From Colwellia sp. (GTDB taxonomy: Bacteria > Pseudomonadota > Gammaproteobacteria > Enterobacterales > Alteromonadaceae): 53,330 nucleotides of DNA. The stretch covers positions 1-53,330 of the forward strand of contig JABSOX010000033.1 of the NCBI GenBank assembly GCA_013215655.1. Direction: 5' to 3'. The notes beneath the pieces are model-generated. The model saw only the letters and a list, made by a program, of their open reading frames with translations, did not search any database and was not told the origin of the DNA. Positions 1 through 53,330 of the stretch are shown here, piece after piece; positions within the stretch are counted from its first letter, which is position 1, and every line of letters begins with the position of its first letter. Both the position numbers and the translations under genes were made by a program.

Positions 1-56
1 CAGTATCGTTGCTCACAACTCTAACTACTTAATAAATAGCCTAATTACGTTGTAAC

Positions 57-1217
57 TTAGTTAACTGACATATTATCTTGTAACAAAGTCATCGCATCAA
101 AAGAATATACTTTTAACGATGGTGTCAAACATTTGCTTAATGGTAAAAAATTGAATTTGGTTTTCTCAATTGACAGAATAAGGTCAGCATTGTCAACAGT
201 GATCGGTTGCAATGGGTAAGAGACCACATCACCAAGTTCGCTGTAGAAATCCAAACCATTAAAATGATCATAAATCATGGCTAATAACCAAGCCCCTTCA
301 AAAACATGTCCACCGTAACTAACCGCAACCTCCCTACTTTTAAGACGAGATACTATTTTTGGCGACCAATCGATACTAGCAATTTTGGGTTGGCGCATAT
401 CCTCTTTAGACAGCCGATTAATTTCATCTAAAACAGCAAGCGTCAAAACGTCACTAGCACTCCAAATAAGATCCATACTTTTGAATCGTTTTAGCATCTT
501 GTGCATCTTATCCCTAGCCTGTTGATATGACCAATCACTGTAAAGAATTTGCAATAAGCTAACAGCATCATTTTCATTAATTCTTTGCATTAACCCCTTT
601 GTTCGAAGTACAGCCACTTCACTTTCTCTATTTCCGTTTATAGCAAATAGAGACAATGGTGTGTTATTGGATTTATTATCGCTTAATAGAAAGTCAGCCA
701 TCTCATATCCAACCAGTATATCATTGGGCGAAATGTGGCCAATCCAAAAGTCACTATTCTCCCTTGGATTTCCTAATACCGATTTGACTCGTAAGCTAAA
801 CGGTGAATTAAATGAAAACAATTTAACTTGATGTTTAGCAGCCACATCAACTACAGACTGCTCAGTATGTGTTAGAAATATACTCACTAAATAATCTGAC
901 TTTTTCTCCTTAGTGAGTACATGGTCAATTTTTTGTGCATAGTTAAAACGGCTTCGCTCTGTTCTGTTGATAAAATGAATACGTAGGTCAATATTATATT
1001 GTGCACTTGCCATTCTGGTTATAGTGACGAAGTTACTCCAAAAAGAACTATCAGCAAAATCAGGAATGATCAATTGCACAACCGGAGCTTTTAAAGTTGT
1101 TGCACATGTTGTTGCTACTACGGCAAAACCACTTGATAACGGAGTTATGCATAGTATTAAGGTGAGTAAAATACGTACTTTCAGAAGATGATGATACAAA
1201 ATGAACTCGCTTAACAA
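57..1217 (-). CDS. Periplasmic sugar-binding-like protein (Peripla_BP_4 type), TTG start
   Basis: 386 residues. A hydrophobic signal segment covers about residues 13-33, followed by a two-lobe periplasmic binding protein fold of the ribose/LacI type. The opening VVQLIIPDFADSSFW, the central LSLFAINGNRESEVAVLRTKG and the later DLIWSASDVLTLAVLDEIN segment fit that family. The protein would bind a small ligand in the periplasm. No permease or ATPase gene is adjacent, so a sensory role beside the nearby response regulators is as likely as transport; this is inference. No ATG precedes the signal segment. The start is read as TTG at 1217, with AGGA six bases upstream. A palindromic activator-like site lies about 160 bp upstream, but I see no sigma-54 element facing this gene. 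Confidence 0.75.
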   Translation of the reverse strand: MLSEFILYHHLLKVRILLTLILCITPLSSGFAVVATTCATTLKAPVVQLIIPDFADSSFWSNFVTITRMASAQYNIDLRIHFINRTERSRFNYAQKIDHVLTKEKKSDYLVSIFLTHTEQSVVDVAAKHQVKLFSFNSPFSLRVKSVLGNPRENSDFWIGHISPNDILVGYEMADFLLSDNKSNNTPLSLFAINGNRESEVAVLRTKGLMQRINENDAVSLLQILYSDWSYQQARDKMHKMLKRFKSMDLIWSASDVLTLAVLDEINRLSKEDMRQPKIASIDWSPKIVSRLKSREVAVSYGGHVFEGAWLLAMIYDHFNGLDFYSELGDVVSYPLQPITVDNADLILSIEKTKFNFLPLSKCLTPSLKVYSFDAMTLLQDNMSVN

Positions 1218-1375
1218 AACAAATCCTAATCAACTTATAGTCAAGAAAGTAATATATGGCAAATTCATATGCAATAGGCACTATTTCCAATATATTTTAC
1301 ATTTAGGCGCCATTTATAATACCTCGATACTAGTAACTTCATCACCCACATATCACTCATTAGTCGACTATAAGC

Positions 1376-1390
1376 TTCGCAATATGCGAC
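1376..1390. promoter_or_regulatory. Putative activator site TTCGCA-N3-TGCGAC
   Basis: A 15-bp near-palindrome, TTCGCA-ATA-TGCGAC, with one mismatch to TTYGCA-N3-TGCRAA, the motif also found at 3151, 17478 and 26089. Its centre is about 79 bp upstream of a GG-N10-GC sigma-54 element at 1461. That spacing suits an enhancer-binding protein. Assignment to the activator encoded at 3267 is inference. Confidence 0.5.
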
Positions 1391-1460
1391 TACGTCCTAG
1401 AATAAGAGCCAAACAAAACTCACACTAAATTTAAGTTAAAGATATCAAACAGATACAAGA

Positions 1461-1476
1461 TGGCTCAGTAAATGCC
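1461..1476 (+). promoter_or_regulatory. Putative sigma-54 promoter (-24/-12)
   Basis: TGGCTC-N5-ATGCC: GG at 1462-1463 and GC at 1474-1475 are separated by exactly 10 bases, matching the sigma-54 consensus TGGCAC-N5-TTGC well. The predicted transcript start near 1487 falls just ahead of the AGAGGAG ribosome site of the small gene at 1508. It also overlaps an upstream in-frame ATG at 1472, which is therefore probably not the start. Confidence 0.6.
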
Positions 1477-1507
1477 TTATTATTCAAAGGTAAAGAGGAG
1501 AAATATT

Positions 1508-1687
1508 ATGTCAAATTCAATGTTGTACTCAAATGAACACCATAAAAACGAGAAAACAGAAGTAGAGGTACCTTTATATCTTAATTATTTTCCCTCACGG
1601 GGCAAATGTGAAACTGAGGATAAAACAGGACACTGTATTCGATTTATTTTTCCCGATGAAACATACTACATCAAAGGCTATAATTAA
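1508..1687 (+). CDS. Small 59-residue protein of unknown function, sigma-54 controlled
   Basis: I do not recognise this protein. The ATG at 1508 is preceded by AGAGGAG at 1494-1500 with 7-base spacing, the best ribosome site in this part of the window. An in-frame ATG at 1472 lies inside the -12 promoter element, so the shorter form is preferred. The 59-residue product is hydrophilic with no signal peptide or membrane segment. It has two cysteines (in GKCETEDK and GHCIRFIF) and an aromatic tail ending TYYIKGYN. Its promoter and upstream site match those of algD and algA, so it probably belongs to the same regulon. A role in EPS regulation or assembly is only suggested by that association. Confidence 0.6.
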   Translation: MSNSMLYSNEHHKNEKTEVEVPLYLNYFPSRGKCETEDKTGHCIRFIFPDETYYIKGYN

Positions 1688-1705
1688 CATCGAAATAAAT
1701 GGTTC

Positions 1706-2998
1706 TTAGTTTCTTGGCGCTATAAATAAAGTAAATACGCTGTTGTGCTCTATTTCTAGCTCAGTTAACTTTTCAATATGATGTGACTCAACAATTACGC
1801 CTTTTGTTAATAGTGGCAGCATGTTGCCATTATTTAAGTCCTGCGTTAAAACATCTCCTTCCTTTAACTGGGCGATGTTTGCTGGATACTCGATAGTTCC
1901 TTCTTTTGCTGCGGGTCTAGTGTCTAATAAATCAAAATAAAGATTAATCACTTGTGGATCAAAAACCTTATTTGCAAGTTCTTCAATACGATGTTTCGCT
2001 TCTACCAGAGAAGTAGGTAACTGTGTTTGCCTTCCTAATACTAAGTTATCAAATGTAGCAACCACAGAAATTATCCTTGAACCTAGTGGTATATCCTCTT
2101 GAGATAAACGCTCTGGTACACCTAAACCATTATAATGTTCAGGAATATGCTTAATGATATTGGCAACATTTGCTAATTCTTTTACCTTTTCTAATAAAGT
2201 AGCTCCCTTTCCATAAAAAGAGTTATACGAAGTTCGCTCTTGTTGATTTAGGTGCTCTATGGGAGTTGATAAGAGAGATTGTGCTATAGACAACTTACCT
2301 GTTTCATAAAGCAAGCCAGCAATATATATCTGAAAAACAGTCAAGTTATCACATGCCATTTTTTCTGCAATGCTTCTTGCATGAGAGGCAACTCTAAAAT
2401 TATGTTTACTCGTATCCATAGTATGCAGTGAAATTATTTCTGCATTAAGATTGATGAAAGTGGAAAAAGTATTTTTCAATCGCACAAAACTTTTAGCTTC
2501 TTTAAAAGAGAGTTGTTCTAGCTTTTCATTACTTTTATTGATCTCTAATTCTAGCGAGCTATTCAAAAGTGAAAGTTCAGTGTTCTTCTCAATATTTTGT
2601 TTTAATAATCGTTTAGATTTAACTTCCGTGGTATATAGCTCATAGGCTAACTTTAGCTCTGATATTAATTCAAAGTTATCCCAAGGTTTTGCAAAATAGT
2701 GTGAAATTTTTCCTTCATTAACAGCCGTTACCGTTAAGTTAATATCCGCATGCCCCGTCAATAAAAATCGTTTAGATTTAGGATTTAGTTCAGTGATCCG
2801 CGATAAAAATGTTGCTCCATCCATTATTGGCATGCGCATATCTGAAATAACTAAAGGAACAGGACTATTTTCAAAAAACGCTATTGCTTCATGAGGATCC
2901 GAATATAAATGCAACTCAAAATCTTTTCGGAGAACACGATTTAAGGCGTTAAGTACTTCTTTTTCGTCATCCAGTATCAATAACTCAGGTTTTGACAT
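1706..2998 (-). CDS. Response regulator with degenerate HD-GYP domain
   Basis: 430 residues. The N-terminal receiver domain (about 1-120) has the acidic pair D10/D11, phospho-acceptor D53 in VISDMRMP, and a KPWD motif. A coiled-coil linker (about 125-175) is followed by a domain that aligns with HD-GYP c-di-GMP phosphodiesterases of the RpfG type. The metal ligands are lost: the HD pair reads YE (GLLYETGKL), the HxxxG histidine is Phe, HHE reads IPE, the later VADVFDAL-type Asp is Ala (VVATFDNL), and GYP reads GVP. It is probably not an active phosphodiesterase, but may still bind a partner or c-di-GMP. It diverges from the sigma-54 regulator at 3267, whose receiver also carries KPWDN. ATG start with GGA nine bases upstream. 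Confidence 0.85.
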   Translation of the reverse strand: MSKPELLILDDEKEVLNALNRVLRKDFELHLYSDPHEAIAFFENSPVPLVISDMRMPIMDGATFLSRITELNPKSKRFLLTGHADINLTVTAVNEGKISHYFAKPWDNFELISELKLAYELYTTEVKSKRLLKQNIEKNTELSLLNSSLELEINKSNEKLEQLSFKEAKSFVRLKNTFSTFINLNAEIISLHTMDTSKHNFRVASHARSIAEKMACDNLTVFQIYIAGLLYETGKLSIAQSLLSTPIEHLNQQERTSYNSFYGKGATLLEKVKELANVANIIKHIPEHYNGLGVPERLSQEDIPLGSRIISVVATFDNLVLGRQTQLPTSLVEAKHRIEELANKVFDPQVINLYFDLLDTRPAAKEGTIEYPANIAQLKEGDVLTQDLNNGNMLPLLTKGVIVESHHIEKLTELEIEHNSVFTLFIAPRN

Positions 2999-3150
2999 TG
3001 TTTTATTCCATATTAGCTAATGAAGCCGTTCCGTTTATTAAAAATAGTCAGTCAGACACTCTACTTAAGCATTTAAGATAAATGGCTTAACTGAACAACT
3101 TCAGTATTGTAACTTTTAGATGATAAATCTAGTATTAATGCACCTATAAA

Positions 3151-3165
3151 TTCGCATTTTGCGAA
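3151..3165. promoter_or_regulatory. Putative activator site, perfect palindrome TTCGCA-N3-TGCGAA
   Basis: TTCGCA-TTT-TGCGAA, symmetric through the flanking A/T pair as well. It lies between the divergent response regulators, about 100 bp upstream of the sigma-54 activator and about 150 bp upstream of the HD-GYP-like gene. No GG-N10-GC element was found on either side, so autoregulation by direct repression or activation of a sigma-70 promoter is the simplest reading (inference). Confidence 0.5.
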
Positions 3166-3266
3166 TAATACGTCTTATATTGCTATTGAAATGTCCTTAT
3201 ATGCATATTGTGTTCTATGCTTAACAATGAAGGCACAGTTTAATACTAACGACTTTAAGGCAATGT

Positions 3267-4688
3267 ATGGACGACTTACCGATTATTGTTCTTGTTGATG
3301 ATGACACCGCAATCCTTGCTGCCTTAAAAAGGGCTTTACGCAGTATATCAGCAAACATCTATGCCTTTGACTCGCCTTTAGAAGCAATACAATTTTGTGA
3401 ACATACTTTTCCTAATGTTATTATCTCAGACCAACACATGCCAGATATGGATGGCTGCACCTTCTTAGCTAATGTAAAAAAACGTTGGCCTAATTCGCAA
3501 CGTATTATTTTGTCGGCCTACCATGACTTTAAAAAAATATCATCTGCATTCAATGCTGGTGTGGTAGAGCGGTTTATCTGTAAACCCTGGGATAATAAGG
3601 AACTACTCTTTGTTATTGATAAGGCTCTAAACTCTCTTCCTGAGAATAGCAAAACAAAAAATAATGATAGTTATGATGAACCTATCAATTTTCATGGCAT
3701 CATTGCCGCTGATGATACTATGCATGATTTGTTTGATAGCATCAGGCACGCCGCGACAACAAATGCCCCTATCTTTGTCATGGGAGAAACAGGTACGGGT
3801 AAGGAGCTTGTTGCTCAAGCTTGTCATCAAGAAAGTTATCATAAAGATGAACCTTTTATTGCCGTAAATTGTGCAAATTTTAACGAGAACCTAATTGAGT
3901 CACAGCTATTTGGTCATATAAAAGGAGCGTTTACAGGAGCAACCACAAACCAAGAAGGATTATTTGCCGCAGCTAAACACGGCACGCTCTTTTTAGACGA
4001 AATATGTTCTTTATCTCTATCACTACAAGCCAAACTACTTAGAGTAATTCAAGAGCGAGAATTTTCACCTATTGGTACACATAAAATCCATAAATTCCAT
4101 GCGCAAATAATTTCAGCATCATCTAACTCTATCAGTAGTGCACTATTAAATGGCGATTTTAGAGAAGACTTGTACTACCGCCTGAATGTAATCACCGTTG
4201 CCTTACCCCCCTTACGAGATAGAGGTGCCGATATATTATTGATCGCACGTTATTTTTTGAAAAAATTTTCAAAAATAGAAAATAAACAATTTACCAAATT
4301 GTCACGAGATGCAATAAAAATAATGTGTTCATACGATTGGCCCGGCAACATCAGGCAATTGGAAAATATTATTCATGGCATGATAATCCTCAATACGGGT
4401 ACACAAATTACTGCCGAAATGATAATAAAATCACTATCGACAACCGTAAATGGTTTTATCACAAGAAATCAGCCATCCCGTGCATCTATTGAGCATACAA
4501 ATATAACAAAGAATACAGAATCGATTAATACGCAACGTAGTGAAACAAACATTCAACCGCTATGGCTGGTAGAAAAAGAAGCAATAGAAGCGGCAATTAG
4601 CTATTGTGGGGGAAATGTTCCCAAAGCAGCTGCTTTACTTGAAGTAAGTCCATCTACCCTTTATCGAAAAAAACAAAGCTGGGCTTAA
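3267..4688 (+). CDS. Sigma-54-dependent response regulator, NtrC family
   Basis: 473 residues in the classic three-domain order. The receiver (1-120) has D11-D13, phospho-acceptor D55 in IISDQHMP, and KPWDN. The AAA+ domain (about 142-370) has Walker A GETGTGKE at 173-180, the sigma-54 contact loop GAFTGA at 220-225, Walker B LFLDE around 241-245, and an arginine-rich REDLYYRLN/PPLRDRG segment. A Fis-type helix-turn-helix (about 448-470, GGNVPKAAALLEVSPSTLYRKK) binds DNA. When phosphorylated it should remodel sigma-54 RNA polymerase at distant promoters. It is the obvious candidate to bind the TTYGCA-N3-TGCRAA sites upstream of the EPS genes. No kinase gene is adjacent; the orphan kinase at 20009 is a possible partner. 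ATG at 3267 with AAGG six bases upstream. Confidence 0.93.
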   Translation: MDDLPIIVLVDDDTAILAALKRALRSISANIYAFDSPLEAIQFCEHTFPNVIISDQHMPDMDGCTFLANVKKRWPNSQRIILSAYHDFKKISSAFNAGVVERFICKPWDNKELLFVIDKALNSLPENSKTKNNDSYDEPINFHGIIAADDTMHDLFDSIRHAATTNAPIFVMGETGTGKELVAQACHQESYHKDEPFIAVNCANFNENLIESQLFGHIKGAFTGATTNQEGLFAAAKHGTLFLDEICSLSLSLQAKLLRVIQEREFSPIGTHKIHKFHAQIISASSNSISSALLNGDFREDLYYRLNVITVALPPLRDRGADILLIARYFLKKFSKIENKQFTKLSRDAIKIMCSYDWPGNIRQLENIIHGMIILNTGTQITAEMIIKSLSTTVNGFITRNQPSRASIEHTNITKNTESINTQRSETNIQPLWLVEKEAIEAAISYCGGNVPKAAALLEVSPSTLYRKKQSWA

Positions 4689-4697
4689 ATCCTCGTA

Positions 4698-6692
4698 TTA
4701 AAGTTCATTTAGCACGTTAAATGGATATGGCACCCCTTCATATTTGATAATCTCTCGACCTAACTTCCAAGAGCCAGGAATAGAAAGATGGCTTTTGTCA
4801 AAATAAATAGCCTCCCCATTAAGACTAAAAGCAGAACAGTTCTTATTTCTACAAATGAAGTCATTGGCATCAAAGTAATCCACATTTTCATTTTCCACTG
4901 AAAACGTCTTGAGACTAAGATTTATGGATGAGATATTTTTATCCATTAGTATGCTTGGCTTGTAGCAGTTCACAAAGGGAAAACTTAACGAACGTGATAA
5001 GCAGCTTTGATTATATGAAGAGATAATAGGTGCTTTGCCAATAAGAATAACTTGCTTCCCTTGTTTTATTAACTGTTTTACCGTTTGGTAGAAATCGACG
5101 AGAAATCCATCTGATTTAAGCTGATAACTCAGCCATGACGCAGATATTATAATGACTCTAAATTGTTCGAGATATTGCCAAAGTAACTTAAGTGAATCTC
5201 TACAGTTCTTAAAATGTTTAATGTTTACGTATTGTTTAATCGAGTTTTTTACTGGAGGACAAGCACTAATTTGTAAATTTCTGAAACTAAAACCTTGTTC
5301 TTTTGCAAAAGCCCCAATCATGCCAACATAATGAGCCGCATTTGAGTCTCCAATTAAGATAATTTGCGGTGTAGTGCTACCGCTCTCATTATTTGTTTCA
5401 TTGCCTAATATACAATGTGTGTTTTCTATATCTTTAATGTCAATCCGGCTCCTTTGACAAACATATTTATAATGATATGCAGCTTTCACATCGGTATTAA
5501 TACTTGTTAACTTTGTTTGATACTGAGGTGAAAACCATCGGACTCCATAACCATCTAAACTGTAAAAAAGTAATGCTAGTAGTGTAATGCTTGCCCCCGG
5601 AACTAAATACAATTTTATAAATAGACGCTTTGTAGATAAAGTAGAATACCGAAAAGGTTGTTCTATAAATCGAAAACTTAGCCAACCTAGAACTAATGTT
5701 ATACAAAATAATATGATGTTTACTAACCACGTTTGTTCAAATAAGCCATAACGAAAAAATGCAATAACAGGCCAATGCCACAAATACGTTGAGTATGAAA
5801 TCAAACCTATATTGACCAAAGGTTTAAACGTTAAATAACGATTTAAACTATTCGTTCCATAATGACCAGAAAATATAATAAATGCCGTTCCCATGGTCGG
5901 TAATAGACAGATAAATCCTGGAAATACAGAATCTTTAGAAATAACGTTCAAAGATAAAATAATTAAAATAAAACCCAACAAAGACATACTATTTAATACT
6001 GAATACGAATATTCTTTGCGAATTGGTTGATTAATGAGATAAGCGACAATTGAGCCGATTAATAATTCACCGGCTCTGGTTGGTAGCATGTAATAAACAA
6101 AAGAAGGAGATACATCAAAAAAGTATTGTGCGCTGCAAAAAGATAATAGCGAAATAAAAATCAACGAATATAAAAATAGAGAAGAGTATTTCCCGCGATA
6201 AAGAAATAATAAGATTATTGGCCAAATTATATAAAACTGCTCTTCAACACCAAGTGACCAAAAATGCAGTAAGGGCTTTTCATTCATTGTCGATGCAAAA
6301 TAACCCAGATCTTGAGAACTATAGAAATATATATTGGCCATAGATAATAATGACCAAATCCCAGACTCTGCAACATTTTTTGCATCATCGGGCAATAATA
6401 TCAGTTGTGATAAAGGGATTACCACGATGAGAACGGCAAGCATAGCCGGCGCTATGCGTTTAATTCGTCGTCGATAAAATTCTGTAATAGAAAAGGTTTT
6501 CCTATCTATTTGTTGGAAAATATAAAGTGAGATCAAGTAACCTGAAATGACAAAAAATATGTCTACGCCGACAAAACCGCCAGGCAATATATTTTTATCT
6601 ATATGAAAAATAACAACTGACAGTACCGCGATAGCGCGCAGTCCATCTATATCGGCTCGATAACTATTCCCTTTACGAACAACATCTTTCAT
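4698..6692 (-). CDS. OafA/YrhL-type O-acyltransferase with C-terminal SGNH domain
   Basis: 664 residues from the ATG at 6692 (GGTGA six bases upstream); a GTG nine bases earlier is less well placed. The N-terminal half is an acyltransferase-3 membrane domain with about ten helices, opening YRADIDGLRAIAVLSVVIFH and containing FFVISGYLIS and FWSLGVEEQFYIIWP, all hallmarks of the family. The C-terminal periplasmic part (about 400-664) is SGNH-like, with GDSNAAH as block I and DKSHLSIPG as the terminal Asp-x-x-His block. Such fusions carry acyl groups across the inner membrane onto polysaccharide. As the last gene of the alg44 operon it would add a second acylation route beside AlgI. It converges on the regulator at 3267 with a 9-bp gap. 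Confidence 0.88.
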   Translation of the reverse strand: MKDVVRKGNSYRADIDGLRAIAVLSVVIFHIDKNILPGGFVGVDIFFVISGYLISLYIFQQIDRKTFSITEFYRRRIKRIAPAMLAVLIVVIPLSQLILLPDDAKNVAESGIWSLLSMANIYFYSSQDLGYFASTMNEKPLLHFWSLGVEEQFYIIWPIILLFLYRGKYSSLFLYSLIFISLLSFCSAQYFFDVSPSFVYYMLPTRAGELLIGSIVAYLINQPIRKEYSYSVLNSMSLLGFILIILSLNVISKDSVFPGFICLLPTMGTAFIIFSGHYGTNSLNRYLTFKPLVNIGLISYSTYLWHWPVIAFFRYGLFEQTWLVNIILFCITLVLGWLSFRFIEQPFRYSTLSTKRLFIKLYLVPGASITLLALLFYSLDGYGVRWFSPQYQTKLTSINTDVKAAYHYKYVCQRSRIDIKDIENTHCILGNETNNESGSTTPQIILIGDSNAAHYVGMIGAFAKEQGFSFRNLQISACPPVKNSIKQYVNIKHFKNCRDSLKLLWQYLEQFRVIIISASWLSYQLKSDGFLVDFYQTVKQLIKQGKQVILIGKAPIISSYNQSCLSRSLSFPFVNCYKPSILMDKNISSINLSLKTFSVENENVDYFDANDFICRNKNCSAFSLNGEAIYFDKSHLSIPGSWKLGREIIKYEGVPYPFNVLNEL

Positions 6693-6741
6693 GGATATCA
6701 CCTGCGATTTTTATGTTACATAGCACAACTACATTAATGCC

Positions 6742-8832
6742 TTACTTAAAACTTTTGTTTACAGTAAAAAACATTGCCCGTTCATGCTGACTTATCGAAA
6801 ACAAAGGATTGTTCGCTAAAAATCCAGTGACATTTGACCAAGACCAATCTTTTATTTTTTTACAATTTGAATCACCTTCCTGAGCGACAGGAGTGCATAG
6901 AGAAAGAGATAACTGTAAATGAAATGGTTTTTCATTATTGCTTAATAATGCATAAGCAAGGTGTTTGCTGGAGGATGCACTACCTGGTAGCTTATGTGAA
7001 TAAAGTTGATTCAACGTTGGTGTAGCGAAGGCATGCCAACCAGCCCCTAAAGACCATCTAGGATTATAAGGGCCATTACCATCCATATCCCGAGGTAAAA
7101 TACTGCCAAGGTTTAACAAATCAGATAGGGTATTAGTTAATGCCATTTGATGCTCTTTATCTAATCTATAATGACTAAAAAGCAATCCCAATAAACTAAT
7201 ACCTGCATGATTTAGGTCCTCATAACGGTAATTCGACAAGTTTATTTCTCTTTGTTTGGGGCGATGTTTGGATATGTTATCTTCTGCTTTCCAGCCTTGA
7301 TAAAAGTGAGGTGTCCAATACCGCCACAAAACTCGCGAATTATCTTCAATAGTGAAATCCCATGTCGCAATAAACTGTTCAATTATTGCCACCACTCTTT
7401 TATTGAGATTTTTATCATTTGTTGTCTCGGCAACATGCTGCAATACACCTGCCCATACCAAATGCCAATTCCAAGGAGAGAAAATGCCGTCATATCGAAA
7501 ATTACTTGCATAAGGGATTCGGTATAGTCCCTGTTGATGATCAAAAAGATACTCGTAACTTGATACTAAACATTGTGCATTTGTGTCTATTTGTTCATTT
7601 AATGTTGTTGAGCAGTATTTACCTATTTTTTCACAACTAGCTATCAAACTATTAGCAATCATTCCCTGATTAATCAGAAAAGACAAAGGTGTTTTACGAT
7701 CTTGAGAGTATATTCTTGATGCCCATCCACATTGCGGATTGTGCCGTTGTGATATACCTAAGTTAATGTTTTTTTGTCGTAGTGTTGCTGACATCGCTTG
7801 CGACGCCAACTTAGCAAAAAATGGATGTTTAGTTTTTTGATAAAGCTCTGCCAGTGTCAGTGTACGATATGATTGACTCCAACTTTGCTTGCCAGCCTCA
7901 TCAGATGAAAGCGACATGGGCTCACCCAATAACTTAAGAATACTGCCAGATATTGCATGATACAATTGTCGAGCTGAGGTACTACCGCTAACCGTCAATA
8001 TTGGAAAACTGGCACTTTGTTTTTTGTGCTCTCTTTTTTGTTTTTTACTTAATAAAGAATAACCAAAGAACTCGTCATCGGTTCCTATTGCAATAGTCTG
8101 TAATTGCTGACTTTTAAAATCTAAAAATAATACGTCACTACCGTATTCCATTTGACAATAAGTCTGTAACAAAAGACCGTTTTTTAACAGTTTAGACGAT
8201 AAAACCGCACAGCCATCGATATGACCAAGTGCAACAAAGTCCTCTGCACTCGCCACTTTGTCACTTAACTCATATCTCAAAAAATGTGTTGTTAATTTTT
8301 TTTCCTCATAAACAGATAATATTAATACATTGTTATTAAATGAGATTATTTTAACATTGGTTAATCTTGGCCAGGAATATATGGCACTATTGTTGGAAAT
8401 TAAATTAACTTTTGAGCTTGGCCCTTTGGTTGTGTGAATAAAAACGTAGTCACCATTACGGTTAAATCGAAAACTACTTATTCTAGAAACATCGTCAATA
8501 TCATAACCATCAACAATCAGCTGTTGACCAAACATCATCGTTGACCGATATGCTCCCTCTTGCCAAAAATTTTGTAATAAATAATCGCCGCGCTTGGCGA
8601 CACTAATAAGCCCTTTTTTTGCCAGACCTTTCATAGACATCATTTGATTTGATGTATCGTAAGAAAAACCATTATTTTTTAGCGTTATCTGCCAATGTTT
8701 TTCTTCAACTTCGAATACATCTGAGATCCCCGCATTTAATAATTCGTTGGCAAAACTACAGAGTGACAACTGAAGTAGTACTAAAAATGTCACTGTTTTA
8801 CCGTACAACTGCTTCTTATTTAGGTAGATCAT
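6742..8832 (-). CDS. Exported protein of unknown function in EPS operon, possible polysaccharide-modifying enzyme
   Basis: 696 residues from the ATG at 8832, which has GGAGG six bases upstream. A signal peptide (about 1-23, ending LSLCSFA) exports it. Residues about 30-260 look beta-rich. Residues about 290-640 are helical with recurring aromatic and His-containing turns (NPQCGWASR, FSPWNWHLVWAG, RYEDLNHAG, SLGAGWHAFATPTLNQL). That pattern is reminiscent of the alpha/alpha-toroid fold used by polysaccharide lyases and C5-epimerases, but I cannot match it to a named family. It lies between algI and the OafA-type gene with 49-70 bp gaps, where alginate loci carry periplasmic epimerase and lyase genes. 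It could do an equivalent job; this is inference from position and fold impression only. Confidence 0.7.
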   Translation of the reverse strand: MIYLNKKQLYGKTVTFLVLLQLSLCSFANELLNAGISDVFEVEEKHWQITLKNNGFSYDTSNQMMSMKGLAKKGLISVAKRGDYLLQNFWQEGAYRSTMMFGQQLIVDGYDIDDVSRISSFRFNRNGDYVFIHTTKGPSSKVNLISNNSAIYSWPRLTNVKIISFNNNVLILSVYEEKKLTTHFLRYELSDKVASAEDFVALGHIDGCAVLSSKLLKNGLLLQTYCQMEYGSDVLFLDFKSQQLQTIAIGTDDEFFGYSLLSKKQKREHKKQSASFPILTVSGSTSARQLYHAISGSILKLLGEPMSLSSDEAGKQSWSQSYRTLTLAELYQKTKHPFFAKLASQAMSATLRQKNINLGISQRHNPQCGWASRIYSQDRKTPLSFLINQGMIANSLIASCEKIGKYCSTTLNEQIDTNAQCLVSSYEYLFDHQQGLYRIPYASNFRYDGIFSPWNWHLVWAGVLQHVAETTNDKNLNKRVVAIIEQFIATWDFTIEDNSRVLWRYWTPHFYQGWKAEDNISKHRPKQREINLSNYRYEDLNHAGISLLGLLFSHYRLDKEHQMALTNTLSDLLNLGSILPRDMDGNGPYNPRWSLGAGWHAFATPTLNQLYSHKLPGSASSSKHLAYALLSNNEKPFHLQLSLSLCTPVAQEGDSNCKKIKDWSWSNVTGFLANNPLFSISQHERAMFFTVNKSFK

Positions 8833-8902
8833 TACTGCCTCCAAAATATTGTCGAAATTTGTTATCGATTAACGCATTTATTGGTGCCTTCTTCCCTTTA
8901 AA

Positions 8903-10423
8903 TTAAAAATTAAAGTAGATAAACTCAGTGATATTATTTGCTTGATATAGATAATAAAAACTCATCGTGGTTATAAACGAAATTGCAATTGACCACGTAA
9001 TCGTTGGCCGCCAGACCAGCCATTTTCTAATGTTTTCAGACAGACCAACTCCTTTTGATAAATATTTTTTCACTTTAATAACAGGACGGTAATTTTTCGT
9101 TAATTCAATAGAGTTTGGTAAAAATACAACGACAAAGCTGAGAAAAGCTATTTTCAACCACAGTAATGGAGCCTCATTTAGCACATCAGCCCACAACTTT
9201 ATGTTATAGAAATAGGTTTGCCCGAACATTGCTTTTATGAGTAAAATTGCATCTGAAAAGTTTTCAGCTCGAAAGAAAACCCATGCCATTAACACCGCAA
9301 GCATAGTGATAAGATGGGAAAGTCCTCGGCCAATAAAAGCGGGAAAATAAGATGGCAACTTAAGGTGAGTTGTCAACGCATTCCAACCATGATTAATGGC
9401 CAGATACATGCCATGCAAAAACCCCCAGAAAACAAAATTCCAACTTGCACCATGCCATAATCCACCTAAAAGCATTGTCGCCATTAAATTAAGATATTGT
9501 CTCGGTTTGCCTTTTCTGCTGCCACCAAAAGGTATATAGAGGTAATCTCTCAAAAATGAAGATAAGGTAATGTGCCAACGACGCCAAAAATCAACGATAT
9601 TCAAAGCCTGATAAGGTGAGTTGAAATTAATCGGTAGCCTTATGCCAAACATTCTTGCAAGGCCAAGCGCCATATCACAATAGCCAGAGAAGTCGAAATA
9701 GATCTGAAAACTATAAGCAAGTACACCTAACCAAGCAATTTCGAAAGGGACAGTATTGCCAGCATGGACTAAAGCAAAAACTTCATTGGCGGTTGACGCC
9801 ATGGTGTCTGCAAAAACGATTTTTTTGAAAAGCCCGATTGAAAACAAAGTTAAGCCAATAGCGATATTCATATAAAGCGGCTTTCTAAATGTTGCCAGTG
9901 TAAATTGCGGCAAGGTGTGTTTTTGTAGAACTATTGGACCTGCAATAAGTTGAGGAAAAAAAACAACAAATAGACAATATTTCGCAAAATCACATTGTTC
10001 CACTTTGCCATGATAAGTATCGAACAAGAATGATATCTGCTGAAATGTAAAAAATGATATTGCTAGCGGTAAAATCACGTGTAACAGGGGTAATTGAAAG
10101 TATGTTAATGCGTTAATATTCTCAATAAAAAAATCTGCATATTTAAAATAGGCTAACGCACCTAGGTTTGCTGTTGTACCTATGGCGAGTAGAACTTTAC
10201 TTTTACTTCTTTTAATAAATTGATGAAGTACAAAGTTTCCAATAACAGAGGTTAATAGTAACACTAGGTACAATACACTCCACCATGCATAAAATACCAA
10301 AGAGGCAATAATCAACCACCATATAATCCCCTTTTCCCAAGAAAAATGTCGTAAAACGATATAACCCATTAACGTAGGAAATAGAAATAAATAAATAAAT
10401 TCAAGTGAACTGAAAACCATCAT
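8903..10423 (-). CDS. algI: MBOAT O-acyltransferase, AlgI/DltB-like
   Basis: About 507 residues with 10-12 membrane helices. The MBOAT signature is clear: FFPQLIAGPI, then FDFSGYCDMALGLARMFGI, FWRRWHITLSSFLRDYLYIPFGG (quoted in two parts: FWRRWHITLSS and LRDYLYIPFGG), and the catalytic histidine in GGLWHGASWNF. AlgI takes an acetyl group from the cytosol and passes it through the inner membrane to periplasmic transferases acting on alginate. Here the SGNH protein at 11727 is the probable acceptor. Two tandem ATGs (10423 and 10420) follow AAGGGG; a TTG precedes them. The gap to the Sel1 gene upstream is about 60 bp and the gene is clearly in the alg44 operon. Confidence 0.92.
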   Translation of the reverse strand: MMVFSSLEFIYLFLFPTLMGYIVLRHFSWEKGIIWWLIIASLVFYAWWSVLYLVLLLTSVIGNFVLHQFIKRSKSKVLLAIGTTANLGALAYFKYADFFIENINALTYFQLPLLHVILPLAISFFTFQQISFLFDTYHGKVEQCDFAKYCLFVVFFPQLIAGPIVLQKHTLPQFTLATFRKPLYMNIAIGLTLFSIGLFKKIVFADTMASTANEVFALVHAGNTVPFEIAWLGVLAYSFQIYFDFSGYCDMALGLARMFGIRLPINFNSPYQALNIVDFWRRWHITLSSFLRDYLYIPFGGSRKGKPRQYLNLMATMLLGGLWHGASWNFVFWGFLHGMYLAINHGWNALTTHLKLPSYFPAFIGRGLSHLITMLAVLMAWVFFRAENFSDAILLIKAMFGQTYFYNIKLWADVLNEAPLLWLKIAFLSFVVVFLPNSIELTKNYRPVIKVKKYLSKGVGLSENIRKWLVWRPTITWSIAISFITTMSFYYLYQANNITEFIYFNF

Positions 10424-10483
10424 CAACCCCTTATATGTTCATTATTTTCGTATACGGTTTATATCCCTACCAAGTGCTAATCA

Positions 10484-11734
10484 TCATGATTTTAATGCGA
10501 TTTCACTGTCATACTGTTCAACTTTCTTTGATTTTGTTTTTTTGAGTTTTCTTTGTTTTTTAAGATATTTGTTTAATAAGCGTTTCGACGCTGAGTGCCC
10601 TTTATTTGATGCCTTTTGGAGTAATACAATCGCTTTTACTAGGCTTTTACTGGCTAATTCACCATCATGATAAACAATGGCAAGCTCTTTCATCGCACCC
10701 GTATGACCTGCATTTACCCCTTGTTCAAACCAAGCGATCGCGCCTTTAGAATTAAGGCCATACTTTTGTTGAATGTGCATTCTACCTAGTGTTGTTGCAG
10801 CACCGCCGTGGCCCTTTAAGGCCGATTTTTTTAATAATGCGATGGCTTGTTTATGGTTTTTAATTTCATCGATAAAGATAAGTAAACGCCCTAAATCATG
10901 CATTGCACCTGCATCACCTAAATCACTTGCCAATTGCAGCCAATATATCGCTGTTATGTTATTTTTTTCTTTCGAGCCCAAATTGACTAAACGGCCGTCA
11001 CGATACAAACGCCCTAATGTTTTAGCTGCACTTGCTTTACCGTTATTTGCATCTTTTTCTAAACGTTCAATAGCAAAACTTATTAAACGTTCGCCATATT
11101 CTAGGTCTTTTGTATAACCATATTTCCCAGTGACAATTAGCCGTGCATGCTTTAGAGCGGCAATAGCGATACCTTCTTGCACAGCTATTTCATAATAGAA
11201 AATGGCTTTATTTAGGTTTTGTTCAACTCCGAGACCTTTTTCATAATGTATTCCTAATAAAAGTGACGCTTTAACATAATTCCATTGCAAGGCTTTTTTG
11301 AACCAATCAACAGCAATGGTATTACAATTTGGACCTGCTGATTTCTGAAAAAGTCTGCCTATTTGAAAAGCTGATTCTCCTCGATAGCTGAAATTGTACT
11401 GCACTGCATTTAGTAAATATGATCTTGCTTTGTCAAGATCAGGTGGTACACCCCACCCCCTTTCATAAGCCCTTGCCAAAAAGAACATTGCATCGGGATA
11501 ACCTTGTAACGCATAGTGCTCAAAAATGTCGACCGATTCTTCTAAAGCCCCCTGCTTTTGCATCGCTCTAGCTTGGTCAAGTTGCTCTTTTACTTCTGCA
11601 ACGATAGGTGCACTTTTCCCTTGATTATCTTGATATTGAAGATAAACAAAATAGATTGAGAGTGAGACTATCACCATCAGTAAAATAGCAATGGTAATGG
11701 CGTAATGTTTGGCCAGTAATTTATCTTTATTCAT
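10484..11734 (-). CDS. Membrane-anchored Sel1/TPR-repeat protein (AlgK-like role)
   Basis: 416 residues from the ATG at 11734, which overlaps the upstream stop by 8 bases (ATGAATAA). A longer reading from TTG at 11770 is possible but has no better ribosome site. One N-terminal membrane anchor (about 11-33) is followed by roughly eight Sel1-like repeats, for example GYPDAMFFLARAYERGWGV, VKASLLLGIHYEKGLGV and GAMHDLGRLL. The C-terminus is strongly basic (KKQRKLKKTKSKK). In alginate systems the TPR lipoprotein AlgK scaffolds the periplasmic complex and helps the outer-membrane porin AlgE. This protein occupies the same slot but is anchored in the inner membrane and lacks a lipobox, so function is inferred from repeats and position. 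Confidence 0.82.
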   Translation of the reverse strand: MNKDKLLAKHYAITIAILLMVIVSLSIYFVYLQYQDNQGKSAPIVAEVKEQLDQARAMQKQGALEESVDIFEHYALQGYPDAMFFLARAYERGWGVPPDLDKARSYLLNAVQYNFSYRGESAFQIGRLFQKSAGPNCNTIAVDWFKKALQWNYVKASLLLGIHYEKGLGVEQNLNKAIFYYEIAVQEGIAIAALKHARLIVTGKYGYTKDLEYGERLISFAIERLEKDANNGKASAAKTLGRLYRDGRLVNLGSKEKNNITAIYWLQLASDLGDAGAMHDLGRLLIFIDEIKNHKQAIALLKKSALKGHGGAATTLGRMHIQQKYGLNSKGAIAWFEQGVNAGHTGAMKELAIVYHDGELASKSLVKAIVLLQKASNKGHSASKRLLNKYLKKQRKLKKTKSKKVEQYDSEIALKS

Positions 11735-13097
11735 CGCTGCTTTGCCAAATCCTGCATGATTTTCCTTCAATCATACGTAGACCCTGATGGGAAAGTTGTT
11801 TAGTTATGTCTTGTTTTGTTATCGGACATCTAATGCCAGAACGGCGTTTTTGACTGAGCTCTACTGATGTAGTGTTATCACTAACAAGCTGAATCAGTTC
11901 ACCAATAATGGCTTTAGCAATTTTGAAATTAAAATGATAGGCATCATTAAAATTTTCCACGTTGCGCGTTAATGGACTATCAAAATCAAAATCCACTACG
12001 GTCGCTAACCGGGCTAAGTCCGCTCTTAATTCTTGATTTAATTGTCCATATCCATAGTTACTGATTTGTTGTTGCATTTCAGCGATTGTTGGCGGTATAA
12101 AAAAAACCAGTTTAATATTATGTTGTTTACTCCACTGGCTTATTTCGACTAAACCTTGCCAATACTTTTTAGAAAAAGTAAACGATTGCCAGTCTGACTT
12201 TGCATTTTTTACAATTTGATTACTAAATTTTTTAGGTAACTGTCTATTCATGGCAATAAGAGGCCATAACTCTTGCCAAATACCTAAGCCAACGACTGCT
12301 TGTGTTTTAATAAATGTAATACTCGGCGCTGGTTGTGATTTTATTAACTTAGGTAAAATACAGTTTGTACAATGAGCAGGGTCCAGTAATTTAGATAAGC
12401 TATTTTTTGAAAAATCAAAGTTCTCTTCAGCATATGCGCTAGAAATTAGTTTGAAATTCGAATTGGCAGTGATGTTATCTATTTGGTCTTTAAATCCACT
12501 TTCAATTTGTCGCCAACTTATTTCTGTAACAAAGCCATTTGAATAATATTGCAAAGGATTATTTGCAAATTCAATGGCTTCTGGAACTCGATTCATTCCT
12601 TTTTTAAAAAGTGGTGAAAAACTTCGCAGCTGAATGCCAATAAAGATTGTTTTCAATTGTGGGGAGTTCTTAATGAAGTTAACCGTATCAACAATCTCAT
12701 TGATGGTTCCTCCTCCATAGGAAAAATTATACGCGTTAATTAGTTTTAACTGATGCCAATATTTATCTTTAAGTGCTAACGCTCGACTATCTCCCATTAT
12801 CAATGTCGTCGCCGTTTGACTTGGGTAATTGAGGATCTTCCATAATGGGTAATGTGCTTTTAAACTTATTTTTTCCTTATTGATTCCCAAATTAAACACT
12901 TTATTCATATTGTATGGATCAACAACAAAATTGAACAATAACGGAGATAAACCTAAAATAAATATCAATGAAATTGCCAGTACATAACCAATTCCTTTAT
13001 GACCCGTTGCCAAAGTATGGCTGTAATAACGTTTTCTTTCTAACGCAATCATTGCTCGGCTTTTTGAAACATAAAGCACAATAGGATACGTTTTCAT
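11727..13097 (-). CDS. SGNH-type acetyltransferase-like protein (AlgJ/AlgX-like)
   Basis: 456 residues, ATG at 13097 with AAGGAG seven bases upstream and a 4-base overlap with the alg8 stop. A single membrane segment (about 36-60) anchors a periplasmic domain. SGNH/GDSL marks are visible: GDSRA (block I, about residue 102) and NDAYHFN (Asp-x-x-His pair, near residue 398). MBOAT proteins such as AlgI need a partner of this kind to place the acetyl group on the polymer; AlgJ and AlgX do so for alginate. The neighbouring MBOAT gene supports that role. The last 60 residues after the catalytic block are extra and cysteine-bearing. Assignment to AlgJ or AlgX specifically is not possible from motifs alone. 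Confidence 0.82.
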   Translation of the reverse strand: MKTYPIVLYVSKSRAMIALERKRYYSHTLATGHKGIGYVLAISLIFILGLSPLLFNFVVDPYNMNKVFNLGINKEKISLKAHYPLWKILNYPSQTATTLIMGDSRALALKDKYWHQLKLINAYNFSYGGGTINEIVDTVNFIKNSPQLKTIFIGIQLRSFSPLFKKGMNRVPEAIEFANNPLQYYSNGFVTEISWRQIESGFKDQIDNITANSNFKLISSAYAEENFDFSKNSLSKLLDPAHCTNCILPKLIKSQPAPSITFIKTQAVVGLGIWQELWPLIAMNRQLPKKFSNQIVKNAKSDWQSFTFSKKYWQGLVEISQWSKQHNIKLVFFIPPTIAEMQQQISNYGYGQLNQELRADLARLATVVDFDFDSPLTRNVENFNDAYHFNFKIAKAIIGELIQLVSDNTTSVELSQKRRSGIRCPITKQDITKQLSHQGLRMIEGKSCRIWQSSDE

Positions 13098-14686
13098 GAC
13101 AAGCTCCTTAGTGCATTCACAAAAACTTCATAGGAAGGTACATCAATTAAATTGGCATATTGCATGGTAATAATAAATAAAAGTACTACAGCTACTGTGG
13201 TGCACCATTTAGCCATCAGGTTTCTAGCAAAATCAATCATATAACTACCATCAACTACAGATTTTTGATCTCCGCGATTTGACCAACGTTGTTTTGATAA
13301 TCTAAAAATACACCACACCTTTACTGCAGCATTTATCAGTTGATTAAGATACAAAATACAAGGATAACTCATTTGAATTTGACGAGAATAGCCGAATAAA
13401 AATAGTGATAACAACATCCGACTGATGGCGATAAAAATCACATAGGCAACAAGGTATTCCAATCCATAAACAACAGATGCACATACAGCAAGTACAGGAC
13501 TTAACAACATCGTCCACATCGATATTTTTTGATCAACTAAACACCACCAAATAAAAAACGGCATGTTTTTGGGACCCAATTGTGTAGCACGTGTACCATT
13601 GCGTAACATGTTGCCGGACCAGCGGCGAAAATTCTGCACCATACGGTCCATTCCTGAACCTTCAATAACTTCTACGGTATAGCCCAAAGCATCTGGCACA
13701 TAAAGCATATGAGCTTGATGTTTAAGTAAGTAATACCAAGTACTTTTATCATCGCCTGAAAGAAAACGAAAATCGCCCCACAGCCAGTGATTTAAGTGGT
13801 CAGCTTCAAGTAAACGAATAAATTCAAGCTGCAAAAGATTCTTCGCTCGAAATACTGACATTCGCCCGGTTAGTGTCAGTACTCGCCCTGAAAGCGAGTG
13901 AGATTGCATTGCTAATCGACGTTGTGAAAACCGCATTTGTAACCAAGTTTCAATCCACCTTGGTCCGATACAAATAACTTCTTCATCGGTTGTACATGCT
14001 TGTAAATCAGGAAAGACTTTAAATAATGGCATGCAGCGGCTTATTGCACCTTCAGAGAGAATAAAGTCGCCGTCCATAAACACAACTAGGTCATCTTTAT
14101 GTACACCTAGCCTTGACATGGCACGAAGTACTAAGCCAATAGCCGCGCGTTTACCTGATACATTTTGACGAATAATACGCAGCGTCACATCTATATTTTG
14201 TGCTTCTCTTCTGAGCATATTAGCAACGATGTCTTCGTCAAAACGAATACAAGACCCTAACCAGATCGTTGCTGGTACACCGGAATTTTTCATTTCCAAT
14301 AAGAGTGAACGAATAACTTTTTCAGTAATACTGCGATGTTCGTTATAGGTGGTCATCATGAAATGTAAATGACGGGGACGCCAACCGGATTGCCAAATTT
14401 CTTGACCTTTACGGCGGAACCTTGGGTAAACAATATGACCATAGATAAACGCACGTACGGCGTGTGTAAACCACCATCCATAACGCCAACAACCGAGACT
14501 ACCAATAATGAAAATAACTTCCTTGTGCTGTGCATCCCATATACTATTGGGCAATAATAATATCGCTAATAAACAACATGAAAAATAAAGGGTAATATTA
14601 AATAGACTTTTAACATTCCACTTCTTAAACCCTGTCGGCCACGATGTTGGATCGTCTATCTCCGGCACTTTATCATATTGAATCAT
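13094..14686 (-). CDS. alg8: Alginate-polymerase-like glycosyltransferase (Alg8)
   Basis: 530 residues. Two N-terminal membrane helices (about 30-75) precede a cytosolic GT2 domain and three to four C-terminal helices (about 375-520). GT2 motifs are present: TTYNEHR, FMDGDFILSEG (DGD nucleotide/metal site), TDEEV, GDDKSTWYYLL and QNFRRWSGNMLRNG (the RW-type polymerase motif). GDDKS and GNMLRNG are characteristic of Alg8, which polymerises mannuronate from GDP-mannuronate and needs c-di-GMP-bound Alg44. The ATG at 14686 has AGGAGG six bases upstream and overlaps the alg44 stop by 14 bases, so translation is probably coupled. The actual sugar is inferred from the AlgD, AlgA and AlgC homologues in the window. 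Confidence 0.9.
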   Translation of the reverse strand: MIQYDKVPEIDDPTSWPTGFKKWNVKSLFNITLYFSCCLLAILLLPNSIWDAQHKEVIFIIGSLGCWRYGWWFTHAVRAFIYGHIVYPRFRRKGQEIWQSGWRPRHLHFMMTTYNEHRSITEKVIRSLLLEMKNSGVPATIWLGSCIRFDEDIVANMLRREAQNIDVTLRIIRQNVSGKRAAIGLVLRAMSRLGVHKDDLVVFMDGDFILSEGAISRCMPLFKVFPDLQACTTDEEVICIGPRWIETWLQMRFSQRRLAMQSHSLSGRVLTLTGRMSVFRAKNLLQLEFIRLLEADHLNHWLWGDFRFLSGDDKSTWYYLLKHQAHMLYVPDALGYTVEVIEGSGMDRMVQNFRRWSGNMLRNGTRATQLGPKNMPFFIWWCLVDQKISMWTMLLSPVLAVCASVVYGLEYLVAYVIFIAISRMLLSLFLFGYSRQIQMSYPCILYLNQLINAAVKVWCIFRLSKQRWSNRGDQKSVVDGSYMIDFARNLMAKWCTTVAVVLLFIITMQYANLIDVPSYEVFVNALRSLS

Positions 14687-16307
14687 AAGAGCCTCCTGAG
14701 ACGTTAGCGGAGTTTTTGTCGCTTACGTTGCCTTTTGTTGTAAAGAACTTTGCAAAAATATTACTTGTTGTTCTGCGTTTAAAAATAACGACAGCAGGCA
14801 GGCCTGCGGTAATTGCATGTTCAACATTATCCGTTACCAACAATTCGAGAGAAACTAAAGCTGTTTTTTCTTCTTTATCGCGCCATGCATAACGCACATT
14901 TTTTTTATCCACATAGCCCGAGGCACGGTCAATTTGGGTAATAATCGCATCAACTTCAAAGCCTAATGCGGGTATAAAAACGCTAGCAATATCATGTAAA
15001 CCTACCTCCATGACTTCTTCTTGGTTTAAAAAAGCCGTAACTAAGTTCCGACCTGTTTCTTCAAACATCAAGATGGCTTCATTTCGCGGTATACTGGAGT
15101 TTTCGACATGAAACAGTGTTGTGACTTTGCCATTGTATGGCGCTCTTACTATTTGTTGATTATTCGTTTTGATCAGCAATGCCAGTTGTTGCTCTTCTAA
15201 CTGTATAGCTGAGTAGAGTGTTTGTAAGTTAACCGCCATCAGATCCAAATCTGTCGAAAAAACTTTGTGGTTATAATGACGTCGCTCAGATACTGACTCC
15301 ATTGCCGTTGCTTGTACCAATTTGGCCTCTAATGCTTGCACTTGATAAGCGACCTTATTTTGTACTTGTGTGGCGTCATCTAGCTGTTTGGTACTAATAG
15401 AGCGATTTTCTTTCAATCTATTAATACGAGCAAAATTCCGATCCGCCGCAGCCAATTCTGCTCTTTTGGCGGCAAGTTGCGCCTCTATTATTTTTAAATC
15501 GGTATTACTGACGATTTGATATAGCTTCATCCGCTCAGTTTCAATGCGGTATTTCTCTTTTGCGTCACTTAATTTAATCTTTGATTTTTCTATCTTTAAT
15601 TTACTGCTATTGATTTTATTTTTAAGGTTTATATTTTCGACGCCAAATAGTGGTTCACCTTCCTTATATCGAGCACCAACGGATAAGTTAATTGGTTTTA
15701 GTATGCCGTCAACTGGCATAGACATTGTTTGTATACGGGAAGAAACAACCGAGGTTGCAATTTCCATAGAGACCAAATTTGAATAAAAAATAAGTGCTAA
15801 ATAACCAAAGACAAATAACCCCAAACTTATATAAAAAAAACTCATCATGATTGTTTTTATTGGGATTCGATGTAAGGGTATTTTATCGGTTGGATTAGGT
15901 GTTGGTGACGTAGATATCGGCGTAACAGGTACATCGATACGGCAAATAGTATCATCAATGGTAGCCATTTTACCGCGGATCAAGTCATCAACAAAATGGT
16001 TCATTAAATCGAAAGAGCGTTCCGGTAAATCGACAAATTCTATGAATAAAGACTGCGTACTTTGTTCATTACGAATAACGACTCCCGATACATCAAAAGA
16101 GATCTGAAAACCTTGAAAAGGAAGTTCTAGTATTAATGATACTTTTTCTTGAACTTCTATCCAGTCACCCTGATAGCCGCCAACACATAATCCGCCTAAA
16201 CTCCAATCAAAGGCAGGTAATGGCGCTAGGCCATTGACACTGACATGTAATGGCGCTTTAAGTCGGTGATGACGTCGTTGACAAGGTTTTTCTCTGGTAA
16301 TGTTCAT
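14673..16307 (-). CDS. alg44: PilZ-HlyD membrane protein, Alg44-like c-di-GMP receptor
   Basis: 544 residues. The N-terminal PilZ domain (about 8-115) has an intact c-di-GMP signature: R11-x3-R15 in QRRHHRL and D34-x-S36-x2-G39 in DWSLGG. A proline/threonine-rich linker (about 125-145) leads to one membrane helix (about 150-175). A HlyD-type periplasmic domain follows, with a coiled-coil hairpin (about 215-370) flanked by lipoyl-like beta segments. Alg44 activates Alg8 when it binds c-di-GMP. It is the first gene of a seven-gene operon; RBS AGGAGG is five bases before the ATG. A sigma-54 type promoter lies 27-42 bp upstream. At 544 residues it is longer than Pseudomonas Alg44 (about 390), mostly in the coiled coil. 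Confidence 0.9.
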   Translation of the reverse strand: MNITREKPCQRRHHRLKAPLHVSVNGLAPLPAFDWSLGGLCVGGYQGDWIEVQEKVSLILELPFQGFQISFDVSGVVIRNEQSTQSLFIEFVDLPERSFDLMNHFVDDLIRGKMATIDDTICRIDVPVTPISTSPTPNPTDKIPLHRIPIKTIMMSFFYISLGLFVFGYLALIFYSNLVSMEIATSVVSSRIQTMSMPVDGILKPINLSVGARYKEGEPLFGVENINLKNKINSSKLKIEKSKIKLSDAKEKYRIETERMKLYQIVSNTDLKIIEAQLAAKRAELAAADRNFARINRLKENRSISTKQLDDATQVQNKVAYQVQALEAKLVQATAMESVSERRHYNHKVFSTDLDLMAVNLQTLYSAIQLEEQQLALLIKTNNQQIVRAPYNGKVTTLFHVENSSIPRNEAILMFEETGRNLVTAFLNQEEVMEVGLHDIASVFIPALGFEVDAIITQIDRASGYVDKKNVRYAWRDKEEKTALVSLELLVTDNVEHAITAGLPAVVIFKRRTTSNIFAKFFTTKGNVSDKNSANVSGGSYDSI

Positions 16308-16333
16308 GAAACCTCCTAGATGTAATAGATTAC

Positions 16334-16349
16334 AGCAAGGAATAAGCCG
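16334..16349 (-). promoter_or_regulatory. Putative sigma-54 promoter of the alg44 operon
   Basis: Read on the minus strand: CGGCTT-N5-TTGCTG, with GG and GC separated by exactly 10 bases and a perfect TTGCT -12 box. The predicted start near 16323 leaves a short leader that contains the AGGAGG of alg44. It drives the whole polymerisation and acylation operon if correct. Confidence 0.55.
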
Positions 16350-16440
16350 TTCTTACATAATGCCTATTTTTCAAAGTGTTAAGTATTTTACTTTTATGTA
16401 AAGTACTATCGAATTGCAAATTAAAAAGATAATTATCATA

Positions 16441-16456
16441 TTGCGAATATGCAAAG
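16441..16456. promoter_or_regulatory. Degenerate activator-like site in the alg44 upstream region
   Basis: On the minus strand this reads CTTTGCATATTCGCAA. The left half TTTGCA matches the motif at 17478 and 26089, while the right half is displaced by one base. It lies about 100 bp upstream of the alg44 sigma-54 element, the same distance as at algD. The rest of the 407-bp gap 16308-16714 has no open frame or strong repeat that I can see. Confidence 0.3.
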
Positions 16457-16714
16457 AATTTTACCAAGCTTAACGTGTATGAATTGGCATCCTCGAATTT
16501 GACAGTTTGCTTTATTTATTCAACGTTTAGTTAAGCAAAGCTTATTAACTTTTTTAATTCGACAAAGTAGATGTAGCACAGCTATCAATCTTCATGGGAT
16601 TAGAACGCCTGAGTTTTTATTGAGCATAATCGTATTGCTTCGCGTATTACTGAAACAACAAAAACAATCCAACAAGGTTACACATATGAATTTAGCGAGT
16701 TTTCACATCAATGA

Positions 16715-17200
16715 CTACAACGTTTCTAACAGCCAGTTTATCGCCTGTATTAAGGGTAATGCTTGAATACCAAATTCACTAATTTCATTATCAACAATAC
16801 CGTGGCTATTACATACAGCAATAATAGGCTTATGCTTTTTACTAAACTCCTTAAGTAATTCTATAGAGTACTTGCCTCCACCAATAACAAGGGCAGCATG
16901 ACAATAGGATACAACTTGTTGATGTTTTGCGTGTTTACATTTTTGAGTTAAAATTGTATCGGCAAATGGGTGTGATCGCGGCTGATCAGAATCAACTATC
17001 GCCATGGTATTACCGCGGCAAAGTTTTGCTCCTAAAAAACCATAACTAAAAGTCCCTTTGATATTGCCTGCTACTACATTGCAGCCTTTACTTGCTAATA
17101 CAAATCCGGCCATCAAAGCCATACAACGGTTCATTACCGGCACATCGTTAGCAAAACCTACGATAGCAATATTATGGTGAGCTGCTCTTGAGTTATTCAT
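16715..17200 (-). CDS. SLOG-domain protein (LOG/TIGR00725-like)
   Basis: 161 residues. A Rossmann-like nucleotide-binding domain of the SLOG group: opening HNIAIVGFAND, an ALMAGFVLASKGCNVVAGN segment, and a glycine-rich ALVIGGGKYSIELL loop near residue 108. Proteins of this fold include LOG phosphoribohydrolases and several nucleotide-sensing proteins. The PGGxGTxxE motif of true LOG enzymes is not present (GGGKYSIELL instead), so ligand binding is more likely than that catalysis. It sits between the alg44 operon and algD, on the alg44 strand. RBS AGGAGAGG just upstream of the ATG. A weak GG-N10-GC element at 17284-17297 faces it. A regulatory role in EPS production is inference. Confidence 0.7.
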   Translation of the reverse strand: MNNSRAAHHNIAIVGFANDVPVMNRCMALMAGFVLASKGCNVVAGNIKGTFSYGFLGAKLCRGNTMAIVDSDQPRSHPFADTILTQKCKHAKHQQVVSYCHAALVIGGGKYSIELLKEFSKKHKPIIAVCNSHGIVDNEISEFGIQALPLIQAINWLLETL

Positions 17201-17470
17201 AACCTCTCCTCTTTAATATTGTTAGTCTGTTGCAACATATAAAAACAAGAGCGTTTTCGGTTTTTATGAATCTGTAAAGTTCGGCACTTAAGCAACCTTG
17301 TATGCTTATATTTGGATAACTTAACGTTGCGTGATTTCATTGTTGTTTACCTTATTAAACTCAGTAAAAATACATAAGCAAATAACAATCCATCTAGATA
17401 AAATCATATAAATTTAGATACTTAACACCATAAAGATTAAACGTTAGCCATTGTTAAATAATAAGACGAC

Positions 17471-17499
17471 AGTTTGCTTTGCATTTTGCAAAGCAAACT
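17471..17499. promoter_or_regulatory. Perfect palindrome with 13-bp arms upstream of algD; putative enhancer site
   Basis: Arms AGTTTGCTTTGCA (17471-17483) and its exact complement (17487-17499) surround a TTT spacer. The inner core TTTGCA-TTT-TGCAAA is the same motif as at 3151 and 26089. Its centre is about 105 bp upstream of the algD -24 box. There is no poly-T run and no upstream gene on the plus strand, so a terminator is unlikely. It is the best candidate for the binding site of the activator encoded at 3267. Confidence 0.6.
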
Positions 17500-17588
17500 A
17501 AACAAAAGGACAATCGAATTAAATTAAAACAAAACAAATAAAAACATAAGTAACTGTATTCACTCGGAATTATACAAAACAAACGATA

Positions 17589-17604
17589 TGGCATGCATTC
17601 TGCA
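17589..17604 (+). promoter_or_regulatory. Putative sigma-54 promoter of algD
   Basis: TGGCAT-N5-CTGCA: GG at 17590-17591 and GC at 17602-17603, exactly 10 bases apart, with the TGGCA half of the consensus intact. The predicted transcript start near 17615 gives a leader of about 30 bases. Pseudomonas algD is also activated through distant sites, though by a different factor arrangement. Confidence 0.65.
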
Positions 17605-17644
17605 GCTTACTATAAACACAATTGAATAATAATACGGGTGTCCT

Positions 17645-19141
17645 ATGCTTAATACAGATCCTATATTTAATACTGATAATATTAGTAATGAAAATACCAG
17701 TTTTAATATCCAATCAAGAGTGATAAGTAACGAAGGTTATACCTATAACTATGACTATGACTCTTTACAATCAAATAAAGAGACTCTTCCAGGAAGTACT
17801 GACGAATATGTTAAAGATGATAATGAATTAAATGAAAAACTAAGGATCAGTATTATTGGTCTAGGTTATGTAGGTTCAGTTTCTTGTGCATGTTTTTCAT
17901 CACTAGGTCATCGGGTTATCGGTGTTGATGCTGACCATGAAAAAGTTGACTCAATTAATCAAGGAATTTCTCCAATTGTCGAACCTAATCTTGGCTCACT
18001 GCTAAAAGAAGGTCATCAAAATAAGAGATTGACGGCAACAAATGATATTAACCAAGCAATATTAGATTCCGATATCACTTTAATCTCTGTAGGTACACCA
18101 AGCAATAAGGATGGAAGTTGCAATTTAGATTACTTAAAAAATGCCACTAAACAAATTGCACAAACTTTGAGCACAAAAAACACTTATCATTTAGTGGTAT
18201 TTAGAAGCACCATTCCTCCAACAACGACCAAAAATGTACTAATACCCATATTGGAGGAATACTCGAACAAGATCATCGGCAAAGATATTGGTATTTGTTT
18301 TAATCCAGAATTTCTCAGAGAAAGTACAGCAATTGATGATTTTTATCATCCACCCAAAACCGTGATTGGTGCTATCGATGACAGGAGTGCGGAATACGGG
18401 AAAAAGCTTTATAACAGCATCGATAAAAACATCATTATTACCTCAATTGAAGCTGCAGAATTTGTAAAGTACATCGATAATACATGGCATGCGCTTAAAG
18501 TGAGTTTTGGCAACGAAGTTGGTCGAATTTGCAAAGCAATGGCGGTGGATAGCCATCAAGTGATGGATATTTTTTTACGCGATAAAAAACTCAATATATC
18601 TCCTTATTATTTAAAACCCGGTTTTGCCTTTGGCGGCTCTTGTTTGCCTAAAGATACCCGAGGTATTGTCCATATGGCGCAACAAAATCACGTCAACATT
18701 CCAATTATTGAACACATTAACCAGTCTAATGCCGATCACATTGAGCATACCATTAACTTAATCAGCCAACTTAATGTCGTTCGTATTGGCGTTATTGGTT
18801 TAACGTTTAAGTCTGATACCGATGATTTACGTGAAAGTCCGAGTTTAGCGCTACTCAAACGTTTATTAATAAGTGGCTATGATATTCAATTTTATGACCC
18901 CATTATTAATTCTGAGCGAATACTTGACCAAGACCCACTTATTAACCAGTTATTAAATGATGCACGTTGCAATGATGTTTTAGAATTGGTCGATAATAAT
19001 CAGGCAATTGTGATCACACATAAAAAGAAATATACAGAACAAATTGCCAGAATGAGTCCTAAAGATAAACATATTATTGATGTTGTTCATTTAGAGAACA
19101 ACTTACCTGAAAGTGATCATTATCACGGCCTATGTTGGTAA
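17645..19141 (+). CDS. algD: GDP-mannose 6-dehydrogenase
   Basis: 498 residues. It oxidises GDP-mannose to GDP-mannuronate, the committed precursor step for alginate. The NAD-binding GLGYVG is at 72-77, then VEPNLGSLL, NPEFLRESTAI, the Rossmann-to-central helix AAEFVKYIDNTWHALKVSF, the catalytic cysteine C333 in FGGSCLPKD, and TFKSDTDDLRESP. The C-terminus ends GLCW, close to the GICW ending of Pseudomonas AlgD, which favours AlgD over UDP-glucose dehydrogenase. Unusual is an N-terminal extension of about 64 residues, rich in Asn, Asp and Ser, ahead of the usual family start at RISIIGLGYVG; no internal ATG offers a shorter form. First gene of a unit with the DUF4114-like gene 60 bp downstream. 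Confidence 0.92.
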   Translation: MLNTDPIFNTDNISNENTSFNIQSRVISNEGYTYNYDYDSLQSNKETLPGSTDEYVKDDNELNEKLRISIIGLGYVGSVSCACFSSLGHRVIGVDADHEKVDSINQGISPIVEPNLGSLLKEGHQNKRLTATNDINQAILDSDITLISVGTPSNKDGSCNLDYLKNATKQIAQTLSTKNTYHLVVFRSTIPPTTTKNVLIPILEEYSNKIIGKDIGICFNPEFLRESTAIDDFYHPPKTVIGAIDDRSAEYGKKLYNSIDKNIIITSIEAAEFVKYIDNTWHALKVSFGNEVGRICKAMAVDSHQVMDIFLRDKKLNISPYYLKPGFAFGGSCLPKDTRGIVHMAQQNHVNIPIIEHINQSNADHIEHTINLISQLNVVRIGVIGLTFKSDTDDLRESPSLALLKRLLISGYDIQFYDPIINSERILDQDPLINQLLNDARCNDVLELVDNNQAIVITHKKKYTEQIARMSPKDKHIIDVVHLENNLPESDHYHGLCW

Positions 19142-19156
19142 TGTGTTTTAAAGCAA

Positions 19157-19190
19157 TAATTGACGCAAGGTCGCAGTCTTACGTCAATTA
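19157..19190 (+). other. Hairpin between algD and the DUF4114-like gene
   Basis: TAATTGACG (19157-19165) pairs with CGTCAATTA (19182-19190) around a 16-base loop. No poly-T follows, so it is more likely a processing or partial-termination element than a full terminator; the downstream RBS AGGA begins right after it. Confidence 0.4.
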
Positions 19191-19201
19191 GGAATTCTCC
19201 T

Positions 19202-19957
19202 ATGAAATATCTATCGAAGTTTTTAAAGTTTATTCTATTAACAACATCTTTGTTGACGACAATAATAACCTTAGCCACACCTATTAGTATTTTTGGTGGA
19301 AAAATCTATGCGGAAAATAATAGCATGATTGAATATGCGGTTTTATATGAGGCCGCAGCCTATCGACACGACTTATATTATGAATTTGGCGAATCTCAAG
19401 GTTATATCGCTACGAACCCTAAAGGTACTGGCGGTGCTCATGGTTGTAAGTTTTGTAGCTATCCGAGTATTTACGGTAATTTTTATTTGAATGATTTGCC
19501 GACAACTACTGAAATAGTATTTCGATTAGAAATTAATAATAAGGGCTTAAATGGTGCGCTACGGACGGGATCTGCAGAAGTAAACCCGGACAACCTGATT
19601 CATGCTTGGCTTGCAATCGCTGAAGGTTTACCTTCACTAGATGAAAAATTTGGACTAAACATTGCCCATGAGTCATTTTCGATAAACACCTTAATAAGTT
19701 ATTATCATCATAATAACTCAATTAGTAAATTACTCGCGCATAATGATACAAGGTTTATTGGTTTTGAAGATATTCTTGGTGGTGGTGATCTAGATTACAA
19801 TGATATTATTTTTGCTTTTAGAGGCGTGAATACAGTACCTGTAAATTTGGCAAGAGTTAACACGGTAGTTGAACCGAACTCACTTTTACTCTTGTTAACG
19901 GCAATATTTATTATTTTAATCAATACCTTGCCTAAAGACGTTTCTAATTCCAACTGA
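19202..19957 (+). CDS. Secreted DUF4114-like protein with PEP-CTERM-like tail
   Basis: 251 residues from ATG 19202 (AGGA eight bases upstream). A signal peptide (about 1-26) is followed by a domain whose end, IGFEDILGGGDLDYNDIIF (about 185-203), is the hallmark of DUF4114 secreted proteins. The C-terminus has VVEPNSLLLLLTAIFIILI and then a short polar tail. This resembles a PEP-CTERM sorting signal (Glu-Pro, hydrophobic helix, tail), but has VEP instead of PEP and lacks the usual Arg cluster. If functional, an exosortase elsewhere would process it; PEP-CTERM proteins are commonly linked to EPS loci. Two cysteines form a CKFC motif near residue 81. It is probably co-transcribed with algD. Confidence 0.75.
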   Translation: MKYLSKFLKFILLTTSLLTTIITLATPISIFGGKIYAENNSMIEYAVLYEAAAYRHDLYYEFGESQGYIATNPKGTGGAHGCKFCSYPSIYGNFYLNDLPTTTEIVFRLEINNKGLNGALRTGSAEVNPDNLIHAWLAIAEGLPSLDEKFGLNIAHESFSINTLISYYHHNNSISKLLAHNDTRFIGFEDILGGGDLDYNDIIFAFRGVNTVPVNLARVNTVVEPNSLLLLLTAIFIILINTLPKDVSNSN

Positions 19958-20008
19958 ACCCTGCATTTTGAGGTCACTTGGGTATATAATCCCCGAATCG
20001 TCCTGAAA

Positions 20009-21829
20009 TCAAACTGACGATTCCGTCTCATTACTTCTTATCGGCAAATAAAGAGAAAAACAACTACCTTCACCTAAGGTTGAAACAACGTCTAACCTAC
20101 CATCATGTTGTTCAATAATTTGGTGGCTAATTGATAACCCTAACCCAGTGCCCTCACCAATAGCTTTGGTGGTATAAAATGGTGTAAATATTTGTGATAA
20201 ATGTTCAGGATTTATACCGCACCCTGTATCCTTAACCTCCACAACAATATCATTATTTTTTACATAAGTACGTACATAAATATCGCCTTTGTCGTCAATA
20301 GATTGCCCGGCATTAATTAACAAATTCATGAAAACTTGATTTAATTTGCCAGGGTAAGCAAATATTCGTGGCAATGGCTTTAAGTCCACATGGATCTTAC
20401 AATTGAATTTAAGCTCATTCCAGACCATATTTAAGGTCGCATTAAGGCCTTCATTTATATCTACTATAGATTTATCGGGTAGGTCTATGCGCGCAAACGT
20501 TTTTAAACTTTGCACTATTTCTGTAACACGCTCAACGCCACCAATGCTACTTTCAAGCAGTGGTGGAATATCTTTCAAGAAAAATTCAATATCATGTTTT
20601 TTAGCCAAATCTTGCTGAATAGCCCTTTGGGTTTCATTGGTTAAATTCAGTAAACTTGTATGATAATATTTTTCAATATCAACAAAGTAATCTCTTAACA
20701 TCGATAAGTTACTTTTGATGAAACCAATGGGATTATTAATTTCATGGGCAACACCTGACGCTAAAACACCGATACTGGCCATTTTTTCTGACTGAACAAG
20801 TTGTGATTCACTTTGTTTTAATTCGTCGTTCGCACAAGAAAGCTTACTATAGCTTTTCCTCAATGCGTCCTCTCTCTTAGCTACTTTTTCGGTCATTAGA
20901 TTAAATTTTTTAAAAAGTTCGGCAAGCTCCCTGATGTGAATGTTTTCAGTCAAATTGATACGTTCATCGCCCTTATCAAGCTGATCAGTTGCTTTTGATA
21001 ACGAGAGGATTGGTTTTACAAAATAACGATAGCCAAATAAATAAGTGAGAAAAGTGGTGATAGCAATGGCAATTAAAATTATTGCCCCTAATTGAAATGC
21101 TAAACGACTAAGTTCTTCATTAAGAGCGGTATCATCTATGGTGAAGCGAAAGACCACCCCTACTTGTTGCCATGCTTCTAGATGTTGACGCCCTGTTATA
21201 CTATTACCAAACGACGTCAATACTTTTTCATCTTGAATTATTTCAACCATTAATCCATTTAGTCTTGAATTCTGACTTTGCTGATTAATGAAATCAATGG
21301 GTATATTGGCCACTAAAACACCTTCAACTTGGTTGTTATAATAAATGGGCACCGCAAGGCTCCAGTAATATGCTCCAGATATATTTACTGCGCTAACATG
21401 ATTATTTTGTTGTTGTTGTAAAAGTTGATTAACCCAAGTGAATTGTTGATAGTCTATATTAATATCTTTGGTGGTCGTATGTAGTGTATTACCTTCAAAA
21501 TCCAATAAACTCTCTTCATATTGTTTGCCCAATAATGTGAGGTCAGACATAAAATCCTGTACTTTCCCTAGATTTGCATCCGGTTGCATTAGCGCTTGAA
21601 TATACAGTGGGGTATTTGCTTGTTCTGCGAGTAAAATTAAATGTTGTTCAATAAATATTTTGTAATTATTAGTAATCGTACTAATTTCTCGATTAATAAT
21701 TTTATCATATTCTTTATTTGTTGAATTCAGCACATAATTTATAACTAAAATCGAGGTGATCACCGCTAAACTTAGATAACTAATAAAAACAAAACGGGCT
21801 AATGCAAATGAAATAGAAGTTTTTTTCAC
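20009..21829 (-). CDS. Membrane sensor histidine kinase (Cache-like sensor, HAMP, HisKA, HATPase_c)
   Basis: 606 residues. A membrane helix (about 10-32) and a second (about 245-268) enclose a periplasmic sensor of about 210 residues. HAMP follows (about 270-325), then a short coiled coil, HisKA with the phospho-accepting His in GVAHEINNPIG, and a C-terminal HATPase with NLLINAGQSI, DTGCGI and GEGTGLGLSISHQII. No receiver domain. GTG start, 7 bp after the stop of the binding-protein gene upstream, so the two form an operon. The binding protein probably delivers the ligand signal. No response regulator gene is adjacent; the sigma-54 regulator at 3267 is the best local candidate target (inference). 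Confidence 0.9.
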   Translation of the reverse strand: MKKTSISFALARFVFISYLSLAVITSILVINYVLNSTNKEYDKIINREISTITNNYKIFIEQHLILLAEQANTPLYIQALMQPDANLGKVQDFMSDLTLLGKQYEESLLDFEGNTLHTTTKDINIDYQQFTWVNQLLQQQQNNHVSAVNISGAYYWSLAVPIYYNNQVEGVLVANIPIDFINQQSQNSRLNGLMVEIIQDEKVLTSFGNSITGRQHLEAWQQVGVVFRFTIDDTALNEELSRLAFQLGAIILIAIAITTFLTYLFGYRYFVKPILSLSKATDQLDKGDERINLTENIHIRELAELFKKFNLMTEKVAKREDALRKSYSKLSCANDELKQSESQLVQSEKMASIGVLASGVAHEINNPIGFIKSNLSMLRDYFVDIEKYYHTSLLNLTNETQRAIQQDLAKKHDIEFFLKDIPPLLESSIGGVERVTEIVQSLKTFARIDLPDKSIVDINEGLNATLNMVWNELKFNCKIHVDLKPLPRIFAYPGKLNQVFMNLLINAGQSIDDKGDIYVRTYVKNNDIVVEVKDTGCGINPEHLSQIFTPFYTTKAIGEGTGLGLSISHQIIEQHDGRLDVVSTLGEGSCFSLYLPIRSNETESSV

Positions 21830-21836
21830 AAAACGG

Positions 21837-23075
21837 TTACTCTTGGTTCGGCTGGATTAATACAACTTCATTATCACTGCCAAAATATCCCATAGTATAA
21901 TCATCGATAGCTAATGCCTCATGAGCATCTAAGTTGCTAGATGAGTATCTAGAAAAGGGTTTATCGTATACTTTTAATAAACCTCTTACGGGTGATTGTA
22001 AATCTACTAAAGCATTACGAATTGCCAGTTTGTCCGTATTCCTATCGCCCGATAATCCTGCTTGTCTAATTGCTGCAATGAGTATTTTGGTCAAATCATA
22101 ACTATGAACAAATCCAGTATGTGCTTTTATGTCACTTTTATTAATAATCTCCTTATGATGTTTTTTTGCAGTGTCAAAAACCGAGTTTGCAAATGTTGAC
22201 AGTTCTCTATGCAAAAAAGAGAAATTTGTTTGGATAAATTGTAAATCTAAATTGGCTCGTTGTTCTTTATCGATGGCTTGATGAAAGTCTCCTCCAGTTA
22301 TGCCCCAGTGACTACGAATAGGTAAACGAATACTTTTAGGTAAATCGATCATTGCTCTTGAGAACACTTTCCCCTCGGGTGTATTACCAACAAATAAAAT
22401 ACCATCGGCACCAGCTTGTTTAATATTTCGTAGTATTAATTTGGCCTGATTTTTACCAAGTCCCCAGTTAAACCAAGAGATACCAGTAACTTTAAGTCCA
22501 TGACTTTTTAATGCCCTACTCATTGTTCGTTCATTTGATTTCCCCCAACCGGTGTCTTCTAACAACAAGTAAAGGTTTTCAAAACCTTCTTCCATTGCAC
22601 GTTTAACGATATATGTGCCGGCATTACTATCGTCTATCGACAGGCGAAAAATCCAATTATCTTTTTGATTGGAACGTGTTATTGGACCTGCAGCAGCCCA
22701 AGGGTCAAGTATTAAAATTCCTTGACGATTAATGAAGGCCTTGTTGGACAACAAAGGCGGTGAATGTAGACCTGAAAATATTAACAACGCCGTTTCATCT
22801 TGAAGATAACTATCCAGATTTTTTTTACTGCGCAGTGAATTTGCGCGGTGATCTTTAATAATTACATCAAAAGTAAAGCCACTAATTTCATAGTTAACTT
22901 CGGCAAGAGCTGTATTAATACCCTGCTGAATTGATTGGCTCGACGCTTTTGTACCAGTAAAGTCGGCATCTATATATAAAGAATATTTTTTTTCTGCAGA
23001 GATTGATTGCCCGCAAAATAAAAACAGAGACATATAAAGAAAATAATAAGTAAATGGAGTTTGAATTTTTATCAT
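21837..23075 (-). CDS. ABC-type amino-acid/amide substrate-binding-like protein, probable sensor partner
   Basis: About 412 residues. A signal peptide (about 1-27, ending SISA) leads a type-I periplasmic binding fold of the branched-chain amino-acid/amide group (Peripla_BP_6): YIDADFTGTKASSQSIQQGI at the start, a central YLLLEDTGWGKSNERTMSRA, and HSYDLTKILIAAIRQAG near the C-terminus. No transporter genes are nearby, and the gene is followed within 7 bp by a membrane histidine kinase. A sensory input role is therefore more likely than uptake. The ATG at 23075 is preferred to a GTG six bases earlier; both lie near a weak GAGAG ribosome site. Confidence 0.83.
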   Translation of the reverse strand: MIKIQTPFTYYFLYMSLFLFCGQSISAEKKYSLYIDADFTGTKASSQSIQQGINTALAEVNYEISGFTFDVIIKDHRANSLRSKKNLDSYLQDETALLIFSGLHSPPLLSNKAFINRQGILILDPWAAAGPITRSNQKDNWIFRLSIDDSNAGTYIVKRAMEEGFENLYLLLEDTGWGKSNERTMSRALKSHGLKVTGISWFNWGLGKNQAKLILRNIKQAGADGILFVGNTPEGKVFSRAMIDLPKSIRLPIRSHWGITGGDFHQAIDKEQRANLDLQFIQTNFSFLHRELSTFANSVFDTAKKHHKEIINKSDIKAHTGFVHSYDLTKILIAAIRQAGLSGDRNTDKLAIRNALVDLQSPVRGLLKVYDKPFSRYSSSNLDAHEALAIDDYTMGYFGSDNEVVLIQPNQE

Positions 23076-23120
23076 TGTCACTTGCTCTCAATACCGTCAA
23101 TTATTTATAATTTTCATATA

Positions 23121-23154
23121 AACTTTACTATAATAAAATCATTATAGTAAAGTT
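23121..23154. repeat. AT-rich inverted repeat, 14-bp perfect arms
   Basis: AACTTTACTATAAT (23121-23134) and its exact complement (23141-23154) around a 6-base loop. It lies just after the algC stop and just before the binding-protein/kinase operon. No clear poly-T run follows in the minus direction; it could be a weak terminator or an operator. Confidence 0.5.
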
Positions 23155-23173
23155 AATCATTTAGTTATCAAAA

Positions 23174-24535
23174 TTAATCGACTATCGAGAGTATTTCTTT
23201 AACTTTATTTGCTAATAATTCTTTACACCCCTTAGTTTCAACATTTAGCCGTAACAAAGATTCTGTATTAGATTTTCTTAAATTAAAACGCCAATGTTCA
23301 AAGCTCATTGATAAACCATCAATATTGTTAATTGATAATGCGCTATGTTGATAATATTTATTTACTTTATCTATCAGCATATCAGGGTCACTCACATTAC
23401 GGTTAATCTCTCCAGATGACGGAAAACTTTTCATTTGTTGATTAACGTATGTAGACAATGGTTGGTTACTACGTGAAATGAGTTCAATAATTAATAACCA
23501 TGGGATCATGCCACTATCACAATAGCCAAAATCACGAAAATAATGATGTGCACTCATTTCACCGCCATAAATCGCATTTTCTTTTCTCATACGCTCTTTA
23601 ATAAATGCGTGGCCCGTTTTAGTTTCAATTGCCGTACCGCCATTTTTAGTAACAATATCGACAGTATTCCAAATCAACCTCGGATCATGAATAATTTTTT
23701 CACTCGGATATTGCTTTAAAAAGAACTCAGCAAGTAATCCAACAATATAATAACCTTCAATGAATTCACCGTTTTCATCAAACAAAAAGCAGCGATCAAA
23801 ATCACCATCCCATGCAATACCTAAATCTGCTTTATGTAAAAGCACAGCTTGCTTAGTTACTTCTCGATTTTCAGGTAATAAAGGGTTAGGTACGCCATTG
23901 GGAAATTCTCCATTAGCCTCGTGGTATATTTTGTAAAATTCTATGGGTATTTTTTGTTTCCAGAATCTTTTTTGAATAATATCAATAATGTGACCAGCGA
24001 CACCATTACCTGCATTAACAACCAACTTCAATGGTTTTAATTTCTTTACTTTAATGAACTCAAGAATATGATCAATGTACGGAGCGACTGTAGAAAGATA
24101 AAACAAATTACCGCCAAGGGTTAAATTTTGACAATTCATTTTCTCCGCTAACGCCTTAATCTCATTTAAGCCGGAGTCGCTACTGATTGGTTTGCTGTCT
24201 TCACGAACCAGTTTCATGCCATTATAGTTTTTGGGATTATGACTAGCGGTAATGACAATGCCACCACTTGCTTCCAAAAAACGTGTCGCAAAATATATTT
24301 CCTCGGTCCCGCAAACACCGATGTCAACCACATCACAATTTACACTCCGTATCCCCTCAATAACGGCTTGTTTTAATTCAGGCGTCGAAAGACGACAATC
24401 ACCACCAACGACAATCAATTTGGCTTGCAAAAACAGCGCCATGGCTTTACCTATTCTTGCCGCGATATCCGTATTAAGTTCTTTACCTACTTCCCCTCGA
24501 ATATCATAGGCTTTAAAACAATTTAAGGTTTGCAT
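23174..24535 (-). CDS. algC: Phosphomannomutase/phosphoglucomutase
   Basis: 453 residues, the usual family length. It interconverts mannose-6-phosphate and mannose-1-phosphate (and usually the glucose pair). The phosphoserine loop is GIVITASHNPKNYNGMK (serine in TASHNP, about residue 100), the metal site is DGDFDR, the sugar-binding loop is GGEMSAHHYF, and the phosphate-binding end has RFNLRKSNTESLLRLN. Together these cover all four domains of the alpha-D-phosphohexomutases. The ATG overlaps the algA stop by 13 bases, with GGAGA seven bases upstream, so expression is coupled to algA. In this context it supplies mannose-1-phosphate for the EPS. The symbol rests on context; manB is equally defensible. 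Confidence 0.9.
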   Translation of the reverse strand: MQTLNCFKAYDIRGEVGKELNTDIAARIGKAMALFLQAKLIVVGGDCRLSTPELKQAVIEGIRSVNCDVVDIGVCGTEEIYFATRFLEASGGIVITASHNPKNYNGMKLVREDSKPISSDSGLNEIKALAEKMNCQNLTLGGNLFYLSTVAPYIDHILEFIKVKKLKPLKLVVNAGNGVAGHIIDIIQKRFWKQKIPIEFYKIYHEANGEFPNGVPNPLLPENREVTKQAVLLHKADLGIAWDGDFDRCFLFDENGEFIEGYYIVGLLAEFFLKQYPSEKIIHDPRLIWNTVDIVTKNGGTAIETKTGHAFIKERMRKENAIYGGEMSAHHYFRDFGYCDSGMIPWLLIIELISRSNQPLSTYVNQQMKSFPSSGEINRNVSDPDMLIDKVNKYYQHSALSINNIDGLSMSFEHWRFNLRKSNTESLLRLNVETKGCKELLANKVKEILSIVD

Positions 24536-25959
24536 AATACAGTCTCCTGCTCTCTACCGTAAATGTCCTCAAAACGAATAATGTCATCTTCCCCTAAATA
24601 CGCACCTGATTGTACTTCAATCAATTCAAGAGGGATTTTCCCTTTATTTTCTAGACTATGTATTACTCCAATAGGAATATAAGTAGATTGATCTTCTGTT
24701 AAAAGTGTAAATTCATCACCATTTTGAATACTTGCCGTTCCTCGCACCACGGTCCAGTGTTCAGCGCGATGAAGGTGTTTTTGTACTGATAACTTCTCAC
24801 CAGGCTTAACAGTAATATGTTTTACTTGGTAGCGATTGCCTTCATCAATTGAGTCATACTTACCCCATGGTCGATAAACTTGACGGTGATGATGATATTC
24901 AGTTCGCTTTTCAGCCTTGAGTTGATTAACGAGATTTTTAAGTTCTTCTTCATTGTCTTTGTTGGCAACTAAAACAGCATCGTGAGTTTCAATAACAATA
25001 ATATTTTCTAATCCGATCGTCGCAACAAGTCGATAATCACTTCTGACCAAAGAGTTTGTTGTTTGATGCATCAACACATTGCCACTGCTAACATTTCCCT
25101 GCTGATCTTTTTCCATTAAATTCCATAAGGAAGACCAGCAGCCGACATCGTGCCAAGGGCAATTTAATAAGACAACTATTGCCTTGCTGGTATGTTCAAT
25201 AACGGCATAATCTATCGACTTATTTTCACAATTTAAAAAATACTCCTGATCAAGACGAACAAAATCATTTTCAAAACTTATCTGTTTAAGTGATTCTGTA
25301 CAGTTTGTAAGTATGTTGGGCTGAAATTTTTTAACTTCAGCAAGAATAGTGCTAGCTGAAAACATAAAAATCCCACAATTCCAATAATACTCGCCACTTT
25401 CTACATATTTCTCAGCAAGTTCATGGTTTGGCTTCTCAACAAACTCATTAACATCAAAAACAGCATTATCGACCATACAATGACCACGATGTATATAACC
25501 ATATCCGGTATGCGCACTGGTGGGGGAAATGCCAAACGTAACCAATTTACCTGCTTCAGATTGACTAATAGCAAGCTCAATGGAACGAGTGAACTCAGTT
25601 TTATTTTCAATATGATGATCCGCAGAAAGCACTAATAAAGTAGGATCACTGTTATGAGCTTTAGCTTGTGCGATTAAGGCGGCAATGGTTATCGCAGGAG
25701 CGGTATCGCGCCCTTCAGGCTCTAAGACTATCGTTGCCCTACAATCTATTTGTTTAAGCTGCTCTGCAACAATAAATCGATGTTCTTCATTGCAAACGAC
25801 TATCGGGGTGGCGGCGTCGAGACCCGATAACCGCTCTACCGTATTTTGCAGAAGACTTTTTTCACCATACAAATTAATAAACTGTTTTGGATAAAGTGAG
25901 CGAGACACCGGCCACAACCTTGTTCCTGAACCACCCGCCAATATAATTGGATATATCAT
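24523..25959 (-). CDS. algA: Mannose-1-phosphate guanylyltransferase / mannose-6-phosphate isomerase
   Basis: 478 residues, the normal length for the bifunctional type. The N-terminal nucleotidyltransferase (about 1-290) has the pyrophosphorylase signature GGSGTRLWPVSR plus YPKQF, then LSADHHIE, GYGYI and FVEKP. The C-terminal cupin isomerase domain (about 325-478) has RPWGKYDSID, YQVKHITVKPGEKLS and HLHRAEHWTVVRG with the metal-binding histidines. It makes GDP-mannose, the substrate for AlgD. Leader gene of the algA-algC pair. A GG-N10-GC element about 40-50 bp upstream and a TTCGCA palindrome about 130 bp upstream link it to the same control as algD. Homologues serve other GDP-mannose polysaccharides, so the name rests on the locus. 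Confidence 0.92.
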   Translation of the reverse strand: MIYPIILAGGSGTRLWPVSRSLYPKQFINLYGEKSLLQNTVERLSGLDAATPIVVCNEEHRFIVAEQLKQIDCRATIVLEPEGRDTAPAITIAALIAQAKAHNSDPTLLVLSADHHIENKTEFTRSIELAISQSEAGKLVTFGISPTSAHTGYGYIHRGHCMVDNAVFDVNEFVEKPNHELAEKYVESGEYYWNCGIFMFSASTILAEVKKFQPNILTNCTESLKQISFENDFVRLDQEYFLNCENKSIDYAVIEHTSKAIVVLLNCPWHDVGCWSSLWNLMEKDQQGNVSSGNVLMHQTTNSLVRSDYRLVATIGLENIIVIETHDAVLVANKDNEEELKNLVNQLKAEKRTEYHHHRQVYRPWGKYDSIDEGNRYQVKHITVKPGEKLSVQKHLHRAEHWTVVRGTASIQNGDEFTLLTEDQSTYIPIGVIHSLENKGKIPLELIEVQSGAYLGEDDIIRFEDIYGREQETVLCKP

Positions 25960-25995
25960 AAGATCACCACTAAGTTAAGAACCTAGTAGTTACAC

Positions 25996-26011
25996 TGCAT
26001 AATGTATTCCC
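25996..26011 (-). promoter_or_regulatory. Putative sigma-54 promoter of algA-algC
   Basis: Read on the minus strand: GGGAATACATTATGCA, with GG-N10-GC spacing and a TGCA -12 box; the -24 half is weaker than at algD. Predicted start near 25985. The perfect palindrome at 26089-26103 lies about 86 bp upstream, the right place for an enhancer-binding protein. Confidence 0.5.
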
Positions 26012-26088
26012 ATTCACACAAAAAAAACATTAAACCTTAAATATCAATAAAATAGATAAAATACACATTAATAGATCATTAATAACTC

Positions 26089-26103
26089 TTCGCAAATTGC
26101 GAA
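26089..26103. promoter_or_regulatory. Putative activator site, perfect palindrome TTCGCA-N3-TGCGAA
   Basis: TTCGCA-AAT-TGCGAA, the same motif as at 3151 and 17478 with identical spacing. It lies between the divergent algA operon and the plus-strand small ORF/SBP genes, so it could serve either side; only the algA side shows a sigma-54 element. Confidence 0.55.
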
Positions 26104-26132
26104 TATCACAATCAGATTGGGAATCATTGTTT

Positions 26133-26237
26133 ATGGAACTAATCACCTTACTTTTATTTATCCCTGCATGCTTTACACTAAACATGGTAACTGGCTTTGA
26201 GAAAGTAAGAGATAAAAGTGGTCTATACTGGAATTAA
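26133..26237 (+). CDS. Possible small hydrophobic protein (34 residues)
   Basis: A 34-codon frame opening MELITLLLFIPACF, with a hydrophobic N-terminus and a polar tail. GGGAA lies nine bases before the ATG. It ends two bases before the ATG of the SBP gene at 26240, a spacing typical of coupled genes. It is too short to judge coding from sequence alone; it could be a leader peptide. Confidence 0.35.
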   Translation: MELITLLLFIPACFTLNMVTGFEKVRDKSGLYWN

Positions 26238-26239
26238 CA

Positions 26240-27010
26240 ATGTTCCTTTATGCAGAAACCATGCAGATAATTGTCCTTATATTGGTCTTGATTTTTATTT
26301 TACCTTGTCATGCCGAAAGTATAAAAGTGGTTACAGAGGAGTATCCACCCTACAATTTTACTCAAAATGGAAAAATTATAGGAAGTGCCACAACTGTTCT
26401 AACAGCCATATTGGACAAAGCAAAGCTTGATTACGAGATACAATCCTATCCTTGGTCACGAGCAATACTCATATCTCTCGAACAAAAAAACACCCTTATC
26501 TATAGCATCAGTCGCACCCCAGTAAGAGAAGAATTTTATTATTGGATTGGCCCGATCTCATCGACTAATAAAGCCTATTTGTATAAATTAAAGAGTCGCA
26601 ACGATCTAAATATTACCAAACTTAAGCAAGCCGAACATTATCGAGTAGGTGTAGTAAGGGGTTGGACAACTGCGAAATATTTAAGTGACAAAGGATTCTC
26701 AAAAATTGAAGACACAACTTATAACGGACAAGGAATGAGGAAATTGTACGCTGGCCATATCGATTTTTTAGTATCTGATATTTACCTTAATCGCTTGTCT
26801 TCAACAAAGTATAAACTTGATTTGAGTAAAATTGAAAAAACGGTACCAGTTTTTGAAAATACTGATCCAAAATTGTACATTGCTTTAGCCAAATCCCTTA
26901 ACTCTGAATCTTTGGCCATCAAGCTTCAGGAGGCTTTAGCATCGTTAGAATTGGAAACAATTTTTAATTTTAAAGGCTTAGAGTCTGAGCAACCACACAA
27001 GATCCAATGA
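26240..27010 (+). CDS. SBP_bac_3-like periplasmic protein
   Basis: 256 residues. A signal peptide (about 1-28, ending PCHA) precedes a bacterial extracellular solute-binding family-3 fold: VVTEEYPPYNFTQNGKI at the mature N-terminus, a YPWSRAI motif, RTPVREEFYYWIGPI, and a hinge-side VGVVRGWTTAKYL. Family members bind amino acids for ABC uptake, but many marine Alteromonadales carry stand-alone copies like this one with no permease nearby. It is a distant paralogue of the tandem pair at 30243 and 31081. ATG with GGA seven bases upstream. Confidence 0.85.
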   Translation: MFLYAETMQIIVLILVLIFILPCHAESIKVVTEEYPPYNFTQNGKIIGSATTVLTAILDKAKLDYEIQSYPWSRAILISLEQKNTLIYSISRTPVREEFYYWIGPISSTNKAYLYKLKSRNDLNITKLKQAEHYRVGVVRGWTTAKYLSDKGFSKIEDTTYNGQGMRKLYAGHIDFLVSDIYLNRLSSTKYKLDLSKIEKTVPVFENTDPKLYIALAKSLNSESLAIKLQEALASLELETIFNFKGLESEQPHKIQ

Positions 27011-27119
27011 AGTGCTTAACAAGAAATCACCTAATATCTTATTATTGAAAACGGCACAAAATATTAGGTTTACCTTTAAATTGTTTCATAATTAAAACAC
27101 AGATAGCTAACACTCAAAT

Positions 27120-28883
27120 TTAGTTACCAAGCACTTTTCCTTCACGGCGAGGATCGGCTCCGCCAATTAAGCCTTTTGTTGTGACTTCAATTGCATGTAT
27201 GCCACTATTTAAATCTCTAATACTGACCTGATGTCCCTTTCTTTCAAGTGCACTTTTTAAATTCACAATTGATGTACCATTTTCAAGGGTTGTGACATGA
27301 TTACGATTAGTCACTTTAGGTAAATTTATCGCGGTTTGCGGATCCAAATTCCAATCAAGTATCCCTATAATGGTCTGTGCAACATAATTAATGATCCTAC
27401 TACCGCCAGGTGAACCAACAACAAGTTTTAAACTATTATCTTCGTTAAAAACCATCATCGGCGCCATTGAACTGCGCGGCCGCTTTAATGGTTCTAAACG
27501 GTTTGCAATCAACTTGCCATTTACTTTTGGTGCAAGTGAAAAATCAGTTAACTGGTTATTTAAAATAAAACCTTCCACCATAACTGTTGAACCAAAGCCC
27601 ATTTCAACACTGCTTGTCATTGATATCGCATTGCCATCACTATCAATAATTGACATATGACTGGTTGAAGGTAGTTCAAATGCTATATCGTTAGCTTGTG
27701 CTAAAGCACCTTCTGGTTGACCCGCGATTGCTTTACCGAGATCTTTTTGTTGATTGATGAGTTTCGCTCGCTTCGCCAAATAGTTTTTATTTAGCAAACC
27801 TGAAACTGGAACATTGACAAAGTCATCATCGGCGATGTATTTATTTCTATCGGCAAAGGCAAGGCGTGAACTTTGTGTAAATAGGTGCACGGCCTCAATA
27901 TCATTTGGTTGATATTGACTTAATTCAAACTCTTCTAACATAGCTAACATTTGGATTATAGCGATACCGCCTGAGCTAGGTGGCGCCATTCCACACACTT
28001 TATATTGATGATACGGACCACATACCGCATCAAGTTGCTTAGGTTGGTAATTTGCTAAATCATCTAAACTCAGAAGCCCTGGAGCTATTTTTGAATGTTG
28101 TACTGCATCAACTATTTTTTTAGCGAGCCAGCCATGATAAAACGGTTTGATTCCGTCTTTAGCTAAGCTGCGATAAACACTCGCAAGCTTTTTGTTTATT
28201 AACGTATCACCGGCTTTAATTGCGATACCATTTGGATAAAAATAGTCATTTATTTCAGGTAATAATTTTAATCCCGGATTAAACTCTAAAGAGACTAATC
28301 GCGCTAAACGCGGAGAGACTATAAAACCATTTTCAGCGAGTTTAATTGCATCATCAAATAACACAGACCACCTAAGTTTCCCATATTGCTGATGTGCCTT
28401 TTTTAATGCCGCTAGTACACCAGGAGCGCCAACAGAGCGACCGCCAACAACTGCTTTTATCCAAGAAATCTTACGACCATTTTCATCGAGAAACAGATCT
28501 GAATGTGCATTTTCAGGTGCTGTTTCACGACCATCAAACGTCGTTAACACATTTTTTTTATTATCCCAATGAAGCATAAATGCACCGCCACCTATGCCTG
28601 ATGACTGCGGTTCAACAAGAGTTAAGACTAATTGCACGGCAATCGCAGCATCAATAGCGCTACCGCCTTTTTCTAAAATATTAAACCCCGCTTGGCTTGC
28701 ATAGGGATTAGCCGCGACAACCATATATTTTTGTGCAAACACTGATTTCTTCTGAATAAGCCCTGTTGCGGCTTCAGGCTCTCTATCTTCTTGTTTGGCT
28801 TTAATTGTTGACGATGACAATGCATCAAATGAACATATTAAGCATAATATGCTAAGAAAAGAACTTTGAATTTTTTTGGACAT
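27120..28883 (-). CDS. ggt: Gamma-glutamyltransferase (glutathione hydrolase)
   Basis: 587 residues, full family length. A signal peptide (about 1-23) sends the proenzyme to the periplasm, where it self-cleaves. The autocatalytic threonine lies in the STSHMSIID segment (Thr of the T-[ST]-H motif, about residue 407), followed by DGNAISMTSSVEMGFGS, FILNNQLTDFS and the gamma-glutamyl-binding GSPGGSRI. The large-subunit GGSAIDAAIAVQLVLTLVEP and SSGIGGGAFMLH motifs are present. It hydrolyses glutathione and related gamma-glutamyl compounds to recover amino acids. It converges on the SBP gene at 26240; no operon partner is obvious beyond the DTW gene 24 bp upstream. Confidence 0.95.
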   Translation of the reverse strand: MSKKIQSSFLSILCLICSFDALSSSTIKAKQEDREPEAATGLIQKKSVFAQKYMVVAANPYASQAGFNILEKGGSAIDAAIAVQLVLTLVEPQSSGIGGGAFMLHWDNKKNVLTTFDGRETAPENAHSDLFLDENGRKISWIKAVVGGRSVGAPGVLAALKKAHQQYGKLRWSVLFDDAIKLAENGFIVSPRLARLVSLEFNPGLKLLPEINDYFYPNGIAIKAGDTLINKKLASVYRSLAKDGIKPFYHGWLAKKIVDAVQHSKIAPGLLSLDDLANYQPKQLDAVCGPYHQYKVCGMAPPSSGGIAIIQMLAMLEEFELSQYQPNDIEAVHLFTQSSRLAFADRNKYIADDDFVNVPVSGLLNKNYLAKRAKLINQQKDLGKAIAGQPEGALAQANDIAFELPSTSHMSIIDSDGNAISMTSSVEMGFGSTVMVEGFILNNQLTDFSLAPKVNGKLIANRLEPLKRPRSSMAPMMVFNEDNSLKLVVGSPGGSRIINYVAQTIIGILDWNLDPQTAINLPKVTNRNHVTTLENGTSIVNLKSALERKGHQVSIRDLNSGIHAIEVTTKGLIGGADPRREGKVLGN

Positions 28884-28907
28884 AAATACTACTTCTTATT
28901 TAATAAA

Positions 28908-29498
28908 CTAATACTTTTTATTTTGGCTAAACGATAACTGAAATTGATTAAATTTAACAAAGTTATTTAACAACTTTTCGTATTTCTCGCTACTTCCTTC
29001 TAATAACATCAGCGCATGTGTACATGCTTCTAATGATGAAAGTGCACTATTTTTATTTGTTTTGCGTATTTGATAATCACCTACTATGCCTAAAGGCAGA
29101 GTTAAATGAGGTAAATCATGTAAATAGGTATTTAACATAAACATGCGATATGCTTTTTTCCATGTACCATCAAGTAAAACTAAACACTTAACTTGTACAT
29201 TACCTGCTACTTGTTTATCGATAACTTTTGCTTGTTCACTAGGATATAATAAAAAGGTAGTTTGTTGATAATCACTAAGTAGCTGATGAAGTTCTGTATT
29301 ATGTGTAAAGTCTTCACCAATAAATACCGAACACTTATTGAGTGATTTTGCTAAAATAGTTACTGTTCCTTTAGTTTGTTTAACTTCTAATGGGTGTTGT
29401 AAAACAATGACATGTATATCATTATCAATTTCAGTAATTAGAGTACAAATGCAAGCAAGTAGTGGACGTTGGCATTCGCCACAATAATCTCGAGCCAT
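28908..29498 (-). CDS. DTW-domain tRNA-uridine aminocarboxypropyltransferase
   Basis: 196 residues. It opens with the Zn-type cysteine pattern CGECQRPLLACIC and carries the DTW-domain core LLDGTWKKAYRM (about residue 107) and LTLPLG...YQIRKTNK. Proteins of this family, such as TapT of E. coli, transfer the aminocarboxypropyl group of SAM to a tRNA uridine (acp3U). Which position is modified here cannot be told. Lies 24 bp upstream of ggt on the same strand and diverges from the rhombosortase gene. Confidence 0.88.
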   Translation of the reverse strand: MARDYCGECQRPLLACICTLITEIDNDIHVIVLQHPLEVKQTKGTVTILAKSLNKCSVFIGEDFTHNTELHQLLSDYQQTTFLLYPSEQAKVIDKQVAGNVQVKCLVLLDGTWKKAYRMFMLNTYLHDLPHLTLPLGIVGDYQIRKTNKNSALSSLEACTHALMLLEGSSEKYEKLLNNFVKFNQFQLSFSQNKKY

Positions 29499-29670
29499 AA
29501 TAATTTATATAACCACAAACAATTAAATGAATATTGATAGTTTAACAATTAAAAAGTGCTAACTAAAATCACTATCTTGAGTTATTAGCGTAAACAGCCT
29601 TCTTATGTATTTATGACAGTTTTTTTTCATTTTAAATTTCAACAATAATAAAATAACAAGCGATAATAAA

Positions 29671-30255
29671 ATGTTTCAATTGAAGTCCTTACCACTGCAA
29701 CCAGAAAAAGTAATGTTACCCTTGTTCGTTATCTTATTATCATCTATTGCTTATTTATTTGATGATAGTCTAAGCAGCACTTTTATTTATCAACGAGACT
29801 TAGTTGCAAATGGTGAAATTTGGCGGATTTTTACTGGTCATATTTTTCATACCAATGGTTATCATTATTTACTTAATATTTCCGCTGTCGCTTTGTTGTG
29901 GGCATTACATGGTCAATTCTACAATCCCCGTATATATCTACTATTATTAATTATTAGTGCAGTAACAAGCTCTATTGGTATACACTTTTTTTCTCTAGAT
30001 ATACACCGTTATGTTGGCCTTTCAGGTGTATTGCATGGTGTTTTTATCTGGGGCGCTTTTATGGATATAAAACATAAAGATAAAACAGGGTATATTCTTT
30101 TATTTGGTGTATTTATTAAAATCTTACATGAACAATTTTATGGTGCTAGTGAAGATGTTGCTCAATTGATATCCGCCAGTGTCGCCATCAACGCCCACTT
30201 ATGGGGGGCATTCGGTGGTTTTATAATAGGAATTTATTCATATTGCCGGAAATAA
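29671..30255 (+). CDS. rrtA: Rhombosortase (rhomboid-family intramembrane protease)
   Basis: 194 residues with six predicted membrane helices. The catalytic serine is in YVGLSGVLHG (about residue 117) and the catalytic histidine in NAHLWGAFGG (about residue 175). The IKILHEQFYG segment (Lys, Glu-Gln, Gly) is typical of rhombosortases rather than GlpG. RrtA enzymes process proteins ending in a GlyGly-CTERM signal for surface delivery by type II secretion. No GlyGly-CTERM protein is in this window, so substrates must be encoded elsewhere. ATG at 29671 follows an AT-rich leader without a strong ribosome site. Confidence 0.85.
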   Translation: MFQLKSLPLQPEKVMLPLFVILLSSIAYLFDDSLSSTFIYQRDLVANGEIWRIFTGHIFHTNGYHYLLNISAVALLWALHGQFYNPRIYLLLLIISAVTSSIGIHFFSLDIHRYVGLSGVLHGVFIWGAFMDIKHKDKTGYILLFGVFIKILHEQFYGASEDVAQLISASVAINAHLWGAFGGFIIGIYSYCRK

Positions 30256-31076
30256 CAATTGAATGTGATCAACAAAAAAATAATACGCTTGTATATTTCA
30301 AGTCACCTTCAGCATTGTCTATTTTTTATTTTCTATTATTAACATTGCCGATATTTTCATTTGCAGAAAAAATTACGCTTGTAACCGAACACTTACCTCC
30401 CTACCAAGTTTTAACTAAAGATAAAAAAATCACCGGTTTTGCGACTGATGTCATCACGCAAACCATGGAAAGAAGTGACTATACTTATTCTTTACACTTA
30501 TACCCTTGGGTCAGATCCTATAACCTCGCATTGCAAAAAAAGAACCTCTGTATATTTTCTCTTGCAAGATTAGCGTACCGCGAAAAACTCTTTAAATGGG
30601 TCGGTCCTTTATCTGAAATTAATAATACGGTCATATGGGGGTTAAAGAACAAATATTATGGTATAAAAACCCTTGACGATGCCAAAAACTATACCATTGC
30701 AGTAATGCGCGACGATATAACTCACATTGGTTTACTTGAGCGAGGTTTCATCGAGGGAGAGCATTTATACGTACTTGACGATGCAAATTCACTCATATCT
30801 ATGCTTGCTTCTCGTCCCGAAATTGATTTAATTGTTGCCGATGACCTCACCATAGGTTATCGCGCGGAGCTCGCTGGAATGAAGAAAAACGAACTTCAAC
30901 GAGTTTTTGAGATTGAAGACTTACCTTTAGACTTCTATTTTGCTTGTAGTTTACAAACAGATGATATCGTTATCGAACATTTGTCTACAGCGTTGAATTC
31001 ATTATATTTAGATGGAACCTATGATAAAATCTGGAATAAATGGCAAGATAAATTCTCGAATGAAAGAAAGCCATAA
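30243..31076 (+). CDS. SBP_bac_3-like periplasmic protein, first of a tandem pair
   Basis: About 278 residues if it starts at the TTG at 30243 (AGGA at 30228); an ATG at 30201 in the same frame would overlap the rhombosortase gene by 55 bases. The start is uncertain because no ATG lies near the signal segment (ALSIFYFLLLTLPIFSFA). The mature part has LVTEHLPPYQVL, LYPWVRSYNLALQKKN, FKWVGPLSE and YTIAVMRDDITHIGLLERGF. Close paralogue of the next gene, with matching cysteines in NLCIFSLAR and FACSLQT. No transporter genes adjoin. Confidence 0.82.
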   Translation: MPEITIECDQQKNNTLVYFKSPSALSIFYFLLLTLPIFSFAEKITLVTEHLPPYQVLTKDKKITGFATDVITQTMERSDYTYSLHLYPWVRSYNLALQKKNLCIFSLARLAYREKLFKWVGPLSEINNTVIWGLKNKYYGIKTLDDAKNYTIAVMRDDITHIGLLERGFIEGEHLYVLDDANSLISMLASRPEIDLIVADDLTIGYRAELAGMKKNELQRVFEIEDLPLDFYFACSLQTDDIVIEHLSTALNSLYLDGTYDKIWNKWQDKFSNERKP

Positions 31077-31080
31077 TATA

Positions 31081-31899
31081 ATGTTCACTAAATATATCCG
31101 CAAAGGTTTTAATTATACGTTACTGGCATTTATACCTTTAGTATTCATGAGTTTAAATTTACAGGCTGCTCATCAACTAGAAACGCCACTCTCTCTTGTG
31201 ACTGAACACCGGCCACCTTTTCAATTTATGAAAAATGGTGAAGTTACCGGTTTTTCAACTCAGATTATCAATGCGATGATAAAACATACGCCTTACCAAG
31301 CAAAAACGATAATATACCCATGGAGTCGTGCCTATAACCTTGCTTTAAAAAAAGATAATACTTGTATATATGCAATAGCAAGAACCCCTGAACGAGAAAA
31401 CAACTTTAAATGGATACAAGCTTACTTTACTACAAACACCGTTTTTATCGGTTTAAAATCCTCCTCTGATATCAAAATAAATAACGTTAAAGATGCCAAG
31501 AATTATCGAGTTGCGGTATTACGAGATGATGTTACCCACCAGTTACTGGTAAAGCATGGTTTCATTGAAAATAAAAATATGTTTATCGTTAATAATTCGA
31601 GTTCTATGCTCAAACTTCTGAAATCTCGAGATTTAATAGATTTAGTCTTAACAGACGAACTCAGTTTGAAGTATAGAGCTCGCTACCATGATATTGATCC
31701 AAATCTATTCAGTTCGATTTTTAAACTTAATGATCATCCGCTTGAATTTTACCTTGCTTGTAGCTTAAATACAGAACAAACTATTGTTAACGATATGATT
31801 AACGGATTTAATAAAATAAAACAAACGGGTGAATATAATAAGATTATGGATGAGTGGCTAAAAGCTGAAGATTTTTCGCTGAATCCAGTTAAGCCTTAA
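31081..31899 (+). CDS. SBP_bac_3-like periplasmic protein, second of a tandem pair
   Basis: 272 residues from ATG 31081, which lies 4 bp after the previous stop. A signal peptide (about 1-27, ending LNLQAA) precedes LVTEHRPPFQFM, YPWSRAYNLALKKDN, CIYAIARTPEREN, YRVAVLRDDVTHQLLVKHGF and LACSLNTEQ. These match the preceding gene block by block, indicating a tandem duplication that has since diverged. The conserved cysteine pair (NTCIYA and ACSLNT) may form a disulfide. Binding specificity cannot be read from motifs. Confidence 0.87.
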   Translation: MFTKYIRKGFNYTLLAFIPLVFMSLNLQAAHQLETPLSLVTEHRPPFQFMKNGEVTGFSTQIINAMIKHTPYQAKTIIYPWSRAYNLALKKDNTCIYAIARTPERENNFKWIQAYFTTNTVFIGLKSSSDIKINNVKDAKNYRVAVLRDDVTHQLLVKHGFIENKNMFIVNNSSSMLKLLKSRDLIDLVLTDELSLKYRARYHDIDPNLFSSIFKLNDHPLEFYLACSLNTEQTIVNDMINGFNKIKQTGEYNKIMDEWLKAEDFSLNPVKP

Positions 31900-32150
31900 A
31901 ATATAGTATGTTGACTAAATCTCCTGCCATAAACATCTATAATTTCTTAATTCTCTATCAAAGTACAAGAACCAATCTGTCTATATTTTAAATGTTATTG
32001 TTATATTTTTGCACGAAATGTTAATTAAGTGTAAATTATACGGGACAATATTATAGTAATTTAACTCTAAATCATTTTCACTATACGTTGAATTCAAAGA
32101 AGATAAACGATAGTTTAGCGACATATATTCCTTATAGGCGATAGCAAGAT

Positions 32151-32816
32151 ATGTCATTGGCACAGGAAAAACACCCAATTAAGCGCCGCTCTAAAGGTGA
32201 GCAAACTAGGATACAAATCCTAAATGCAGCGATAGAAGTGCTTGCTCAACAAGGTATTAAAGGCGCGACGCACAGAGCTATTGCATTAAAAGCTAATATT
32301 CAGCTTTCATTAACCACATATTACTTTAAAGATATTCAAGAATTGGTCCATCAAGCGTTCCAACTAAGTTCTTCACAAACTTTATTTCGAATTGAGAATG
32401 CTTGGCATCAAGCTTTTGCCTTAATTGAGTCTTACGATAAAACAAGTTTGAGAAAAGTATCAGTTAGAGAAGAACTTCGCAATAATCTAGCTGAGATGGC
32501 AACAAAGTATCTTTATAAGAAGATTGTAGAGCAGCCCGTTGCGCTTGCTGTTGAACAATTATTGTTTACTGAGGTACAAATATCACCAGCACTAAGACAA
32601 TTAGCTAATGCCCATAGGCAGGCTCTGTTATTGCCTTTTATTCAATGGTGCAAATATTTTAATAAATATAACGCACAAGTAGATGCTGACATTATGCTTA
32701 CCATGTTCACACAACTGGAATATAGGAATTTATCTGTTGATAAGGAGTTTATTGATATTGATGAAATTAAAGCACTTACCAAAAGAACCATTGGCATAAC
32801 GATGAACTTAAAATAA
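32151..32816 (+). CDS. TetR-family transcriptional regulator
   Basis: 221 residues. The N-terminal TetR helix-turn-helix (about 17-62) reads RIQILNAAIEVLAQQGIKG, then THRAIALKANIQLSLTTYYFKDIQELV. The C-terminal ligand domain is unclassified. It converges on the acyl-CoA dehydrogenase gene with only a hairpin between them; TetR proteins often control fatty-acid degradation genes, so a link is plausible but not shown. The about 250 bp upstream hold no clear palindromic operator that I could find. Confidence 0.88.
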   Translation: MSLAQEKHPIKRRSKGEQTRIQILNAAIEVLAQQGIKGATHRAIALKANIQLSLTTYYFKDIQELVHQAFQLSSSQTLFRIENAWHQAFALIESYDKTSLRKVSVREELRNNLAEMATKYLYKKIVEQPVALAVEQLLFTEVQISPALRQLANAHRQALLLPFIQWCKYFNKYNAQVDADIMLTMFTQLEYRNLSVDKEFIDIDEIKALTKRTIGITMNLK

Positions 32817-32837
32817 GTAAACATTAAAGTGAGTAAG

Positions 32838-32865
32838 CTCCCGTTAAAGTTGTCCTCAACGGGAG
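32838..32865. terminator. Bidirectional terminator-like hairpin between the TetR and dehydrogenase genes
   Basis: CTCCCGTT (32838-32845) pairs with AACGGGAG (32858-32865) around a 12-base loop, between two convergent stops at 32816 and 32887. The T-runs on both sides are poor. Confidence 0.5.
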
Positions 32866-32886
32866 TCAAATATAAGTTAGCCTAGT

Positions 32887-34707
32887 CTAAACAAAAGACA
32901 ATAACTTTTCATCCAGCTGCATTAATGTTTTAGGATCTGCCATCATCGTTGCCGCTAAAGATTTAGTTCTTGGTAATAAACGTTCAAAGTAGAACTCTGC
33001 AGTCTTGATTTTTGCGCGATAAAAATCTCGGTTTTCCACATCTGTCGCAAGCTTTTCATATGCTGCTTGTGCCATTTGCGCCCAAAAATATGCCATCGTC
33101 ACATAGCCTGAATACATTAAATAATCTACCGATGCCGAACCTACCACATCCCGATTCTTCTTCGCTTTTATGGCTATACGTACAGAATATTGTTGCCAAT
33201 TTGCTACCGCTTTGCTCAGTGGCCAGATAAATTTATTCATTTGTCTTTTATGAGGATTTCTTGAGATCATACTTTTATTTTTACAAAAACCAAGTATTTC
33301 CATGGTAAAAGCTTTAAGTGATTTACCACGACTTAATAGTATTTTACGACCTAATAAATCTAACGCTTGAATGCCCGTTGTGCCCTCGTACAAGGTAGAA
33401 ATTCGGCAGTCTCTCACTATTTGTTCCATGCCCCACTCTTTAATATAACCATGACCACCAAAGATTTGCATACCATGATTAGCACTTTCAGAGCCTAACT
33501 CCGTTAAAAACGCTTTAAGAATAGGAGTGATGAAACCCAGTTTATCATCAGCTTTTTTACGCTCTTCTTCCGTTTTCGCCATTTCTATTTCATCAACAAT
33601 TTTTGCCGTGTAATAGATCATTGCACGACCACCTTCTGAAATCGCTTTTTGTGTCATCAACATTCGGCGCACATCAGGATGAACAATAATGGGGTCAGCT
33701 ACTTTCTCAGGACACTTAATACCACTTAGAGAGCGCATAGAAAGTCGCTCTTTCGCGTAGATCAGCGCATTTTGGTAAGATAATTCCGAAGCACACACAC
33801 CTTGTAAAGCAGTACCTACACGAGCGGTATTCATAAAGGTGAACATACACTCAAGTCCTTTATTTTCATCTCCGATCAATACACCTTTAGCATTGTCAAA
33901 ATTCAATACTGCAGTAACCGACGCTTTAATGCCCATTTTGTCTTCAATAGAACCACAGCTAACATGATTAAAATCGCCAACATTGCCTTGTTGATCAATT
34001 GCCATTTTAGGTACAATAAACAGTGATATGCCACGTGTACCTTTAGGTGCATCTGGCAATCTAGCTAATACGATATGAATAATATTTTCTGCGAGGTCAT
34101 GTTCACCTGCGGAAATAAATATTTTAGTACCGGTGAGGTTATAAGTGCCATCACCGTTAGGTATTGCCTTCGTTTTAACTTGTCCTAAGTCAGTACCACA
34201 TTGAGGTTCAGTCAAACACATAGTACCGGTCCATGTACCTTCTGTTAGCTTAGTTAGATAGTGTTCTTTTTGTTCTGTGGTGCCATGCTCTTGAATAGTA
34301 TTCATTGCACCATGACTCAGACCCGGATACATCGCCCAAGACCAGTTAGCGGTGCCCATCATTTCTGATTTGACCATGCCCAGCGATGGCGGTAAACCTT
34401 GTCCGCCATGTTCAACAGGATGAGAAAGGCTCTGCCAGCCACCTTCAACATACTTATTGTAAGCTTCCTTAAATCCCTTTGGCGTAGTTACTTTACCATT
34501 ATCAAAAGTACAACCTTCTTTATCGCCGCTTTGATTTAATGGCAATAACTCATTTTCACAAAATTTTGCACATTCTTGCATGATAGCATCAACCAAATCA
34601 GGCGTAGCGTCCGAAAATTCAGGGTATTTCTCATAGTGTTTGTAATAATCAAATACATCTTCAAATAGAAATTTAATATCCGTGATTGGCGCTTTATAGC
34701 TCAGCAT
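32887..34707 (-). CDS. Acyl-CoA dehydrogenase (long, about 600-residue type)
   Basis: 606 residues. An N-terminal domain (about 1-160) is followed by the FAD-binding middle segment MCLTEPQCGTDLGQVKT and TGTKIFISAGEHD. The C-terminal helical domain has GGHGYIKEWGMEQIVRDCRI and YEGTTGIQALDLLGRK, the second acyl-CoA dehydrogenase signature region. A final 120 residues form the extra C-terminal domain of the bacterial AcdB/FadE-like type. It catalyses the first, FAD-dependent step of fatty-acid beta-oxidation. Chain-length preference cannot be read. Single gene; ATG 34707, with no strong ribosome site seen. Confidence 0.92.
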   Translation of the reverse strand: MLSYKAPITDIKFLFEDVFDYYKHYEKYPEFSDATPDLVDAIMQECAKFCENELLPLNQSGDKEGCTFDNGKVTTPKGFKEAYNKYVEGGWQSLSHPVEHGGQGLPPSLGMVKSEMMGTANWSWAMYPGLSHGAMNTIQEHGTTEQKEHYLTKLTEGTWTGTMCLTEPQCGTDLGQVKTKAIPNGDGTYNLTGTKIFISAGEHDLAENIIHIVLARLPDAPKGTRGISLFIVPKMAIDQQGNVGDFNHVSCGSIEDKMGIKASVTAVLNFDNAKGVLIGDENKGLECMFTFMNTARVGTALQGVCASELSYQNALIYAKERLSMRSLSGIKCPEKVADPIIVHPDVRRMLMTQKAISEGGRAMIYYTAKIVDEIEMAKTEEERKKADDKLGFITPILKAFLTELGSESANHGMQIFGGHGYIKEWGMEQIVRDCRISTLYEGTTGIQALDLLGRKILLSRGKSLKAFTMEILGFCKNKSMISRNPHKRQMNKFIWPLSKAVANWQQYSVRIAIKAKKNRDVVGSASVDYLMYSGYVTMAYFWAQMAQAAYEKLATDVENRDFYRAKIKTAEFYFERLLPRTKSLAATMMADPKTLMQLDEKLLSFV

Positions 34708-34870
34708 TCATGTACTCCAAAATTTTTACCATTCATTTTTATAAATATAGTAAAACATGACTGGTATGACCAAGTCAACTGGTCATACCACTAAATTTAT
34801 ACTTAAATATTTTAGGTTTCACAATAAGCGTAGAAGTAAAAACTCAAAATGAATAATTTTTCTTTCATTG

Positions 34871-34885
34871 CTTAGGGTATAATGT
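34871..34885 (+). promoter_or_regulatory. Putative sigma-70 promoter of ttcA
   Basis: A consensus -10 TATAAT at 34878-34883 within AGGGTATAATGTGCGCC, about 28 bases before the ttcA ATG. The -35 region is poorly matched. Confidence 0.55.
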
Positions 34886-34911
34886 GCGCCGTCATTTTCT
34901 AGGAAGTTACT

Positions 34912-35844
34912 ATGAACGCATCAGCAAATAAAAATTTAACATTACCTCAATCGAATCAACTCGCTAAGCTAGAAAAACGGTTGCGCCGTAATGTTGGTCA
35001 AGCCATTGCTGAATATAATATGATTGAAGATGGCGATAAAATTATGGTTTGTTTATCGGGCGGAAAAGACAGCTATGCAATGCTCTCTATCTTAATGATA
35101 TTAAAAGATCTTGCTCCAATCTCCTTTGATATTATTGCGGTTAATTTAGACCAAAAACAACCGGGTTTTCCCGAACATATTTTACCTGAATATTTAACTT
35201 CACTAGGCATTGAATATAAAATTGTTGAAGAAAACACATATTCAATTGTTAAAGATAAAGTTCCTGAAGGTAAAACAACATGTAGTCTTTGCTCTCGTCT
35301 TCGCCGTGCAATACTTTATAAGGCAGCAAAAGAGCTTGGCGCAACAAAAATTGCACTAGGACATCATCGCGACGATATGATTGAAACATTAATGTTAAAC
35401 ATGTTTTATGGTGGGAAAATTAAAGCAATGCCTGCCAAACTGGTATCCGATAACGGTGAACATGTGGTCATTCGTCCGCTGGCTTTTTGTAAAGAACAAG
35501 ACTTAATTCAGTATGCGAATTTAAAGAACTTTCCGATTATTCCTTGTAATCTTTGTGGTTCACAGCCCAACATGCAAAGACAAAACATTAAAAAGATGCT
35601 GCAAGACTGGAATACAAGTCACCCAGGTCGAATTGAGTCGATGTTTACGGCAATGCGTAATATTGTACCTTCACATATGTGTGACAGTAAGCTTTTTGAT
35701 TTTAAAGAAATAAATTCAACATCTGGCATTATCAATGGTGGCGATACAGCTTTTGACAATGAGCCAGTAATAACGGCTGATATAAAATCCGCCCACGTCA
35801 AAAGCACTATGGCTGAATTGTTAAACGTTGTTGAAGTAAAATAA
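34912..35844 (+). CDS. ttcA: tRNA 2-thiocytidine(32) synthetase
   Basis: 310 residues. It thiolates cytidine 32 in certain tRNAs using ATP and an iron-sulfur cluster. The PP-loop is [11 protein letters not shown] (about residue 46). Two CxxC motifs, [11 protein letters not shown] and [12 protein letters not shown], hold the cluster, and [14 protein letters not shown] is the family helix after the first pair. Length matches TtcA. AGGAAG six bases before the ATG. It converges on the bax-like gene, with a weak GCGAGT/ACTCGC hairpin in the 22-bp gap. Confidence 0.95.
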
Positions 35845-35866
35845 CGCGAGTAATAAAAGAAACTCG

Positions 35867-36730
35867 CTACTCACTGGGCGCATCAAAATATACTTGGTTA
35901 TGGCGGATCATTTTGGTAATTTCTAATACATATTCAGCACCCCGCTCTGAATATGGCAATAAGCCTGTCGCTAAAATTTCAGGTGATAGTGGCTGATCTT
36001 GTTCTCTCAATTGCGAACGGATAGTTCGAAATACTATATAAGCGTTATTGGTATTTATATTATGCAAATAGCGTTGTACTGCATCATCAACACTTTTAAA
36101 TGATTGAACTTCATGTGTTGCATCATCATTACGACCATTAGGCACCATGCCGCAACCTTTTTTATAACACCAAATACCAAAAAAATTTAAACCAATACGC
36201 GCAAATCTTGATGTTCCCCAAGCAGATTCATTTGCTGCTTGCACTAAAATTAATGAGCTTGGCACAACGTCAATTCGAGCTAATAACTGATCAATTTGAC
36301 TAAGTTGACCATAATTATTTCTTACTTTGTATTTTTTATTTAGCTGCTTTAAAAGGGCTTTATCATCAATATTAATTGTTTGTTCAAGTAATAATTGATC
36401 CTTTAAGGTGATCACTTTTTCTCTAAGTGTTAACAGTTTATTATTTTCGCGCTCAATAGCAGGTTTAATATAATTAAAAAACTGGCGTTTTTTTTCTTTA
36501 ACATCACGTATCTTTGCAAAGTCTGGCAATATAACTTTGTGTAATGGCACTTCAGGTATTTTAACAACTAATTTTTTTTTGGTCGCTTCAGACTTTTCAA
36601 CAAGCTGTGACGAGTTATTCTCTCTTTTTGATTGTTGAAATGGCGCAATCAATGAAAAAACAAAGAGCGTTAACAACAAACTTTTCAATAACGATGATAA
36701 ATTTAATATTTTATGTTTACCCATATTCAT
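35867..36730 (-). CDS. Bax-like glucosaminidase-domain protein
   Basis: 287 residues from the ATG at 36730, eight bases after AAGGAAGG; a GTG nine bases earlier is embedded in the ribosome site. A membrane/signal segment (about 12-33) anchors it. The C-terminal part (about 145-287) is a glucosaminidase domain like that of E. coli Bax: ILVQAANESAWGTSRFA with the catalytic glutamate, NFFGIWCYKKGCGMVP, and YLHNINTNNAY. Such proteins are expected to cut peptidoglycan glycan strands in the periplasm. The gap to the membrane-protein gene upstream is 14 bp, suggesting an operon. Confidence 0.87.
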   Translation of the reverse strand: MNMGKHKILNLSSLLKSLLLTLFVFSLIAPFQQSKRENNSSQLVEKSEATKKKLVVKIPEVPLHKVILPDFAKIRDVKEKKRQFFNYIKPAIERENNKLLTLREKVITLKDQLLLEQTINIDDKALLKQLNKKYKVRNNYGQLSQIDQLLARIDVVPSSLILVQAANESAWGTSRFARIGLNFFGIWCYKKGCGMVPNGRNDDATHEVQSFKSVDDAVQRYLHNINTNNAYIVFRTIRSQLREQDQPLSPEILATGLLPYSERGAEYVLEITKMIRHNQVYFDAPSE

Positions 36731-36744
36731 AATTTCCACCTTCC

Positions 36745-37545
36745 TTAAGCTGAAAAACTATCACTTTCTTGCGCGGCTAATGCTTCTTTATTGTGAAGCT
36801 TTAAACCAAAAATTTCACGATATAAAATTCCCTTAACATTATAAAACAGCGGCGCTAAATAAGTGATAGAAAATAAAAACAAAACAATACCAATAAATGA
36901 GAATGAGCTTTTCATCAAAATTAAGATTATCAAAGGTGTTACCGACAACGTTAAGATCAACATTAAAATAGAATAGATGCTAAGGAGTTTAAACCATTGA
37001 AAACGAGTTGCTTTAATACATAATACTATCGCTTTAAGGGGAGACATTTGTTTTTCAACCACTAAAGGAATTGTTAATGATAAAGCGACTAAAAGGTAAA
37101 TACCGGGTATATAAAGTAATGTCAGGCCAAGAGTAATTAACATTGAAGATAATATTGCGCATACGGCAACCCAACTGCCTCTTTTTAAGAAAGCAAAAAT
37201 AAGCTTAGTATGAGTACTAACATGAATAGCGTGAAATACCCCCATCATCTCAACGCCCGCCAAAAATGGAGATATTGCCAAAGTAACAAGTATATTCATT
37301 AAAGAGCTCGATTGAGGGTCTTTAACAACATGTTCAATGCCCCCCATAAAACTACTGGCAAGTAAAACAACGGTCATACCAATGAATAAAGAAATTAAAA
37401 GCCCTAAGTTAATGGCTATTCTTGACTGCAATGTATATTGCCAAGCTTCTTTCAATACCGATGATACATCAATAGCATATTCGCCTTTTAATGCTTTTTC
37501 GATACTACCACCAACGACGAATGTGGGTTCTTTTTCTACAGACAT
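36745..37545 (-). CDS. Integral membrane protein of unknown function (BPSS1780/DUF975-like)
   Basis: 266 residues with about six hydrophobic helices and a soluble N-terminal 30 residues. Features such as ISPFLAGVEMMGVFHAI, LLYIPGIYLLVALSLTIPLV and MSPLKAIVLCIKATRFQWFKLL resemble the DUF975/BPSS1780 group of membrane proteins with no known function. AGGTAAC precedes the ATG at 37545. Co-directional and 14 bp upstream of the Bax-like gene. Confidence 0.75.
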   Translation of the reverse strand: MSVEKEPTFVVGGSIEKALKGEYAIDVSSVLKEAWQYTLQSRIAINLGLLISLFIGMTVVLLASSFMGGIEHVVKDPQSSSLMNILVTLAISPFLAGVEMMGVFHAIHVSTHTKLIFAFLKRGSWVAVCAILSSMLITLGLTLLYIPGIYLLVALSLTIPLVVEKQMSPLKAIVLCIKATRFQWFKLLSIYSILMLILTLSVTPLIILILMKSSFSFIGIVLFLFSITYLAPLFYNVKGILYREIFGLKLHNKEALAAQESDSFSA

Positions 37546-37646
37546 ATGTTACCTAAATAAAATACCAAAAGTGAGTTCACTATAAACAGCTTGCTCAAAA
37601 ATTCGGATGATTATACCTAACTATCAATTAAAATTCAGCAAGTACA

Positions 37647-38198
37647 TTATTCATGTTGTTCATGTATACGATTCAGAACTTGCTCAAAAAACTGAACACC
37701 TTTTTCTCGAGCAAGCTCAATGTTATTAACAGGGATTTGTTCAGGATTTTTATAAACGGATAATACTTTTGCCAAACTATCTTCTCTAATAATATGGATA
37801 GTTGGATAGGGAGAACGGTTAGTGAAATTTGCCGCATCGTCAAAATCATCACCCGCAAAAACATATTCTGGGTGAAAACTCGCTAACTGAAATATACCTT
37901 CATACCCAGACGAAATAAGCAGTTCATTGGCATGTTCAACTAATTCGAGGTATCGTTCAAAATGCCGAAAGCCTGTTGGATAAATAACGAGACTGGTTTC
38001 CAATTCTGGATTTTCATGTAAATACTTACATTGATCTATTAACTCTACTAACGCTGTTTTTATTTTATTTAACTTAGATAGATGATAATAAATACTATCA
38101 TTTACCAGTTCTTTTTTAGCAAAAGGACAAAAATTTAACCCAACAATTATTTCTTCAAGCCACTGTTGCGTTTGTAATACTTCAATAGGTTTCGACAT
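37647..38198 (-). CDS. DUF1415 family protein
   Basis: 183 residues. It opens with the DUF1415 hallmark QQWLEEIIVGLNFCPFAKKE and contains LVIYPTGF, FQLASFHPEYVFAG and the tail NRSPYPTIHIIRE. No function is established for the family. No signal peptide or membrane helix. It stands alone between the membrane-protein gene and a gene-poor stretch. Confidence 0.88.
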   Translation of the reverse strand: MSKPIEVLQTQQWLEEIIVGLNFCPFAKKELVNDSIYYHLSKLNKIKTALVELIDQCKYLHENPELETSLVIYPTGFRHFERYLELVEHANELLISSGYEGIFQLASFHPEYVFAGDDFDDAANFTNRSPYPTIHIIREDSLAKVLSVYKNPEQIPVNNIELAREKGVQFFEQVLNRIHEQHE

Positions 38199-38905
38199 TC
38201 CAATAAAACTAATAAACTTAACGTTAAGCTATTATACCCAAAACAGTACACAGCCGTTACTACTCAAAGAGGGAAATTCTTTTGAACTTTTATTGGGTTA
38301 AATCAATTTGATATTTTTAATCTAGTATTAAGTGATTTTAGAAAAAATGAATAAACACAAAAAAAATCGCTTAAATTGGTTGTTTGAAAAAATGACTGTG
38401 AATACAGCTAGTCTTGAAGAGTAAGTTTAATTGAAAGCTCTGTATAAAGAGTATATCTATGAAAGACGTGATTGTGTAACTACGACAGCCAGTGTTAACA
38501 CATCAGAAAAACATTACTTTATTAACAAAACGATATTAAAAGGATACTTTTTAAGCGATTACCAATTGAATAAATGACAGATGTTTCCACAAAGTGATCG
38601 TTGTCCCTGTGGCGCTAATGAGATGGTCCGCCTCCCCTAATTTACACTTAGGGCAGATTATTAAATGAGGAAAATCATCATGTCTACTATTAACATTCTT
38701 AGAATTGATATAGGAAAATTTGGCACTTCTTTGTAAGTTTGCTCGAGCTAATGGTGGAATAATTGAACAAGGTGAAGTTAATATTACTCTTGAAAAAGTT
38801 TACCGACTTGCCATTGTTTTAGAGTGCGATGTAAAAGAATTGCTACCATGATATTTGGTAGCATAATTTTCAATCTTCGATTTGAATAAAATACATATAT
38901 TATCG
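38199..38905. other. 707-bp gene-poor stretch with decayed frames
   Basis: No intact gene. Two short frames lacking ribosome sites (25 codons at 38348-38425 and 48 codons from a TTG at 38431) and the XRE remnant at 38720 suggest eroded accessory DNA. No transposase, tRNA or clear terminal repeats are visible. Confidence 0.5.
38720..38851 (+). pseudogene. Remnant of an XRE-type DNA-binding protein
   Basis: The final 43 codons read like the end of a Cro/C1 helix-turn-helix domain: IIEQGEVNITLEKVYRLAIV and then CDVKELLP, matching the usual ErGexnPTLxTLxkIAxaLxv-xxxELL pattern. A TAG closes this frame at 38711, and an upstream ATG at 38680 lies in another frame that stops at once. The recognition helix region is missing or scrambled, so this is a decayed gene. 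Confidence 0.6.
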
Positions 38906-40696
38906 CTAATAATCTTTATTCAACTGAGCCTCCCACAAGGCTGCATATAATCCATTTTTTTCGAGTAAAGTCGAATGGCTCCCTTCTTCCGCAATAGTAC
39001 CGTTGTCTATAAAAATTATTCTGTCTGCATCGACAATTGTTGACAACCTATGTGCTATAACCAAACTGGTTGAATTTTGTGAAATATCTTTAAACGCAGA
39101 CAAAATTGCTTGTTCTGAATGGCTATCAAGTGATGAAGTCGCTTCATCAAAAATGAGTATCGGAGGGTTCTTAATTATGGTCCTAGCAATAGCCACTCGT
39201 TGTTTTTCACCTCCACTTAATTTTAGCCCGCGCTCACCAACAATAGTTTTGACACCATCAGGCAGCAATTTTATAAACTCATCTAGATGAGCTAACTTAA
39301 TAGCTTCATAAACTTCTGCATCACTAGATGAAGTGTTTCCATAGCGTACATTTTCAAATATTGATTCATTAAAAAGAACGGTATCTTGTGGAACCACTCC
39401 AATAGCACGACGTAATGACTTTAGTGTTACTTTTCTTATGTCTTGTCCATCAATACAAATTGAACCTTCATTTACATCGTAAAACCTAAATAGTAACTTC
39501 ATCAACGTCGATTTACCGTGTCCGCTTGGACCTACTATGGCAACTTTTTCTCCTGCATTAACAGAAAAGCTAACATTATTTATTATTTTTCTTTTCTTAT
39601 TATAACAAAAGCTAATATTCTTAAAATCAATCTTTCCACTTATAACATTTAGCTCTTCAGCATCATCCGAATCAACTACTTTTGGCTTTATCGACATTAG
39701 GCTAAATAAGTGTTCGATGTTAGCAAGCGACCCCTTAATTTCACGGTAAACGAAGCCTAAGAAATTTAAAGGTAAAAAAATCTGCATAATAAACGCATTG
39801 ATTAAAACAAAATCCCCTAGTGTCATATCACCTTGAGCAACATTATAAGCGGCTAACATCATCATCGCAGTAATTGCAATTGCAATAATAAAAGCTTGTC
39901 CACCATTTAGCGCAAAAAGAGACAGTCTATTTTTACGTTTCGCCACTTCCCAAGCTTCTAAATCTTTATCATATCTATTAGCTTCAAAATCTTCATTAGA
40001 GAAATATTTTGTAGTTTCATAGTTGAGTAACGAGTCAATTGCATGATTATTACTACTTGAATCAGCCTTGTTTGCCTCCCTTATAAATTTCACACGCCAA
40101 TCTGTTGTTTTAACAGAGAATGTAATATACCCAGCAATTGCTATTAAGCTAATACCAGCGAAACCTATTGAGTAATTATATAATAAAACGCCTATCACCA
40201 TAGCAATTTCGAGAAGTGTGGGTACTATGTTAAAAATCATAAAGCGCATAAGAAAGTTTATACCTGATGCGCCTCGCTCTATATCTCGCGCTAACCCTCC
40301 AGTCCTTCTGTCCAAATGATATTCTAAATCTAATTTATGTAAGTGTTTAAAAACATTTAAGCTAATTCTGCGGATAGATCTTTCAGTAACTCTACCAAAG
40401 AGCACATCTCTAATTTCACCGAAAACTACATTAGACAAACGTACTAAGCCATAGGCTAAGACAAGTCCAATAGGCACAACCAATAGTGAAGCTTGGTCAA
40501 CTTGAGAAGTATCGATACTATCTACAATATATTTAAGGATAAATGGCAGGCCAACACTCGCAACTTTAGCTAATATCATGAAACCTACAGCAAAAAGCAC
40601 CCGCTTTTTATATTCAATCAAATATGGAAATATATCTTTGATAATATTCCAACTAAAGTGTTCAGCTTCTACTTCATTCATTCTACTTGGTCGCAT
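38906..40696 (-). CDS. ABC exporter, ATM1/HMT1-type half transporter
   Basis: 596 residues. The N-terminal membrane domain (about 25-320) has six helices and the ATM1-type motifs ARDIERGASGINFLMRF and DSLLNYETTKYFSNEDFEA. The C-terminal ATPase has Walker A GPSGHGKST, signature LSGGEKQR, Walker B ILIFDEATSSLD and the H-loop in IAHRLST. Relatives export glutathione- or metal-linked compounds; substrate here is unknown. No partner gene adjoins. ATG at 40696; M6 (MNEVEAE) is a possible alternative start. Confidence 0.92.
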   Translation of the reverse strand: MRPSRMNEVEAEHFSWNIIKDIFPYLIEYKKRVLFAVGFMILAKVASVGLPFILKYIVDSIDTSQVDQASLLVVPIGLVLAYGLVRLSNVVFGEIRDVLFGRVTERSIRRISLNVFKHLHKLDLEYHLDRRTGGLARDIERGASGINFLMRFMIFNIVPTLLEIAMVIGVLLYNYSIGFAGISLIAIAGYITFSVKTTDWRVKFIREANKADSSSNNHAIDSLLNYETTKYFSNEDFEANRYDKDLEAWEVAKRKNRLSLFALNGGQAFIIAIAITAMMMLAAYNVAQGDMTLGDFVLINAFIMQIFLPLNFLGFVYREIKGSLANIEHLFSLMSIKPKVVDSDDAEELNVISGKIDFKNISFCYNKKRKIINNVSFSVNAGEKVAIVGPSGHGKSTLMKLLFRFYDVNEGSICIDGQDIRKVTLKSLRRAIGVVPQDTVLFNESIFENVRYGNTSSSDAEVYEAIKLAHLDEFIKLLPDGVKTIVGERGLKLSGGEKQRVAIARTIIKNPPILIFDEATSSLDSHSEQAILSAFKDISQNSTSLVIAHRLSTIVDADRIIFIDNGTIAEEGSHSTLLEKNGLYAALWEAQLNKDY

Positions 40697-40951
40697 GATT
40701 GTTACCCGTTTAAGATTTAAAAATAACTGTTTTTAAAATAACGGTTTTTCAACAGTTAGTTTGATATGTAAATATAAATGTCGATAAGAGCTTGGCCGCA
40801 TTAAAAACCTATAAGGGAAAATAGACAAGAAAAGTTTGCTAACCATATAGCGTTTGAATATTTAGTTCAACAATGTTGCTTTCGATTATTTAAGCTTTAC
40901 AGATACTAACAAGCAACATATGCTGATATTACATAGTGTGGGAAATGATAA

Positions 40952-41482
40952 ATGATCATTGTAAAATTGTTCGCGACATTAATTGACCGTTGCTTATTCA
41001 CGATAAGTTTCATTTTTGGTGTGCAATTACCTGAGTTTATTGTGCAATATACACAAAGACTCTCAGGTCATATCAACGAAGCGCGCTTTCAATTACAACA
41101 ATTCCAATTGATTGCCGATAATCACTTTCAAGGTGACTTGGTTATGATGGTAAAACGCTATCAAGGAAATACTGAAGCATCAATTGTTGAAACAGGAAAT
41201 TTAATTATTGCCCTCCAAGAACGCATTATATTGTTAGAGCAACATTTAGCTAATATGACCCAAGCAGAATTAACAAAAAGACTCTATGCCTTTGTCACTG
41301 AATATGATTTTGCGATGGCCCAAGCAACAATCCAGCAGTTTCAACTAGCTATTCCACTGAACTATGCAGCTTTAACCACAGGAATAATAATTGCGTTAAT
41401 ACTTCTAGCAATCGATAAAACGATTATTGCGTTAATGAAACGACTTTATAAAAAATCAAACCATAACAAATGGGTTCATTAG
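40952..41482 (+). CDS. DUF2937 family membrane protein
   Basis: 176 residues. A hydrophobic N-terminus (about 8-30), a long amphipathic helical middle starting QLPEFIVQYTQRLSGHINEA, and a C-terminal membrane helix (about 136-160) with a basic tail. This layout and the opening motif match DUF2937, a family of unknown function found in marine gammaproteobacteria. GGGAAA seven bases before the ATG. Confidence 0.82.
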   Translation: MIIVKLFATLIDRCLFTISFIFGVQLPEFIVQYTQRLSGHINEARFQLQQFQLIADNHFQGDLVMMVKRYQGNTEASIVETGNLIIALQERIILLEQHLANMTQAELTKRLYAFVTEYDFAMAQATIQQFQLAIPLNYAALTTGIIIALILLAIDKTIIALMKRLYKKSNHNKWVH

Positions 41483-41518
41483 CTGTATTTAATTTTAGAG
41501 AAAGAGCCGTCAATACAC

Positions 41519-41795
41519 CCTGACCATACACGAAACTATGCTCCTGAAATTTCGACATTACCTGCATAGACACAGGTACTTAACTTTTGTCTGGAACCGC
41601 ACTTTATTAGAGAAATTTGACCGTACATCATGAATATAAAGGAAATTATACTCCTGCAATTTCGATATTTCCTGCATGGACACAGGTACTTATGATTTGT
41701 CGGGAACTGCACTTTATTAGAGAGGTTGACCGTACATCCTGACCATACACGAAATTATGCTCCTGCAATTTCGATATACCGCACATCCTGACCAT
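41519..41795. repeat. Tandem repeat, about 110-bp unit, 2.5 copies
   Basis: Three diverged units begin near 41519, 41629 and 41738; the third is cut at about 58 bp. Shared blocks include CTCCTGCAATTTCGATATT, GGACACAGGTACTTA, TTTGTCNGGAAC, GCACTTTATTAGAGA and GACCGTACATCCTGACC. The stretch carries no open frame and ends at the ihfA terminator. A related single unit lies at 52086. It is probably an interspersed repeat family of this genome. Confidence 0.8.
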
Positions 41796-41823
41796 AAAAA
41801 AGGCTGCAAAAGCAGCCTTTAAA
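41796..41823 (-). terminator. Rho-independent terminator of the pheST-ihfA operon
   Basis: AAAGGCTGC (41799-41807), loop AAAA, GCAGCCTTT (41812-41820). On the minus strand the stem is followed by a T6 run. Confidence 0.9.
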
Positions 41824-41872
41824 TAAGGTTATTCTATTTAGCGTACGTTAAAAACAATCTAAACAGTTTTAA

Positions 41873-42163
41873 TTAACCGTTACCATTTTCAACGCGGCTT
41901 TTTAATTTTTGCCCGGGTCTAAAGGTTACAACTTTACGAGCAGAAATAGGAATGTCTTCGCCGGTTTTAGGATTTCTCCCTGGACGTTCACTTTTGACTC
42001 GAAGGTCAAAGTTACCGAATCCAGAAAGCTTCACCTGTTCACCGCCTTCTAACGTCTCACGTATTTCTTCAAAAAATATCTCTACCATATCTTTTGCGTC
42101 GCGCTTACTAAGCCCAACTTTTTCATACAAATGTTCTGCTACTTCTGCTTTGGTAAGCGCCAT
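41873..42163 (-). CDS. ihfA: Integration host factor subunit alpha
   Basis: 96 residues, a typical DNABII protein: [20 protein letters not shown] at the start, [12 protein letters not shown], and the DNA-bending arm [20 protein letters not shown]. It pairs with IhfB to bend DNA. Three bases separate it from the pheT stop, so it is the last gene of pheS-pheT-ihfA. IHF commonly helps sigma-54 promoters by bending DNA between enhancer and promoter, which is relevant to the EPS genes in this window. Confidence 0.97.
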
Positions 42164-42166
42164 TGC

Positions 42167-44605
42167 TTAGTCCCTCAGTGATGCATCTAATTCTGTTTTT
42201 AACGTATCAACCACTCGATCAACAACTGCTGTAATGTCTTTTTCTTCAAGTGTTTTTTCATTATCTTGTAATATCATCGCAATTGCTAAACTCTTAAATC
42301 CGAGTTCTATGCTTTCACCACGGTATACATCAAACAAGTTTAGATCAATTAAATAATTTCCGCCAACCTTTTCAATAAGTTGTAACACATTTTTTGCATC
42401 AACATCTTCTTTAACCACTACTGCAATGTCTCGTCTATTTGACGGGAAGCGAGAGATTTCGCATGCTTGCGGGATGTTTTGCGTTAAAATTTCGGACAAT
42501 AATAGTTCAAAAACTAATGTGCGACCATTTAATCCTAATTTCCTTTCTAATTCAGGATGTAAGGCACCAATATGACCAACAAGTGTTCCGTTACGATATA
42601 TTGCTGCTGTTTGTCCTGGATGTAATGCGTCAATTTCAACTTTTAAAAACTCAAACGACAAACTATCAGCTGTTAATGATAATAATGCTTCAACATCAGA
42701 TTTTAAGTCATAAAAATCAGCTGCCGACTTTTCCATGCTCCAATGTTCTTCATTACGTTGTCCGGTTATCACACCAGCGATCATATTATCTTGTCTTACG
42801 CCATTTTCTACAGACTCATCGGGAATAAAACGTAAGCCTACTTCAAATAAACGAATACGACCTTGCTGACGATTTTGATTATAGGCAACAGATTGTAATA
42901 ATCCAGTCCATAAACTTAAACGCATTACCGACATTTCAGATGAAATTGGATGTGGCAAAGTCATCACTTCTTGTTCAGGATGAATGAGTGACTGAGTTTT
43001 AGGGTCTACAAAGCTATACGTTATTGCTTCTTGATAGCCACGATTAACTAAGGTATGACGCAATTTACGAACACTTAATTGTGCTTCTTTTTGTGCTCGC
43101 ATTGTTAACGTTGCTTTTGGTGAAACATTAGGAATATTGTTATAACCAAAAATACGGGCAACTTCTTCAATTAAGTCAACTTCAATTTTTATATCAAAGC
43201 GGTATGCAGGAACAACAACCGTCCAAACGCTTTCCTTACCAGCACTAGCAAAACTAAGAGTAAAACCTAAACGTGTTAAAATTTCAGAAACCGTATCGTC
43301 ATTAATATGATGACCAATACGACCATCTAATTTTTCACGACGTAAAGTCACTGTTTTAGCCTTTGGCAAATCGGCTTCATTTACCGCTTCAACGATAGGC
43401 CCTGCTTGACCACCAACAATATCAAGTAATAAGGTTGTTGCACGCTCCATCGCATCACGTTGTAATTCTGGGTCAATACCACGCTCATAACGATGTGATG
43501 AGTCAGTATGTAAACCGTATTGGCGTGCTTTACCTAAAATAGATAAGGGTGCAAAAAAAGCACTTTCTAAAAAAATATCTTTGCTTGGTGCTTCTGCTGA
43601 CGTACTTACACCTGAGTCTTGACCACCAAAGATACCTGCCATAGCAAGTACTTTGCCGCTGTCATTAGAACCTGTATCGGCAATAACTAAGGTTTCGGTT
43701 GATAGTGTTACTTCTTTACCATCAAGCAATACTAGCTTTTCATCTTGATTTGCATATCGAACATTGATAGCGCCATCAATTTTTGCTAAATCAAAGGCAT
43801 GCATAGGATGACCTTGTTCAAGCAATACATAGTTAGTTACATCAACAACAGGGTCAATTGCTCGTGTACCTGAGCGACGTAATTTCTCTACCATCCACAA
43901 GGGTGTTTTTGCATTTACATCAATATTTTTAATGATGCGACCTAAATAACGTGGACAAGCTTCATTGGCTGTTAAGGTAATTTCTAAAGTGTCATCAATG
44001 CTCGGTTGTACGGCAACAATTTCAGGTTCCGTAATACTCATGCTATTTAAAACACCCACTTCACGCGCTAAACCTTTAAGGCCTAAACAATCGCCGCGAT
44101 TTGCCGTTAAATCAACATCAATAGATACATCGTTTAAATCTAGGTATTCTCGAACACACAACCCTAATGGCGCATCTTGCGCAAGTTCCATGATACCGTC
44201 AGCGCTATCAGACAAACCGATTTCTGATTCACTACACAACATGCCATGAGAAGCCACACCACGTAATTTGGCTTTCTTAATTTTAAAATCACCAGGTAAA
44301 ACGGCACCAACAGTAGCTACGGCAACTTTAAGGCCTAAACGACAGTTTTTAGCGCCACAAACAATATCGACTAACTCACCATCATTAAAATCAGCACCTA
44401 AGTTGATTTTGGTAACTTGTAACTTATCTGCATCAGGATGGGGGCCACATTCAACAACTTCACCAATTAAAACACCGCTGAACTCTCCAGCAACCGCTTC
44501 TACGGCATCAACTTCAAGACCCGCCATAGTGATTTGACGAGCTAACTCATCAGAAGAAATAGTAGGGTTTACCCACTCACGTAACCATGATTCACTAAAT
44601 TTCAT
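42167..44605 (-). CDS. pheT: Phenylalanine-tRNA ligase subunit beta
   Basis: 812 residues, slightly longer than the 795 of E. coli. The N-terminal tRNA-binding OB-like domain (about 40-150: [20 protein letters not shown]) is followed by the B3/B4 editing region ([12 protein letters not shown]), the B5 domain ([17 protein letters not shown]), and the C-terminal anticodon-recognition FDX-ACB domain ([14 protein letters not shown]). With PheS it forms the alpha2-beta2 enzyme. Ten bases separate it from the pheS stop. Confidence 0.97.
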
Positions 44606-44615
44606 TTGGGTTTTC

Positions 44616-45629
<1,014 letters not shown>

Positions 45630-45631
45630 CT

Positions 45632-45655
45632 AAAGTCCACAACGTTGAGGACTTT
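45632..45655. promoter_or_regulatory. Imperfect palindrome in the pheS leader
   Basis: AAAGTCC (45632-45638) and GGACTTT (45649-45655) flank the self-complementary core CAACGTTG, with one A-A mismatch. It begins 21 bp upstream of the pheS start. No T-run follows, and no Phe-rich leader peptide (pheM type) is visible, so attenuation as in E. coli is not supported; an operator or RNA hairpin remains possible. Confidence 0.4.
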
Positions 45656-45895
45656 GGAATAGACTAATTTTGATTAATAAAATGGTGGGCTAGTTTACAC
45701 AAATTAATGAGGAAAAAGTAGGGTTACAGTAAGGTTTTTGAGGTTATATTTATGAGGACTACAGAAAAAAGTACTTTCTTAATTTTATGGACTATAAATA
45801 TAGTTAGTACTGGCAGATAATAACGACCTCTCATTTAAATGGATATGTTAAATATCCATTTAAATGTAAAAGAATCATCGCGATTGAAAATATCG

Positions 45896-46669
45896 TTATT
45901 TCGAAGAATAGACCCTAATCTCATCTTCCGTAAATGCTCTTGCAAAAATTTGCATTTCATCGATAATCCCTTCAAATTGAAGTTTCTGATGATGTTCATG
46001 CCCATTAAGCTCACCACCGATCACACAAGCATTCTTTGGTGGTAATTTTGTTGGCTGCCAAGTTTTAGTAAATGTTCCTTTTACTTGTTTACCATCAATA
46101 AAAATTCTTATATTATTTTCATTAAGTTCTATGCCTTTACCAGCAGATAACACGGCAATAACGCTATGCCAGTCACCATTTTTAACTGCTTCAATACTCA
46201 CATCAGTTAATAAACCTTGCCCACGGGTGTCGGCAAAACGATATTTATTATCTGCTGTTAGCCATAATACAAACATGTTAGTACACGCAAAGATATGTTG
46301 GTGAAGTCCTGCTTTGGTGATTCTTAATTTACTTGCAAATGTAATAGGACCAGTCAGGTTAAGTGATGAATTATCCGGTAGTACAATAATATCTTCATGT
46401 TTTAAAAAACGCCTCGCTTTACCGATATTACCCTGAACGGAATAATTCGTATTGAACTTGCCATGATTATTAAATGAACTAAAGTCTTTTAACAAACCAT
46501 CAACAGTATATGTTTCAAAATTATAAGCAGCCATTAAACCTTTATTCGAAATGGCTGTGGATCCACTAGGAGTGGCTATAGAAATCCCCTGATAGAATTC
46601 TTGAGAGTATATTGGCAAAGCCATAATAAATAGCACATGCATAAGTAAGGGATTTATTAGTTTTTTCAT
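45896..46669 (-). CDS. Secreted LamG-like (concanavalin A-like) domain protein
   Basis: 257 residues. A signal peptide (about 1-21, ending LPIYSQ) leads a single laminin-G-like beta-sandwich: MAAYNFETYTVDGLLKDFS, NNHGKFN, FASKLRITKAGLHQHIFAC, then RIFIDGKQVKGTFTKTW and the family ending FEGIIDEMQIFARAFTEDEI. Such domains bind carbohydrate or protein at the cell surface; no catalytic domain is attached. AGAGG six bases before the ATG. It diverges from the DUF885 gene. Confidence 0.85.
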   Translation of the reverse strand: MKKLINPLLMHVLFIMALPIYSQEFYQGISIATPSGSTAISNKGLMAAYNFETYTVDGLLKDFSSFNNHGKFNTNYSVQGNIGKARRFLKHEDIIVLPDNSSLNLTGPITFASKLRITKAGLHQHIFACTNMFVLWLTADNKYRFADTRGQGLLTDVSIEAVKNGDWHSVIAVLSAGKGIELNENNIRIFIDGKQVKGTFTKTWQPTKLPPKNACVIGGELNGHEHHQKLQFEGIIDEMQIFARAFTEDEIRVYSSK

Positions 46670-46788
46670 AGAAACCTCTATCGTTCATTGAATAATTTTA
46701 AGTATTAATTAGTCATGATGCCTATAGGATTAAAAACGTCGCAATAAGATTAAAAGTTATTCAAATTATAATTCCTAAACAGTTTTTA

Positions 46789-46814
46789 ATTGCCCACTGC
46801 GTGCAATGGGCAAT
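46789..46814. other. Hairpin in the divergent LamG / DUF885 intergenic region
   Basis: ATTGCCCA (46789-46796) pairs with TGGGCAAT (46807-46814) around a 10-base loop. Neither side has a good T-run and both flanking genes point away from it, so it is more likely regulatory than a terminator. Confidence 0.35.
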
Positions 46815-46912
46815 GGTTTTCCTGCAAATAGTACAAATAACAGTAACAATCTCCTTTAGAAACCATTTATACGAATAATTTAAATAACAATAAAAACGGT
46901 AAGGAAAGCCCT

Positions 46913-48721
46913 ATGTTCAAATCATTTTATAGATTAATTTTCTCATTTTTACTGATCACACTTTTGACCGCTTGTGGAGACTCCGCAACTAAACAACTTC
47001 CTATTGTTAACACCCTCCCCCCAGAGCTTCCAACTGAAACATCTCCAGCTGAAAAGTTGACCAATAATTTAAGTGCTTTGCCTTTAAGTGATTTTTATGA
47101 AGTTTCAATAAAAGCATTAGCGTTACGAGATCCTGAGCGTATTGTTAATTTTGGTCTGGAAGGAGAATATCAATTAGAAACGGTCGTATTAACAGATATT
47201 TCAGAAAAATATCTTAATGAAACAAATGAAATGTTAACAACTGTACTGAATTTAACTAATGCATTTGATAGATCTGAGCTGACTGATGAAGAAAAAATTT
47301 CATACGATGTTTTTCATTGGCATATATCTAATACTATTGAAAATAATAAATACCCTTATCATGACTTTGCCGCGGGTAAAGCAACATCAAGCTACTACTT
47401 TTTTATGCAATTTCCGTTAAATAATGAAGCTGATGCTAATAATTTTTTATTGCAACTGCGCAACCTTGATCAAAAACTCGTAGAAATTGAAAATAACCTC
47501 AACACGGCAATTCAGTTAGGAATTATCGAGAATGCACTGACGTTATCGTACAGAAAAGAGAATATTGACTATTTTGCTAATACCACAGCACAACAACATC
47601 CTATTTATGGACATTTTGATACCGCGCTCTCATCAAATTCCGAAATATCGACAGATAAACGCAATTCTTTGTTACAAACATTAGAAAATATTTTAACCAA
47701 TGAAGTCATACCTGCTTTCAACAATTTATCTTTAATTGTTGCTCTACAACTAGAACAAGCACCACAAGATATAGGTGTAGGTCGTACCAATCAAGGTGCT
47801 GAATATTATCAACAACGTTTAGCACACCACACTAGTACAAAATTAAGCCCAGAAGAAATTCATCAACTTGGTATTACGCAGTTAACGATCATTCATCAAC
47901 AAATCAACCAAGCATTTATACAACTAGGTTATCCTGAAGATGAGAACTTGCAACAAGGCTATGCTCGAGTAATGGTTGATGGTGGCACGGTCAGTGCTGA
48001 GGACTCTTTAGCTTTGTATCAACATTATGTTGATACAGCGACCAGCGATTCTTTACGTTTTTTACATGAACAGCCAACAACACCTCTTACTATAACTTAT
48101 GGTGGTGGCGGTTATATGCCCGCACCTACTGACGGTTCTGACACCGCTTATTACTTTGCTCCAATTGGTGAAGAGCAACCAACATATTTGATCCCCACAT
48201 TAACTTACCATGAAGCCGTGCCAGGACATCATTACCAATTATCCATGGCACAAGAAGCTGATATTGCTCCATTTAGAAGAAACTTACATTTTACGGGTTT
48301 TATCGAAGGTTGGGCTTTATATTCTGAACGTTTAGCATTTGAACAAGGTTGGTATGAAAACGATGTCTACGGAAATTTAGGACGACTACAATTTGAGGCT
48401 ATGCGCGCCGCACGATTAGTTGTAGATACAGGCATACATGCAAAAAACTGGACATTTGAGCAAGCTTTGCAATATTACATGGAGGTTACCGGTTATGCTC
48501 GCGAAGAAGCAGAAAATCACATATTTCGCTATGCTGTCAATATCGGCCAAGCAACAGCTTATATGGTGGGTATGTTAGAAATCCTCAAATTAAGACAACA
48601 AGCAATAGACAAACAAGGTGATGATTTTAATTTAGCCGATTTTCATCATTCCATTATCAATAATGGTGCCATGCCACTCAATACACTCAATGATGTAGTT
48701 GATAACTGGTTAGCAAAATAA
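46913..48721 (+). CDS. DUF885 lipoprotein, putative zinc peptidase
   Basis: 602 residues. A lipoprotein signal (lipobox LLTAC, Cys at about residue 21) anchors it in the membrane. The C-terminal half carries the DUF885 zinc-site motif YHEAVPGHHYQLSMA (HExxxGHxxQ, about residue 437), with a downstream FIEGWALYSERLAFEQG that supplies the third ligand glutamate. YGGGGYMPAP and YFAPIGEE are further family marks. Relatives behave as metallo-carboxypeptidase-like enzymes, but no substrate is known. AAGGAAAG before the ATG; a strong palindromic terminator follows. Confidence 0.88.
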   Translation: MFKSFYRLIFSFLLITLLTACGDSATKQLPIVNTLPPELPTETSPAEKLTNNLSALPLSDFYEVSIKALALRDPERIVNFGLEGEYQLETVVLTDISEKYLNETNEMLTTVLNLTNAFDRSELTDEEKISYDVFHWHISNTIENNKYPYHDFAAGKATSSYYFFMQFPLNNEADANNFLLQLRNLDQKLVEIENNLNTAIQLGIIENALTLSYRKENIDYFANTTAQQHPIYGHFDTALSSNSEISTDKRNSLLQTLENILTNEVIPAFNNLSLIVALQLEQAPQDIGVGRTNQGAEYYQQRLAHHTSTKLSPEEIHQLGITQLTIIHQQINQAFIQLGYPEDENLQQGYARVMVDGGTVSAEDSLALYQHYVDTATSDSLRFLHEQPTTPLTITYGGGGYMPAPTDGSDTAYYFAPIGEEQPTYLIPTLTYHEAVPGHHYQLSMAQEADIAPFRRNLHFTGFIEGWALYSERLAFEQGWYENDVYGNLGRLQFEAMRAARLVVDTGIHAKNWTFEQALQYYMEVTGYAREEAENHIFRYAVNIGQATAYMVGMLEILKLRQQAIDKQGDDFNLADFHHSIINNGAMPLNTLNDVVDNWLAK

Positions 48722-48745
48722 CATCTTTCTGGTGATTATAGAGCC

Positions 48746-48797
48746 CAACTTGTCAGGTGATATATCACCTGACAAGTTGAGTTCTTACTTTTTTCAG
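48746..48797 (+). terminator. Terminator-like 34-bp perfect palindrome after the DUF885 gene
   Basis: CAACTTGTCAGGTGATA (48746-48762) is followed at once by its exact complement (48763-48779), giving 17-bp arms with no spacer. A T-rich tract with a T6 run follows at 48786-48796. It most likely ends the DUF885 transcript. Confidence 0.65.
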
Positions 48798-48842
48798 CTA
48801 AGCTTTTACAAAGAGCAAATGAATCTGCTCTCATTCCATTAA

Positions 48843-49259
48843 ATGGATTTTTCATTGGCAGTCAATTGTAGTGAGGAATTCGTTATCAAAATTCTAGTAG
48901 TAGACGACCAAGAAACCATAAGAAAGGTTATATCACATATATTAAAACAACTCGGTTTTGATCGTATAAGCGTGGCTGAAGACGGAAAAATAGGTTATCA
49001 AATGTTAAAAAAAGGAAGTTTTAACTTCGTCATTTCAGATTGGAATATGCCTAATATGAGTGGCATCCAATTGTTAAAGCTTATTCGTAAAACTGATAGT
49101 TTAAAAACATTACCCATATTATTAGTGACCGCTAAAAATGAAAAAAGCCAAGTTATGGAAGCTGCAAAAACTGGGGTAATTAGCTTTATTGCTAAGCCTT
49201 TTTCAGCTGCTGAGTTAGAGAAAAAAATAGCACTTATTTTTCCTGAGAGTGTTGCCTAA
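48843..49259 (+). CDS. CheY-like single-domain response regulator
   Basis: 138 residues, only a receiver domain: ILVVDDQETIRKV (acidic pair), phospho-acceptor Asp in FVISDWNMPNMSG, the VTA threonine in ILLVTAKNEK, and the conserved lysine in IAKPFSA. No output domain, so it works through protein contact, as in chemotaxis or phosphorelay. The ATG at 48843 lacks a ribosome site; the AGTGAGGAATTC at 48870-48881 hints that translation may begin further in, nearer VIKILVVDD, from a non-ATG codon. It precedes the frameshifted SBP gene by 61 bp. Confidence 0.87.
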   Translation: MDFSLAVNCSEEFVIKILVVDDQETIRKVISHILKQLGFDRISVAEDGKIGYQMLKKGSFNFVISDWNMPNMSGIQLLKLIRKTDSLKTLPILLVTAKNEKSQVMEAAKTGVISFIAKPFSAAELEKKIALIFPESVA

Positions 49260-49320
49260 TAGTTTGCTTTTAATGCTCTTGGAAACATCAATAACCTTAA
49301 GGAATTAAGAAGGATAAACG

Positions 49321-50042
49321 ATGTTAAAGCATAGAATATTATGTTTCATAATCATTGCTTTTTTTTCAGCAAGAACAATAGCTGTGTCTATAGGTTTAGA
49401 TACATCAACACAACTTGTTTTAGGAACAACCAATGCTTTTGATACCCCCCTTTATCAAAGAGCAAAACGAATATTAACATCATCATTTGCAGAGTTAGGT
49501 TATACACTAACGATTAAAACTCTGCCTAACAAACGTAGTTTATCTTGGGCAAACGCAGGCTTGATGGTGATTTATTTAGAGTTAGTCATTTAGATCTTAA
49601 AAAACGGCCAAACTTACAACAGGTAAGTGAACCACTCTTTATTATTGACCAATCAGTATTAAGTAAAAAAGATATTCTTGTTAATGGCTGGGACAGCATG
49701 GCAAATTACACCATTGCCTATGAAAGAGGGACAACTTTTCTTGATAAAAAACAAAATAAATTTAAAAGTATAATTTTAGTGAATAGCTCAGAACAGGCGG
49801 TTGCTCTGGTTTACCAAGACCGAGCTGACATTACGATTACCAGTCGATTAACAGGAAAAAGAATCTTAAGTAAGAACAAAAACTTTGAAAATGCGATAAA
49901 AATATTAACCCCGCCATTAATTGAAATCACTTTACACGTATATATTAATCAAAAACTCCATCCTGAATTAGCAGATAAACTATCTTTAATATTAAAACAA
50001 ATGAAACAAGATGGTCGTTTTGAGCGCTTACTTAATATTTAG
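49321..50042 (+). pseudogene. SBP_bac_3-like periplasmic protein gene with a single-base deletion
   Basis: The first frame (from ATG 49321) encodes a signal peptide and the first lobe through PNKRSLSWANAG, then ends nine codons later at 49593. The second frame resumes with DGDLFRVSHLDLKKRPNLQQ and reads to 50042 (ending GRFERLLNI). Adding one base near 49561 joins the two into SLSWANAG-x-DGDLFR, which is the expected family continuity; the whole would be about 240 residues. Either a recent frameshift mutation, a sequencing error or, less likely, programmed shifting. No slippery heptamer is visible at the junction. Confidence 0.8.
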
Positions 50043-50182
50043 CAAATATTTAATACAAAACATAAAATAACATCATGCCTAAAACTCCGAAGTCACTTAT
50101 ACTGCCCACATACAAATACCAAAGACAACTAAGGCAGCAATAACTCCATCGTCATTTCATTGGACATTCTTGCTGAAGAAAA

Positions 50183-50818
50183 ATGAATTTAACAATTGAA
50201 TTTAAAACACCAGTTAAAAGCGGATCATTTGATTGGCAATTAACACAAGAAATTAACGTCAGTAATGACAACGGTGACGTTGTTGCTAAAGCTGAAATTG
50301 AACTGCTGACCTTAAATAAGCACCGTGATGCAATTGCAAGTTATCAGCAACTAGACAGCGATGATGAAAATACTGACTGGGAAATTCCATTAAATCTTTA
50401 TTTTAAAGGTCAGAATCTATCGGCTGAACTTTGTGATTCATTACAAGTTACACCCAATGTAAAAAAAGCACAAACGCATATTATGCTTGAAGCGCTGAGT
50501 GTACTCCCACAATATAGAAAACAAGGTATTGCTCAATATCTGCTAAAAGAAATAGCAAATAAACATGAAAAAGCCCAATCAATCACCGTATTGAGCATAC
50601 CAATGCATCATTTTGTTGATCCAGAACATTGCGCAGAAGATCATAACAAAGCCTATTATCAGTTACTTAATTTAACTAATGATGTAACAGCTCCAACTGA
50701 TTTACATCAGTTTTTCAGTAAAGTAGGTTTTATTGAATACAAGGTTGATGAAGCATTACTCGCGGCACCTCTGCAATTTGAAATATTTATCGCTAGCCCA
50801 CAATCACTTTTGAAATAA
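50183..50818 (+). CDS. GNAT-family acetyltransferase-like protein
   Basis: 211 residues. The acetyl-CoA-binding motif A is visible as LEALSVLPQYRKQGIAQYLL (about 103-122), with the R/Q-x-x-G-x-G/A turn as RKQGIAQYL. The first 90 residues are unlike standard GNATs and the acceptor is unknown. It is followed by a bidirectional terminator shared with purC. The 140 bp upstream hold no recognised promoter. Confidence 0.75.
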   Translation: MNLTIEFKTPVKSGSFDWQLTQEINVSNDNGDVVAKAEIELLTLNKHRDAIASYQQLDSDDENTDWEIPLNLYFKGQNLSAELCDSLQVTPNVKKAQTHIMLEALSVLPQYRKQGIAQYLLKEIANKHEKAQSITVLSIPMHHFVDPEHCAEDHNKAYYQLLNLTNDVTAPTDLHQFFSKVGFIEYKVDEALLAAPLQFEIFIASPQSLLK

Positions 50819-50849
50819 GCATTGGCACCTAAATTCCACTATAAGCAAA

Positions 50850-50873
50850 AAACCCAGCCAATCGGCTGGGTTT
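50850..50873. terminator. Bidirectional rho-independent terminator (GNAT gene / purC)
   Basis: AAACCCAGCC (50850-50859), loop AATC, GGCTGGGTTT (50864-50873). T-tracts on both strands suit two convergent genes. Confidence 0.88.
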
Positions 50874-50894
50874 AATCATTTAAAACAAACGGCA

Positions 50895-51998
50895 CTAATC
50901 AATTAGCTGATATTGTTTTTTAAGAATTTCAATAACTTCAGCTTTTGGATTTGCAGATAATATAATTTTCTCACCGGTAATTTTTTCAGCAATAGCGATG
51001 TACGTTTTCGATACATCCATCAATACTGACTCTGGTAATTCATTATCACGAGCAAGGGCTTCACGCTCAGTCATACGGTCTTTATTCAATAGAATATCGG
51101 GATCAGGGAAATGATTTAATAATAACTGGCGAAAACCTTCTTTAGAGTTTTCAACTACTTTACCATTACGATATTGCTCGCCATCCCAAATACGTGATGA
51201 ATCAGGTGTACCAACTTCATCCATGTAGATTAACTTATCATTGCCTTGTTTGTCTTTTACATAACCAAACTCAAATTTGGTATCAACAAAAATTTGATCA
51301 AGCTTTGCTAATGAATCGGAAATGACATCAAAACCTTCGGTTAGTAACTTTTCATATAAAGTAATATCGTCAAGTGACTTAAAGTTAAACGCTTCAAAAT
51401 TGTCTTCAATATTTTTGCGAGTAATATTGACGTCGTCAACCGCAGGTACACCAGGAATACCTTCCAAAATACCTTTTGTTGATGGCGTTTGTAATAATTC
51501 AGGCAATTTTGAGTCTTTTGCTAAACCTTCTGCGATTTCAATACCACAAAATTCACGCTCACCTTTAACATACGAACGCCACATTGAACCGGTAATATAT
51601 TGACGGCAAATAGCTTCAATCATCACAGGCTTTGCTTTTTGTACAATCCAAACAAACGGATGTGGAATATCCAAGATATGACTCTCAGCCAAACCTTGTT
51701 CTTTAAATAACTTAAACCAATGATTAGAAATAGCGTTAAGTGCAGCCCCTTTACCCGGTATACCTTTCATACCGCCCTCACCTTGCCATAAACAGTCAAA
51801 AGCAGAGATACGATCACTGATCACCATAATAGCCAATGGCGTATCAGCAGCAACATCATAGCCTTTCTCTTGAATTAAACGTTTACTATCAGCATCGGTT
51901 AACCAATAAACACTACGAACTTTGCCGCTATGCACTGGCGCATCGGTGCGAATAGGTAAATCATTATTTACCGCTAAAATTTGATCTGCAAGACTCAT
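50895..51998 (-). CDS. purC: Phosphoribosylaminoimidazole-succinocarboxamide synthase
   Basis: 367 residues, the longer PurC form (E. coli has 237). It joins aspartate to CAIR in purine synthesis. Marks: [25 protein letters not shown], the ATP/CAIR site [16 protein letters not shown], and the catalytic region [13 protein letters not shown], then [15 protein letters not shown]. The C-terminal 100 residues carry the extension of the long type. AAGGTG eight bases before the ATG. Confidence 0.96.
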
Positions 51999-52375
51999 CG
52001 GATTACACCTTAAGTTTCATTATTGATATAAAAATTAAATTAATTGTAGCGAATATTATCTCTATTAGTTTAACGTCGCTTTCTGACATCCTGTCACCGC
52101 AACATTGCCTATATGGATTTAGGTACTCAGCTTTTGTCACGAACATAAAAGCTGACTGTACATCCTGTACATAAAATAGTATTCGGTATAATTAGAAAAA
52201 CTATTTTAATGCATTATTACGAAGGCTTTTAGTTAAATTTTAAGGTTAAAGCACGGAGCTAATGACTATTAGTGAGTACTTTAAAACGTAAAAAGTGAGC
52301 TAAAGGACAAGTAAGAATGATTAAAAAAGAAAAGGACGCCTAATGGCGTCCTTTCTAAAAAGCTATTTTCAGATC
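51999..52375. other. 377-bp gap holding a stray 110-bp-family repeat
   Basis: No open frame. 52086-52166 is a diverged single copy of the repeat found in tandem at 41519: shared blocks are GGATTTAGGTACT, CTTTTGTC and ACTGTACATCCTG. The remaining sequence up to the rplT terminator shows nothing recognisable. Confidence 0.55.
52321..52354 (-). terminator. Rho-independent terminator after rplT
   Basis: AAAGGACGCC (52331-52340), loop TAAT, GGCGTCCTTT (52345-52354). On the minus strand the stem runs into a T-rich tract (TTTTCTTTTTT). Confidence 0.88.
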
Positions 52376-52735
52376 CTATGCAGCTAAAGAAGCTTGCGCT
52401 TTTTCAACTAAGAATGTGAATGCTGCTTTGTCATATACTGCGATATCAGCTAGGATCTTACGATCGATTTCAATAGCAGCCTTTTTAAGACCATTAATGA
52501 AACGGCTGTAAGATAAACCATTTTGACGAGCTGCTGCGTTAATACGAGCAATCCAAAGTTGACGGAATTGACGTTTACGTTGACGACGGTCACGGTAAGC
52601 GTATTGGCCAGCTTTAGTTACAGCTTGAAAAGCAACGCGATAAACGCGACTACGGGCACCGTAGTAACCTTTAGCTTGCTTTAGAACCTTTTTATGACGT
52701 GCACGAGCTTGTACACCACGTTTTACTCTTGCCAT
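52376..52735 (-). CDS. rplT: 50S ribosomal protein L20
   Basis: 119 residues. [20 protein letters not shown] at the start and [20 protein letters not shown] in the middle are standard L20. It initiates 50S assembly on 23S rRNA and, in E. coli, represses its own operon by binding the rpmI leader. The gap from rpmI is 16 bp. Confidence 0.98.
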
Positions 52736-52751
52736 TTTCTATTTCTCCTAA

Positions 52752-52946
52752 TTAACCGTGACGTAAAAGTTTTTTAACTGACTTAATGTCAGCAGCTGAA
52801 ATCATACATTTAGCACGTAGATGACGCTTAACTTTAGTACGGCGTTTAGTCAAAATATGACGTAAGCCAGCTTGTTTGAACTTGTAGCCAGAAGCTGTTT
52901 TTTTAAAGCGCTTTGCAGCACCTTTATTGGTTTTCATTTTAGGCAT
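52752..52946 (-). CDS. rpmI: 50S ribosomal protein L35
   Basis: 64 residues: [20 protein letters not shown] and [17 protein letters not shown] are standard L35. Second gene of infC-rpmI-rplT. The leader of 179 bases after infC contains a strong hairpin and is the likely place for L20 autogenous control. Confidence 0.98.
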
Positions 52947-53060
52947 GTGAATAACTCCGCATTGTTATGCCAAATATAAAGCAACCTAGGCGAAAATCGT
53001 TGTAATTAAGTTTAACACTTAGTCACTAAATTTTACTTGTAAGCCTTGATCACCAGCTAA

Positions 53061-53127
53061 AGACAATATTGGTGAAATAAGCTTTTAATAATAAAAACTT
53101 ATTTACTTGTTAAACCAAATATTGTCT
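53061..53127 (-). promoter_or_regulatory. Long hairpin between infC and rpmI, possible L20 control element
   Basis: AGACAATATTGGT (53061-53073) pairs with ACCAAATATTGTCT (53114-53127, one bulged A), and AAATAAG (53075-53081) pairs with CTTATTT (53098-53104). The outer arm overlaps the infC stop codon. Position matches the E. coli L20 operator region, but the shape is a plain long stem, so the assignment is tentative. Confidence 0.5.
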
Positions 53128-53330
53128 ATTTTTTAGGGGCTAGAACCATCACCATTTGTCTTCCTTCCGCTCTACGCGGGAAGAATTCAACTACAGTTAA
53201 CTCTTCTAAATCTTTTTTAACACGAGTTAGAAGTTGTAAACCAAGTTCTTGGTGAGCCATTTCGCGACCACGGAAACGTAAAGTTACTTTCACTTTATCG
53301 CCCCCAGCTAAAAAGCGCTTCAGGTTACGT
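53126..53330 (-). CDS. infC: Translation initiation factor IF-3, C-terminal part (cut by window edge)
   Basis: The last 68 codons are present, with stop TAG at 53126-53128. They encode the IF-3 C-terminal domain: [29 protein letters not shown], and the end [22 protein letters not shown]-3 keeps the 30S subunit free and checks start codons. The usual infC-rpmI-rplT order follows. Confidence 0.96.

Follow-up and report, generated by a model that had tools for sequence, protein, structure and literature searches.

The window analysed here, the whole stretch of 53,330 nucleotides from Colwellia sp., very probably contains the core of the regulon of an enhancer-binding protein of the LuxO/SypG type; for the full circuit as proposed from the sequence, we estimate a probability of about 0.84. 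In this circuit, the histidine kinase and its periplasmic ligand-binding partner (20009–23081) would most likely phosphorylate the activator encoded at 3267, which would then bind LuxO-type palindromes (TYGCAWWWTGCRA) about 70–105 bp upstream of −24/−12 elements and drive transcription by sigma-54 RNA polymerase from algD and from the gene divergent to it. Further targets would be a small gene at position 1508 and algA-algC, where transcription would probably continue into the genes for the sensor and the kinase and close a positive loop; alg44 and the synthase genes would be activated less strongly. The palindrome next to the regulator gene would most likely serve to adjust the amount of the regulator itself, comparable to the repression of luxO by LuxO in Vibrio. 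What we infer are the binding, the phosphorylation by the kinase named above, the use of sigma-54 and the direction of autoregulation.

A cousin of LuxO appears to turn on the alginate-like slime genes here by means of LuxO's own DNA signal, which suggests that the signal may be a wider switch for slime genes rather than one peculiar to quorum sensing. The analysis provides a concrete, testable control circuit for an alginate-like locus; for a regulator clade that has yet to be characterised, it predicts the binding site on the model of a well-studied clade. In several genomes of this analysis, polysaccharide loci have a LuxO-like regulator together with the LuxO operator, so that quorum sensing may be a special case of its use. 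If true, a scan for the operator beside sigma-54 elements could reveal the slime loci of numerous marine bacteria.

Operator palindromes and sigma-54-like elements in the window

The relevant sites are the following (offsets in bp; scores are consensus positions matched out of eight scored):

1376–1390: candidate operator TTCGCAATATGCGAC, core exact, 5′ of the 59-aa ORF, GG-N10-GC at offset 78
1461–1476, plus strand: sigma-54-like element TGGCTCAGTAAATGCC before the 59-aa ORF, 4/8
3151–3165: candidate operator TTCGCATTTTGCGAA in the gap that separates the regulator gene from its divergent partner, probably autoregulatory
16334–16349, minus strand: sigma-54-like element CGGCTTATTCCTTGCT for alg44, 4/8
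16442–16454: degenerate alg44 operator with one good half-site
17377–17392, minus strand: sigma-54-like element TGGATTGTTATTTGCT pointing towards the 161-aa gene (16715–17200), offset 93, 5/8, also found by the genome pattern
17478–17492: candidate operator TTTGCATTTTGCAAA, containing the LuxO-type site TTGCATTTTGCAA, in the gap between algD and the 161-aa gene divergent from it
17589–17604, plus strand: sigma-54-like element TGGCATGCATTCTGCA for algD, offset 104, 6/8
25996–26011, minus strand: weak sigma-54-like element GGGAATACATTATGCA for algA, offset 85, 3/8
26089–26103: candidate operator TTCGCAAATTGCGAA upstream of algA, perfect 15-mer

The original prediction had described four intergenic palindromes of the form TTYGCA-N3-TGCRAA, and both their positions and their mismatches were reproduced: the match is exact at 3151–3165, 17478–17492 and 26089–26103, and has one mismatch at 1376–1390, where the 13-bp core, TYGCA-WWW-TGCRA, is exact. 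All four lie outside the open reading frames of at least 150 aa. The strict TTGCA form is found at only one of them (17479), the other three having TCGCA half-sites. It had also been stated that well under one site would be expected by chance, and this held, with three exact 15-mers and four exact 13-bp cores observed versus 0.07 expected for each, numbers that were reached in none of 100 shuffles. When one mismatch was tolerated, the count in the window was ordinary (4 versus 1.38 expected; 6 of 100 shuffles reached 4).

In line with the predicted spacing of about 79–105 bp at three of the sites, GG-N10-GC elements at 1461, 17589 and 25996 (minus strand) lie 78, 104 and 85 bp from the respective site centres, the one for algA being weak, as it misses the T before GG. 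An element of its own and a degenerate site about 100 bp upstream had been assigned to alg44, and both were confirmed, with three mismatches in the site and an offset of 99. The algD site has a second element on its opposite side (17377, minus strand), which the earlier account lacked. Around the 3151 site, no GG-N10-GC element was detected 30–220 bp away on either side. A scan of the window for TGGCAC-N5-TTGCW with up to two mismatches yielded 26 matches versus 25.9 expected, a chance level that makes the elements meaningless without operators. The rpoN gene is present in the genome.

Genes of the locus

The genes considered are:

1508–1687, plus strand: 59-aa ORF behind the 1461 element, no match in Pfam
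1706–2998, minus strand: divergent partner of the regulator, receiver and HD_5 domains, NCBIfam NosR-family model at 376 bits against a cut-off of 400
3267–4688, plus strand: sigma-54-type activator, proposed binder of the palindromes; Pfam Response_reg, Sigma54_activat and HTH_8; GAFTGA and Walker A motifs
4698–16307, minus strand: seven polysaccharide genes in a row, listed next, that probably form one operon
4698–6701, minus strand: acyltransferase
6742–8844, minus strand: 700-aa protein
8903–10426, minus strand: MBOAT/AlgI
10484–11770, minus strand: Sel1 protein
11727–13097, minus strand: SGNH-like protein
13094–14686, minus strand: alg8
14673–16307, minus strand: alg44
16715–17200, minus strand: 161-aa gene divergent from algD, weak SLOG-cluster match (Pfam LDcluster4, E 2e-5, 24.6 bits against a cut-off of 26.3)
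17645–19141, plus strand: algD, GDP-mannose 6-dehydrogenase, best PDB match 1mfz (E 4.5e-115)
19160–19957, plus strand: gene behind algD; its product matches DUF4114 and ends in a PEP-CTERM-like tail (read by eye)
20009–21829, minus strand: histidine kinase that probably acts with the 3267 regulator; HisKA and HATPase_c matched, HAMP and dCache under the cut-off
21837–23081, minus strand: periplasmic ligand-binding protein, Peripla_BP_6, probable sensor subunit
23174–24535, minus strand: algC
24523–25959, minus strand: algA

The locus includes the GDP-mannose dehydrogenase gene algD, as expected of an alginate locus. The names alg44 and alg8 were taken over from the original prediction, and a PDB sequence search returned no match for the alg44-like, SGNH-like and alg8-like proteins. 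Relatives of the whole 4698–16307 row, with the exception of the acyltransferase, are found in the same order in locus L051, and a relative (40%) of the 161-aa protein is also divergent from algD in L183.

Gene order alone makes the kinase the probable partner of the regulator. A relative of the ligand-binding protein adjoins that of the kinase in L047, L048, L049, L051, L053, L054, L055 and L178; in 7 of 13 named relatives, the pair is located within 5 kb of the regulator, and in an eighth about 15 kb from it.

The regulator encoded at 3267

The 3267 protein has the parts of an intact NtrC-type activator, that is, a receiver, an AAA+ domain with GAFTGA and a Fis-type helix-turn-helix (HTH). 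Its best NCBIfam model is LuxO, at 418.7 bits, under the equivalog cut-off of 800 bits, above which 11 proteins were found in 197 genomes (848–870 bits). In a midpoint-rooted tree, its clade is separate from the LuxO clade (each 100/100) and stands beside LuxO and SypG; the protein of L174, assumed to be SypG on account of its gene neighbours, falls outside it.

The HTH of the 3267 protein (CGGNVPKAAALLEVSPSTLYRK, recognition helix VSPSTLYRK) nearly matches that of the LuxO protein of L110, which scores above the family cut-off. In an HTH search of the genome, the 3267 protein reached 90 bits and the next one 23; the five next-best helices, two weaker matches being left out, differ (LTKSSMYRR, ISRNALYRR, LTKSTMYRR, LSKSAIYRR and LSRSAFYRR). 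According to the available text of PMC11407668, eleven residues are required in the LuxO HTH, eight of which are kept in the 3267 protein, with 411, 425 and 429 differing in an alignment made by eye. The glycine of the receiver–AAA linker, whose role in LuxO is treated in PMC4878744, does not discriminate here as a hallmark: the 3267 protein has it, but so does the NtrC-like row L041 in the same column. The near-LuxO recognition helix, together with a LuxO site of the same core, adds a second argument to the earlier proposal that the 3267 protein is the probable binder of the palindromes.

Distribution of the core in the genome and in relatives

Taken together, the checks at sequence level that had been suggested favoured the original prediction. 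The genome-wide scan found the core concentrated in the locus, since four of its seven places in the 5.56-Mb genome (four for the control) fall within the 25-kb polysaccharide locus (binomial 1.4e-8, calculated post hoc). The three sites outside it each have a GG-N10-GC element 68–113 bp away, and the word "dedicated", used earlier for the regulon, is too strong. The exact 15-mer occurs at four places versus three for the reversed control, with three of the four in the window, while one-mismatch sites were fewer (43 places) than for the reversed control (62). With one-mismatch counts unremarkable in window and genome alike, only the exact core carries signal.

In 20 loci fetched by regulator similarity (367 kb), 17 cores were detected, nine of them paired with a sigma-54-like element. 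As a control, which replaced 14 hand-typed palindromes, all 119 permutations of the core were run on these loci, and none equalled the true core by number or by pairing; the best one (YTGCA, which overlaps the true core) gave 11 sites and five pairs, and the next best two sites and no pairs. When one form of the core was combined with TGG-N10-GC, 22 pairs were found in 12 of 17 genomes versus none for the reversed control. The core and the limits on distance had been chosen once the relatives had been looked at for the first time. The exact 15-mer was in modest excess in the genomes of 16 relatives, with L055 left out (36 places versus 22 reversed), and in each of G084 and G086 it was absent versus three for the reversed pattern; the AT-centred core plus an element was needed to tell signal and noise apart. 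Helical phasing with a period of about 11 bp (22 pairs with an element score of at least 5 in 37 loci; 0.0004 versus uniform spacing) is no more than suggestive, as many pairs are related and some loci were fetched through the motif.

Conservation of the sites was borne out in part. In a second Colwellia, cores are present at the regulator, at alg44 and, in the equivalent place (L183:14690), between algD and its divergent neighbour; in L051 and L183, an exact core lies 69 bp from an alg44 element scoring 5/8. The orthologous regulator is likewise preceded by an exact core in L047, L048, L049, L050 and L051. Cores occur near relatives of the 3267 protein in several genera, though the polysaccharide genes differ, with syp-like genes near some of them (named by eye from gene order in L174). 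Exact cores are missing from the algD promoter in L047, a close relative, and altogether from six of the 20 regulator-fetched loci (L052, L055, L056, L057, L099 and L174), in L052 and L055 despite regulators 61% and 56% identical. Three relatives of the 3267 protein have genes nearby whose products carry PEP-CTERM-like tails, as judged by eye.

Alternative explanations

Chance clustering of an AT-rich palindrome is hardly credible: even though the core was defined after the sites had been seen and counts are ordinary once a mismatch is allowed, the exact core exceeds expectation in the window, beats every scrambled version in the 20 other loci, and its pairing with TGG-N10-GC is absent from the reversed control. 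It is improbable, too, that the sites are operators of some other regulator, such as a repressor of polysaccharide genes, with coincidental GG-N10-GC elements. This would suit the lack of such an element at the regulator-adjacent site and the shortness and commonness of GG-N10-GC; against it stand the 22 pairs versus none in the 17 genomes, the pairing of nine of the 17 regulator-locus cores, the gap between the 3267 protein and the next HTH of the genome, and the presence of sites alongside its relatives in several genera despite differing polysaccharide genes.

Provided that the 3267 protein binds, its sigma-54 targets could be restricted to algD, its neighbour and the small gene, with algA and alg44 served by ordinary promoters or read-through. 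The weak elements at 25996 and 16334 (3/8 and 4/8) and the degenerate alg44 operator agree with such a restriction, which we consider doubtful given the perfect 15-mer at algA and the exact alg44 core in L051 and L183. Somewhat more doubtful is a role of the 3151 site in activating the divergent gene for the receiver-HD protein (1706–2998) instead of in autoregulation. The site does lie between two divergent genes, and an HD gene adjoins the regulator in 7 of 13 relatives; however, there is no GG-N10-GC element within 220 bp on the HD side, and L050 and L051 keep the core 5′ of the regulator where no HD gene adjoins it. An autoregulatory role of the 3151 site, which has no sigma-54 element, is the probable reading from the sequence, and luxO autorepression has been described in Vibrio (PMC3482212).

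Comparison with known systems

The motif itself is not new, its core being the LuxO operator as given in the available text of PMC3352281 (TTGCA-N3-TGCAA) and PMC10162802 (TTGCAWWWTGCAA); by ChIP-seq in V. cholerae, four of the five targets listed have the LuxO-type form (PMC10328515). With LuxO, which acts on the Vibrio qrr genes, the window system shares the core, a near-identical recognition helix, the domain plan and the sigma-54 type. It differs in clade, in LuxO-model score and in gene neighbourhood, which here consists of polysaccharide genes and the genes for a kinase and its ligand-binding partner. Further, a Qrr RNA lies beside the gene at all three LuxO loci tested, whereas Rfam at gathering scores gave no match in the window. 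A Qrr-like RNA was considered at L107, one of the three sites outside the locus, where a sigma-54-like element precedes a strongly folding stretch (z −9.95) with no gene on its strand among ORFs of at least 80 aa. In a DNA search, this stretch proved to be a repeat, with at least six copies of at least 317 bases in the genome and matches in at least 19 of 117 relatives, and was no longer considered for a Qrr; L107, L101 and L102 were also without an Rfam match at E up to 1.

SypG/ScvE, a sigma-54 response regulator acting on promoters of the syp/scv polysaccharide locus (PMC8941931, PMC10162802), resembles the 3267 system in regulator type, polysaccharide target and a related operator, the published SypG motif being TTCTCANNNTGMDWN (PMC10162802). 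In contrast, SypG forms a separate clade, the window genes are alginate-like rather than of the syp type, and Pfam shows no receiver domain in the neighbouring kinase. PrsR, the PEP-CTERM-box response regulator (TIGR02915), is also of the NtrC type, but the 3267 protein scores 316 bits against its cut-off of 502.6. In Pseudomonas, alginate control (AlgB and others) likewise has an NtrC-type regulator acting on an alginate gene set; the operator in the window, however, is of the LuxO type. Judged by its sequence, the window system adds a third branch to the LuxO/SypG kind, one placed on an alginate-like locus. Tentatively, TYGCAWWWTGCRA and the recognition helix could be ancestral among polysaccharide regulators of marine Gammaproteobacteria, as a module that swaps its cargo (alginate-like, syp-like and PEP-CTERM-type loci), the LuxO-Qrr system of Vibrio being a branch co-opted for small RNA.

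As to the small gene at 1508, a relationship of the 59-aa ORF to a 66-aa gene in L091 is not claimed, as 44 of 500 shuffles aligned as well. The L091 gene also follows a core and a sigma-54-like element at offset 78, and its product also ends in GYN.

Exact operator cores in the window and genome

The positions of the four palindromes in the original prediction (1376, 3151, 17478 and 26089) were borne out by a motif scan of the window, and all four sites contain an exact 13-bp core, TYGCA-WWW-TGCRA, with an AT-only centre. This core was observed four times vs. 0.07 expected, a number reached in none of 100 shuffles. When one mismatch was allowed, the palindrome count was unremarkable in the window (4 observed vs. 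1.38 expected) and showed no excess in the genome-wide scan (43 places vs. 62 for the reversed control). The palindrome signal resides in the exact 13-bp core. The genome-wide scan proposed earlier (5.56 Mb, 161 contigs) detected the exact 15-mer, TTYGCA-N3-TGCRAA, at four places (reversed control, three) and the core at seven (reversed control, four). Four of these seven core places fall in the window, within a stretch of 24.7 kb (binomial 1.4e-8, a post hoc value, as the sites had already been seen when the core was chosen). The algD site includes, letter for letter, one published LuxO operator, ttgcattttgcaa, and the half-sites of the three other window sites are TCGCA. The genes concerned are:

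1508-1687, 59-aa ORF
3267-4688, forward strand, sigma-54-type activator (the regulator)
16715, 161-aa gene divergent from algD
20009-23081, histidine kinase (20009) and periplasmic ligand-binding protein (21837)

Alg-type names are those of the original prediction, except for algD, which rests on our own evidence, and algA and algC, which are supported by Pfam.

Sigma-54-like elements

GG-N10-GC elements had been predicted downstream of three of the palindromes, and all three were found, at 78, 104 and 85 bp from the centres of the cores at 1377, 17479 and 26090, pointing at the 59-aa ORF, algD and algA, respectively. Against eight additional positions of the sigma-54 consensus given in PMC3352281 (TGGCACG-N4-TTGCW), they scored 4/8, 6/8 and 3/8, so that the algA element is weak. 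The algD operator has a second element 93 bp away on its opposite flank (5/8), facing the 161-aa gene. At alg44, the predicted element at 16334 is present, but its proposed upstream operator consists of a good half-site only (three mismatches, offset 99). No GG-N10-GC was detected within 30-220 bp on either side of the operator at 3151. Scanning the window for the sigma-54 consensus alone was uninformative (26 matches vs. 25.9 expected). Sigma-54 itself is encoded in the genome (501 bits vs. a cut-off of 277). In a set of 22 pairs separate from the whole-genome pair search described below, element-operator distances clustered near 80, 90 and 102 bp, a period of about 11 bp that is suggestive only.

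The regulator and its relation to LuxO

The regulator comprises a receiver, a sigma-54 activation domain with GAFTGA and a Fis-type helix-turn-helix (HTH). Its nearest named relatives are from Colwellia. The solved structure that it matches best in sequence is that of LuxO (5ep0), and its best NCBIfam model is also LuxO, at 419 bits, far below the cut-off of 800. Its recognition helix, VSPSTLYRK, is nearly that of LuxO: eleven LuxO proteins above the family cut-off, presumed to be from Vibrio, carry VSPSTIYRK or VSPSTLYRK. An HTH search of the genome returned the regulator itself at 90 bits and all other proteins at 23 bits or less, and the recognition helices of the five next-best matches, all inspected, differ from VSPSTLYRK. 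Eleven HTH residues were reported as important in an alanine scan of V. cholerae LuxO (PMC11407668); by-eye alignment indicated that 8/11 are kept in the regulator and that 411, 425 and 429 differ. The LuxO operator has been published as TTGCA-N3-TGCAA (PMC3352281) or TTGCAWWWTGCAA (PMC10162802). Of the five targets listed from V. cholerae LuxO ChIP-seq, four conform to this type and the remaining one reads ttgcaaatcgcga (PMC10328515).

Among 68 regulators placed in a tree, the window protein grouped with 17 relatives in one clade (100/100) and the 11 LuxO proteins formed a separate one (100/100). This separation was unchanged in a second tree of 45 regulators, where the protein of locus L174, taken for SypG on account of its syp-like neighbours, did not join the window clade but grouped with other LuxO-like proteins. 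Both trees were midpoint-rooted with long branches flagged, and do not settle the branching order of the clades.

Neither the operator nor the protein type is new, and LuxO cousins are already known to control polysaccharides: SypG and ScvE are such cousins (PMC10162802, PMC8941931), and scv loci have been reported in 28 genera (PMC8941931). In a literature search that most subscription papers lay outside, we found no report in which an alginate-like locus is tied to an operator or regulator of LuxO type, and no description of the regulator's clade.

Conservation in relatives

Conservation of the sites, proposed earlier as a check, was found in part. Twenty loci were retrieved by the similarity of their regulators (L046-L058, L093, L095, L099, L174-L177; 367 kb, window excluded). 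In these, the core occurred 17 times, in 14 loci; the exact core was absent from L052, L055, L056, L057, L099 and the syp-like locus L174. Nine of the 17 cores were paired with a sigma-54-like element (score of at least 4) 60-110 bp off on one side. The 119 other half-site permutations gave means of 0.37 sites and 0.07 pairs in the same loci; the top one, YTGCA, gave 11 sites and 5 pairs but overlaps the true core, and those ranked next gave at most two sites and no pairs. The enrichment is strong, though not blind, since these and other loci had already been looked at once when the core and distance limits were picked.

We also searched 17 whole genomes with a regulator relative, the window's included, for TTGCAWWWTGCRA followed after 58-88 bases by TGG-N10-GC, a pattern that excludes the TCGCA form. 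This yielded 22 occurrences in 12/17 genomes vs. none for the reversed pattern. We read the flanks of 17 of these (all but L138, L140, L145, L149 and L152): by our reading, 16 either belong to polysaccharide loci or are no more than about 6 kb from the regulator, and one precedes a small gene.

At orthologous positions, an exact core lies directly 5' of the regulator in 5/13 named relatives (L047-L051). In a by-eye alignment of the window and eight of the 13, this site was about half kept in L046 and L058, and none was seen in L053. A conserved CTA..C.T stretch 3' of the core could be a sigma-70 -10 region which, together with the absence of a sigma-54 element, suggests that the operator at 3151 is autoregulatory. 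Autorepression of luxO has been reported in V. harveyi (PMC3482212). In a second Colwellia (L051/L183), a core separates algD from the gene divergent to it and is flanked on each side by an element (offsets 90 and 115, 4/8 each), and a core is also found 69 bp from an alg44 element. Two near-identical Pseudomonadales loci have an algD site with one mismatch, 105 bp from TGGCACAGAGTTTGCG, and the algD region of another Colwellia (L047) shows a degenerate site only.

A proposed circuit

Relatives of the kinase and ligand-binding protein are encoded less than 5 kb from the regulator in 7/13 named relatives (L047, L048, L049, L051, L053, L054, L055), and about 15 kb from it on the same contig in L050/L178. 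In the window, both genes come after algA and algC and share their strand. The 401 bases around the 92-base gap preceding them contain five sigma-70-like matches on both strands vs. 2.5 expected, and no terminator was found there by scanning; on this basis, the two genes are probably, though not certainly, co-transcribed from the algA promoter.

In the proposed circuit, the sensor protein and kinase would act on the regulator, which would bind the LuxO-type operators and activate sigma-54 promoters. These would drive algD and its neighbour, the small gene, and algA with the genes beyond it. Positive feedback would run via the kinase gene, and the operator at the regulator's own gene would provide level control. 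We assign the whole circuit, from sensor to sigma-54 promoters, a probability of about 0.84; what we observed are the sites, with their spacing and partial conservation, and the match of the recognition helix, and the biochemical steps are those we infer from them.

Other genes and additional observations

An alg8 relative (E ≤1e-40) was found in 5/16 relatives' genomes with the regulator, with only a fragment in G081. Candidate operators of the same type, with elements, to which the window-type regulator or another LuxO-like protein may bind, precede putative syp-like genes in Psychromonas, Thalassomonas and Psychrobium genomes (a STAS protein and glycosyltransferases, so named on inspection of how the genes are ordered in L174). 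In genomes G006, G031 and G034, they precede genes for VWA-like proteins, whose tails look PEP-CTERM-like by eye, and their divergent neighbours. Exact cores with elements also occur in neighbouring genes at L175, where a congener carries a member of a different LuxO-like clade, and at L177, from another family with a SypG-like protein.

The gene directly behind algD (19160-19957) encodes a protein that matches DUF4114 and, as judged by eye, ends in a PEP-CTERM-like tail; similar tails occur on VWA-like proteins adjoining three relatives of the regulator. The small genes at 1508-1687 and L091:6155-6355, both behind an operator and sigma-54-like element at offset 78, both end in GYN and otherwise show no significant similarity. 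Within the row of polysaccharide genes, 6742-8844 encodes a 700-aa protein with a 56% identical relative in L051; at E 0.001, it matches nothing in Pfam or NCBIfam. Three solute-binding-protein-like genes lie near the locus (26240-31899; starting at 26240, 30201 and 31012) and all match a single L091 gene; that at 26240, the only one scanned, matches Pfam SBP_bac_3.

HD-GYP enzymes carry HD and GYP motifs. The HD-domain partner at 1706-2998, which adjoins the regulator in 7/13 relatives, has YETGK and GLGVP at these positions and may be a catalytically dead receiver-HD protein.

Elsewhere in the genome, an outlying exact core (L102, contig C86) lies between kinase-like and response-regulator-like genes, with TGGTATATCAATTGCA 113 bp on, and is a possible further target. 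At L107:1020-1380 (contig C100), a repeat some 320 bases long folds very strongly as a single strand (z -9.95). The genome has at least six long copies of it, 89-100% identical to the query, and at least 19/117 relatives have matches; the repeat looks like a mobile or REP-type element. A relative's contig carries a group I intron match (L084:5451-5706; Rfam RF00028, 84.6 bits).
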